Part shown: piece by piece, positions 1 to 64,000 of the stretch
Layout of the letters: every line of letters starts with the position of its first letter
How positions within the stretch are numbered: position 1 is the stretch's first letter
NCBI GenBank assembly: GCA_027922465.2
Contig: BQMF02000021.1
Coordinates: forward strand, 682,001 to 746,000
Length of the DNA: 64,000 nt
Direction of reading: 5' to 3'
Source: Turritopsis dohrnii
Lineage: Eukaryota > Cnidaria > Hydrozoa > Anthoathecata > Oceaniidae
Translations under genes and position numbers: made by a program
The notes under the pieces: model-generated
Databases searched by the model: none
What the model saw: only the letters and a program-made list of their open reading frames with translations
What the model was told of the DNA's origin: nothing

Positions 1-9
1 AATTCTAAA

Positions 10-1311
10 CTAATAATTCCCTCGGATTTCCTTCCTGAAAATTGGATTTCTTTGGGTGGGGTTGTTTATATTGGCAATGAAATAAAAGGAATTTCGTAGC
101 CTTTCACCATATTTACTATGGCTTGGTCGTTGGTAAACCTCTGTCAATTTTCTACAAAGTGGGTTAGCCTCCCTGGCTGAGGAAGTGGAGGGATTTTTTG
201 TCTGAAGAGGTTTCTTACTAGAGGATGAAACTTTTGAAGTTCCTTGGTGAATAGCAGAGGTACAACCCATCTCGATAGTGGATTTTTTTGAAAAGAAAAA
301 ATTGGAGAAAACCTGTCCTCTTCCATGTTGTTGTCCTCGGAGGTCCTGTCCTGTTGTTGCAAATAAACCACGCCCCCTGCTTCTTGATGCAAACAAGGGG
401 CTGTTTGGAAAGGGCCGGTTACCACGGACTGATGTTTTCTTAGTTGCAATCAGGATCTCCTTAGACTTGTTCTTTAAATTGAGAGTTTTAATCATCTGTT
501 CTTCGTAATTTGGCCCAAACAGCTTATCTCCATCGTCTTCTGCCAGTGACAATTGACAGTCCTTTAGAAGAGATTCAGTTTTAAGGAACTCCATCAAAAT
601 GTTGAATCTTTTAATGTATGCACACGAATTCATTGCTTGGCCAAGCAATAATATGGTTTGATCAAAAAGTTTTTTCATAGATCTTATTGGGTCGTCCTCT
701 GAGTTATCGTCAATTCTCATTTCTTCATCGATTGCAGCCCACATCTTACATAAAGGACCATAGACGTTATTTATTCTTTGATGAAGCAACAGTGATCGAT
801 CCTGATTTAAGCAAATGCGCTTATTCTGTTCATTTAAAAGTTCCTTCATAAACAGGTCAAGTTGCTTTGGCTTCATAACGTTTAAAGGCACAGGATTATC
901 TTTTAAAATCCATTCACTAATATTTGCACTTGTCTGGAATGTATCCATTTGTTTATTGGCATAGTCTGCCATTTCTTCTGGCAGTTCCCAGCTGGCACAG
1001 GCACAGGCACAGGCACAGGATAAATCGTCATCCAGTTAAAAAAATCTTGCCCTTTTTGTGGGAGGCCCTCTACTGCTTTCGGCAGTCTCTGATGTATCTA
1101 GGTCTCTTTTATTGGAGAACCTTTCCTCATACTGTTCCACGACAGAGTCGTTATCATCGGTATCAATAAGTCCTGTCACAGCATGCTCGTCCGGCTTCTC
1201 ATTGGAAGCTTGTCCAATCTCAGACTGAGACATTATAATTCTATGAGAAATACGGGCAAACATTGTAAAATAGGTTATTTCCTCAACGTTAATCTTGCCA
1301 AATAGTATCAT
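10..1311 (-). pseudogene. DIRS-like retrotransposon gag, broken by one in-frame stop
   Basis: One reading frame runs on the minus strand from 1311 to 10, interrupted only by a TAA at 1038-1036. The upstream part (likely start at the MSQSEIG methionine) is acidic and ends in a basic patch PTKRARFF, as DIRS-type gag N-termini often do. The downstream part has the family-like stretches LLLGQAMNSCAYIKRFNIL and LFGPNYEEQM, then a Gly/Arg-rich region (SRGRGLF, GQQHGRGQ). Just after the stop a GCCTGT hexamer repeat encodes Cys-Ala repeats. The frame ends at 10, and no reverse transcriptase is visible in the remaining bases, so the rest of the element lies off the left edge or is lost. Assignment rests on remembered family patterns; readthrough of the TAA is possible but decay is simpler. 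Confidence 0.6.
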
Positions 1312-3228
1312 TCTTATGAAATAAGGACGATGTTATTATTTATCCTTGTGATTTGAGCGGATTATAAACATAATTACTTACATTGTTGTTTTAGCGTGGT
1401 TGTTCGTTCGAGTGAGAAAGAAGCAAGAGGAGTTGAGATTATGACCTTTAGATTTTATGCGACAAAGGGGCGAGATCCAGAATTAGATCGGGCGGAGATT
1501 TTACGAAATGAAATTCAGAGAGTAGAGGCAAGACACACTTTTTTCACGATTATTCCAAAAGCACGTGTGGCATTTGACATCAGTTTTTTATGAACACGGG
1601 GAATCATTGCATTGCATCCCCAATCGAACGCGACGTTTTGGGGGAAACATCTCGAGAACTAATAGGGAAAACTGACGTTTTTGGGGGTCCGCGATACGGG
1701 TGATGGGGTGACGCAACATTTGGGCCTAAATTATTTTTGGTATTGCGGCTATGACGTCATCAAAATCTTTGATCGGTGATATCTTTGCAACGGTTGGTCG
1801 TAGTGAAACGATCCCATACACTTTTTTGATCAGTTTTTCAAGCTCAACAGTATGGATGCAGTTTCCGGCCGCGATTGTGTGATTAAATTTTTTGTCACGG
1901 GGTTTACACACGGGAAACGCGAACTTGACACTTCCTTTTCGTAGTTAAATTCGGTAAAAATATTTACCCGGGTTACTAGTTTCCATGTATTATGTAATTA
2001 TTTTGAGACTTTTCGGTGATGATGACCGTTCATACAGCTATGTGTTGTTAGCTTTATTTAGAGATAATTCAGCAGTGGGTTTGCTATCAGGCCCGTTACA
2101 TTATCAGAACTTCAGCTTAATACAGCATTTTACAGTGAAAATTCTCTGTTGCTAAAATCATTTACTGGAAATCAAGGGAAAATATTTGAAGAATTAATGA
2201 AGAACAAGCAATGAAAATTTGCCAGGAGCAAAATTGTTCTGTCTTGTGTTTGTTGGGACTTTCACCAGTTATACATAAGTCATGCACCCATTATGCACCC
2301 ATTATGTGGATCAAATTGAAACAAATGCTCACAATCCATATTTTGTTTTGTTTTGAAGGGACATCAATCACAAACACTTTTCCCATAATTACTATGTTCG
2401 GTTGGTTCCTGGGTTTCTTTATAAAAGAAAGGGAACCGCAGGAACATCTAAGATTCAAACAGCTTCATCCTTTCCTGACTTTACTCAAGAGAACCTTCAG
2501 CTTAGAAGGAATAGTTGTCCAAGATTGAAGAAATTTCTCATGATATATTTTCAAGATTCCAATTGAGTTTATCTTCTTCTACAGACAAAGCTAAGGAAAG
2601 TCAAGCAGAATCAGCAATATTGAATGATGATGTTACAACCCACATTGACACGTCCTTTACAGCTTCTCTCCAGGATATAAAATCATTTCCTGGCAATGTT
2701 TTTTGAGCTTGAGAAGACAAAACATTTCAGTTTTGGTCATTTCAGTTGAAATGGCTAGATGCTTATTCTGTTGGTTTTGAAATTCCCTAACTACTCTTTA
2801 GTCAAAGAATGTTTGGTATGTTGACAAGGTCCTTATGTTCTGGTAATTTTATTCCTGTGCATGTCATGATTGATAATTGAATGAAACAAATGGCAGAATT
2901 CAATGGAAATAAGTTCACATCAGTTATTGTATAGATGTGATTTGGAATTCTTGACTATATTCACTGTATATTCTGTGAGAACATACTATTTTATTTATGT
3001 ATTTAAAAAGTTAGTAAAATAAATGGTGGGAGACTTCATACTAATTCACCACATACAAGATATTTTAATTTTGAATTTTTTCACCTTTTGTCTTTTTAGC
3101 ACAAAAATCAACAGATCGACCTAGATTTAGTGAAGTGCTAGAGGTGTATGTGGAAAGGTGGCAAAGGATGTCGAAGAGGAAGAAGTGGAGAGGGAGGGAA
3201 GGACGAAAATCAACATGGCCCAGCTGGA
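1312..3228. other. No recognisable gene
   Basis: Short open frames at 1396-1593 (+, 65 codons) and 2211-2706 (+) show no motif I recognise and have no convincing splice context. The stretch could include the terminal repeat or 5' flank of the neighbouring retrotransposon, but I cannot show it. Confidence 0.4.
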
Positions 3229-3229
3229 A

Positions 3230-4030
3230 AAGATACGTTGAGAATACGTTATATCAACGTCCTTACTGACGTGAATAGGTGTTCAAATGAAACACATTTA
3301 CGACGTAGGCAACCAACGTAGCTACGACGTCCTCTATTTTACGTCAAGAATAACGTACCTTCAGCGTCAGTTTCACATCGGATCGTGTATGTTCTCGCAA
3401 TGTTCGAAACATGTTCTCCCAAACTTAGCCAGATTGACATACCTTCATATTTCGACCTTGGTGGGGATCTAACCCTCGACCTCCCGGACGGAGGCACGGA
3501 CTTTACCATCAGGCTACTTGTTGCCTGAGACCTACAAACTGAAATTTGGCCTCACCCGTAACAACTGGGTAAGGGCGGTGTTTCTAGGTTTTTTTGGTTA
3601 ATTAAGGCTCCCTAGCTTTCCTTATTACCATATTTTATCTATTAGACATACAACAAACAGAAGATTATGTTAAAGCAGCATTGGCTCACCGATGTTTTTA
3701 TAACGTTGAAATCAAGTAACTTTTTTACGTATTAACGACGTTATCAGTAAGTTGAAACGAAGACGTCGGATGATAGTAGCTTTAAGACGTCGTTTAAACG
3801 TCCAGCGATAGTCGTGAAGATGACGTAATTTTCAGGTTTCAAATATTACGTAATAACTACGTGGTAAATAAGACACTAAAATTACGTAAATTCGAGACCC
3901 TTACTCAACGTCTTATTTTTGTAAATTCAGAGACGTCACTTCTCAACGCTTTCCTAAGTTGTTTTAAAGTTGGTCGGTAACCAACGTTTATGTTACCAAA
4001 TTTCGACGTCAGTAGGACGTGTCCCTGCTG
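3230..4030. repeat. ACGT-rich interspersed repeat
   Basis: About two dozen ACGT tetramers lie in this 0.8 kb, mostly as GACGT, AACGT or TTACGT, with a gap near 3370-3650 where a tRNA-like insert sits. Its outer parts resemble each other in inverted orientation (ACGTCCTTACTGACGTGAA near 3260 versus ACGTCCTACTGACGTCGAA read backwards near 4010). This suggests a fold-back or MITE-like element split by the insert. No open frame is associated with it. Confidence 0.45.
3455..3535 (-). repeat. tRNA-derived SINE-like head
   Basis: Read on the minus strand there is a pol III A-box-like TAGCCTGATGG (3516-3506), followed at tRNA-like spacing by a B-box-like GGGTTAGATCCCC (3475-3463), both slightly degenerate. 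The sequence between them resembles a tRNA D-to-T-arm region but does not form a clean cloverleaf by eye. It is more likely a SINE remnant than a functional tRNA gene. Confidence 0.5.
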
Positions 4031-5750
4031 GAAGAGAACGGGAAACTATAACTTGGAATAGCACCACGAGTTTATAGAAAAAAAAAACTGCATTCTTAGT
4101 AAGTTCAGTTTTGACAAAATGTTTCGTTATACTTTTTAAAATTATACTGTTTTCTAGCCTCTTAGTTCAATTTTGTGCCCCGTCTTGCTTGCGTGAAATG
4201 AATTTGCTTTTGAAAACGACAATGTAAAGTTTTCGTGCAACGAAAGGAACGTGTAATCGTACAGTTTGTTTGGTATATTTTTAGACGTTTAATATAATAA
4301 TACAGTTATTATAATACTGTAATTATTTTGTTATGTATATGCTGTGTTAATCTTAAATAAACTATTGTATTTAGCTTCTCTTCTTATCCACCTTTGGTTA
4401 AAATCTTAATTGTAGGCTCCCCACCCCACCCCACTCCCGATTTTCGGAAAGCATTTGTCCATAAATCGTGTTATTTCGATAAAAATCGGGGAATCGGAAT
4501 ACTTATTAGAATTCGCAAGGTTGAGCCGACCTATAAAATAATGCTGCGTCCGCCCCTGTTTTAGTCATGTCTTACTTTATGTCATGTCTTTAGCATTTAA
4601 TCATAGATTTAATTTCTCACCTCTGTGTATATTTATTGGTGAACATAAGGGAACAGGAATATCAAATTTCAATCAATTAAACTGACTGAGTTACTACATT
4701 TGACAGTGTAACACCATAAAATTACAAGATAATGTCACAAACAAAAAAAGCTGGATACTATAGTAATAAACATCAATCCTATTTCAAAGCCATTGAGATT
4801 TTTTAATCTTCGTGTCGTTTCTTTCATACCTTTTATGATATTCTTGTTGAAGACAGGAAACAATTGGAAATAAATGATTAATTTTACTTAATAATGGAAA
4901 GATAAAATAAGTTAAGATCTTTTAAGTCTATGCAAAGGATTTGATTCTTCCACGAGGATTGTCTCCTGAGAAAAAGCACTCCTGCAATTTCATTGGTTTA
5001 CAAAGCCATGGGAATGTTACGGAACTTATTTTGAAGATCTTTTTCATCGCAACATTTCGGCAAAAGTAAAGATTCAGCGAGAAGCCAAATAGCGAACCAT
5101 CATGCAGGTCTTGATTAGCAATCGATTTATTCAAATAGAATTTAATCACCTGTCTAAACAATCTTTTTTTATGGGGAAATATGTCCTTCCTCTGAATTAG
5201 TTTCTATCATGGAATTGATAGGTAATATTTAAGCCTTGTTGTCAATCTATTTTGTAGTTTAGATAACATTTTTCAGCTGTTAAAACAAACTTTTCGTTTC
5301 AATGGATGCTCTGTTATTCCAACGGTTCCATTTTGCTTACGCTTTCGTTGACGTGTAGTAAACATGATGATTTTTCAAGAAATAGAACAACCCTTGAAAA
5401 GTATTTTTCGACGAAAGTTAAAAGTTTAAATGAAAAATTATTAACTTCATTTTGCTCGACAATAAAAATGGTTTAAAAGTATTTGTATGTTTCTATCGTT
5501 TAGTAATCCTAAAATGAACTAGAAGCCATTAGGCTTGAACAATTTCCGCATCAGCCCTTGAGAAAATTGCTTTAGGCTAATTTTCAAGATATCTGAATGA
5601 CTTATACACTGACTAATAATTTGATACAGTCTGGAATTCATCAAATTACTCCCTTCTTTAATTTATTTAACTTAATCTTGACAGCTTTGCAATTCACTAT
5701 GATGTTTCGGGGCCAGAAAAACAGTTCACCAATACCTTGTGCATGATGTT
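4031..5750. other. No recognisable gene
   Basis: AT-rich DNA with no convincing open frame. It contains one copy of a dispersed repeat at about 4590-4682. A 77-codon frame at 4928-5161 (-) has no known motif. Confidence 0.4.
4590..4682 (+). repeat. Dispersed 93-bp repeat, copy 1
   Basis: Nearly the same sequence recurs in direct orientation at about 9462-9554. Both begin TAGCATTTAATCATAGATTT, share TTATTGGTGAACATAAGG in the middle and end near AATTAAACTG. Only a few differences separate the copies. It has no coding potential; the family is unidentified. Confidence 0.7.
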
Positions 5751-5764
5751 TATTCATGAAAATT

Positions 5765-6770
5765 GAAGATTTTTCAAAATTTGGTCCAAATTTGGCCCAA
5801 ATTGTCCAATTTTAGAAAATGACTGTCAAATTTGAAATCAGCACCTTTCAATTGTAATACATGCAAAATTTCATGAAATTTGAAGAACTTTCGAAATTTG
5901 GTCCAAATTTGGCCCCAATTGTCCAATTTTAGTCAATTCTGACAAAATGACTGTCAAATTTGAAATCAGCACCTTTCAATTGTAATCCATGCAAAATTTC
6001 ATGAAATTTGAAGAACTTTCGAAATTTGGTCCAAATTTGGCCCCAATTGTCCAATTTTAGTCAATTCTGACAAAATGACTGTCAAATTTGAAATCAGCAC
6101 CTTTCAATTGTAATCCATGCAAAATTTCATGAAATTTGAAGAACTTTCGAAATTTGGTCCAAATTTGGCCCAAATTGTCCAATTTTAGTCAAATCTGACA
6201 AAATGATTGCCAGAATTGAAATCAGCACCTTTCAATTGTAATCCATGCAAAATTTCATGAAATTTGAAGAACTTTCGAAATTTGGTCCAAATTTGGCCCC
6301 AATTGTCCAATTATAGTCAATTCTGACAAAATGACTGTCAAATTTGAAATCAGCACCTTTCAATTGTAATCCATGCAAAATTTCATGAAATTTGAAGAAC
6401 TTTCGAAATTTGGTCCAAATTTGGCCCAAATTGTCCAATTTTAGTCAAATCTGACAAAATGATTGCCAGAATTGAAATCAGCACCTTTCAAATGTAATCC
6501 ATGCAAAATTTCATGAAATTTGAAGAACTTTCGATATTTGGTCCAAATTTGGCCCAAATTGTCCAATTTTAGTCAATTCTGACAAAGCGACTGTCAAATT
6601 TGAAATCAGCACCTTTCAATTGTAATCCATGCAAAATTTCATGAAATTTGAAGAACTTTCGAAATTTGGTCCAAATTTGGCCCGAATTGTCCAATTTTAG
6701 TCAATTCTGACAAAATGACTGCCAAATTTGAAATCAGCACCTTGTCTAAATTTCCCAATTTTAGTCAAAC
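5765..6770 (+). repeat. 128-bp tandem satellite, about eight copies
   Basis: The motif GACTGTCAAATTTGAAATC or its variant recurs at 5821, 5949, 6077, 6205, 6333, 6461, 6589 and 6717, an exact 128-bp spacing at every step. Each unit contains the near-palindromes ATTTCATGAAAT and AAATTTGGTCCAAATTT. Variants beginning GATTGCCAGAATTG occur at 6205 and 6461, 256 bp apart, hinting at duplication of a two-unit block. The period is not a multiple of three, so the short open frame crossing it is not a protein repeat. Confidence 0.92.
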
Positions 6771-6789
6771 ATGTCCTAAGTTTTCCTAG

Positions 6790-9780
6790 CATAGGTCAGT
6801 CATTAACTATTCTGAATAAACAAACAATCCGAAATCCGAACGGACTTTCTGAAAACAGCAAAAAAGTGTTACATAGATAGAGAGATAGAATGTGTAAACC
6901 AAACAATTTCCTACGCTTAAAAGCGCGGAAATTGAATAACGAAAGAATGGATTTTTGCAATGGAATAAATTTAAATGACCATCAAGCAAGGTTGGATTAA
7001 GGATTGACATAATCTATAAATAATTCTTGAAATAAATGTCTCCCCCTCACTACCTAGAAACATTGACGAGAATCGTCCCTGATAAATCGTGTATTTACAT
7101 TTTTTGTTTATTTTGCAGTTTTTTCATCTTCTTTTCTTTTTTCTTCTTTTCACTTTGTGCACGTCATCCGAAGCTAGTCTTTCTTCAAAACCCATTAACA
7201 AACCAAATCTGAAATTTCATTATAGCGGATTCTTGTCATTGATTTTCCCTTCAAAAAAACCTTTAATCACAACCAATCGAAGCTCTAATTATATAAAATA
7301 CTTACTAATTACATAATTTACTTATTCCACATAATCAGTGAAAGAAACATCAAAATCGAATTTCATAGCTCAAAAAATGGCTAAGTAACTCTCTCCTGAC
7401 TACTTCACAATTTATGTGAACTTTTAAGAACTTTTAATGTTGAGTCATTCACTATTTTGTTTTGAAGATTCGGACCTGGTAGAAAAAAATCCTAGATCCG
7501 CCCCTGTTGACTTTTAAGAATTTAATGAGCCAAATCGCTAAGTTTTTCTTCAATATCATTTCGAAGAACAAATATTTTGGCAAACATTTTATATTAACGG
7601 ATAGAGCATGAAAAGCTCTTTCTTGTGATATAAAATTCGCAATATTTTATCAGACTTGTAATGAAATATACGCCTTGAAAGTTGGTGGATAAGACATTTT
7701 GATACACACTGTACAAATCTTCGGTAATTGGTCGGTAAAAGTTCGATCATTTATCCTCCAAAGCTTAACAGAATAACAAGCCTTTGTTAGGTTAAAAGAA
7801 AGTAAGAAGAACTCTTGGGGAGGTTTAAGCTTTGTTATTCGAATTTCATTCTTTCATATATCTCAACTGAATACTATCAAAGTATAATGGACGTATTTAG
7901 AGATACAATATAGTCTACGGGTGGTAATTAATATAGAGTATTGTAAAATGAATGATACTTTTGATAACAAACAGTAAAGCAAATTGTGATGAAGAACAAT
8001 ACGAGAAAATGTTAGGAACAGTAAAGCAAACAAGTGATTGGCTCGACTATGAAGAACCATAATCGATTCTTATTATTAAGATTTTAACTTTGGTTTTTGC
8101 TATAAATAGTGTGATTGAAATAACTTTTATTTACTTATAAAAATTTGTTTTTTTTTTAACCTTTTTGCATTTCGTTTTCTTTTGGAGACCATGAGCGTTT
8201 ATAACCACTAGGATATATGTGTGTTGTAGATATATCTTTAGTTTATTCAAATCTGTTGAACTAACAAAATAACCGCACTAGTAGAAGATTCCTTTTTAAA
8301 TATTGACTGGAAAGAATCTCATAGTGTTTCACGCAGGTTCATTGAAGCGTTTGTTTCAAACCGCAGGAGAAGTATTGAATGAAAATGCGAGTTGTGAGTT
8401 GTGCTAAGTGATTCTATAACAATTCTTGCGACGTTTATTTTCAAGTGAAAGCACTGTTGCAGTTTATACTGAAAGAAGGAAGTTTGCTATTGTGCCATCA
8501 AATTATGATGTCAATTTAAATTTTAAGTTTTAAATTTTGAGATTGAAATTGATTCAACGAGAGTATTTTACCGTTTACAGGAGTTTGGGAAAAGTGAAAC
8601 CTAGGTATGCAATCGCCGTATTTCAAATAAGCATCACACTTTTTATGTATACTTTTTAATTTCAGATATTTTCATTTGCAATCTGAAGCTAAGGAACGCC
8701 TAAAAGTGACTGAAGTTATGAATTTCCTCTTTGAGTTGTCGTCTCGTTATTTTGTATGACTAACGCATGTTTTATCAAGATTTTCATGTCAATGTCTCTC
8801 GAAAAAATTTGTTACGCTTTGTTACGTTTTTACGTTTCATTATCTCGTATTCAAAGTCCAACAAAGAACCGCAATTGAAGTCTTCAAATATCTCCATGGT
8901 ATTAAACCAAACAATAACATTGTCACCTTCCAGCAATTTGATCACAAGATTCACACGAAGGGAAACGGAAATCGGTTGGTCAGCCCAAGTAGTCGTAATG
9001 AAGCTGGTAGGAAATCCTTTACCGTCTAAGGAGCATTAGTTTTTAACAAATTCCACAAGACTGTAGGGAGATTTCTTTTGTAAACTTTAAAACGTTTATC
9101 TCAAATTTTAAGTTTTGATTGAGTTCCTTTGCTTATGTCAATTTACATAATTTTTAATTTACTTAGTGACCTTAATTTCGTTTTCTTTATCAGACTCAAT
9201 TCTTTTCTGATTTATTCTTGCCAGCCATTGTGTTTTACATAGTTCTTATCTTATGTTGTAGGTCCTGTGTAAATATATTGATAAAAATAATAATAATAAT
9301 ACTTTCGAAACTTTATTATTATTAAGGTGTTTCGATTAATTTCTAAAAAATGCGAGATGGTGATATTGTGTATTTAGATAAGAACTTTGCCATTTCATAT
9401 GTTCATTTATAACACGTTATCGCGTATTAAACTTGTAAAGAAAAGGGAAAATAGGAGAATTTAGCATTTAATCATAGATTTCATTTCTCACCTCTGTGTA
9501 CATTTATTGGTGAACATAAGGGAACAGGAGTATCAAATTTCAAATAATTAAACTGTTTGATTTTACCGATCGTTCATTTATTCTTTCTAAGGGCACTTTG
9601 ACCGATTTCATAAATTATGCAAATCATTAGTTCATAAATAATGTTATTGGCTAATCTAATTTAAAGACTGGTGTAATATATTGTTCCTTATTTTAACGTA
9701 GCGATATTGAAACAGACAACTTCATTGTGGAAAAGTAAAGCTGTTCTGCTCCTTTTTCTTGTTACTCTAAATTCGTTCCA
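6790..9780. other. No recognisable gene
   Basis: AT-rich DNA upstream of the GPCR gene. Only short frames without recognisable motifs are present (for example 8767-9039, +). It holds the second copy of the 93-bp repeat at about 9462-9554 and an imperfect TTATTATTATT inverted repeat near 9286-9325. Any promoter of the GPCR would be in the right-hand part, but no clear element stands out. Confidence 0.4.
9462..9554 (+). repeat. Dispersed 93-bp repeat, copy 2
   Basis: Direct-orientation partner of the copy at 4590-4682, differing at a handful of bases (for instance GTACATTT instead of GTATATTT). Confidence 0.7.
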
Positions 9781-9789
9781 AAGTTTAAA

Positions 9790-11094
9790 ATGAAGAATAT
9801 AACAAATATCACTACAAGTAAGAAAGAAAGTGGTTACGATCTTCCACTGTACGGAATTGACAACGGACAGTTTTTGTATATTCACATTCCAGCTTTGGTG
9901 TGTATATTTCTCAGCTTGATATCAGCAGTGGTGATTCTCATTATGTCATTCAAGCACCAGAGGATTTCAACATTTTTTTCGTGGACAAAAAGTGAAAGAT
10001 TTGTAGTGTACTTGGCGATTTGTGATGGCCTCTTCAACATTTGTCATTCAATGGATCACCTCCATATTGTCATCAGCAGAGATCACGTGTACCCGAAATC
10101 ACTTTGCGCATTCTATGGGTTCATGTTAGCTGAATTTATCACAGCCCAAAATCTGATGGTAAATGTCGTTTCAATAAATGCGTTTCTACTGATATATTTT
10201 CGTAAAAACATTGAATTTGGTAAATATGATTACCGTTTACTTCTGTGGATGTTTGGCCTCCCCTGTGCTGGTGGTATAATAGCGCTCGGCCTTGATACAA
10301 TGGGACCAAATGGGACTTTGTAAGTAACCCTTTCTTATATTTTATTGTTTTCAAATCGGAAGAACAAGTTCTTGTTCTTTCTAAAATTTTGAAAAGAGAT
10401 AACAGAAGGCCTTCGTTACTATAAATAATCAAATTTATCACTGTTTTTGTAATATGTTATGGCAAAATAAAACAAATCTCTCCATGATAGACTTTAGCTG
10501 GTCAAGTAATGTTGATGATTGAAAACCGATACAAAGTTGGATTTCTGCAAAGTTCATTTTATATTTTAAGCCTATTTCCCAAACATATTTACATCATTCC
10601 CATCTAAAGGTTTATTTCAATTATCGTCATGTCTATTGATCAATATGATCTCTAAATGTTTTAGCTGTTACTTTGACGGGGTGAAAGGTGAATTAGCCAA
10701 CATTTTCTTCACAACAATTCCACTGTTGCTGGTGTTAATCATTAATACCATTTTATACATATTAACATGGTACCGTATCAAAGAAGAAGAACCAAAATTC
10801 AAGGATATTTCAGGAGAAGATGCAAACATTATACGTGGTTCGCACCGGGCTGCACGCACTATGTCGCTGTTTGTGGCAGCATTTTTCATCCAATGGTGGG
10901 CGATGGCTTTGTACGGTGTATGGCAGCTACTTGCAGACGTCCCACAAGCGCTGTTTCAGTTTGTCACAACATTTTCTAATGTGGGCGGCATATTAAATGG
11001 ATGTGTATATGGTATTATCAGATGGCGACAACGTAATTCTCGAGTTCATGTCCATTCAGAAGAGACTGGTCCCACTACAAAAGCCAATCTTTAA
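9790..11094 (+). CDS. Seven-helix G-protein-coupled receptor (cAMP-receptor-like)
   Basis: Two coding exons: 9790-10319 and 10665-11094. The intron 10320-10664 has a strong GTAAGT donor and a TTTTAG acceptor and splits one Phe codon; joined, the frame gives 319 residues. Seven hydrophobic helices are visible at roughly 31-54, 70-95, 105-137, 146-168, 190-215, 243-268 and 275-300. The N-terminus has two N-glycosylation sites (NIT at 3 and 6) and no signal peptide. A Cys at the start of helix 3 (KSLCAFYG) and one just after the splice junction (FCYFDG) could form the usual extracellular disulfide. Helix 6 carries FFIQWWAM and helix 7 has TTFSNVGGILNG. The pattern recalls the cAMP-receptor-like/GPR157-like class rather than rhodopsin-type receptors, as there is no DRY or NPxxY. 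The ligand is unknown. The C-tail is short. Confidence 0.85.
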
Positions 11095-12620
11095 TATATT
11101 CAGCTGTGATGTTGCCGCACACATGAATCTGACTGCCTCATTCAGCATTCAGCCAATATATGTTTCAGCATAGTCAAATGGCGTGGTTTGAAAGAGAAGA
11201 CGTGCCTACATCATGTGCAGATGAAATGTATAACATGAGATATCAATGCGTCTATGTTATTATCAGTCAGTAGCCGCTAAACTATTGCATCAGTTACGAA
11301 GATATTTTCAGCAGCCAAACCATGCTAGTTTTACTAAAGCTTATGAGAATTCCAATAGCTCTAACTCAAAAGGTTAACAATATTTAAACAAACTTTAGAC
11401 ATTTGTTTCTAAACTCCAAAAAAAGAACCAAAGTTACCATGAACTACACTTGACTAGTCTACAAGCCGTTGGAACCAACACACCTGCACTTGCATGTGTT
11501 ATCGTGAGACAATATTGACTCATTCATGAGTCTGTTTTAGCTTGTAATTTCAAGGTCTTTTCGCTCTGTCTTTCTTTCATATCATAAGGACAAAAGAACG
11601 GGCTTGTGCTCCAACTACAATGTTTGCTTAGTCACTAGATTACAAAGTAATACACCTTGTTAGTTTCCTATATGTTGTAGCGGCGTTTTGAGTAACTTAT
11701 ATAACCAGAACATTATTCTGACTGTTTATGCAAGTTAACAAAGCTAACGTAAGCAGTTTTCATGATATTTAAACTGCCCTAACGTATGCCTCGATACCGC
11801 TTAATATTGATAGGTATTTGTTTTCTTTGCTTGTTGGTAAAGGGGGTTTATACGTGAAGATTCTTAAAAAAAATTTTCTTTCAAGCAGGTGTTCTAATGA
11901 AATTTTGTGCTTTCAATTTTTCTTTAACGCTATCGTTTTTTTCTTTTAGTATTACAACTTTTTGTTAAGTTTTTATATTTGTGCCGAAAATTTGACGTCA
12001 CAACGCTATCGCTCTTTTTTTTGGATTGGATAAACTAGAATATTATGTTTTTGTTGATGAAAGTTCTTAAGTTCTTAGTGATATAAAACCTTTATTAAAA
12101 AGTATTACGTTTTAGATTTATAGCAGGTATACGTGCACATAAGTGAGTTTTTGAACAAATGTATGTATTTCAGATGTATAAAAAAAGAAAACTTCAGTAT
12201 GACTGTTTTTATTTTTCTTGAATCGTTCTGAAAAACTTATTTTACATTTGCTGTTTCTAGATGTTAAAGATTGTTATGTTGATGAAGGGTAAATAGCTTC
12301 GTCATGTGCTGCCTACGTCTGATATTTATTTTCAAAAAAACAGTCGGCATTAAATATGAAAAATGACATAATATATCGTACAATGTGGAACATATTGCTA
12401 TAACGTGTAACCTTGTACTCTCTGTCATCTTCTCACTGCTGTTTCACACAACAAACCAACATTACCACCTGTTGTAATTTGGATATAAAAATTGGTGAAA
12501 AATTCAAATCGATTTGGCACCATTTTTTTTACTCGTAAATTCATAAATAATCGATGAGTTGAGACGCTAAAAGTTGACTTTTTGATGTGCAACTCAAATT
12601 TAAAGCCTTAAAACACCTGA
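11095..12620. other. No recognisable gene (3' flank of the GPCR)
   Basis: AT-rich DNA without a supported open frame, presumably including the 3' UTR of the GPCR gene. Confidence 0.4.
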
Positions 12621-12627
12621 TAAAAGA

Positions 12628-12664
12628 CCCCCCCCCCCCCCCCCCCCCCCCCCACCCCCACCCC
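12628..12664 (+). repeat. Poly-C tract
   Basis: A run of 26 C residues followed by A, five C, A and four C. It directly abuts the left edge (GGACAAAA) of the composite element. Long homopolymers of this kind are unstable, so the length may be an assembly estimate. Confidence 0.9.
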
Positions 12665-12837
12665 GGACAAAATTTTTTTCGTTGGACAAAATTATTCGTC
12701 CGACAAAATGTTCGTCACCTCGACAAAATTTCGTCACTTAAGTCCGGCGAAAAATCTTATCCATTTTAAAAATTTCAAAGCAAATGCTAATTCACTCAGA
12801 AATAACTTTATTTCACTTTTCAGTGACTATATCTATT

Positions 12838-13290
12838 TCATCTGATGAATAATCTAAAATTTTCGGTGGCTTTTGCTTGATTTTTGGTCTTATCACTGTC
12901 ACTTTTTTTTGTGAGAAAATCTTTCATCTTTTGGTGTGTTACACATCTCGAACTTTTACAATTCAGCAATAAAAGTATCTCTAAGCCACTTGCTGATATA
13001 GGCGAGGGTCTGTATTGCGTAAAAAGGATATGCCTGTCAACTTTTCCACCTTCTTCTTGCAGAAAATGGTACACGTGCCTTGAAATTTCCTATGGAATTT
13101 GATCAACTGTTGCCAATTTTTCAGGATTGCCAACCATTGCTGTTACCGCACAGGCATATGGATCTATTTTTAATGAATTCCGATTTATTTTAATTTCAAT
13201 GGCCACTTTATCATTTGCTTTGACGCCATCCCAGTTAACATTTTTATAAACATGATATCCGCGTGATGCAATTTTAGCTTTAAACGCCAT
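12838..13290 (-). pseudogene. HIRAN-domain protein relic
   Basis: A minus-strand frame from ATG at 13290 to 12838 (about 150 codons) is interrupted by a single TAG at 13089-13087. It matches my memory of metazoan multicopy HIRAN proteins: SRGYHVYKNV near the start, DPYACAVTAMVG in the middle, and after the stop EISRHVYHFL, YRPSPISASGLEI and CVTHQKMKDFL. The stop falls where a Lys codon is usual (PKEISR), so one A-to-T change explains it. HIRAN domains bind DNA ends in HLTF-type helicases; stand-alone copies have no established role. It is divergently placed with respect to the pogo transposase relic, about 100 bp away. Confidence 0.65.
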
Positions 13291-13390
13291 GTTGATACTA
13301 CATCAAATTGAGATAAATTTGGAATTTGATGATTGGAATTCGAAACTGTTCATTTTTCGGGTGTTTGTTAATAAGGTCTAATTTTCACAC

Positions 13391-14264
13391 AGTTTTTCTT
13401 TGAAAGAATTTGGTGGACACTTGAGTTGACGGACCGATGGGCTAGGAATTTACTGAACACGATGGAATGGAAAAACGGTAATGGGACAACAGGCAAAGTT
13501 GAACCATCATCTCAATTCCTTTCCGTAGAGAAATTTACGTTTCAAAAAGCGATCTCAGCAGTCGTTTTTGAGCATGATATCCCCGCCTCCCTTATTGTTA
13601 ACCTAGATCAAACACCCCTAAGTTACGTTTCGCATGGAAAGTATACCTTCAGCTTCAAAGGTTCTAAGAATGTTCCTATCAACGGAGTGGACGACAAATG
13701 ACAAATAATTGGGACTTTTGCTGTCACATTGGACGGAAAGTTCTTGCCAGTACAACTGATTTACCAAGGAAAGTTTCGGTGGTGTCTGCCTAAGTTCGAT
13801 TTCCCGAGCTCTTTTTCTGTAACTTTTACAAAAAACCATTGGTCTAACACTGACAAGTCGGTTGAATTTTTTAAAGACATAATATTTCCCTTCCTAGAAA
13901 AGATAAAAACCGAGAAAGGATATCCAAAAGAACAACATTCTTTAATAATAATGGACACATTTAAAGGGAGGACAATGACACTCTCAAAGATCTATGTGCT
14001 GAAAAGCATTGCGAAGTTGTCATTGTGTCACACAACTTGACAAATAAATTCGAACCTCTGGACATAAGCGTGAATAAGGCAGCAAAATCGTTTGTACTAA
14101 ACCTCTACAATGATTGGTTTTCCAATCAAATCGCTGAACAATTGAAAAAAGGGAACGACCCAAAAGACATCAAAATTACAACAAAGTTATCCGCTTACAT
14201 TTTAGGAATTTTGGAAAAATGGTGCACTAACAGTGCTTCAAATACCCAATTGCGCACTTGTTAA
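13391..14264 (+). pseudogene. Pogo-type DDE transposase relic
   Basis: Fragments of a Tc1/mariner-superfamily (pogo/Tigger-like, DDE_1) transposase appear in order: TDRWARNLLNTMEW, the first catalytic Asp in LIVNLDQTPLSYVS, KGSKNVPINGVDDK, CLPKFDFPSSFSVTFTKNHW, then the second Asp in SLIIMDTFKG, and after a frame change SHNLTNKFEPLDISVNKAAK and YNDWFS. Lesions: a likely one-base loss near 13424 (GGHL to ELTDRW), an in-frame TGA at 13699-13701 where Arg is expected (CGA to TGA, a CpG-type change), and a one-base deletion near 13968. The N-terminal DNA-binding region and the usual C-terminus are missing. It is dead as a gene. Confidence 0.8.
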
Positions 14265-14690
14265 GCGTGTGTATGGTTGTAATTGTTATGAAAACAAAAT
14301 AAGAAACGCTATTTGGGAAAAAAATGCACGTTCTGAAATTTTTGATTTGGACATAATATTTCGACGAACATAACTTCTCGTCGGACAAAATTTTCGTCAC
14401 CTCCGGAAAATTTCGTCACTTTTGTCCGACATTGTTTTGTCCAATAAGGTATATTATATACGCAATTTTCAGGTGAAAAGCCAAATGCAAATTTTGGAAA
14501 TACTGAAATTTATCGCTATTATCATCATCGTCACCATTTTTTAAATTACGAAATATTTCAAAATTAAAGAAATTCACATGTTCTACAAACAGATTGTTTC
14601 GAAACATTATAAAATATATTTACACTGTAAAAATAAGATATTCAAAATGTACATAATAAGATTTCAATGTTCTTTTGATGTCAAGTCTGG

Positions 14691-17600
14691 TCAAACTAAT
14701 TCTTCTCGGAGGTACGCTCGATTAGTCAACCCAAAGTCTAAAGAAAAGATAGCAAAGATGAATTAATGGCGCCCATTTGGTTGAAAGACATATTTAAATT
14801 AACAAATTGCACGAACATATCTGTTTGTATTAATAAACTAAAACGTTTAGCATTTCGGCTGTTTTTTTCAACAAAAACAAGAAATTCGACCGAAACATTT
14901 TGTGGTCGCGATATGGTACATGTCAATAGCCGATGTAATGCCGTGTATAAGTTAGTGCCTTTGATCTGGTACATATCCCTTTCATTTGTAATATTGAGAT
15001 GAAAATTTGTTCCCAATCCTTAAATCTGAATGTGAATCTTCCTGCTTCTGAGAGGTTACATTTTTTACATAATCACTGTAAGTGCTTAGTTGATATACAT
15101 ATGTCTTAATGACTGATTAAGCGACTGTCAGTTGTCGAGGTTGGTAAAGGTCACTTGAATTTCAGATTGACTGAATTTCTTTACCTTTTCTGTTGCCATT
15201 GATGATATATAAATCTGAAATCGTCTCATTTTGATTTTCGGGTACAGGTGTGATCTGAATGATAAAGATTAAATGCTTATTATACATAGTTAATGCAAAT
15301 TTCTCATGAGGTTTCTTGATATACTTGAAATATGTAAGGTTACACTTATTCCCTCTAAGTTCTCTTTACCCAGATTATGGTCGAATAAGCAACGTTAGAC
15401 AAATGGACAACAACACGTTCAGTGGCAGATCTATGGCTAGTCATTAAAATCCAAGAATGTAAAAAATTAAATTCCTTTTCAGTTTTATCCTTAAGATAAT
15501 TAGCGCGTTTAACTTTTGTATTCCAAATAAGCCGCTTCTTCACTATTAACTTGGGCTGAAGCTTTGCATCCGCTTCTAGAGCACATAGCTATTACACGAG
15601 AAAGATCCTCAAATGGTCGCTAAAGGTCAATCAGCGAACTAAGTCTGTAGTATTTAGTCAATTAGACATTGATGGACTATGTACTGCTTAAGAACTGAAC
15701 ACGGAAGATTATTAGCTATTTGCATACTGGCGCAATTAGGTCCTTGTTTATAGAGTAAATTTGGTATCAATTTCTCTTACCTCAAACTTATTGCTTTGTC
15801 TAACCATCCATAAGATCGTCAGGACAACCAAAAAACCAACCAATGGGATGATTGCTACCACTAGGGTTATAACTAAACGATTTTTTGCTTTTGTTTTCGT
15901 GGTTGCGTTTACTACAGTTCTGATTTCAAACTCGTTGCATGAGTATAATTCCGAAAGAGATTTTGAAGGCGTCTGGAATGTCAATACCACTGATTTATTT
16001 TTAATATCTCGGAAAGTAAATGAGCTATTTCGGATAAGTTGGTGCAAATATGCAGCAGTATTCTGAATTGAATTTTTGTGTTGAATGAATAATGAAATAG
16101 AAAATTTATCATTTCCCCAATGGCAACTAACATTATCAGATTGATTTCGCAGTAAGGTTGCTTCTAATTCAAAGCATATTTTTCCTAGCATTGGTGCTAA
16201 TTCAGTCATATTTTCCGTAGCATTATAAAGGACATCAATTTGGAAAGAAAGATGACATTGGTAAGACTTTCGCATCTCAAGTGTTTTATTCTCAAACTTT
16301 TGAGAAGTGGTTGTCGGTTTTGTTGTCGTAATGTTTTCATATAGTTGCACAGTTGTTGTTCTAACGATTGCAGGAGTATCGAAAACAGCAACGTATCCTA
16401 AGCTTGAGCATCGACAGATAAAGTAAATATCTTCTGCTTTGATGTTGCAATATTCATCACTCCAATGGTTATCTTCCCATACGTGGCACTGTGAGTCAAA
16501 TAAAAAAAAAGTAAAGATTGTTCTAGATATTCTTATGACGGCCTGAACTAAAACAGAAGCATAAACAATTACGTCTCTTTTCTGCAAACTTTTGTTATTG
16601 CTGCTTACTAGTTCTTTAAATATCCGTTTTAGTTTACGATAAAGTATTTACATTAACGTAAATATGATATGCCAAATTTTATTTAGTAATAGCATGAGGA
16701 GAAAGAAAGAAGAGGTTTAGATGGGATGAAGGGAAGTGGAGAAAAACAGTTTTTGTTTCAAGACTCCAGAAAGGTCCAGAAAGGTCAATCAATCCCTGTA
16801 TGTCTTGCTACAAAGAAGACAGTACATGTTAGTTTCACATGAGAAGCAAATGGGAATGATATTAATAGCTTCAAATCCATCATTTCGAGCAGTGTTTGGA
16901 GGCGAGAGATTGCAAATTTAAGTAGCAGCAAAAGAAACACCAACCTAATATAACATTCCAGATTGAAAAGGAAACTACAGAACAATACTATACATTTAGC
17001 CTCGCTTCTGTCTGGTTAAAAAATATGAAAGAACGGAACATTCAATTACAACATGTAAATGATTTGACAAACAAATAAAAACAATATTTACAAATCATGC
17101 GTATGCCTCTACTGGAAAGCTCAAAAATTTGATCAAACATTTCACCCCGCAGGTGGTTTTATTAAGGAGAGTTTTATTAAAATATGTTTGCACAAGTTGA
17201 CATAAGAAAACAGGTAAAATATCTGTCTTACCTTTGGTCTGACATTGTTTGTTGCATTCACACGACGTGGAATCGTGATTTCAATAATATTTTCATTCTC
17301 TGAGATGTTAAGAAATTGAGAATGGGAAAGCAATTGTACACCAAAAACGTTTGATAAAAGAGAAACCTTGCTGTGGTTCTGACTGAAAACGTCACCTTTT
17401 ATCTGAAATTATCAATATGAAATTATAATTAAAGTATGGAGGTGTGTCAGTATGGGGGAGCTAAAGTCTATTTGTTTTTTATTTGTTTATGTCGGAAACA
17501 AGTCTTGTTTATAATGTATCTCGATTGAATTTTTAAGGATCTTGGTGAACACACAAGATCCTGCTTGATAAACGAACTTGTTTTACGTGTATTTACGTGT

Positions 17601-20600
17601 GAAAACTCTGGAATATGAGCAATTATGAGCACACCAGCCAGTGAGGAGATCAGATCAGATCAGATCAGGAGATCAGCACTTTAATAAACCATACTACCAC
17701 ACCTTAGTGGAAAGCTTCAGCTTTTGCCATTTATAGAATAAAATATAAAAGAACTGAGTTTGAGTTATGTGTTTTTTGTGTTGTCAACTATGTAATCATA
17801 ACTATCTTCAGTTATTACTGTTGTATCACACTTTGTAATACTTGCTACACTTTATGATACCTGCCACATTTTAGAATAACATCTGCCCAACTTTGTAATA
17901 ACTTTTTACAGTTTTTACATCCCGCATACTTCAGAAATAATAAAAAAAAGAAAGCCACGTGTAATCAAAATGGCGCTTAAACAAACCTTGTTCCCAGGAC
18001 GTGTTTTCAGTTTTGAAAAATATGGGGAGTGTCGCTTTATATTTTTCAAAAGCGAGAAAAGCTCTGGGAGCAAGGTTACTTTAAAACAGCTGATTAAGCA
18101 GTTAAATGGGTTATTTAAGAACTATTCATTTAAATTTTGGGTCGAATAGTAAGGAGTCTACATATTAATAGCTGATTTTCTGTCTGTTTGCCTGTTTGTC
18201 TTTAAAATGGTTGGTCATAGAGATTTCTTCCTATACATTCTTATATTCAGAATTTCAAGTGTTATAAAATGGTAGCATCTTGCATCACCTTTGCCAATTC
18301 CTAAATTTTAATTTTCAAGAACACTTTAGGTGACAACTGAATACGAGTGGAGAGCGTCACCACCTTGGCTGCTGATTAAGATTAAAATATGATCATGCTC
18401 AAAAAAAATTACAAAGTGTGACAGATGTTATTACAAAGTGTGGCAGGTATTACAAAGTGTGGAAAGTATTACAGAGTGTGGCACAGCAATTACTTTTAAC
18501 CATTTATGATGAAGCAGTTTTGGCCAATAAAAATCACTTCAAGTTATAATATAAATAATTAAATAACAAGGAACTAATTAACTTTGTGTTATTCATAACG
18601 GACATCGACTTTCAAAATGTTTTTCAAGCAAATAATGTTGGAACAATCTATTGAAATGACTGCCATAAGACAAGCAAGTAGTTAACTTAAAGTCATGAGC
18701 ATAAACTGAAACCCTAACTTGGTCAGAAATGATGAACAATATACGATTAGATGACTTTTTACAGTCCTAACAATGTATCGTTAACTGATAATTTATTCAT
18801 CTTAGATATCCAGTGATCATTTTCACTGCGCTTTGTGGCTTTGAAAGTTTTTTTTTGTTTTTTTTTTTTAATTACTCGCCTTACTCAAGGCCAAAGCCAC
18901 TACCAAGGAGTGGGCTACATATTCCGGATGTTCATCCCTAGCGTTAATCTCCCCGACTAGCCCTCAGCGGAGTTTGAACCCTCAATATTGGGTTCCAAAG
19001 CTCTACGCTTTAACCACTCAGCCACTACTGCATTAGTCAATATTTAAATATCAAGATATTATGTTTTTATCAAAGAATCTGAATCCTGATGAGCTGATGT
19101 TTTTCTTCATGGTAAGGACTTTATTAATGCGCATGATGACATAACCACTGACAGTCAGAAAGCAACCAAGAATAACCGCTTACCAAGACAGATGAAATCA
19201 CAAAACCGTTACACAAACCAGTTTCATTTGTGCATAACCGCGAATCCAATACGGTCTTAGCATATGCTGTAAACATTAACGTAACTTGTGATGGAAAGTG
19301 AAGATTCATATTCGCTATAGCCATTGATACTCTTTCTGAATAAAGGTAAATGTTCTCTGAACCTACCGACAAATAATTGTCAGTATTTCTGGCGACTGCT
19401 AACATCACTTGAGAAAGTGTTCTCAAGAATGTCGTTTTCTGTTCTCGAGCTTTTTTATCGTAAGTTACTGGGAATAAGGAGGAACTGTACTCAGTCACGT
19501 ATTCCTGGATCTAAGAAACAAAATGAGTTAATCCATAGTAAAACATGATGAGAACATGATGAGACACAAATTCTTTTTAAGCACACTGTCATGGTCTAAC
19601 CATCAAACACAGCCTCATTTTAAAGATCTTACAATTATTATAATTAATTCACTGTGGAGGAAGAGTAATAGGCTAATATTGTAATTAATAAAGAGATAAT
19701 AACACGTGGGAAAATCGTCAAAGTGAGCTGCGATGAAGAGCATATTTGTTGAAATAGTGTATACATTTCTATAGAAATACACTCTCTTGCAGTGGTTTTT
19801 CAACAATTGTGCCCACAGGAAAACGAGACAAATCCTGAGGTATTAATAAAAAGGAAATCTGGGAAATTTCACAAATCGAATTATAACAAGGATACCAGTC
19901 ATTGGCTTAAATTATAACAAGGATACCAGTCATTGGCTTAAATTATAACAATGATATCAGTCATTGGCTTAAATTATAACAAGGATAACAGTCATTGGCT
20001 TAAATTATAATAAGGATAACAGTCATTGGCTTACCCTGTCAGTGTTAAAATCTTCTCCTGAAGTTCCATCTTTCACTTCATTCACCGATGTAGATCGACG
20101 CAGCCTGTTCATCTGAAATATAGCAGTATAGTGGACATGAAAGAACATTCTATTGCCACATTACGTACAACCTTACTACGATCCCCAAAATTTCTTTTCA
20201 AATTTAGGGATCTATTAAAGAAGCATTGCGTTCAATTAAAGACATCTAGTTAATCATATTAAATATACTTTTCCTTACTCTGTTGATAATATTTCTTAAT
20301 CTTCTCTCAGATCGAGAATCATATCTAGACAAATAAAATCCTACAAAACTAATTTGTTTCACATTGTTATGCCGAACAACCAATCGATTAAAGTCCTTTA
20401 TAAACTTGCCCAAATAGACAATTCTTGACAATTGAAATTATCTTGTCAAAAGGAAATTTCAAAATGTTCTTCGACAATATTCGCCAAAAACACCTTTTGA
20501 AAATAGCGATAAGATTTTATTGGCTAAGTCATCGGCTTGTGCTATTAAGAATTTTGAAACCATTTCAAATGATAGTCATTAGCATCCACAGACCTGTTCA

Positions 20601-21459
20601 TGAATTACGTCATAAAAACAGTGACCTAACTGAGTTAAACTTAGGGAAGGGTGCGTTCTTCACATATTTGGGCTTAGGACAAACAATCGTAAAGCAATAG
20701 CACACTTCAGGTCATGCCAACAAATGCAAAAATCTATTTTATGCAATTTTGTAAAAAGAATATTTTTGCGTGGTAAGGAAAAAGGTTAAATCCAAGGGCG
20801 GTGCCATCGCACCCAACGCCAGTTAAGCGTCTCATTTTCAAACGGAGTATTAATAACGTTTGTCTTGTTTACTTCAGGGGAAATTTTTCACGAAATTCCT
20901 TTATGAAAGTTAAGCACGTAGTAATCCATAAACTGAAAAGCGAGGCGATATTTGGAATGACGTAATTTATGAAGAGACCTACTCTTAAAAGAAAGAATAC
21001 ATTTAAAATTATTTTTTGAGGCTTGATAATATCCAACGAATGACGTATGTAATACCTGATCATAACACAACTTTTTATTTTCATTTCTTTAATGCTGCCG
21101 AAGAATAAATTTCCTTTCATACATATGCAGGATTGGCTGTAAAAGCTTTTTGGTAAGCCTCTGTATGATTGAAAAACAACCTTTGCCCCATGCTTTGAAA
21201 TCAATCTGCATAAAGGATTTGTCCGGTATATCTGGTAATTGTCATCTTGTGTATTAATGGATTCCTTTCTATCATCAAGTTTTCTCCATGTTTTGCTTGA
21301 TGAAAAGCTCGATTGGAAGAAAATCGCGTTACCAAAGTATTGACCACCACGTAGTACTTGTTCGGACCGAAATGTCGTATTTGCTCTGTTCTCTGTTAAA
21401 AGTTTCCGGAGAAATACAGATGGGAAGTGACCTGGTAACAAAATTAATAAAAATATCAT
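14691..21459 (-). CDS. Gene 1: single-pass GAIN/GPS and SEA-like surface protein (8 exons)
   Basis: Exons, 5' to 3': 21459-21056, 20324-20279, 20112-20035, 19510-19184, 17402-17232, 16488-15781, 15254-15185 and 14737-14691. All junctions have GT/AG and keep frame; the model gives 616 residues. Start: ATG at 21459 begins a signal peptide (MIFLLILLPGHFPSVF); an upstream in-frame ATG at 21519 adds 20 residues. Exons 4-5 resemble a GAIN domain (ENIYLYSERVS; IKGDVFSQN). Exon 6 opens with the GPS: CHVWEDNHWSDEYC, then CRCSSLGYVAVF, residues 343-378. The normal HL-T/S cleavage triplet reads SLG, so self-cleavage is unlikely. A Thr-rich linker, a SEA-like domain (about 400-520) and one membrane helix (547-571) follow. 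The cytoplasmic tail is on exons 7-8 and ends YLREELV. Introns contain a MITE, a SINE and a minisatellite. It is a paralogue of gene 2 but lacks the REJ and Cys-rich regions. Function is unknown. Confidence 0.78.
17812..18505. mobile_element. MITE-like element with about 95-bp inverted repeats, inside a gene 1 intron
   Basis: The left arm (about 17812-17912) carries repeated CACACTTTGTAATAC-type units, and the right arm (about 18408-18505) is its inverted counterpart, with GTATTACAAAGTGTGG units. Landmarks pair in order: ATACCTGCCACA with TGTGGCAGGTAT, and AATAACATCTG with CAGATGTTATT. The interior is non-coding. It lies in the intron between exons 4 and 5 of gene 1. Arm identity is imperfect and no target duplication was resolved. 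Confidence 0.7.
18846..19035 (-). repeat. tRNA-derived SINE with A-rich tail, inside a gene 1 intron
   Basis: On the minus strand a strong A-box TGGCTGAGTGG (19024-19014) is followed by GTTAAAGCG and a B-box GGGTTCAAACTCC (18981-18969), as in Ser/Leu-type tRNAs. An unrelated body of about 75 bp follows, and then an A-rich tail, seen on the plus strand as T runs at 18848-18870. Head, body and tail in this order are diagnostic of a SINE. No clear target duplication was found. Confidence 0.75.
19706..19814 (+). repeat. Fold-back MITE family, copy at 19.7 kb
   Basis: The copy reads AAAATCGTCAAAGTGAGCTG, then a palindromic centre TTTCTATAGAAAT, then TTGCAGTGGTTTTTCAACAA. The two halves are inverted relatives of each other. 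Related copies or halves occur at about 27066-27102, 41557-41660, 45910-46000, 47140-47240, 62033-62075 and 63234-63342. Confidence 0.65.
19881..20034 (+). repeat. 31-bp minisatellite, five copies, abutting a splice donor
   Basis: The unit TTATAACAAGGATACCAGTC plus ATTGGCTTAAA starts at 19881, 19912, 19943, 19974 and 20005, an exact 31-bp period, with single-base variants (GATACC, GATATC, GATAAC). The last unit runs straight into the 5' splice site of gene 1 exon 3 (plus-strand TTAC at 20031-20034). Confidence 0.93.
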
Positions 21460-21519
21460 ACTCAATGCTGAGCTACTTTTCGAGTTAATGATCGTGGCGC
21501 CTGTACAATGAACAGGCAT

Positions 21520-23576
21520 AATTACATGAGAGTATCTTTTGGCTCGCTTTGATGCTAAAGTCTAGTTCTCATTATGAAGTTATTTCATTCTTGGTAAATA
21601 TCATAAACTACAGTTATCAGAAATGGAAACTCACCCTTGATAAATATATCTTTACAAAAATGCACGTGCGTGTTTTTGAATTTCAAGCTGGATTTGTCGT
21701 TGTAAACAAACGAGCAAAATATATATTTTTCGAAATGAACAGTTGTAAGTCCAATCACTAGGTAGATCGAAGTTGCAAATACATCTAAACAAACAGAAAG
21801 AAGTATGTCCAATTTTGACATACCACGCACTCAGGACTTTGCTTATATGCCAAGATGAACTAAAATCATAACCAAAACGTTTTCTGTTTAGATGAAGTGA
21901 CAGTGTGAAGCTAAACGATGCATCATATTGACATATTGGGGATAATGGCAAAATGTTGGCTTATTTCGACCATGATTGCTGTCAATACATTTGACGCTGG
22001 AGGGGATTTTCATAAAAAGCCATAAAACGTTATATAAATTACAAATCACAAAATTAACAATTAACGAAAGAAATAAAAATAAAAATTGTTAAAGTACGTT
22101 TTAGGGTTTGTTATCAAAGTCCTTCTCAGCGTCACATATTTAAGTTCACCGCCTTTATCAAGTGCACTTTTAATTATTTTACAAGCGATGGTATACGTAA
22201 GAGTTTCTTGACAAATAGCTTGAAAAAATGGTGAAACAATTATAACAAGATATAACACTGGATGTACTTGAAAACAAAACTGAGTCATCAATACAGGAAA
22301 GATTTAATAGAGTTAGTTAAAAACGTAGGGTTAGTAAAATAGAAAAAGTACGGACCAGACAACCACATGACTGCTCTTTCACCAAAATTGTTCATACGTG
22401 TTATATCACATCCTACCCTTTTTTTTCTATGAATTTTCTTTAAGTTTACCTTTTGTTTACCTTTTCCTTTTCCAAGGGAATTAATGTACGTTATCAGGAA
22501 AAAAGAAAATATAAAAATGAGAAAATTGAAATGAATAATTTATGAAGAAGTGAATAAAATAACAACGTCAGCTTTACAAAAAATAAGATTTAGTATTATA
22601 ATAAAAAGAAAAAGAAAAACACAACAAAATCGTTGATTTGTTATGAAAACCTTAATCAAAGTTAAATCATTGTGTTTTTTACGGGCTAGTTTCATAACGT
22701 TGGTACCCAGGCTAGAAATATTTTGATATGTTCAGCTATCGATTTCTCCAATACGATGTTCCGATTTATGATGAAACTTAAGAAATTATCCGTCCCATTT
22801 CCACAAGCCCTTCAGATTGGCACAATTAACCTTTATTTCAACTTCAATAATCATTTTGATTGTTTGAAGTGTTCGTTGATCGGTTTTGATGTTTTTTCAC
22901 TTTTATGTATAGGTTCCTGAAAACTGAATTATATTTTGATTGAACATGACTTTTTTCTAATTCGTTACCTCCTTCCGAAATAACTTCATTCATATACTCA
23001 ATACCATGTATTCTTCTATAAGCGGAAGTGGTTTAGTAAAATTTGCGTTAGTATCACATCAGATGGCAAACTGTTGAAGTGTCACTGCGGAGAAGTACAT
23101 CCTTACAGGTGCACTTTGGTACAATACTTTTCAGAGCATTTTTGAAAGAGTCTAAGGAATCTAAACCTTTGATATTTGATGGCAATCAAGTCATGACTGC
23201 TCTAAAATCAAAAGTATTTACCCCAAAGGTACTGAAATCTTCAGCTAATCTTTAAGAGAAAGCTCAAGCAATTTTGATTAAAACACCTTGACGTAATACT
23301 TGATCTATGATCCATGTCTCAATTTTTTATTGTCCTTGATAACCCGCTCCCAACCCACACGAAAAAATTGATAATTCACAGAATTCTTAGTTGCCTTAGG
23401 CACAGTTCTCAGATCAAATATCACCTGTGTTTTCTGTTATCGTGACTAATAGGCTTTTTTAGCAAGAAGACGCGAAGGTTCTTAATAAAATGTTGTTATG
23501 ATAAGTCGCGTTCCGAGAAAATATCATGCGATGGTATGATTTAGCAAGTGCGCGCCAAAGCTAAAAATAAACGAAC
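21520..23576. other. No recognisable gene (5' side of gene 1)
   Basis: AT-rich DNA between gene 1 and the Harbinger relic. Short frames (for example 21549-21761, +, and 22061-22291, -) have no known motif. Any gene 1 promoter or 5' UTR exon would be here, but none is identifiable. Confidence 0.4.
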
Positions 23577-25691
23577 ATGGCCGCTACTGAAAGTCTTAGT
23601 AATGTGCGTAAAGCATATGCTTTTGATGCAATTGATGAAGAAGAATATTTATTTTTAACGGAATTAAATATATCTAGAGAACTTTATCCTTACTGGAATT
23701 TTTGGGATGACCAACGCTGCTTAAGCGAACTGAGATTTCGCAAAATAAATTTGCAGGATCTGAAAAATGCCTTACAATTACCAGACAAAATTGTAACTTC
23801 CCAAAGAACAGTGTGCTCAGGAATTGAGGGATTGTGTATTTTCCTTAAACGTTTAGCATTTCATGCAGATATACTGATATGGTTGCTAGTTTTGGAAGAA
23901 ATCCTACAGAGATATGTTTGATCTATAACTATGTATTAGACTTTGTTTATGAACATCATAATCACAGATTACAATCATGGAACCAAGGTTTTCTACAAGC
24001 AGCTAAACTGCAACAATATGCTAATGCAATCAACCAAAAAGGTGCACCACTGAAAAATTGTTTTGGATTTATTGATGGGACTGTTGTAACAATGACTAGG
24101 CTTCAACAAAACCGAAGATTGTGCTATAATGGACATAAACGTGTGCATGGTCTTAAGTTTCATATCGCTTTACCAAATGGACTCATTGCTAACTTCAAAG
24201 GACCATATGAAGGAAAACGACATGATAGCACTATGCTTTATCAACTAGCATGTAGCTTTAGCTAAAAAATGCCCCCGCGCTCAAGCATTCCAATGTGTAC
24301 ACACAGCAAGCTATACATTGCAAGCTATACAACGGAAACAAAAACAAATTTTTGTCCGAAAACTCAAAAAAATTCAGATGAATGTTTTTGCAAGTCTTTA
24401 CACAGAAACAAATATATACATTTAAACTTTTGTTAACATTGTATAAACTAAACACAATAAAAACAAGAAGAATTGCGAGCATGATCATTTCGAAATGGGA
24501 GATCAGATTTGAAAACTCCTTGACGGATGGTCTTCACGGTTTTTCGCTTACGTTGTAATTGAGTTAAACTTTCTTTAGGATAACTTCTTTTTTATTGATG
24601 CTAATATACCTTTCAAAAAGTGTAATAAAGGCTTAACAAGTAATATCAGAAAGTATTTGCTACAAACAAAAGAAATGTGTGAACTGAAACCATGGATACG
24701 TATTTTATAATCAAAACAAGATTTGTTAAAGAAATTCTGTAAGAGCCAAAAGAAAAAAAACAAACTTTTTTTAAAAAAAAATCAAAGCAAAAAATCCATT
24801 AGAAATCTGCGTTTTAAACTTTGATTCAAAACAAAAAGTAGCCAATGTTTATAAAAAAAAACAACAAGAAAATGTAAAAAGCTTTTACTGATCATGATCA
24901 AACACTAGTATGATTAGGTTTGGCGCGAGGTGGACAGTTAAAATAGAAAAACACGAAGAAAGACAATTTGTAATATAGCTTTCTTGCATACACAGAAATC
25001 CAATTAAAATCTTTGCCAAAAATTAGTGCGTTGAACAAAGTTTATTGAATGAAATATTTAGAGCTAAAACATATATATACAAAAATAAAATGTATGGTTG
25101 GCAAAATTTCAGATTTCAAGCTGTGCTTCAAAATCCTTGTCGTTCACTTCACTAAAACAACACAAAAGTAACACGAAAAATATCTAAGCAATTTTAGCAT
25201 ACGATCTTCCTAAATAACATAGTATAATACAATAATAAATTAGGAAAGAGATACGAAAAAACATTTTGTCTTTCCCACTTACAGTACCATGCTTTGAAAC
25301 GGAAAAAAAGCAAAGTCAGCTAATAATTGCATTCCACCGTGTAACGTCAACACGAAAGTTGGAGGATGATGATGATGATGATGATGATGAACAAAATCGG
25401 AAACTGACATTCGCCTATCTCGTGAAACTACTATGCCTCCTCGCTCGCTTACGCTCGCTGCGGGGGCAATCAGGGACACTGGTAGAACTACAAGGACATG
25501 CGTGGTACAATGGTCAATCATTCTGCATATTATATGGAGCTCCTGCTTATCCTTTATCTGTGCATATACAAACACCACATCGAGATGCCAACCTCACACC
25601 AGCTCAAAAAAAGTATAACAAGACTATGAGTGAAGTACAACAAAACATTGGAACACAAAATGTAAATTTGACTATCAAGCCAAACATTTAA
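23577..25691 (+). pseudogene. PIF/Harbinger transposase (HARBI1-like), split by an inserted element
   Basis: The frame starts MAATESLSNVRKAYAFDAID and contains the HARBI1-like stretch ICLIYNYVLDFVYEHHNHRL, first catalytic Asp in NCFGFIDGTV, then YNGHKRVHGLKFHIALPNGL and the second Asp in EGKRHDSTMLYQ. A one-base deletion near 23862 shifts the frame (FHAD should read FPCRYTDM). At 24245 coding sequence stops at a 1.2-kb insertion and resumes at 25469 with SGTLVELQGHAWYN, YGAPAYPLSVHIQTPHRDAN and LTPAQKKYNKTMSEVQ. The region expected to hold the third catalytic residue (usually VEWVF) is degenerate. A Myb-like partner relic lies tail to tail with it downstream. It is inactive. Confidence 0.85.
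24245..25468 (-). mobile_element. Helentron-like non-autonomous element, copy A
   Basis: Read on the minus strand it begins TGCCCCCGCAGCGAGCGTAA (25468 leftwards), soon followed by an ATC microsatellite (25366-25390). Near its other end is the inverted counterpart GCGGGGGCA, then a small hairpin TAGCTAAAGCTA and the terminus CATGCTAG (24245). An inverted repeat terminal on one side but internal to a 3' hairpin on the other, with a microsatellite near the 5' end and no long target duplication, matches the description of helentron-associated (HINE/DINE-like) elements. It interrupts the Harbinger frame between CTTTATCAA and TCAGGG, with at most CAA duplicated. It has no coding capacity. Confidence 0.65.
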
Positions 25692-25719
25692 CTTTCATTT
25701 TTATTTCTACTTGCAGTAA

Positions 25720-26280
25720 CCATTGTTATAATCATTTGAAAATGTTGTTGTTGTTGGTTTATTAGCTGTAAAATATTTCTTTGTTGATCAGCATGTTGTA
25801 TTGCCTGCTGCTACATATTCGATTGAAAAGCTGTCAGCATATTTGCTGTTTGATCCATTTGTGCCTTTTGAAGATTAATTTTCTCAGATTTCCTTGCTTC
25901 CTTTCGTTCCTGTAACTCTCTATCATGGCCGATCTTTTGTTGTAGAAAGTCTAAAGTCTCAGATCCAGAACGTCTATTACTCTTTGAAGAAGTTGGTTCT
26001 TCATTTTCATCATTACTTCGCTTCTTTGTTTCACTCATTCGCTCCATAGCTAATTGTCTAACCTCTAGTGCTTTTTGTTGTTCAACATTGGCCGACTTTT
26101 TTCTTTCCTCTGCAGCAAGTTCATGTTTTAAATCACAGTCATCACTCACTTAAATTAAATCTTCAAGTAAAATGTCATTTTCAATTGGTTCTTCATCTCC
26201 AATTCCAGAACTTTTTATCTCCTTATTGTTTTAGTGAAGCGATCCCTTACTGATCTTAAATTCACCATATAACCGAATAA
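25720..26280 (-). pseudogene. Harbinger-associated Myb/SANT-like protein relic (C-terminal part)
   Basis: The minus frame 26149-25811 encodes a charged, Gln-rich coiled-coil-like tail: VSDDCDLKHELAAEERKKS, NRRSGSETLDFLQQKIGHDR and KAQMDQTANMLTAF. The motif RRSGSETLDFL is typical of the DNA-binding partner ORF of Harbinger elements. Upstream in the same frame GDEEPIENDILLEDLI precedes an in-frame TAA at 26152-26150, and VRDRFTKTIRR is seen in another frame near 26240. The gene therefore has at least two lesions, and its N-terminal Myb-like domain is not recognisable. It lies tail to tail with the transposase, as in intact Harbingers. Confidence 0.6.
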
Positions 26281-27512
26281 GGGATCTAAGGGACCATATT
26301 TTAAACTCTAGTTCTGTATAGTCAAATTGCAGTAGCTTCCCATTTGTACCAAGGAAAACCGTGATGATTAAAATTAATGAAGTCGCCACGCTGCTGGCTA
26401 ACAAACACGATGACGCTGTTTAGTGTTGCGAGTGTCAAGAAAATCTGAAACATTTAATCATACAATGGATGAAACGTGACAAAATACAGTCATCCAACTA
26501 TCTTGAATTTAAACACGATAAAATTTACACGCAACGCAAAACCAGTTGAGTAACAGATCGAACAATAGATTTGTCACCCTCGTTATATAAACTCAAAAAG
26601 CAACTTGGTTTCCACTTCACCATTCTTTGCTAACAGCAAAGAGATACTATTGCAGGTATGTCTATTACATCTCGTTATTCAGCACACTGCTATCAAGAAG
26701 ATATCAATTTGCCAATATAGGATCATCAAACGTATCAGTGAATATTCTTATCGAAACGTTTGAAAAATTGAGGCATAATCCATACCTAATCTCACTCACC
26801 GATGGTCTCAAATAGTCAGGTAAACTGTTATGTCAACGTATGTTTGAATGTTTGGACAAACGAGAACATAAATAATGAAATAAAAGATATATGATGAGAG
26901 CATCATACTTGATGAGACCAAATCGTGTAGCACTAGAGAAGTGAAAATGGACAAAAATCAAATTCGGCAGGAAGGAAGTGGTGCCGTTGAGTTGAGACCA
27001 AATTTATTGGGAAAATACTTTGAAACATCACGGCGGAGGTGAAGGGTACGCATTATTTATATAATAAAGCTCTTCGACGCAGTGATTTTTGACGATCTTG
27101 CCTACCGGAATTGTAACAAATATAAACTTGTCAACAGAAACGAGTAATAACATTATGATATTACTTTTCAGTTTAAAGAATCAATTTGCCTTAGCAAAAG
27201 TGAACCAGCCTTTACTCGCACGTTTTATTTTGTTTTTTTGTTTTTTTGTGTTTTTTTTTTATTTCTTTTTTGTTTTTGTTTTACTTTAAAATGATCAAAC
27301 TCTTCTCCACAAATTTTGACTAACTGCAGCTTAATCCTTAAAAGATTCTTTTTTGAGACTTTGTAAAACTACGATTTCTTTTTCTTTCAAAATGCGAGAC
27401 GATGAATGTACTGTTAAAGAGTTACTCTTTAACACCATATATTTACAATATATTTTATATAGTGTAAAACAAACTTTAGCTACTTTTCGAATCTCTTTGA
27501 AATTGATTACTA
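26281..27512. other. No recognisable gene
   Basis: AT-rich DNA with one half copy of the fold-back repeat at about 27066-27102 and a T-rich stretch at 27227-27285. The right end of the Harbinger element should be in the left part, but its inverted repeat was not found. Confidence 0.4.
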
Positions 27513-27515
27513 TTA

Positions 27516-27856
27516 AGCTTTTTTCACATGTACGAACTTTTTGTCGTAATACCTTACGAACTTTTTTTCGTAAGTTCTTACGTCTTATGTCTTTATGGAG
27601 ATTTTCATTCACATGCACTAAAATTTGTTGCAATAAAAAATACAATGTACGTTTGGAACGTTTGGAAATAGATCATTAGCAAAAAACGATGTAATTTCGA
27701 ACAAAAGACATCATTTCGAACGCTCGATGTAAATTTTCGAACGTTTTTTTCTTCTTGAGGCTTACGGAGGCTTAAACAAAATTTTTTGTTTTTAAGGAAA
27801 TCGTCGTAAGGGCTTATGAACGTCCGTAAGAACTTTTCGTGCATGTGAAAAAGGCT
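27516..27856. mobile_element. 341-bp MITE with TTA target duplication
   Basis: The left end reads AGCTTTTTTCACATGTACGA and the right end, inverted, AGCCTTTTTCACATGCACGA; related TTACGA-type sequence continues inward on both sides. Direct TTA triplets flank it (27513-27515 and 27857-27859). Three-base TWA duplications are typical of PIF/Harbinger-mobilised MITEs. It is non-coding. Confidence 0.8.
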
Positions 27857-27979
27857 TTACTGTACACTGCTTACATTGAATACTAGCAAGGTTTTTCTAT
27901 CAAACGATAATATATTTTTCAATGAAGTTATATTTATTAAGCCTGGTTCAGACCTGACGATAATGACAATTAAATTAAA

Positions 27980-29027
27980 CTAGCATGTAGCTTTAGCTAA
28001 AAATGTCCCCGCGCTCAAGCATTCTCATTTATACAGACAGCAAGCTATACATTAACAGCGGAAACGAAAACAAGTTTTTGGCCGAAAAAAAAATGTTTGG
28101 GTTGATTTGGGACCTGATATGAGGCAAAGTTATATGCTTAAGTATTTCGACAAAATCAGTTTTTGGCATTTCAAAACCAACTTGCAATATGCAAACCAAA
28201 TAGATCTACACTTAAACAGATGAAAATATGCACAAAACTTTGTTACTTTTTGTTATCTCTTAGGTCTAAGTTACACTGATGCTAATATACCTTTCAAAAA
28301 GTGTAAATAAGGCTTAACAAGTAATATTAGAAAGTATTTGCTACAAACAAGAGAAATGTGTGAATTGAAACCATGGATACATATTTTATAATTTTTATAA
28401 TTAAAATAAGATTTGTTAAAAACATTCTGTAAGAGCCAAAAAAAACTTTTTAAAAAAAAAATTAAAACGAAAAATCCATACGTTTCAAACTTTGATTTAA
28501 AACAAAAAATAGCCAAAGTTTACATAAAAAAACAAGAAAAAAATATATAGGTTTTATTAATCGTGATCACACTAGGTTTGGAAGACAGTCAAAGAAAAAA
28601 AACACGAAGAACGACAATTTGTAATATGGCTTTCTTGTATACACAGAAATCCAACTAAAATCTTTGAAGGCAAGATCCGCCAAAAATCAGTGCATTAAAC
28701 AAAATTATTGAAAGAAAAATTTAGAGTTAAAATATATACAAAAATAAAATGTATGGTTGGCAAAATTTCGGATATCAAGCTGTGCTTCAAAATCCTCTTC
28801 GTTCATTTCACTAAAACAACACAAAAGTAACACGAAAAATGTCTAAGCAATCTTAGCATACGATCTTCCTAAATAACATAGTATAATATAATAATAAATT
28901 AGGAATAATAAATTAGGAAAGAGAAAAACATTCTGTCTCCCACTTACAGTACCATGCTTTGAAACGGGAAAAAAACAAAGTCAGCTAACAATTGTATTCC
29001 ACCGTGTAACGTCAACACGAAAGTTGG

Positions 29028-29062
<35 letters not shown>

Positions 29063-29142
29063 GAACAAAATCGGAAACTGACATTCGCCTATCTCGTGAA
29101 ACTACTATGCCTCCTCGCTCGCTTACGCTCGCTGCGGGGGCA
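27980..29142 (-). mobile_element. Helentron-like non-autonomous element, copy B
   Basis: It is collinear with copy A at 24245-25468 over its whole length, with small indels: the same CTAG-ended hairpin terminus, the same internal blocks, the same ATC microsatellite (29028-29062, longer here) and the same GCTGCGGGGGCA end. It is flanked by a 13-bp direct repeat (CAATTAAATTAAA at 27967-27979 and 29141-29153), unlike copy A. Confidence 0.7.
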
Positions 29143-29153
29143 ATTAAATTAAA

Positions 29154-32100
29154 CTAGCCGCCAAGGCGGCGTCGCTCGCCGCCCATGTCCACCTGCTTTG
29201 TATCACTGTATCAATAAACGTCAATTTTCCTTATAAACGGCTCGTACAACCAGAAGCAGATTCGAAGTCACAACCTCTGGTAAAACAAATCTTTTACCAG
29301 TGTAACAATACACTGAAAACATATAGAGAGAAAACTTCAACTTTTTATTAACTTTTGTTTTAAAAAAGTCACGCGCTCTAACATGGGTGCTATCAAACGT
29401 CAGGGGGAAATGGTTTCTCTTCTTAAAAAGATCACACGGGAGGAGAGAAGAAAAGGCACGTGCTAAATGAATCAAGTGAATAAAAGAAACGTTCGATCTG
29501 ATATAAAATAAAATAGATTAAAAGAAATCGATTAAAGACAACTATTATGACAAAAGCAAAAAAAAATATTTTGTTTTATGATACTCTTTTTTTACCTATA
29601 GGTTTTTAAACATTTTGATTACTCGAAAAAAAACTTCACCCGTCTCAGACAGTCAGGTAAGGATACGTTAGGATACACTGGCAAACCGAGATGCTACCAC
29701 GTTCTGCCACTGCTGTTTTTTGTCCAAAATGTTTAATCAGTTAGTTTCTTTGTATTTAGTTGATGTACTGTTTTCAAAGCCAAGTCAACGTGGAATATAA
29801 AACTAACAATAATGATAAAAACAAAACGTTATTTCTATTAGTTCATCAGCCAAAAAAAGTCACGTTTGATTGGGGTTGCAATGTGTTTGCTTCGAACTCA
29901 CGTCGCACACAAAAAAAGAAATAATTTCGCTCACAACTTAATCTACCATTTTGCGTGACAGACAAACAAACAGACAGACAGACAGAGAATCGGCTATTAA
30001 TATATAGACTAGCCGCCAAGGCGGCGTCGCTCGCCGCCGATGTTTACATGCTCTGTATCACTGTATCAATAAACGTCAAATTTCCTTATAAACGGCTCGT
30101 ACAACTTGTGTTCAACCAGAAGCATATTCGAAGTCACAACCTCTGATAAAACCAATCTTTTATCAGTGTAACAATACACTCAAAATGTAGAGAGAGAAAA
30201 CTTCAACTTTTTATTAGCTTTTGTTTTAAAAAAGTTACCCACTCTAACATGGGTGCTATCAAACGTAAGGAAGAAATAGTTTCTCTTCTTAAAAACATCA
30301 CGACGGAGGAGAGAAAAAAGGCACGTGCTAATTGAATAAATAGAATAAAAAACGTTCGATCAGAACGCTTAACAATTAAAAGAAGAAATTAATTTGTTAA
30401 AAGAAAAGCAAAAAAAAACAAAAAAAACACATTTTGTTTTGATATAATACTCTTTTTTTACCTATCGGTTTTTAAACATTTTGATTGCTCAAAAAAAAAG
30501 TTCACCCGTCTCAGACAGTCAGGCAAGAGATAGTGGCAAATCGCACATGCTGCCACGTTTTGCCACTGCTGCTTTTTGTCCAAAATGTTTAATCAGTTAG
30601 TTTCTTTGTATTTAGTTGATGTACTGTTTTCAAAGCCAAGTCAACGTGGAATATAAAACTAACAATAATGATAAAAACAAAACGTTATTCCTATTAGTTC
30701 ATCAGCCAAAAAAAGTCACGTTCGATTGGGGTTGCAATGTATTTGCTTCGAACTCACGTCGCACACAAAAAAAGAAATAATTTCGCTCACAACTCAATCT
30801 ACCATTTTGCGTGACAGACAAACAAACAGACAAACAAACAGAGAATCGGCTATTAATATATAGACTAGCCGCCAAGGCGGCGTCGCTCGCCGCCGATGTT
30901 CACATGCTCTGTATCACTGTATCAATAAACGTCAAATTTCCTTATAAACGGCTCGTACAACTTGTGTTCAACCAGAAGCATATTCGAAGTCACAACCTCT
31001 GATAAAACCAATCTTTTATCAGTGTAACAATACACTCAAAATGTAGAGAGAGAAAACTTCAACTTTTTATTAGCTTTTGTTTTAAAAAAGTTACCCACTC
31101 TAACATGGGCGCTATCAAACGTAAGGAAGAAATATTTTCTCTTCTTAAAAACATCACGACGGAGGAGAGAAAAAAGGCACGTGCTAATTGAATAAATAGA
31201 ATAAAAAACGTTCGATCAGAACGCTTAACAATTAAAAGAAGAAATTAATTTGTTAAAAGAAAAGCAAAAAAAAAAAAAACACATTTTGTTTTGATATAAT
31301 ACTCTTTTTTTACCTATCGGTTTTTAAACATTTTGATTGCTCAAAAAAAACGTTCACCCGTCTCAGACACTCAGGCAAGAGATAGTGGCAAATCGCACAT
31401 GCTGCCACGTTCTGCCACTGCTGCTTTTTGTCCAAAATGTTTAATCAGTTAGTTTCTTTGTATTTAGTTGATGTACTGTTTTCAAAGCCAAGTCAACGTG
31501 GAATATAAAACTAACAATAATGATAAAAACAAAACGTTATTCCTATTAGTTCATCAGCCAAAAAAAGTCACGTTCGATTGGGGTTGCAATGTATTTGCTT
31601 CGAACTCACGTCGCACACAAAAAAAGAAATAATTTCGCTCACAACTCAATCTACCATTTTGCGTGACAGACAAACAAACAGACAAACAAACAGAGAATCG
31701 GCTATTAATATATAGACTAGCCGCCAAGGCGGCGTCGCTCGCCGCCGATGTTCACATGCTCTGTATCACTGTATCAATAAACGTCAAATTTCCTTATAAA
31801 CGGCTCGTACAACTTGTGTTCAACCAGAAGCATATTCGAAGTCACAACCTCTGATAAAACCAATCTTTTATCAGTGTAACAATACACTCAAAATGTAGAG
31901 AGAGAAAACTTCAACTTTTTATTAGCTTTTGTTTTAAAAAAGTTACCCACTCTAACATGGGCGCTATCAAACGTAAGGAAGAAATATTTTCTCTTCTTAA
32001 AAACATCACGACGGAGGAGAGAAAAAAGGCACGTGCTAATTGAATAAATAGAATAAAAAACGTTCGATCAGAACGCTTAACAATTAAAAGAAGAAATTAA

Positions 32101-32569
32101 TTTGTTAAAAGAAAAGCAAAAAAAAAAAAAAACACATTTTGTTTTGATATAATACTCTTTTTTTACCTATCGGTTTTTAAACATTTTGATTGCTCAAAAA
32201 AAACGTTCACCCGTCTCAGACACTCAGGCAAGAGATAGTGGCAAATCGCACATGCTGCCACGTTCTGCCACTGCTGCTTTTTGTCCAAAATGTTTAATCA
32301 GTTAGTTTCTTTGTATTTAGTTGATGTACTGTTTTCAAAGCCAAGTCAACGTGGAATATAAAACTAACAATAATGATAAAAACAAAACGTTATTCCTATT
32401 AGTTCATCAGCCAAAAAAAGTCACGTTCGATTGGGGTTGCAATGTATTTGCTTCGAACTCACGTCGCACACAAAAAAAGAAATAATTTCGCTCACAACTC
32501 AATCTACCATTTTGCGTGACAGACAAACAAACAGACAAACAAACAGAGAATCGGCTATTAATATATAGA
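29154..32569 (-). mobile_element. Four head-to-tail non-autonomous Helitrons
   Basis: Copies: 29154-30008 (855 bp), 30009-30864 (856), 30865-31716 (852) and 31717-32569 (853). On the minus strand each begins TCTATATATTAATAGCCGAT and ends with a GC-rich hairpin GCCGCCTTGGCGGC running into CTAG. Each CTAG end is joined directly to the next TC start with no extra base. The outer flanks are A before TC and T after CTAG, the canonical Helitron A|T insertion site. Copies 2-4 are almost identical, while copy 1 is visibly more diverged. No Rep/helicase frame is present, so they depend on a partner in trans. Small frames starting MTDKQTD in each copy come from the GACAAACA repeat near the 5' end and are not genes. 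Confidence 0.9.
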
Positions 32570-34583
32570 TTAAGGTGGATTCACAGTAAAAAGGCGAAAT
32601 TTGCAAATAAGCACTTTTTCAAAAATCTTTTTACACTAGAAGATCAAAATCATCACAAAAAGCAAAAAAAATATTTGTTGAAAAAAAAATTCATAATGGT
32701 GGCTCAGCTGTGGTCATAAATCACTTAAATGATGCTTGTGCGGGTCGGTTGATAAATACTGAACTTTCTATTTATAAGACATCAAACTTGTAAAAAGTAT
32801 CAATTAGACTGTGTTTTATGATCTGAAACTATTTCTGAGGTCTAAGCACACTATTAAGCGCCATTATGGAAATTTTCCTGGAGCGGTCAAAAAAATAACA
32901 AAAGATCGTCAGTTAACATTAAATAAGTCAACAAAGAAATAAAAATACTCCTTCCTTTTAGTATTAGGTCACAGTATAAACCTTCCTGAACATCTGTAGA
33001 AAATTTGATGCGAAAACCTCAAGTGGTTGCGAAATGAGAGGCCGACCCGCTAGTCAACACAGTGAAAAAGTACAAAAAACGGTTAAAAATTTGTTAACAA
33101 AATGTTATATAAAATATATTAAAACACACTTTATGTAGCTTTAAAAACCACCAGGTTCATATGATGGTCCTTCAAAATCAATAGTTTCATCTTGCTGCTT
33201 CTTCTTAGAGTGTCGAAGAATTTTTCGTCGCTTTTTCTGCTCATTCGACATTCTGTACAGGGAAGAACGTTTGCGGTTGGCATTAACTGATCTGCATATC
33301 TGATTCATATGTATACCTGGATTTATTTTCAGCAATGTCATTGTATCCAAAGCAGCCTTTTCACCAGAATTAAAGTGAGCAATTGCATCATAAACCCCTG
33401 CAAACAAAATTTCCAGACCAACATGTGTTGATTTGGGGACACGGTTCCAAATCATACCGTTAAACGACTCGTTGGCATTCTGCGTTTTGCCATGCAGACA
33501 TTTCTTTAGCATTTCCGACTTGCACAATGCATTATATATAGGCAAATTGCCTTTCTAACATCACGTGATGATTATTCATGGGTGGTGGCATATTCAAGTA
33601 ACTACATAGTTTAGTTATTAACGCATGACCAACACCAATACGTCGAAAACCATAAACTGCACGCACATTTACTTCCATGGATTTCATACCACGACGGTCA
33701 CAAGTATTAACTTGAGGTGAGGTATAAAAGTTGTGGCGAAACTCACAATTTTCACATTCAACTTTACAATATCTTGCAAGTCCTCTTTTCCTTTCGCTTA
33801 TGTCAGCAAGTTTGCAGGTGTTTGTCATCTTACAACTTGGACATCCCAACAGAGAAATGACACCTGACAAGATGCTGAAGTCTATCAACCTAAACCCTGA
33901 AGGTGTTGATGTGAGCTTTTCAGGTTCAATATCAACAACTATCTGATCAGTAACGTTTCATGCTCTATGTCTGTCAACATCTGAATTAGCAACATCAGCA
34001 TTGGGTAAAATTTCCTGTGTTGTTGCCTCAGCTGGTTCTACACTTTCAGTTACTCTTGGGGTTAGTTTTTTCCCTTTATTGGCATTTCTTCTCTTTTTAG
34101 AATATAGCTTCTTACTTTTTTGTTTAGAACAACGTCCTGCATCACCTTTTCCGCGGATTCTTTGGATACTTTATTTATCCATTCGAAAAAAATTTGCTAG
34201 AATTCTTCACATTGACTATCAGCAGCTCAAAAACTTTGATAGTGGTTTGAAAATATATCATTTAACATTTCTGGCATGTGTAAAACACAGACTGAGGCCC
34301 TGGCCTTAAGAAGAAGCAAAAATTCGGCGCTAAAACCATGCAAAGAAGGCCAGGAAAAGGCCAAAACTTTTTGTAATTTTACTCTTATTTTTTTAAAATT
34401 TTTTTTGCCACCCGTTGTCAGAAAAACCTCTGTAGCTCCAAAAATATTGATTTTGACAAAAAAATAGTTGTATTTTCGGAAACTACGATAATTTTTGCAT
34501 GAGATACATGTATTGATATATGCATTTTAAAAAATCGATTTTTTTTCAAAAAATTACATTTTAATACTGTGAATCCACCTTAA
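32570..34583. mobile_element. 2.0-kb Mutator-like element with perfect 19-bp inverted ends
   Basis: TTAAGGTGGATTCACAGTA at 32570-32588 is repeated exactly in inverted orientation at 34565-34583. The inside holds a decayed Mutator-like transposase relic on the minus strand. The left end directly abuts the 5' end of the Helitron array. A target duplication was not resolvable because both flanks are A/T runs. Confidence 0.8.
33141..34180 (-). pseudogene. Mutator-like transposase relic, internally deleted
   Basis: From the right, a basic N-terminal region (KKLYSKKRRNANKGKK) is followed in frame by a TGA near 33958 and then IVDIEPEKLTSTPSGF, LIDFSILSGVISLLGCPSCK, a zinc-binding-like set of cysteines (CPSCK, CKVECENCEF, CDRRG) and VYGFRRIGVGHALI...MNMPPPM. 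The frame then breaks near 33540 and resumes at once with the distal part: LKKCLHGKTQNANESFNGMI, VYDAIAHFNSGEKAAL, and a basic tail ending SYEPGGF. In intact relatives as I remember them, the DDE catalytic region of several hundred residues separates these parts. So the core is deleted, and the element could move only with help in trans. Confidence 0.75.
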
Positions 34584-36046
34584 AAAAAATATCAATCGTC
34601 GTAATCGCCAATCGCCAGGCCTGAACACTCTCAAGTTTCTCAAAATACTAATTGGATTTCTGCGTAAGCAAGAAATACTTTACGATCGTCCGTGTTTTTC
34701 TGTTTTTTTTTTTTCATCTTACTGTCCAAACCTACGCATTTTTGTTTCTTAAATTTCATTGGTTCATAAAAAAGCCGTCTCAATCGTGATTGGTGCATAA
34801 TGCCCGATTTCTACGAAAGGGTGCTAATTTAGCCACCTCCACTTAAATAGCGATAGTTTATTGGCTGATTTTCGCCATGCCATGTGATCGTCCACAAAAC
34901 GTTTTAAAAATGGCAGCGAAAGAACGTGTGTAGTTTGCTAAAAGTTTCTTTGATGGAAATATGGCTTTAAAAGAAGTTAATACAGCTTATAATTTTATAT
35001 AAAGAATTGCATTACTGTTGGGAACTTATCATGTTCACAAAATTAAATTACAGTGTGGTTATTCTGTTTTTTGAAAGAAGTTTTCTTGAAGTTTAAAATA
35101 TGAAAACAGTGCCAATACATGACATGGTGTGTGGAAGAAAAGGTATTTTTTGTTTTATTTTTGCTCCAAGCCTTTTTAAATATGAAAGACCTTCGTGTAT
35201 TTTGTATGTGTATGCATGTTTGAAGTCAATTTTTAGAAGCTTTTGGATTTTTAAAGCTCAGTTTAGCTTTCTTTCAGCTCCTCCCCAACATCACCAACAT
35301 ATGCACTTTATACAGCTATTTATACTATATTTAGTAGCAATTTTTGGATGTATTCTGGCTATATCAGCTTATCTCTTTTCTCCCTACGTATGTTGTATTT
35401 TTTTTAACTTTAAGATTAGATATGAGCTTTAATTTCTAAGTAATTACTATTGTGATATTTATATTTTTCATTCTGAGGAGATCAATATAGAAACTTTATA
35501 TATTAGTTTGTGCTGCCCAAACGATATGTTGGTTACCGCCAGTATACACAATCTTTTTATAGGATTCGTTATATTTACTGTGGTTAAATTAAAGTTTCGT
35601 ATTGTGTAGATGCACTTTTTTGGAGTACGTGGGTGGCAAATATCCAGTAACAATCATTCAGCTTATTCGTACAAAAAAACAGATCTTCATAAATGATCTC
35701 CGCGATAGCATAAAGAAAAGCCCCTTTTTTATGTTATGGTAGGCTGACTTTCTTGACGAACATTGTCAGTCGCATCAATATTTTTGTTTATTTAATGCTG
35801 ATGCTTCTCGAGCTGAATGATGTAACTGTCTTAGTTTGGCAGGACTAGTGTGCTAGTGCTGCATTTTTGTGGCATTTTCAGCAGCAAAGCTTGCAGAAAT
35901 CCTTCTGCCCGGTAGGGCATCTTGTTTTCAAAATTGTTCCAATACTAATTACAAAAGTGTTCACATTAGACGATTATGAAGATTACGACGATTACATTAA
36001 ATTTTAATCATCGTAATAATCGTAATCGTCAGGTCTGAACCAGGCT
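34584..36046. other. Non-coding right part of the 8.1-kb composite
   Basis: No supported gene. It holds a degenerate copy of the composite's terminus near 34612 and, at the right end, an imperfect palindrome of GATTACGA-type repeats (35968-36030) just inside the terminal repeat. Confidence 0.45.
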
Positions 36047-36049
36047 TTA

Positions 36050-39000
36050 CTGCACATAAATTACTTCATATTGTTTAACGCTACCTATATACTAGCATAT
36101 CCCGAATCGAATTTTTTAAAAGTTTTTAAAAGAGCTGCAGTGTGCAGTGGGTATTAAGTTCCACGATGTTTCATTGTTTTCCTTGACAAAACATAAAGAG
36201 TACCACAAGGGGTACTTGAAAACCGTGCAGATGATGTCTGAAGGTCTCTGGTGCACGAAATGTCCTTTATTCTTTTAGTGATCATAATCATTCATGTATT
36301 ACAAATTGATGAATTCATGTAGGAACGTGGAAAACGTTAAAATCGCAAAGAAATGACTCGAATGTGGCAAGTATATTTTTTTGTTATTTTTTTTTAGGTT
36401 AGTTATATTATTATGTTTCTATCCATATTTTCCAATATTATTATGATCTATAGCTGTTTCATGTTACTTCTTGAACTAGTTTAACAGAGTTTTGTCAGTG
36501 TTTGTGAATTTTATCGTCGTTGAACTGGAGATTTGTGATGGACTTGGTGGTTGCAATGAGTGAGGATGATGATGGCAGTCCAAGAGATTTTTCATCTTTC
36601 TGATTCTTAAATATCTGTTCTACTGAAATTACACTGGAATAACAAAATCACTATTCTTATTTCAATAAGCAATTTTTCTTTTTTCTTGTTTTTCTTCTTG
36701 CTTACTTACTTACTTAAAATAGACGAGTTTCCAATGTTAATTACACTTTTATACCTTGTAGCTACATACTAAAAATCAAATACAATGTATGAAAATAGAT
36801 AGGAAGTGGTAATGTGTATTGAAACTTTCTAATGTCGATTGTCTTTAAGGGGACTCCAGAGAACCAAATAAAGTGACAACATTTTGAAGTGTATAAAGAG
36901 ACTTTTATTTCCTGCGAGGCTGCGTGCGCATACTCACAGGAAAATGACTTGATTAATGATATTCTATGTTGCAATATACCGTAATTATCGAGCAAAGAAC
37001 ACTGGTGTTTATAAACATTACGTCACTAAGAAACTCATCTATAGGTCTTCTTAAAACAGGTTTTCTTACCGGGAATAGGCTCACAAAAGGATGTAAAAGG
37101 ATAACCATATTCATCAAAGGATCTCAGTGGCTATTGTACTGAGTAATAGCGTTTATTCCGTAATAGTGAGTTTGAACCAGGCATTTCCAACAATAGGCAG
37201 TTGTTGGATATCTCATTCCTCCTCCCAAAAGTGCAGCATTTGTATGACTCGGTCATGGCCGTGTTAGCTGGTTGTATCAGTACTGCGTTTACTGGCACTT
37301 CTCTCCTGGGTGCAAAGAGGTGTCTTCGGAACGACTCTGCACGGCGAAGAAAGGGATAGCTTTGTGGAGAACGGCGTGTATCCAGGGCCCACAAGAGTGT
37401 TTCGGTGCGCAGACCCAAATATCAATTAATATGCTGCATCAATTCATATTGTCTTCGTTGGCTGGATTTTTGATTGCTCTTGACCTACGATTTGCTTTCT
37501 TGAAGTAGCGAGGACGGAATAGCCCCTATCGGGACGTCTTATAACCTGCTGCTCTTACGATGGTACCGCTATACACTGCCCGAAGTCAAGTCTGTGAGTT
37601 AGGGGATCCAAGGCTTTCAGGATCTTTGTTCAGCAAGATGCTCTAAACATGAGGAGTTAAATATTATTTCCGTCAAAAATATTTTAAGGTAAAGGCTTGA
37701 GGTGTGTTGTGTAACAGAATTATATCTTTGTACATCCTTCTGTTAGTCTTTCTTTCTCTTCTTTTTGTTTTATTTCTTTATTTATAAATTTGCTATTTAC
37801 AACTCTCCCTTTTTTAATAAACTTTGCTACCTTTTCTGAACAGTGAATGACATGTGACGTTCCTATCAACCACTGAATCATGCTGGTCAGACAACGCTTT
37901 GAATGGTATTTTGACGGATCGGGTTGCTTACGCGGATTTCCGTGTTTAGTTTAGACCATTAGGTGTTAGTTGATTTTATGAACACATAGTTGACATTTAT
38001 GCAAATATATACAATAATATAGAAGTCTTTATTATTTGCCATGGCATTTGTTATTGTATGGTTTTTATTATTAAGTTATTATATTTATTATTACTTATTA
38101 CCTTAAGTACCTTAGTTACTTACTTTTACTTACTATGTAGTTGCTTTGGAATTTATTATGGATCTAGGGTTTTTTGTTTTAATATTTCTTGTTACGACCG
38201 AATATTGTTGTTATAGGAGCTGCATTCTATTTTAAATTAGGTGTTCATTATTTTAAGCTTTCATGCATGTTATATCTCATAACGTAGTTTTTGTGATTTT
38301 GAATTAGTGATGCAGCTGTAGCACTATCATACTTTTCTTTTAGGTGCATTTTGTTATTTAGCTTTTAGGCTTCAATGTATTTGAAGTGACTCATAACGAC
38401 TAGTTGTGATAAATTCCTTTCAGGGATATAATGGTCTCAGTGATGCATCATGTCAATGCATTTGTTTCTTTGCAGAGACAACTTCTAGCATTATCATTAT
38501 CAACAAAATTCAGTTTTATCATAATACTTTATTTTCTAATTTCTGGAGTGGACACTAATGGAATGCTCCTAGGCGTTCCTGTATTGTAGGAAATTAATTT
38601 TAAATGCTTTTGCTTTTCAGGATAGGATAATCTAACTTGCTCTTCTTTTCAGATATTTAATGCTTTCACTTTCAGGTTGATTTCAGGACTTATGACATGT
38701 TTATGTTAATGATCATGTTTATTTCTATTTTTTCAGAATAATTCATTTTCCATTTTTACAGGATAAACTGCTAAACTTCATTTCTAGGAATTAATGATTT
38801 CTGTTTTAGATGATTTCAGAGAGTGGTCGCTTATTACAATGTGTTAAGCATCGAAGTTACCGTGACTAATTGTTTTTCTTTTTCATAACCTTGTTGTTTT
38901 ATGCGAGTTCTTGTATAAAATGAAATTAGCTAGGTGGTCGATTGGAGATGGAGAAGAAAATGGATTTGCTATTTGGGCTAACAATTGTTTATGTAGCATG

Positions 39001-39564
39001 TTTGGTCAAAACAGATCTTGGACTCCCTCACTCAACTTGAGGTAATCACCATTTGGAAGCGGTTGTTTGTTACTTCAGATTTTTTTTCATTTTTTAATGT
39101 TTGTCGTGTTTCATTATAGAAAACGTGTGAATAGTGGGTAATTTCTCAAGCTTTGGCATCGACATTGAAACTAAGGTTTGGTTGATTACATGTGTTATTA
39201 ATTGAAGTACCGGCATTAATTCCTAATATGTGCTTAAATATTTATTTTATAGATGTCAACGAAACATGGATATATACATAGTGGCCTTTCCCTCACGGTT
39301 TTCTCGACAGTAAAAAATGCCAGATTAAAGTGGCGCTGCTGTTTTGGCTCATATGCAGTAACTGCGAGTTTTTCATCCAGAGGGTGTCTAGTATAAAGCA
39401 TAGTCACAACAAATATATAACAGAATAATACATCGTCTCAGTTTTTTTTAATCCACCTTCAGTTCTCCATCCATGTTAATTCATTTACCGATTTGTTTAT
39501 CAGTTTGTCTTTCGTACCTTTTTCATTTATGGACTTCCTCTTTGTGCCGCCCCTACATCAACAG
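36050..39564. other. No recognisable gene; GC-richer island at 37.1-37.6 kb
   Basis: Mostly AT-rich DNA with no supported frame. Between about 37130 and 37640 the composition is clearly more GC-rich than its surroundings. Overlapping short frames on both strands there (37131-37418, - and 37272-37508, +) show no domain I recognise. It may be a fragment of a retroelement or another repeat. Confidence 0.35.
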
Positions 39565-39787
39565 GAAACAAACCTATGTTTTGAGGTTGACCACTGACAA
39601 AAAGGTTAGGTATCGAGTTTATCACACGTGTTGTTATAAGCAACTCATTGTTCAACCTCTTAGGAAAGTTTCTTTAAAAGCGCCTTCACCCTATGTTGTC
39701 GCTGAGTTATTAACTCCGATGAGATATAGTAACTGGATGTTAAGAACCCTACGAAACTACGACTGCAACGAAGATGACATTGCTTAA
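39565..39787 (+). CDS. Possible isolated C-terminal exon, unknown protein
   Basis: After a CATCAACAG acceptor-like site an open stretch runs to TAA at 39785-39787. It encodes about 73 residues with a coding-like composition: KQTYVLRLTTDKKVRYRVYH, then CCYKQLIVQPLRK, ELLTPMRYSNWML and a final NEDDIA. I do not recognise the family. No upstream exon with a matching donor was identified in the AT-rich DNA to the left. It may be the last exon of a plus-strand gene, a gene relic, or chance. Confidence 0.25.
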
Positions 39788-42685
39788 GAATTTCATGTAC
39801 AATTAACCACAAAACAGCGAAACTTTGGCACTTAGATTAAGGAGTTTGTCAATGATGTTTACAAAGCTTGTTTGGTGAACTTAAAGAGAGAATCATGAAA
39901 GAACCAAGGAGATATAATACAAAATACTGCTACTTTCCCGTCTTCCTTTTGAACACGACTTACAATATGCAAATCTGATCAAAAACTCCAATAGTATAGT
40001 GTGAAGTAGAATTACATGCCAAAGCAAATCTAATATGGAAAAAGAATCTTTTGTGGGCGTCCTCGTTGCCGTCGTAGTTTCCTTAGGTCTTTACTTTCCG
40101 AGTAACGAACTCTGCAATTTTTGACTAGGATAACATCAATCTTTAGCCATGTTTTGTTTATAGAGTTGAACGTTTTCAATACTCAATGTAACTGTAATTT
40201 CAGTTTGAGGAGGTCAACAACGATGTAAGTTCCTAAAAACCTCGAAAGAAGTTTCGTGCTTTTAAAATATTATCAACAAAGGTCTTAAATTATGCCGTAA
40301 AATCTTCACTATATAAACCTTCGAATATTATTTCAAAGTAAATGTTAAAGAAACATATAACCAATGGGGTTCATATCATGGCAACAGCCAATTTAGTTGA
40401 GCTTAGCTTTCTCTGGCCGAAAAGGACAAATACAACTTAAACAATGAAACAAAAAGAAGTGGGGTATACATAACAGGTGTACGCAAATTCTACACAACAA
40501 TGTTTATTGTATGCAGTAATGCATTATCTAAATCTGCCAGGAATCAAATAGGGCAATAAACAGGAAACAATGGCTAGCTCGAGTATATATATATATATGT
40601 GTGCTTATAGTACATAGCTAATTTCATTAAAATATGTGGATGCGATAAAAGTTAAACCATATAAAATACAATAGTCATAATACAAATAATGTAAATAAAA
40701 GAAATTACAACATAAATATAATATAAAATCGAGAGATATTATAAGCTCATGCGAAACATCCCACCAATCTTAATTATTTACAGGGCAGAAACTTTATAGA
40801 TGACAACTTTTTTTGATTTTTGATTTTGATTTTGAGTCCATTCACCGTTCCCATAATTCAGTCATCTCTGGAATACATTCTACAACTACCATTATTCAAT
40901 GCGACAAAATCATTTAAAAGTCGTCAATGGAGTAATAAGCAAAGTTTCAAAACAAAACAGAAACCATTTCAGCTACTTGGAATATTGCTTAAACTATCCC
41001 AAAGCAATTCATTATAGCATCGTGGTAGTTGTGGGACAGATTCGGGAGATAACTGAATTATGGGAATGAATAATTATTTAAATTATAACAAAGAGAAATA
41101 TAGAATATACCTTCTATCGTTCAGTCTCACATATCAAAAGCTATCCATACTTTTGCGTCAGAAAATGGCCCAAAAAAACCCACAACGTTTATTCTGTGAA
41201 AGTATTTAATATATCTTTCATTGTTTTATCTGCTTCTTTATGAATTCTTGCAAGAAATATGGGACAGAAGAAAAGTTAGTAATAAAGGAACAGCTGTTGA
41301 TCCAAGGGTGAAAATATACAGATATGGTGGAAATTGAAAATTAATAGACCCAGTGGACAAATTTGGAGTGCATTTCTAAAGGAATATCACACTATTTCAT
41401 AAAAATTCTCTCTTTCGTAGAGGCTTTTCACAATACTGCCTACTAGACTTTTCTCAATTTTTTTTTCAAACATCGATATTTTGCCAAACTATCCTATACC
41501 GCCATGTATCGCCATTTCTCCCGCAGTAGTTCTAAGTTAAGCAAAGCCTATCCGTTAGGAGAATTTATTGAAAAGTACATTTCTAGACAAGTTACACACA
41601 ATTTCAATGAAAATGTTCTTTGTCGCAGTGAATTTTTTGACATTTCTGTACCAACAAGGGACGTGGAAACATGAAGCATGTGAACAGTTTGACAAAATAT
41701 TGGTGTTCAAATTTCGGGGAAGTGATATTTTGATAAAAAAATTAAAATAAATACTAAAAAAGTAGAAAATGCAACTTAAATACTCCTATTTGCGCCGGCA
41801 TTTAATGACGTTAGTGTTTGTGGCGCCTTCTTGGACTTGTGTCAGGCATTAGTCTTCACAGTTTGGCCGTGGATTCTTTAAAGAACATTCAATAAAAATA
41901 CTGAAGTAAAATACCGAACAACATGAAGAGATCCTATAGGTTACTACATAGAAAACCCAGTCAATTCGGCGTCTTTCTACTGATCTAGCATATGCAGATT
42001 TATTTGAGTGATCACAATATGCATCGTGCGTCTTCGTCAGTGTGTGTGTGTTCGTGTGTCTTACGCGATATTTTCGTACGTCATTTATTTACATATCTCC
42101 ATCATATGTAGGATTTTTGATGCCAGCATCAGTTCGCGGACCTATGAAACAATGCCAGTGAAACTCAACACAAATGCTATCGGTTTAACTGAAACTTTCG
42201 TTTGACAGAACAAGACATAGATATGTTGCTTGATTATCCCAGTCAAAAGTAGCAAGAATTTGACAGCAGACGGAATCTGTTTATGCCACGCCTTTTCAGT
42301 TAGCTTATATATATCCCACCGCGTTTCTGAGTATTGTATTGGCTCGTAGATTCTATGATTTCATAGGTTACAATACATCTCATATGAACAACTGCTTTCA
42401 TCAATACTTCATGGGTGAAAACCTTGCGATCAAGGGCTTCCTGCGAACATATTGACGAATCCAATTATCATAAAAAGCTTACTATTAGTAATTATTTTCA
42501 AAAGTGACAGCAGAATACTAAAGAGCAATTGCGACATCTAAACGAGTCAGATGTATTAAGTCCAAATACTACGTTAAAAGTAATCGGTAATTGAATACTT
42601 GGCATGGACCTTCATTCAGTGCAGTTGTTGATTATATGAGCAATGTGAATCGCTTTCATTTCGACGAAATTGTACTTCTGACGCC
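39788..42685. other. No recognisable gene
   Basis: AT-rich DNA with a short TA repeat near 40588 and a reverse-oriented fold-back repeat copy at about 41557-41660. It lies beyond the 3' end of gene 2. Confidence 0.4.
41557..41660 (-). repeat. Fold-back MITE family, copy at 41.6 kb
   Basis: Read backwards it carries CACTGCGACAAAGAACATTT, TCATTGAAATTGTGTG and TAGAAATGTACTTTTCAATA, matching the family consensus seen at 63234-63342. Confidence 0.55.
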
Positions 42686-45600
42686 CTAAGCCTTATGTTC
42701 AAAATAGGATGCTGAGGATAATTTCGGTAAAAAATTAGGCAGTGGATTTTTCTGTTTAAATTTATAACATTAGGGAAATTGTAAACATGAGTAACTGTCT
42801 CACATTTTGAAGTAAGCAATGCAACAGTCTAAGATCAATAAAACTTTTAATATATATAACAACGAATATTTGGTGAGGTGACAAGTTTCTACCGACGAAA
42901 AATTTATGCCGACAAAAAATTGTACCGACAAGAGTTTTTACTGATGAGGTAACTGAGATTGAGTTGGGAACAAGTCTTTGATTGTCTTAAGTACGACTTA
43001 AGAGGTCGTCATATAAATAAAATATCCATACCTGGTGGTGATTCCCTCATCTGATGGTAACTTGCTGCAGGCGATGGAGCAACCTGTATATACAGAAATG
43101 GTGAGATGGTTTTTAAAATACTCGTGGAAACATTGTACGTAAATCACAGTTTTTACGGATCGGAACAGGATAAGATCAGAACAACGTCCATTGAACGCAC
43201 AAGCAGCTATATCATTGAATTTTCTGGCGATTAGGAGACCGCAATAGTCAACGTTCATTGGTTAAAAATATCATCAACTCATGATCAACAGAAGAATCAG
43301 AAAAAAACAAGAAGTTGAAATTTTTCATCTTCTTCGAAATCTGTTTCGGATTATTCTGGATTTCCGCCAGTCTGCTTAATGATTCTTTATTTTGATCAAG
43401 TTTCATTTAAAACAGAAAAAAAATCAAAACAACCGCATGGTATTCTTTATCGCTCGGCCAATGGGAGAAGACCAGAGTCTTTTAAATGACAATAATTTTC
43501 AGAAAATGTGCAAATGCAGTTTTTAGAACTGTTTACTAGCAACCCACATGAATGTTTTCAGTGATTTTAATGAGTGTAATTGAATGTTCATATAAATTTG
43601 TAACACCTTATTAATAAATTGATTAGAAAGACATTAGTGCTACACCAGTAAATGTCGCAACCAACAGGATATGTCGCAATCAACAGTAAATGTCGCAACG
43701 TCGCCAGTAAATGTCGCAAATCAACAGTAAATGTCGCAAACCCAACAGTAAATGTCGCAACAGCAAATGTCGCACCAAAATCGATGATCAACAGTAAATG
43801 TCGCAAAATAGAAATCACTTTACCACATCCACTTATCAATGATTAATGTCGCCATTCGTTACAACAACTGTCTCAAAGTTAAAAACAAAAATGTCTGAAT
43901 TTTCTATAACAAATATCACAAGCCAGATAACTAAGGGAAAGAATGAAAATAGGAAAGGGGTTATTGAAAAGTTTTTCTTCATACACAAACTCAAAAAACT
44001 TCACTGTAATCTCGAAATAACTGCTATAAATATCACTTTCTGACGATTTATTCAGGCTTTGTGTGTAATGTTTTGCATACATGCAGAATGTGTTATGAAG
44101 TTGCAGGTGGCTTATTCTTTGTTTATAATCAACTGGTACCTAAGGTAATGCTCTCTAATTGAAATAATCATAGAGAGAAATTTTGAAGCGATAAAAATGC
44201 GACATTTACTGTTGATTATAAATTTGTGTGCGACATTTCCTGTTGATTATGAATTTCTGTGCGACATTAACTGTTGATTTTAACGTTAGAGAACGAACAT
44301 GATTTTTTTTGTTTTGCGACATTTACTGTTGAAATTGCGACATTTACTGTTGATTTGCGACATTTACTGGCGACGTTGCGACATTTACTGTTGATTGCGA
44401 CATATCCTGTTTATTGCGACATTTACTGGTGTAACAATTAGAAGATACGAAAAGTGAACAGTACGCATCGAGTTCTCCCCACTTACACGCCCGACATTTT
44501 TTCACGGCACTGAAACTGGAGGAACATTAGTTATGATGTCAGGTTCATTAACGGACTCCTTAAAATATCTTACCTTTCGTTTTTCACCTTTATTTTTCAT
44601 GACCAACACAACAGCTACAAGAACGGCGATACCCAGGAGTATGATGACGACAACCACGACAACTATTACGACTGTGTTGTCGTCATCATCGTCGTCATGA
44701 GGAGCTTCTGTCGGGGGAGTGTACGGACTACCGTTAACGAGAGCTGAATCGGTGACTGTATTCAGTTTAGTATTGTTCAAAACAACACTGAAATCGTTGT
44801 CGGTGACTTTTTGGGCGAACTTCTCGTATGTTTCGTCAGAAGTTGATGTGTCCAAGTCCAGGGTGAAAGTGACCACGATGCTACCGGATTTTACTTGACA
44901 GTCCTTGAAAATTGAGTCAATGTTAGAGATGAATTCTTTGAGATCTGTTTTCACCTGATCACAAATCGCTAAACGAAGCAACTCCGCGCTACCAGCAATT
45001 GAAACTGCTTCGTCGAAGTTTTTCAGAAATTTAAACTCCATTTTTTGAGGTTTCACACCGTCACCGTCACCGTCACCGTCGCCATCGCCATTGCCATTGC
45101 CATTGCCATTGCCATCGCCATCACCATTGCCATCACCATCACCATCACCATCACCGTCTCCATCGCCGTCACCATCGCCATCACCATCACCGTCACCATC
45201 ACCGTCACCATCACCATCACCATCGCCGCCGTTACTGCCGGTTGTTGTAGCAGTATCCCCATCTGAAGACGCCGTTGATGTCGAAGAAGTGCTATTCCCA
45301 GCAGCATTAGTATGTTCAATTGGTGTTGTTGTTGTTGCCATTGGTGTTGTGGTAGTGACTTCTTCGATGATAATCACCTCTGGAACTTCGAAGACCGCAA
45401 CAGCACCTTGCTTCTGGCACGAACAGGTGGCAAAACCCATATCATCAATAGAAGTATAGCAAAAGTCTGCATTCCATTCATCTGCAACCCACACATGACA
45501 CTATTTAAGGAATACCAGCATTTTAATGAACGTTATATGAAGAAACTACATTCTCAATAGTTACATTAACACGAGAAGGATTGCTCGTCCAAAAATGAGT

Positions 45601-48600
45601 TAAAAAATTATTCATAATCTGATTATCTTACTCGAGCAGTTCCTGTAATGTTATCGCTGCTCATTCGTAGTTTAAAAGAAGCATGACTAGCAACCATGTC
45701 TTCAGTGAACGCAGCATATGTTGCTGAATCGTCATCTTCACCAGCTGGGTTGAATAGTTGAAGGTGCAGCACATCAGTCAGTAGAATGGCGTTGGATGTC
45801 GGAGGTAAACTGCTGTAAATATCACCTTTGATCTGCTCAAAGGAAAACGTAAGACGTTGATGACAAAAGAAATTCAATTATCAAATAAACATCATTGTCC
45901 CAGCGAACAAATCTGTTGAAGAATCACTGCAAAGGAGTTCATTTTCATTGAAATATATATACAGTATTTTAATGAAAACACTCTTCGCAGCTTGGACTTT
46001 TTAAACAAAATGACCGTATGAAAGAAGCAATCTTTCTATAACGCTTTTTCTTTCAAACTTTCGATTTTTCAAAAAAATCTATCGTTGCATGCTAAGTGAA
46101 ATATCGCTTATTGCTACATTACAAACATCAAGTGTCACTCAACGACGTTTTCCACTTCTACCGAGTCTTTTAAGTTAATCTCTCGCATGTGTTGAAACAT
46201 GAAATTGTACCGAAAATAGAAAATGATGAAGAAAAAACAGAAAATTATGGTGAAAACGCACCGCTGTCACGACATAAAAGAATCCAGCGCATTCTTCGAT
46301 CTCCGAACAGTTCCAGAAGTTGTAGGTCTCCGCAAATTCATCAGAGAATGAAATAAAGTTACTGTCGTATGCAGTAGCATATTCTCCAGTTACATTGGAG
46401 ATTCGTTCTGCATAAAGGCCAATGTTATCGGTGGCAATGTTTATTGGGTCAATCTGTATGGCATCACTGATTGATTTGCCACAGTATTCCAAATTATCAA
46501 TGAACGCCTGTTTGCTCTGAGCATCTTCATCATTGTAAGATAGTTCGAACAATATATTGTTGTGAGATTCAATGAAGTTCGCGACCTGGAACAAAAGGAA
46601 AATTTTATTTTACACGAAGTCTTGATAAGAGCGACAATTCGGTGAGTTACTTTATTATAGTGATATTATAGCCATGTTATATCCTATGATGATGAATAAT
46701 AATCTCAAGTTTACAGCAACGAGAACGCCTTCACCCCACAAAAGTGTAAATGGAGAAGTCAGTGCTAATCAATCGACTGGATTAAAAAATACGTTTTTAG
46801 GACCAGCACGACCTTGTAATTACGGTTTGTGTTATTATAGCTGTCCGTGTTCCAGCCGATCATGTCAAGTCTCTCCATTCCGAGGCGCTTTAAAGGCGCA
46901 ATGCCAGTCATACGAGCCACACTGATTGCAACGGATAATGATGGTTTTACAAGTATAATAGATTAATTAATCAAATTAATCAAGCTAAACAGACTTTAAA
47001 ACGATTTAAAGGTGTGGAGTTAAAGGGAGAGCGTACCATGTGTGAATTTCATAAAAAATTATTTGTCGACAAATAATTCTTAGAAGTAATTCTTAGACGG
47101 TAAGCATTATCTGTTTAATCCTATAAGTGCAAATTTGGACACATTCGTTGAAAAATCACCGTGGAGGAGTGCATTTTCATGGAAAACACACAAACATGCA
47201 CACCATTTCAACTGTAATACACTTTGTCGCAGTGACTTTAACGTTTTTATATATTACCTCTTCATAGGACATCAATGTTTCAGTCTCCTCTTCAACAACA
47301 GCTCTTCGTTTTCTTTTTTCTTCGTTCTCACTCTATGTTGAAATAACAAAGAATGAATGTTTTACAAAATATTTTCCAGTCCTCTAGGCTATTACCAAAC
47401 GTGCTTAAAAAATCAACATCGATATTGAAAAGATACATACCCAACTCTCTATCAACCTCATTATATTTAAATTTTAACAGATGAAACTGATCATTTTTAA
47501 CCAGCAATATAGCGTAATCAATTCTCTATTAATATAAGGAGAAACTCAACGAACAGCTTACCACACGAGAACCATAATGATTAGCTACAACTTCTTTTAC
47601 AATTTTCGTTGCCCGTTCATCACCTACTTTCTCTGTGCTCGATTTCAGCGCGTCGGAGAAAGTCTTTAATGGCGCATTTTCGCTAATTCCTCCTAGCTAA
47701 AAGGCCAGATACACAATGCAGTAAATTCTATGTAGCCAAAAGAACTAAAGCTATATCAAAGAGAAGCTATGTCAATATAGTTGGATCGTGACATTGAAAT
47801 TTTATAAGGAATCTGATTGAGGAAAACGAAAATGCTAGTTCTATCGATGGTTTCCACGCAGATGATATTTACAGTCTTGTACAAACTTCAAATCTCTTGA
47901 GTTTTGTAACAGAAAATGATGTCGCATTAAATAATAATGCCGAATGTGATTTCAGAATGTTGGGAACGGAAATTTTAAAGCTGTTTTTTTAAATGAATAT
48001 AACGAATTTCAAAATAATTTTTACATCAATGGAAAGCCATTTTCAAGTTCTTTCCACTAGTATATGTTTGTGAAAAATGAAAAGGTGATTTTTGGAAAAT
48101 AAAGAAAATGCCTTGGAAAAATGTAATTAAATCTTAAAAGGTAACATTTATTTAGAATTTAATAATAATAATTAAGCCGAAGAATGAAGAATGAAAAAGA
48201 CATTATATTGAAATCACGGTGTGCATTATTTTCTAATGCGACATTATTTTCTATTATAGTTTCTCTGTTATTAATAAATCAAGACTTGAAGAACATCCTA
48301 ATGTGCTATAACAAAATATATAACAAATTATAACTTTCAAACGGCCACAATTGAAAAACAATGAGCAAATACAACATCGCTAGAAAAACTGCATAAGTTT
48401 TTCCTTGTGTTTTAGAGATCAAAATAGCCAAAACGTGCCAAAGAAATATTGCGTTTTTACCGTTAGAGCTATATCGTCTCGTTTCTGGTTGATATCATCA
48501 ATTGAACAGGTAGAATTTGCATTGGTAGTAGGGTCGCATTTTATCAGTACCGCCTCTTGTGCCAAACTCAAATCGTCTAAATTTACAAAACATAAAGAAG

Positions 48601-51600
48601 GTTAAAATCCTCTTTCAGCAAATCTGATTAACTGAATACAAAATGTTGAAGTATTGTTATACCAATCAAAAAAGCAGTTTGGGAAATTTTCTAAATTACC
48701 ATCAACGTTGAATTGTAGAAGAAATGGTTCACTTTGGTATCAATTTGGTTTTAAGAGCAAAGGGTACTGATCGCTACTAAGCATTATCAGTTTTCACACT
48801 ACTTACTTGGTATGTCATCGTAATTTCCGGCGGCAATATCCTTATTGGCTTTATCGATAGTACTGCCCAGTATCTCTTCTTCGGATAATAAAGATTTGAA
48901 GACTTTTACGAAAGCTTCGACTCTGGTTTTGATGCCAGCCTTATTTTTTATAACACCAACGATTTTGAGCATGCTTTGGTTGTCCTTTTTGCCTATCGAA
49001 AAATTGTGTGTTTTAGTTATTTAGGATAAAAAATAGTTCTACCGAAACAAGAAGAAGAAAATACAATAATTTGTAATTCAGCGGTTCTTACGTTTTACCG
49101 CCGTACCGTTTTTCAAGTAAAAAATATCACACAAATCTATAAGCTTTGTTATCACTCAGAATCCACCCTCACTTCCGTTTTTGATAAGTTCTTTTTAAGT
49201 ATGTAGTAGGGGATAACACGAGATACTTCCATGCAATCTATATTTTGCTATGTTTGTTCAGTCATCCACAGTAAAATAAAGGCTGCCAAGTCTAACTAAT
49301 GTAATGAAAAAATCCTACCTTCACATATTCCGTCAAACGCAATTATATCATTGGAACTGAATTCCTTCAATATTGGCTTTTTCCCGCATAATGGTCCGGC
49401 TTGGTACTCCAAAGCATCGTTAGGGTCGTCGGTATTACAACTGAAAGACACTCTGAATGTGGTGTTCAAAGCAATACCTTCCTTTGGATCCACGGACATT
49501 GAACCTTCAAAAAACAAAATTGAAAAAATAACTGGATGTGTCATAAGCTTTTCAAAATTTTATTAGAAGCAAATGATGAGCAATCAAATTTATGATTACG
49601 CTCGTTGATAACGACAAGTTGTTCAGCACTCAATTTCATGACTTTTTTATACTTGCAGACACATGTGACAAAAATGGATGACCATAGAGAAAGGCGATCA
49701 CATTACGAATGATTAACACTTCAACAGAATCAATGCTCTTACAGTCTTTCGGTGGTGCTTTCTTTTCGAGTGTAATATATCGAATTGTCTCGCCAACTGA
49801 ATTATTTGCTGAAATTTTGAATAAGTATTTTTGCTCTGACAGCAGTTCTTTAAGAATTGTGAACTTCACTTTGTTAACAACTTTCTTTCGGATGATCTGT
49901 TTTACGATTTCCTTCTTAACAGCTCCAAAATCAAGATCACTTCCATAACCTAAATTGAATAATCTTGAATATTGTTTCCAATAGAGAGCAATAAACAAAT
50001 TCAACGTAATTAGTGTTAATTTATCAGCTAAAAATTTGCATCTCGAATTCTCGATAATTCCATTTTTGGCAGGGACTCTCTTGAGCAAACACGCTGGTCC
50101 AAGTAAAACTCAGATATTAGTAATTTGAAGCAATGGCTGTCGGTTTCAGTTTAAAACACTCCGAAAAACAAAACCTGCACATGCAAGATGTAGAACTTAA
50201 GTAACCTGTTAATAAAATTTGATAAAAAATAAATTCAAGCTAAAGAAGAAAAGGAACAGAATTACATAAAAAAGAATTGAGATCGGATGCAGAATAAGCA
50301 TTAGAAAAAGAAGTCTGAGAAATAATCATAAGTAAAGAATAAAGTCTAAGCTCATCGAAAATAAGACTAAAATCATCTAGAGATTCTGCATTAAAATAAT
50401 TGTTGTCTTTATAATTGTAGAGTCACCAGAACGGTTAAAACATAAACAATGCAAGTTTTTTAACATATACATTTATTAAAGGAAGCTTTTTGTGTCATCA
50501 GGTTAAAATGATAATCTTTTTTTTTAAGCTGGTGATGTGTCAGTCAGACACGAAAGTAGATATCATAACGAGAAAAGACCGCTTGTATCTTATCCAATTA
50601 GTGCCACACTCACTTGTAAAGTTGCTTCAGTATCTTATGTAACAGTTTCTGACAAACATTTTATGCATCGTGAAAGAAAGCATTTTCTTCTATTTTCATT
50701 TTTGGTAGAATATATACCAGATAAAGATATGCTGTCAAAAGGAATTACGGTTTGCTAAAAAAATTGCACTAACTTGTGTCGTCATCTTCATCCAGACTTT
50801 CATCCGTATTTTCAATTGTGATGTCATTTGGTGAACTATGCTGAATAGTAGCCACCACGCGGAATTTGTTTGCCATTTCTTTCCTTCTCACTTTGATTTC
50901 AGGTGGCAAATGTTGACTGACATGAACTTCTATAGAAGCTGAGTTTGATTGGCCATCAGTTGGGAATGCCTGGAATTCGTATCTATAAAGTCATACATAA
51001 AATTTTAATTTAAGGCGTTCTTGAAATTATCATAATCATAAATAAAAAAATGGTTCAGTGATATTAAAAAAATTCCTTAGCTACAACGTTTACTAAACGC
51101 CTATTATACGTTCAGTACAAACTATCTATATGACGAGAATTACAGTAACTCTTCATCAGATTTATTTCAAATTAGGCGACTTATTATTGGGATAAAACTG
51201 TCATCATATAATTGCCATTATAATGAATAAACCAATAAATCAAATCAACACATTGAAATCATACCCACTTTAGATAATGAAAGGAATTTTTAAAAAAACT
51301 TTGCCAATTGCAAAGACAAGACTATTTAAAAAACGAAAACATACTTTTCTCCACATCGCAATTGAGTCGCTGGATTCAATTCAATAGCGTCACCATCAGG
51401 TAAAACCAAAGGTAACATTGTTAACTCATCTAGGCATACAGATTTCTCAGTAGCTGTCTTTTGAAAGCATTTCCATTTGATTCCAATTTTTTTCGATGCC
51501 TTGATAATGTACTTAGCAGTACTGCATTTAATAGTCTTTTTCCCTGAAAGACATCAGACAATCCATCAAAACACGTAAAACATGGGAAAACAGAACTCTT

Positions 51601-54600
51601 TTTCAAATGGACCAAAAAGCAAATTAGCGAAAACGTACAATAAAATTCGCCAGCTTACCTTTTAATTTTAGAAGTTTATTTTCAATGACAACATGTTCTT
51701 CTGCAGAACAAACACTTCCAGTGACAGATTTAGCAGTAAATCTTACTGTGACATTCTAAGAAATGAACCAATTAAATTTCAGAATGACAATCTAATTTCA
51801 GATCCTGAAATTTTTGCCTTTAGAAATACAAACCTCTGCTCCAGATGGATTTTGAAATTCCTCATTTTTCAGTTTATAAGAAACAACTGCTGCATTAAAC
51901 TTCACAACGATAGGATCTTTATTTTCTCGTAATATGGTAATATTGGTTTGTTCAATTTTGTTTTCACAGTTCTCACTTAATGCGTTACCTAGAAGGAAAT
52001 GATAAACTAGTAGGGCAGTTGAAATAGTGATAATATTAACAGATGGTTATAATAAGATTCAAAATATATAAGGAAGTTTTGAAGAACGTGTATATCTACT
52101 TATAATAATCCGCAATCGTGTGTAACACATTTAACTTGGTAAGTGTGAAAAAAGACTGGGGACGAAATGTTTCTATGGAAAATTCAATACGGCATCTTTA
52201 GAAAGTGAGTAACTGAGTGTACTGTGTGCACATCCACGATTAGTATATGCTCCTCCGTTTTGTTATTTTTGGTTTCGCACTGAAAATCTGCCGAAAAACG
52301 TCAATGGAGAAGCGCAAGCAATGCAATGTTTTTCGTTCGAAATTGGTTAACGATCATTTTGTAGCAGTAAAAACAAAAACAAAAAACTTCACGAACACGA
52401 AGATAGTTTTTTTTTAAAACGAAGATCTTTAATTTTATTGTTTTAGTCGTTTTCGGAGAAAGATCGTATCGTAAAGATTGAATTAACAAGTGTAAGTAAA
52501 TTCACGGAAGAACTGAATCAAAAATCAAAGTTTTGAGACTGTTTTCGTCTTTTTCCATAATTCATTTTTGACTGTTTGGTAGGCTGGAACTATACTCATG
52601 ATAATTTAATAACTTTTTCTATGTTTGCTTTCCGATATGGATAAGAAATCAAGTTTGTGTTTTGTTTTATTTTGCTTTCCTTTTTTGTTTGTGTGTATGT
52701 GTAGCATTTTGTTTATTATGATATGGTTTTCATTGCTCATGGAAATCTTCTTTTTTTTATATATATAGTTTAAAATAATTACGAAAGAGTTTAACAAGTC
52801 TAAATGCTTGAGTGTTTTGGTAAAGAACAGACTATTAAAATAACGAATGGTATCGAATCTTAGTGGATAAAGAAGCAACATTAGCAGGTATAATTCCGCA
52901 TATCATTTACATGGCGTTTTTATTCTTCTTCATAACATATCTTTTCTTTTTTGACTGTTTGATAGGCTGAAGCTAAACTCATGATCTTTTAATAAATATT
53001 CCCTGTTCCTACTCATATGTTTGCTTCAAGTTTGCGTTCGTTCTTTTAGTTTGCTTTTGTTTGTGCGTATATGTAGCTAAATATGTTTTTATGATAGGTT
53101 TATTATTAATAGAAATCTTCTTTTTTAGGTAAAATTAATTATGAAAGAATATATAAATTCGACATTGTAATATGAAGGGTGTTTGGTAAAGAACTGACTA
53201 ATGAAATAACGAATGCTATCGAATCTTATTGGAGTAAAGAAGCAACGTTAGCAGGTATAATTCCGTTTATCATTCATATTTCCTTTGGCGTTTTTATTTT
53301 TCACTACACGCCAAGGCAGCTTTGTTTACCACCCATTATCATTAAAGACTGTAAGAACAAAATTCCCACCTATTGCCCTTTGCTATGCGCCATCTTAACC
53401 AACAAATACAGCAGCCACTTCATCCATCGTGACATGAGGTTTTTTTTGTGTCTGTGTCAAAATCTACATTTTATGTTTCGTAATCACCTCTTTCTCTTTT
53501 CACGATGAACTGAAATCTTACGACATTTTAATAATGACGTTAGATTAAAAAATAGTGCCGCCTCTGCGTAGCCTTACGTCAAATATGTAGGAAAAACCGT
53601 TTAAAAAAAGTTAAATATTTCACTCCCTAAATTAGAAGTGGTATGCACAGCGCCGATTATGATAACTTTTTATTTCTATAAATGTTCGACACGGGTGTGA
53701 GCGATGCGTCGTTTTGAGAAATGCAACAGTAAAAAGTTTTTACACGGGATACTAGTATATATATATAACGGAAGCATATTTTCCGACAGTCAAATATAAT
53801 CAGAAAGGCAGTTTCTTTTCAACTCTGGACGTAGAATAAAGAAGAGCGTGTGGATGCGTATTAACGGAATTATTTGCATGTGCGGTGAATGTTATTTAAA
53901 GGAGGCAGAGGTTTGGAAATGTATATGAGGCGCTAACAGTAGCGTGTGTTAAGCTTTCAATTCAACTTTTGTTTCTCTTTATTTAACTACAATATACAAT
54001 AGAGAGCAAGTTCGGATCAGCACTAAATCACTTGTCCGATTAAAACAATTTTGTACGGCCTTGACCCTCTAGGCTTAGTGGCTATGCATTGGGTTGAGCA
54101 TTTTAGAAGCGCATCCAGCTGGTCACATTGTTACAAAATCATGTTCGAGATATTAAGATGTCAACAAACTCTTATGAATACTTATTGTATTCTACTTCAC
54201 AGAGTACTGATAATCGCCACATGATCAATTGCTCCAAAGAAAAACGCTGTGTTGTTTTCATTTCCCTCGATAAGGAAGAGTAGAAAGGAAGTGAATATAT
54301 CTTAAAGATTTAACCTACATTGAATCTCAAAAAACAAATCGTTTTGATTAAAGTATGTTTGTTATATACGTTATGGAAAATTTTAGTTTAAAGATTTTTG
54401 TTTAGTTGGAAATGGTCATTTCAGTTTTTTTTCCATAAATCATAATAATTTCAAAAAAGAGAAACGAAAGGATATGGTAAATTAAATGCTAATACCCAGA
54501 AAAAAACTCAAAATAAGGTTACCTTTGAAAGCAATTTTCTTTTTAAATTTTCTCAACTTAATAGAACATGTTAGAGCTGTATCAACTACAGTAACTTTTT

Positions 54601-57600
54601 GAGTAGCGGTACAGTTTTGGCCATATTTGTCAATTGCTGTAAGCGTGAAATCAAATACACGACCACTGGTGCCCCATCTATAAAATCAAATTGAAATCAG
54701 ATTATACATCATGAAACTCCAGAAGTATAACAATTTCATAGTAGAACCAGATAATTTCCCGAAAGAAAAATTTGCATTTCAAGCGTTTATACCAATTATA
54801 AAAGAAAAATTTTTAGTCTATTTTTTAAACAACATTTTAGCACTTTGGTAAATCATGCTTAAGTTTTTTTGTGACGCTGATTTTATTTGTTTCATTCTTC
54901 AGACTTAAATGAGCTCCACTAGTAAACACTTCATGTGTGATGTGTGCATACTGTAAGGACCTGCTAAAATAATTTTAAATTTTGAATTGGGACATTTACA
55001 ACATAAAACGGCTTAATTAACCTTAATTAAGATTTTGCTATCCATGTTTAGTCAAAGGTACATTTTTACTTACAAGTCTCGACGATCATCTAGATTCAAC
55101 AATGTTTGCTGATTTGATACTAATTCATTGAGTTTATCTAATTTCGCACCATCTGGGTCATCACTGGGATTTTCATTGCCATGATATGCTATTTTCCACT
55201 TATATTGTTTTGCAATTGCATGTGCTTTCAATGTCAATGCTTGACAAGTACCTACCAAAAAAAAAAATTCAATCAATACACTGTTTTCAACTACAAAACA
55301 TTACAGTGGCATAATGTTTGGGTGATGACGATGGGTGCGATCGGTCCTCCTTTTCGTAATCAGCTGCCCTTTTTTCAATAATTTCTTCCTTTAGTACAAG
55401 TAATTAATTGTCATAACAAACTTTTAAAACATCATTTTTTTAACATCCTAGTGTAAATTTATTATAGGGTTTCGATGAATCTAAACAAAGATTCAGTCCA
55501 TTCGTGAGAACAGGAAAACTTTCTGATAAGCAATGTCACTAGTAAAGCAATGAAGAGCAAGGTTTTTACTCCAAAAGCATTAGTTGACATATTAAGTGCA
55601 ACGTTTTGTCTTTTGATTGTTTTTTGTTTCAAAAATAAAATACATTCATCTGCCAAATCTGTCAAAAGGAAACGAATTATAATATCCAAAAAAAAAGAAA
55701 AATTTCATCCAATAAGGATATACAATACTTTCAAAATTTGCATTATTTTATAATTACGACTATTTTTGCATAAGCACATTTCAAAATATCCTAAGTTTGC
55801 ATGACCCAATGAAGATTACAGCTGATGTTGCTCCACATTTAGCAGATTACAATATACTTCAATACAATTTAATGTTTACAACAATGAAAACAGCAACTAT
55901 GAAAAAGGACTTAAAAATGTTTTGAATAACGAAAATATCCAAGTTACCTAAAATCAAACCATGAAAAGATACTTACTGACAAATTCTCTTTTTTGGATTT
56001 TACAAGAAAAAGTTGGAAGTTTCACATCAACATTAGTACAACTTCCAACTGAGGTGCTAACTTCACCACGACACTGAAAACACTTATCCGGAATACATAT
56101 CTTGTTATTTTCTACTGCAAATGACGAGCTAACCTTAATTGCATTTCTAAACAAATATAGAACAATTTGTTAATCGTGCTTTTTCTTTGAAAATTCACAA
56201 CTTTTCAAGAAAATGATTACAGCAAGAATTTAGTATTAGCTTCAAGGTAGGTCCAAACAAGTTGTTGAACGAATAATTTTGCTAACCTTGAAAATTTTGC
56301 AAATTTTTCACATGCCTTATCTTTCGACAATTCTATTGCCTTGTCGAATATAATCTTGTGACTGTACATTTTGCTTGATATGGGTTCCGCCATTAATGGC
56401 ATGGGCTTGTTCTGACAAGCTATTTGTAATGTTTGAACGGCAGACTTTCTGCCACAACTTCCAACAATGATTTTCAGTTCACCAGTGGTACTGGGGACTT
56501 TACAAACACAATGGAGCTTTTTCTCTTTGTCAAGCTTGGCATAAATTTTCCACATACTCTTATCCGTTTTGTAAATACAATGGTAGTTTTCGTTTTGATG
56601 GAATTCACCCTATATAGTCAAAATGATAATTAAATGCAGAAACTTCCAAGTGGCATAATGTTCTTTGTCCAAAAAGCTAACATTTAACGATTATGAATTA
56701 TGAGAAAAAAATTTCTCTTTACCATACTTTTACCATAAACAGTGTTAATGAAAGCATATAGCATACCTCAAACTCTAAATGAATCATAGAACCTGATGCA
56801 GCTGTAGTAGGTGAAAATGAGGTGATAGGAATCTGGTCATCGGCTTTTATCGTGATCAGTTGATTTCCAGTTATAGAATTACCATTTTTATCAATGCAAT
56901 TCAGATTGTATTGCCCTACTTTGCAACCTTCACCCATATAACGCATGACTGGACTACATAAAGATCTGCTTTCTCCAGATGCTTGTGTACAGTACTCATC
57001 CAATTTGGTGGTAACAGGGTCCTTATTGAGCTTGCATTCCTCTCCAGTGCTATAGAAATAAAGCACAAAACTTAGTGAATTAATTAAAGATGCAATGACC
57101 AAACCATGAAAACATGAAAACTGCCCTTTGTTGAAAAACCATTTACATGCGCAATACATATATTTACTTCTTTTGAGGGAGACAAGTATTATTCAGTTAA
57201 TGCATTATCAAGACAAAAGGGATTTTACAAACTGAAAAAATATTTTCATTCTCTAGCATATCAAAATTAAAAGGTACATTAAGAAATGTTATTCAATATA
57301 TCAATGAGAGATGGATTGCCGTAAAATTTTTTGTTTACTAAAAATAAATAGCATTAATTCATCAAAAATTTAATTCACCTGTAGAGATTCGAAGGTCACT
57401 GGTTTTTGAGGTCAAACAGGCTCTTCGTTTTTAAATTGTTGTTAGGGTTAGAATTTGAAAGTTTTAAGTTTTTATGAAAATGTCTTTTTTTTTCCTCTTC
57501 TCTTTGATGGAAAGCACCAATTTGTCTTGTTTCATAGTTCCTGTCTTTGAAAAGGTTTTTAAAAAGTTTATCGATATCAAGTGATGACAACCTAGTTTTG

Positions 57601-60600
57601 TAATTTTTCCTACTTGATTTTCTAAACACGTGTTTCATCAATTCAAAATCACTTATCATTTTATTTTTCTTGTTACAAATTCCATACTGTGTCAAAGAAA
57701 AGGTAGATTCCAAAATTGCAATAATTCCCAGGTTTCAGCAAAATCTCCACTTTTTAAAACTGTATTCAAAAAAATCTAGAAAGGACATGATTTCCCACCT
57801 GTCCATTAAGACACAGCCCATATCTTTTGCATCCACCTTTTTTATTTCTTTACTGAAACAAATCTGTAGACGTTTATTTGCTTGTGAGATATAAAACGAA
57901 AGTGGTGAAATACGTTCAATTGCACCAGCAGAGCATTCTTGCGTAACTACTTCACCAGGTTTGATGCATTTACCACAAGAAAATACTAGAAAATATCAAA
58001 CACAAGCATTGAGAAAAAAGATTGCAATCTTTATTTCATAATTCCATAATATAAAAAAAAACTTTTGGAAATTGTATCACAATATTTAGGACTTTGAGTA
58101 TATACAGAGTAAAACAGAAAATTAAGTGTACCATCTTCTCTTTTCTTTCCTGTGCTTCCACCAAAACATACAGAAGTTTCTCCATCTTCACATGCAAGAG
58201 GAATTGCACGGTCGATCCCGCAGCTCGTATCATTATTACAATCTGGTTTTATTACTTCACCTTCTGCCAGGCACTGGCCACATTTCAGTTGATGTTTGCA
58301 ACATTTTTCACGACCGTCCTCGATATACTCTTTTGAGTCTGCTATGGTGTTCCCACTCTTACCCAACATACAAACACCGCATCCTGAAAAAAAGTAATGA
58401 AGAAAGAATTAAACATGATCTCAAAAGTCTGGGTTGAAAAGAATCAACACTTTAATGAGTATGGTTAGCTATTAACTGTATTAACATTCATAATGTATTA
58501 CTAAAAATCAAGATTTTGTGAATTTTAACAGTCAAACAACAACTACTTTGTATTTTATTATTTGAAAAACAATGAAAAAAAGTTTTTACTATCTAAATAT
58601 GCATCCGATTCATATTGACCATCGCATTTCGGCTTGCATGGAACGTCAGTACATTTACCACATCCATCTATTTTTTTGTTCCTGCCAGCCACTCCTTCGC
58701 AATCTCTCCTTAAGACCTGTGCTTTAACAGCTTCTGAGAAAGCTTCACTTTTAATTAAATCTGGTTCTTTGTAACCAACAGTGCTTCTATCACTCCCATC
58801 CCAAACATGAAATTTAAACCACGGGATGCTGGGTAAAGGTCCGTCCTTGGCACATTCAAACTTTATAACACAGTCCAGATTTAGAACCAAGACTTTTTTA
58901 ACTTCTTCCAAGTTTTCAATATCTGCAAATTCGCCTTCCAGACATTTCCATTTAAACGAACCAACTGCTGGTTTAAAAAGGATATTTGATATAGCAATAC
59001 CAGAAACTTTCATTCGTTTATCTTCTAAATTAATCAGTTTGCTACCAATTTTGTTTTTATCTTTTTTTGTTCCAATTGCATTTTCCTGTATCGGAATGTC
59101 CAGTAGTGTTTTAATAGTAAATCCAATGTTGTCAGATTTTTTTTCAGGTATGGCTGGAGCAAACATTTCTCTGCTGGACGGCCTAGCCTTCCTTTCGGTG
59201 CTGTTGATATGGACAAATAATGGGATTCTTTCTTGTTCATCATCTTTTTGATCACTTATTTTTCTGTTTATAAGTGTATTCATACGCTAAATTTAAAACA
59301 AATATAGCTATTCCTACAACAACACTATTCTGCATAAATTTAAATTAATTCACGCTCAGGAAAATCAATGCAAATTGATATAATACTTACAATGCAACCC
59401 ATTCGGAAGAACACAGTAAAGTTCTTGTATGTATCGCGTAGTAGATAGAACTTGATGGAATCAAGCTTGTCAAATAAAACTGGCTTTGTTTTGAATTCAT
59501 CACTTCTGAAAATGTGTTCTTCATTATTACGGATGATTCCGATTTTTACTGAAAATAGAAAACATTACCATGAATGAGAAGTTTATCAACTTCGTCACCA
59601 ACAAATAGTGTCACCTAATAATATAACATGGAAACAATGAAAGTCAAAACATGTTAAAGAAATGTCATAGGCGTATTCAGGATTAGTAAAAAAAAGTGGA
59701 GGAGCAGAACGTTATGATATTTCTTTTCAATCCTAAGTTTCCACTAGCTTTATTTGCATGTCTTTGTTTTCTAAACTCTTCTTCACAAATGACGGAGCTC
59801 TAGCTGCTCCTTTGAATGCATCAACATCAAGTCCCTTGATTGTACTTCGAAATATGTCAACACAATTTCGTGAGAATATAAAATTCCTCATATACACATC
59901 ACAAAAGCCCTTTAATGTGAATTTCGTTCATCTAATGCTTAAACAGTTAAAGGAGCTGAAATACTTATGTTTTTATTGGTACCTTACCTTCCTCTCCGTT
60001 AACAACATCTACTATGAACAACCCTGTTTCTTTACACATTTTAACCATTGGACACACTTGAGGAATGGAGGGCAATTGTAGTGATTGGAATTCTTTGATC
60101 TAAATTACATATAATATAAATGTGAGACATGGACATGAATTGGTTCAGCTGGCAAGCATTTTATTTTTAGTCGTAATGCTGTAATGTGGATATTGATAGT
60201 ATCAACATCATTATAATAATAAAGCTGCCATTAAATTTATATAGAGTAGACTCTCTCATTCAAAGACTCAAGGGATCAAACAAACATTCTATTGATAGAG
60301 AGTTTGAATCATGATGGATCATTTACAAAGAATTGTTAGCTGGACATGAAATTTATTCCAGTTAGAGAAAGTTTAAATTATGAACAATGAAATTATAGAG
60401 ATTAAACCGTATTATAAAACTGATTTATCCTACCTGGTTCAATGCTGGTTTGATTGCTTTCTGGACTGCATACTCAGCAATATTTATTCTTGCTGGTTTC
60501 ACGGATAGTTTCGGCAGCTTGATATCATGAAGTATCAAAGTAAGCTTCATAGTAACTCCTGACGTTGTAACAGCAGTCACATTAATTTTTTTTATTGCAC

Positions 60601-62503
60601 AAATTTTATCCATCACATACCTGTGTCAAATGTCATATAAAATAAGTTTGATATCATTCGAAGCATGAAAGATGAAAGAAGCCTGGAAGAAAGTAGTAGT
60701 TTCAGATGCAAAGTGTTGGATCTGTGCCACAAGTCTTTTGAAAACAAGATCTTTGTAATATTAGGAAAATAGAACTAAAAAATTTAAGTGAAACAATAAT
60801 ACAATGAAACAAAATTGTGGCTAGAAAACTAAATACCAAACTTCTTTTCCACCCGAACTAGGTCAATAACTAATCAGAATAGTATCTTGATAACTAAGTT
60901 TAAAAAGAACAACGATGTATCACATTGAAGATGTCACTGTCCTGAAAATGATTTAGAAAATAAATCGAAAATTAAACACTATCATACACTTCGAATTTTA
61001 ATGTTATGAAGATGCTACTCGGATAAAAACCACTAAATACCATAAATACCTCAAAGAACACGTTAAGTCAAGTTTTTGGCCTACAGCAATCATCACGTCT
61101 TTAGCCCCTTTGCAGTACCATCGATCACCTTCAGCTATTTTATCAACAACCATGGAGCTAATGCGTTCCAAGTTCTTGTTCATAAATTTCAATGCCTTAT
61201 AAACGTATTGAGTTACATCATCTTCCTTGAAAATCACCCGTTCCAGTCTTTCCATCAATCTGAAAAGAAGAAATTAGTATTAAGTTATTGATGTAGATGG
61301 AGATCCGAATCCAAAACAAATTCTCCACCATGATTAGTCATATCGAAAGTGAAACAAAAATATGAAATTGCTCTCGGGCGCGTTTAGGGTGGTATTTCAG
61401 CGTCATACATTCACTTGCAAATCGGGGCGGAGGTCGGTTCATTTAGGAAAACAGCCTCAAACTAAGTGATTCTAATCCTACACAAGATGCTTAGAAGACT
61501 TGTTGGGTGATGAAACAACGAGCCAAAGATTCCTTACGTTGTTTCAGGTCCAGGTTCAGGTTCAGGTTCAGGTCCAGGTTGAGTCATTGGTTCTCCGCTT
61601 GGTAAAGAATGTGTTATAGGCGTAGTTGGAGGAGAGGTTCTTCTATCTGGATGAGTTGTTGGGTTTTCGCTTGGTAAAGAATGTGTTATAGGCGTAGTTG
61701 GAGGAGAGGTTCTTCCATCTGGGTGAGTTGTTGGGTTTTCGCTTGGTAAAGAATTGTCTCCCTCCCGGATAGTAGTGTCAGTGGTGCTCCGTTCTTCATA
61801 CGATGGAGTTGTCACACTTTCCTTTGGTTGTCGTTGTTGTTCTATTTGAGCCAATGCAAGTTGGTGAGCCAACATAACAACTGGAAAAAAAAGAAGAAAA
61901 ATAAAGAAACAGAACAATAAGAAACGAAATTTAACAAAATGATCTTCTTTAAAGTCTATTACTACCCCTGCGGCGGGCAACTTTGTTGACAAACCGCTGC
62001 GAAGGATGAAATTCTAACACACTATTATAAGAATGCCCTTTATCGCAGTATATTTTTGACGATTTTGCCGACTGGGACAGAACATGCTGAAAAATGATAG
62101 AAATACTATCAAAGAGGCTGTTTATATGAGAGGCGGGATGGAACGTTTGCCGGGCGGGACGGGACAAAAAACGGGATCCCGCCTCCATTGAAGTTTTCAT
62201 AAAAAATCGATCTCGTGTTTACATGAAGTTAATGTCAGTAAAAATTTTTACCTGGATTACTATTCTTACATATTTTTTGAAGTCAAGAGAAATTTATTAC
62301 AACTACAACAAAAACAAAAACATTTGCTTAATTAGAAAAATCAAGGGTTTGAAAATTGAGATGGATGGAGAATTGACACATTGTTTTTTTGAAGTTCAAC
62401 TCGGTGAAAAGTTAGGATATCCACGATGCCAGTTTGTCAATAATCCCTAAGTATAATGTAAAGAATACATACTTGACAGAACAATAAATTTTTTAAAATC
62501 CAT
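42686..62503 (-). CDS. Gene 2: REJ, GAIN/GPS and SEA-like single-pass surface protein (28 exons)
   Basis: Exons: 62503-62473, 61880-61538, 61259-61050, 60620-60434, 60099-59988, 59548-59391, 59286-58590, 58383-58132, 57985-57799, 57049-56767, 56609-56221, 56146-55977, 55251-55074, 54677-54523, 51988-51834, 51755-51659, 51543-51345, 50982-50774, 49949-49743, 49504-49319, 48992-48807, 48576-48461, 47696-47562, 46585-46262, 45832-45632, 45500-44574, 43083-43032, and probably 42711-42686. All junctions hold phase; about 2123 residues. A signal peptide ([10 protein letters not shown] spliced to [11 protein letters not shown]) is followed by a Pro/Thr repeat region. Next come unknown domains, Cys-rich blocks ([24 protein letters not shown]) and a REJ-like region of about residues 950-1530 ([19 protein letters not shown]). 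Then come GAIN (about 1570-1790), GPS (1790-1826; CHVW...[12 protein letters not shown], without the cleavage triplet), a Gly-Asp linker (1880-1937), a SEA-like domain with GSIVV (1995-1999) and a membrane helix (2065-2089). The first 26 exons are well supported; the last exon has competing acceptors. Confidence 0.82.
43641..44433. mobile_element. 793-bp MITE whose 119-bp inverted repeats are themselves tandem arrays
   Basis: Both ends start TACACCAGTAAATGTCGCAA (right end read inverted) and continue with units of CAACAGTAAATGTCGCAA and variants (GGATATGTCGCAA, CGTCGCCAGTAAATGTCGCA). The arms match for about 119 bp with roughly six differences. More isolated AAATGTCGC units occur just inside each arm. 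The centre is non-coding. It sits in the gene 2 intron between the GPS/SEA/membrane exon and the first tail exon. No target duplication is evident. Confidence 0.88.
45056..45227 (-). repeat. Hexanucleotide repeat encoding a Gly-Asp linker in gene 2
   Basis: About 29 tandem GGN-GAY (rarely GGN-AAY) codon pairs on the minus strand keep the gene 2 frame and encode (Gly-Asp)n with a few Gly-Asn. It lies between the Thr-rich stretch after the GPS and the SEA-like domain. Other frames give Ser-Pro or Met-Val repeats and are shadows. Confidence 0.93.
45910..46000 (-). repeat. Fold-back MITE family, copy in a gene 2 intron (46 kb)
   Basis: It has family-like halves TTGAAGAATCACTGCAAAGG and CACTCTTCGCAG around ATTGAAATATATATACAG, but is degenerate. 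It lies in the intron between gene 2 exons 24 and 25. Confidence 0.45.
47140..47240 (-). repeat. Fold-back MITE family, copy in a gene 2 intron (47 kb)
   Basis: Outer parts GTTGAAAAATCACCGTGGAG and ACTTTGTCGCAGTGAC pair with the family ends. It lies in the intron between gene 2 exons 23 and 24. Confidence 0.5.
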
Positions 62504-64000
62504 TGTCAGTGTAAGTCCACCAGACGATTTTCCAGACTTTTCTATAACTTTTTCTTGAGAATGATTCCAATATATTCTCAAACTATAATATTAGAAAGAA
62601 AATCAACCGGAACACTTGCAAATTTCGTCAAATAATATTTGAAAAAAGTTTGTCAGAATGTTTTTTTGAAAAAAAAAGAAGAAGAAAAGTACCTGCTCCG
62701 AAAGTGAATCCAGTGAATATTGATAAATAATTCATGTTTTCATGAAGATGAATGAGCACTATTCAACAGCGATCTCAAAATAAGTAGTTTATAAATAAAT
62801 GATTTTTGCTTGCATTCAACTTGCTGATTCCTTCAATCATGAATTATTTAACTTTGTCGATGTAAGGTTTCACAAAGCCGATATTTATTTATGCTGTGTT
62901 TTTCAAACGCCATGGTGTCGCATGTAGCCATTGAAAAAAACGCACGTATAGTGAATTAGCTTTATTAATAATTTAAATAAAAACTCATGGAAATGGAAAA
63001 AATAAATAAAACAGTAATGTATAAACAAACGCAAGCTCTCCATGCAATTACAGAAAATTCGAACCGCGGTCCTTTGTAGTTCTTCTCTGGTAAATCGCAA
63101 GACTTTGAAGTTTACGGTGGAATATGAGTGCCATTTTTTTCTTCTTCCTTTTTTTGGTTCAAAAATCCGCCACATTTTCTGTCCTTTCACGAATTTTTTA
63201 TACTTTTTCTAATTAGGCAATGTGAATCTCAGTGGGCAAAATCGTAAAAAAAGTCACTACGACGATGAGCATTTTCATCGAAATTGTGTGTATATTTCTA
63301 TAGAAATTTACTCCTTCACAGTAGTTTTATAACAAGTATGCCGGCTGGCAATTTGAAAATATTAATGATTAAATCTATTGTTTTCTTATCAGTACTTGCG
63401 TTTATAAAATTCCTTTCCTTTGTAACTTGTTAGAATTCTACATAATCTAATACGTTTCCAGTATACACAAATGTTGTCTTGAATCGACACAGTGCTCAAT
63501 ATTTGTTTAAATTACAAAGAGGGCTAGATACCATAGGTCAAGAAAAGACGATTTGCTTTATCGGCTCAGTACTCGGAGTTTCATGTCCGCATAGGCGAAC
63601 AATCTTCAGCTTCGGCTATATACGTTTCCAGTATATATTTTTTCCTTATGATTATCCCTTATCGTAATATTTATGAAAAATAATCCAGGAAATTCCAAAA
63701 ATATTTGAATTAAAACGTTGGCGTGTTAATTTTTTTTTTCAATTGTTGTCGGTTGTACGAAGCTAATCACCTACGAACCGAAGGAAAGATTTGGAAATTC
63801 AACTAAACTTTTTCAGGTATTTGAGTAACTAAAGAGGCTATCCTTGGTAAACATTCGTAAAATAAAAATAAAACAAGATGCCTTAACAGGCAAAAGGATT
63901 TCTGCCAAAATCTGCTGAAATATGAAAGAAAAAGCATATGACATATTTGAAAAAGGTTATGTGATTTCCAAAATAAAAAATCACATTTCTAATGTATATA
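62504..64000. other. No gene recognised upstream of gene 2; repeats only
   Basis: The part next to 62503 should contain the 5' UTR and promoter of gene 2, but no clear element is visible. Further right are a fold-back MITE copy (63234-63342) and a 15-bp direct repeat (63451-63465, 63621-63635) bracketing about 155 bp. Short frames at 62903-63190 (-) and 63479-63667 (+) have no known motif. Confidence 0.4.
63234..63342 (+). repeat. Fold-back MITE family, best copy
   Basis: It begins GGGCAAAATCGTAAAAAAAG and ends GTTTTATAACAAGTATGCC. The halves are inverted relatives (GTCACTACGA versus CACAGTAGTTTTAT read backwards) around the palindrome TTTCTATAGAAAT. Related copies occur elsewhere in the window in both orientations. 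Confidence 0.65.

Follow-up and report, generated by a model that had tools for sequence, protein, structure and literature searches.

Neighbouring Turritopsis dohrnii genes with a common GAIN/GPS, SEA and membrane-helix exon block, putative members of a surface-protein family lacking the GPS cutting site

Two neighbouring genes with a common terminal block

The window, i.e. the whole stretch of 64,000 nucleotides of Turritopsis dohrnii DNA that was analysed, contains two neighbouring genes, both on the minus strand, with the following features.

Gene 1
20035..20112, minus strand: candidate exon with a furin-like site (RLRR/S) before the GAIN exon; phase 0-0, weak acceptor (1.7), donor 5.7
19184..19510, minus strand: GAIN exon, 109 codons; phase 0-0, acceptor 4.0, donor 3.6
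17232..17402, minus strand: IKGD exon, 57 codons; phase 0-0
15781..16488, minus strand: exon with GPS-like motif, linker, SEA-like part and helix, 236 codons; phase 0-0
16134-15886, minus strand: SEA-like part, with K-S-V-V in place of G-S
15185..15254, minus strand: weak candidate tail exon, leaving phase 1; zero substitutions between haplotypes

Gene 2
47562..62503, minus strand: front, in our own exon chain about 22 predicted exons whose borders are predictions
47204..47332, minus strand: exon with a furin-like site (KRKRR/A) directly before the GAIN exon; phase 0-0
46262..46585, minus strand: GAIN exon, 108 codons; phase 0-0, acceptor 9.4, donor 4.8
45632..45832, minus strand: IKGD exon, 67 codons; phase 0-0
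44574..45500, minus strand: exon with GPS-like motif, linker, SEA domain and helix, 309 codons; phase 0-0
44715..45053, minus strand: SEA domain, assigned from a structure model and from comparison of a family profile with SEA
44885-44880, minus strand: codons of the SEA G-S, within KSGSIVVTF
44487..44509, minus strand: weak candidate tail exon, leaving phase 2

Three exons match between the two genes (GAIN, 109/108 codons; IKGD, 57/67; GPS-to-helix, 236/309), and all six have phase 0 at both ends and AG/GT borders. The joined terminal blocks align with 22.7% identity over 220 positions (E = 2.8e−16). When Smith-Waterman scores were compared with those of shuffled sequences, the observed score was reached by 0/2000 shuffles for GAIN, 3/2000 for the IKGD exon and 0/2000 for the GPS, and a gene 1 exon used as a whole-genome query matched gene 2 at E = 8.9e−5. 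Thus, the resemblance between the two genes exceeds chance. The initial annotation had described them as paralogs with a common intron skeleton resulting from an old duplication, and the phase-0 exon series, the E-value over the joined blocks and the identity of only ~23% agree with this description. The GAIN exon, the IKGD exon and the exon opening at the GPS cysteine were likewise borne out. The phase-0-to-1 tail exon and the final exon ascribed to each gene were not: the tail exons are weak candidates leaving different phases, and the final exons are likewise unconfirmed. The tail exons of both genes may hold a further helix.

Gene fronts

The front of gene 2 has a signal-like start, Pro/Thr-rich and Cys-rich parts and a REJ domain. 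The spliced gene 2 piece matches REJ (PF02010) with 34.1 bits (cut-off 25, E = 1.6e−8), best in exons 49504-49319 and 48992-48807. The REJ-bearing front proposed earlier is therefore upheld by a score above the cut-off. The score rises from 21.9 bits in one open frame because of splicing, and the earlier estimate of about 28 exons is plausible, our own chain having 28 when doubtful tail pieces are counted. The first 655 residues have no Pfam match, and the front was found at this locus only. Behind the GPS-like motif, gene 2 has a Thr-rich linker with Gly-Asp repeats, the SEA domain and, in exon 45500-44574, a single helix, unlike the 11 helices and PLAT that follow the GPS in polycystin-1; no PLAT match was obtained in the gene 2 pieces scanned (down to 44487). 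The helix region also matches DUF3377 (PF11857) with 37 bits, above the cut-off, probably as an effect of composition.

For gene 1, REJ was not seen. The initial annotation gave this gene a short signal-peptide exon as its front, for which there is no convincing candidate; the only result is that 15001-44400 holds no clear copy of a gene 2 front exon. What may be a remnant of the last part of gene 2 exon 47332-47204 lies at 19799-19764, at chance level (E = 0.06 with 26 queries).

Searches outside the genome relied on shared 5-residue words, which distant relatives may escape. For residues 560-1490 of the gene 2 model, 7988 candidates were scored and none reached E = 0.01; for the SEA-membrane part, none of 970 scored candidates reached E = 0.1. 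Sequence searches of the PDB returned nothing for a 922-residue piece, and nothing better than E = 0.13 for the SEA parts. In the literature searched, mostly outside subscription journals, we found no description of a protein in which SEA and one helix come after GAIN/GPS.

Further members and fragments in the genome

A search for more members, suggested in the initial annotation, yielded two loci with the same terminal skeleton, C103 and C16, both with a stop codon after one helix. The GAIN exons of gene 1 and gene 2 both resemble that of C103 (0/2000 shuffles reach the score in either case); for the IKGD exons of gene 2 and C103, 55/2000 shuffles reach the score. As judged from sequence, the family in T. 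dohrnii thus comprises at least four members. Furin-like sites precede the GAIN exon in all three members read there (genes 1 and 2 and C16), the gene 1 site being in a candidate exon and the C16 site, KRKRRA, being identical to that of gene 2.

In C103 and C16 a phase-1 intron separates GPS from SEA; its absence sets the pair of genes 1 and 2 apart from them.

Fragments of the gene 2 terminal block are present on at least nine further contigs, a lower bound since 49 of 79 candidates were scored. Stop counts in this search are uninformative, because rows of gene 2 itself enter introns too; with a query within one exon, stops occur in six of eight further rows. The fragments found with this one-exon query show 50-81% identity. 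Locus C267 was rejected as a member and counted as decayed, as it runs in two frames and part of its GAIN exon is missing.

Loss of the GPS cutting site

HxS/T is described as a requirement for GPS self-cleavage in the portion of PMC13062082 consulted. All four members have lost it, with S-L-G in gene 1, K-Q-G in gene 2, Q-S-G in C103 and K-L-G in C16, so that the nucleophile position is Gly throughout. The GPS of these proteins looks no longer able to cut itself, as far as sequence can tell. Of eight ordinary GPS loci elsewhere in the genome, four were matched by script, and these four retain HLT, two of them being identical. A 53-residue piece of gene 1 matches the GPS family (PF01825) with 20.9 bits, below the cut-off of 22.5 (E = 5.3e−4); neither gene 2 nor the GPS exons of C103 and C16 have a Pfam GPS match, and these three are linked to gene 1 through pairwise similarity and the position of the exon. 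Since the window genes are absent among the 51 genome places, GPS motifs lacking HxS/T can drop under the Pfam cut-off. Seven helices after the GPS were not found; the terminal exon of the four members has one hydrophobic run, and the proteins are most likely single-pass.

The SEA domain

Self-cleavage of SEA domains has been assigned to a GSVVV/GSIVA motif and its loop (PMC6954182, in part). The motif G-S-[IV]-[IV] is present in the SEA of three of the four members (GSIVV in gene 2, GSIIV in C103 and GSVVA in C16), as well as in two further SEA-helix loci, C8 (GSIVI) and C232 (GSIVV); gene 1 has KSVVL at this position. The loss of HxS/T in four members, the G-S motif of gene 2 and the furin-like sites had not been noted in the first reading.

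SEA domains have a ferredoxin-like fold, with the order strand-helix-strand-strand-helix-strand. The structure model of the gene 2 SEA domain, of low confidence (pLDDT 56.7, pTM 0.48), has the order strand-helix-helix-strand-strand-helix-strand, with G57-S58 in the turn between strands 2 and 3. A first model, of the gene 2 SEA-membrane part together with gene 1, had pLDDT 50 and pTM 0.25. Fold searches with the SEA model returned no SEA entry among the best 50 rows per program, the rows being common ferredoxin-like arrangements. Pfam SEA (PF01390) matches none of gene 1, gene 2, C103, C16, C8 and C232; it matches nine other places in the genome at E ≤ 1. Four of the nine exceed the cut-off, and three of these served for comparison, the fourth being left out because of a stop. 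A family profile built from five loci, gene 1 excluded, scored 29.0 against these three SEA domains, a score reached by 0/200 column shuffles (maximum 18.1; reversed 10.4); with the motif masked the score dropped to 17.5, which is no higher than the best shuffle.

For gene 1, SEA was first taken to cover everything behind the linker, a register that was replaced on the basis of the alignment of NKSVVLTF with KSGSIVVTF. The segment thus trimmed reaches scores equalled by 38/2000 shuffles against gene 2 and 602/2000 against C103, a choice of segment that favours its score. The order GAIN-GPS-SEA-membrane of the initial annotation stands for both genes, its SEA part in gene 1 being a weak assignment from register and topology.

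Haplotype comparison

In the second haplotype (C64) all six terminal exons are open, with length changes of 3 and 6 bases only. Of their codon changes, 10 are nonsynonymous and 4 synonymous, which gives no sign of strong constraint. In gene 1, five of the eight scored changes are nonsynonymous, and its three exons, 402 codons in all, stay open in the two haplotypes, which differ there by one length change of 3 bases. Within 19300-24000 the haplotypes are near identical and hence uninformative for 5′ exons of gene 1.

Proposed interpretation and alternatives

We consider it somewhat probable (about 0.55) that genes 1 and 2 are tandem representatives of a surface-protein family with at least four members, each ending in a furin-like site (seen in the three members read there), a GAIN domain carrying a dead GPS, a linker, a juxtamembrane SEA domain and a membrane helix. 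In such proteins GAIN would remain uncleaved and act as a force-bearing spacer, while SEA would nick itself and hold the ectodomain non-covalently up to its release by pulling or binding. Furin may trim or nick the front, gene 1, with K-S and not G-S, would be an uncut member, and different fronts could bring different ligands to one release joint. More tentatively, at slightly under even odds, self-cleavage may have passed, in a hydrozoan receptor family, from GAIN/GPS to a second kind of self-cleaving domain, SEA, lying on the membrane side of the dead GPS. Repeated duplication of only the terminal block would have exchanged the fronts, and the whole would amount to a naturally occurring domain swap affecting a force-separable receptor joint.

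Alternatively, the block may be a purely structural stalk without self-cleavage at either GPS or SEA. The proteins would then be adhesion receptors, and any shedding would be due to furin or to ADAM-type proteases acting at a SEA-like domain, as happens in Notch or protocadherins. This would account for gene 1 lacking G-S and for SEA domains too diverged for Pfam, and SEA-like domains without an autoproteolytic site are known in other receptors (PMC6586460, in part). However, G-S-[IV]-[IV] has been kept in gene 2, C103, C16, C8 and C232 despite ~25% identity, and we regard a pure stalk as unlikely, with an appreciable residual chance. Another possibility concerns gene 1 only, which might be a terminal-block copy that is decaying or silent, and not a working gene. 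The fragments on at least nine further contigs, with stops in six of eight one-exon-query rows, point in this direction, as do the 5′ end of gene 1, not found apart from the chance-level remnant at 19799-19764, and the five of eight nonsynonymous changes between haplotypes. Yet all 402 codons are open in both haplotypes with a single 3-base length change, and gene 1, at 23% identity to gene 2, is far more diverged than the fragments found with the one-exon query (50-81%) and still open, which makes decay improbable. Least probable of all, gene 2 could be a degenerate relative of polycystin-1/REJ proteins that lost its channel part and partners another channel subunit, with gene 1 as its remnant duplicate. 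The REJ domain above cut-off followed by GAIN and GPS-like parts is indeed as in polycystin-1, but SEA and a single helix come after the GPS, the scanned gene 2 pieces contain no PLAT, and C103 and C16 carry the module independently and stop after one helix.

Relation to known systems

Under the family reading, GAIN and SEA follow one another in the same protein, the first dead and the second apparently still active, which raises the question whether such joints interchange and what role an uncleaved GAIN has without a seven-helix receptor behind it. The family consists of rapidly evolving surface proteins, and T. dohrnii is studied for its rejuvenation, to which no link has been shown.

Similarly to the family, the adhesion GPCRs ADGRG6/GPR126, ADGRF1 and ADGRF5 combine SEA and GAIN in one ectodomain; in them SEA precedes GAIN and the GPS is followed by seven helices, whereas here SEA comes after a dead GPS and is followed by one helix. 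Membrane mucins and dystroglycan have a juxtamembrane SEA with G-S and one helix, as in the family, and the release joint is probably of one type in both. To our knowledge, they possess no GAIN/GPS or REJ. Polycystin-1/REJ proteins (suREJ) resemble gene 2 in having REJ followed by GAIN-like and GPS-like parts; in the family, HxS/T has been lost, and SEA and a single helix take the place of many helices and PLAT. A coral PKD1-type protein is described with WSC, PKD, REJ, GPS and PLAT (PMC4890752, in part). In Notch and other proteolytic-switch receptors a SEA-like domain preceded by a structured N-terminal neighbour adjoins the membrane, as here, although the neighbour there is not GAIN and the SEA-like domain of Notch lacks an autoproteolytic site. 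Juxtamembrane SEA-like domains are regarded as proteolytic switches in the section of PMC6586460 cited. According to an excerpt of PMC6954182, the SEA of adhesion GPCRs is cut by furin or at G-S, and GAIN and SEA are, to its authors' knowledge, unique among domains in holding together after being cut.

Two neighbouring genes with a common terminal exon skeleton

Genes 1 and 2 lie side by side on the minus strand of the window (C21:682001-746000), and the intron skeleton of their terminal blocks is truly common to both. All six terminal exons are in phase 0 at both ends and have AG/GT borders.

Terminal exons of genes 1 and 2 (window positions)
19510-19184, minus strand, gene 1 GAIN exon, 109 codons
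17402-17232, minus strand, gene 1 middle (IKGD) exon, 57 codons
16488-15781, minus strand, gene 1 GPS-SEA-helix exon, 236 codons
46585-46262, minus strand, gene 2 GAIN exon, 108 codons
45832-45632, minus strand, gene 2 IKGD exon, 67 codons
45500-44574, minus strand, gene 2 GPS-SEA-helix exon, 309 codons

When joined, the terminal blocks are 22.7% identical over 220 positions (E 2.8e-16), and the real score was reached or exceeded by none of 2000 shuffles for GAIN and GPS, by 3 for the IKGD exon and by 38 for the SEA part. The GAIN exons of 109 and 108 codons proposed in the initial annotation are borne out. Its common skeleton is confirmed for the three phase-0 terminal exons of each gene but not for the tail and final exons; likewise, the gene-1 model is confirmed for its terminal exons and not for its front. 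Searched against the genome (435911712 bases, 891 contigs), a gene-1 exon matched six places: its own position on both haplotypes, gene 2 likewise on both (E 8.9e-5), C267 (0.0037) and C60 (0.9). Just ahead of the gene-1 GAIN exon, KTTARECISIEM (19764-19799) resembles the end of the gene-2 exon 47332-47204; it lacks a GT donor in register, and the match has E 0.06 among 26 queries.

The predicted gene-2 chain reaches the claimed number of about 28 exons with doubtful tail pieces counted in. A REJ-bearing front is supported: PF02010 scores 34.1 bits (cut-off 25) in the spliced piece versus 21.9 bits in the single open frame alone, a rise that supports this exon join. Pfam at E 1 gave no match in residues 1-655. 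In the terminal exon, the helix region matches PF11857 (DUF3377) above cut-off (37 bits) and the Gly-Asp repeat matches PF22807 below cut-off; both were taken for composition effects.

Block comparison showed C64:100001-150000 to be this region's second haplotype: among the 12 blocks above 200 bases, 10 are 93.9-99.4% identical and the remaining two 90.7% and 80.3%. The six terminal exons are open there, with length changes of +3 and -6 bases. Their codon changes (10 nonsynonymous, 4 synonymous, three more codons touching an indel) do not show strong constraint. The gene-2 front exons (57799-61259) differ between haplotypes much more than its 3' exons, with numerous nonsynonymous changes; at 59200-58659, 34 of 542 bases differ (19 nonsynonymous and 13 synonymous codons). 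This divergence could be old polymorphism.

Further members of the family

Genome searches yielded two more members, on C103 and C16, both with GAIN, middle, GPS and SEA-helix exons. C103 (GAIN exon 121 codons, middle exon 55 codons) was reached from the gene-2 SEA-helix part at E 0.038, and C16, where an exon with KRKRR/A comes first, was matched by the C103 query at E 1.1e-18. The GPS exon starts exactly at CHRW in C16 and three residues ahead of the first Cys in C103. Both have a phase-1 intron between GPS and SEA (read by eye; the C16 donor is weak). Because genes 1 and 2 lack this intron and are neighbours, we infer that they are the closest pair in the family. Shuffles reaching the C103 score, of 2000, numbered 0 for GAIN, 3 for GPS, 0 for SEA and 55 for the middle exon against gene 2, and 0, 4, 602 and 272, respectively, against gene 1. 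Among the Tyr motifs of the C103 tail exon (L039:2086-2306) is NPVY; these may be adaptor sites. Open frames of 917 residues on C232 (L067) and 2364 residues on C8 (L068) have at their end a SEA-like domain containing G-S-I-V, plus a single helix; the C8 frame is Ser/Thr-rich and mucin-like.

The exon preceding the GAIN exon carries KRKRR/A in gene 2 as in C16, and the gene-1 candidate exon 20112-20035, also ahead of the GAIN exon, carries RLRR/S; from the motif match, these are probable furin sites.

A GPS without its cleavage motif, followed by a SEA-like domain

H-L-T is replaced by S-L-G in gene 1, K-Q-G in gene 2, Q-S-G in C103 and K-L-G in C16, so that, by sequence, the GPS of all four members has lost HxS/T and is "dead". 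HxS/T is the self-cleavage motif, and cleavage may fail even in its presence (PMC13062082). Four of eight ordinary GPS loci of the same genome fitted the search pattern, and these four have HLT (two of them identical). The Pfam GPS search of the genome gave 51 places, none on C21, the contig of the window. By manual count, 36 of the 51 matches start at profile position 8-15, which suggests an intron within the motif at those places; unlike these, the window genes have an exon border at the first Cys.

Folded alone, the gene-2 SEA segment (45053-44715) gave strand-helix-helix-strand-strand-helix-strand (pLDDT 56.7, pTM 0.48), with G57-S58 (manual count) at the strand 2-3 turn. SEA domains are cut in that loop, by self-cleavage at GSVVV/GSIVA or by furin (PMC6954182). 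The motif reads GSIVV in gene 2, GSIIV in C103, GSVVA in C16, GSIVI in C8 and GSIVV in C232; G-S is thus retained in three of the four members. Gene 1 has KSVVL, and its weak alignment keeps to that register. Pfam called SEA in no member, and fold searches with the gene-2 model gave generic ferredoxin-like rows only, among the matches listed. A profile of gene 2, C103, C16 and the C8 and C232 loci scored 29.0 against three Pfam-recognised SEA domains of the same genome, versus a mean of 9.7 and a maximum of 18.1 for 200 column shuffles and 10.4 for the reversed profile; with the motif masked it scored 17.5. These comparisons support SEA homology for the family, leaning on the motif.

Spread of the terminal block and other features

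In a genome search with a 922-residue gene-2 piece (49 of 79 candidates scored), matches to the first 640 residues were confined to C21 or C64, and the terminal block also matched at least nine contigs (C494, C342, C49, C267, C19, C293, C288, C173, C46). The SEA-helix part gave 8 further rows on seven contigs (50-81% identity), 6 of them with stops. Short matches on C288 and C173 have no stop and may be intact. The compared copies contain introns and downstream flank (~70-88% DNA identity), so the copying took place at the DNA level and not through mRNA. The same process may have given rise to gene 1 at an earlier time, with a front of its own.

Other features of the window
5816-6743, tandem repeat, unit 128 bases, 7.2 copies, 95%
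9742-11094, plus strand, two open frames with weak below-cut-off Git3 and 7tm_1 matches, probably a GPCR gene
23852-24265, DDE_Tnp_1 transposase frame (E 6.3e-6), between genes 1 and 2
29142-32570, about four tandem copies of an ~855-base unit, one copy also on C267
33535-33957, Mutator-like transposase frame (PF20700, E 7.3e-18), between genes 1 and 2
43638-44436, ~800-base insertion just below gene 2, with inverted minisatellite ends (CAGTAAATGTCGCAAC and its reverse complement)

Since C64, C49, C342 and C267 lack the last of these at the corresponding position, it is best read as a MITE-like insertion. Elsewhere, C880 (L027, L028) has a TTAGGG-type repeat end and mitochondrial-type nad4-cob-cox1, the cytochrome b frame showing 100% identity to Turritopsis dohrnii records and the cox1 a frame shift (nuclear copy or error); further on, its frames look like a Polinton-type element.

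Proposed mechanism and comparison with known systems

The order of parts, the lost HxS/T, the G-S in three of four members and the common skeleton are established at the sequence level. By analogy with SEA biology described in PMC6954182 and PMC6586460, the SEA domain would nick itself, its pieces being held non-covalently and released under pull. The GAIN domain would be an intact, uncleaved spacer, and furin would process the front of the proteins. The likeliest role is that of a putative contact- or force-sensitive adhesion receptor; this sequence analysis gave no evidence linking the family to rejuvenation.

In polycystin-1, REJ-GAIN-GPS precedes many helices and PLAT. Membrane mucins combine SEA with one helix and are not known to carry GAIN. 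In the literature searched, we found no description of a SEA domain and a lone helix placed after a dead GPS. GPR126 carries SEA ahead of GAIN and seven helices behind it (PMC6954182), whereas in the present family SEA lies behind the dead GPS and is followed by one helix.
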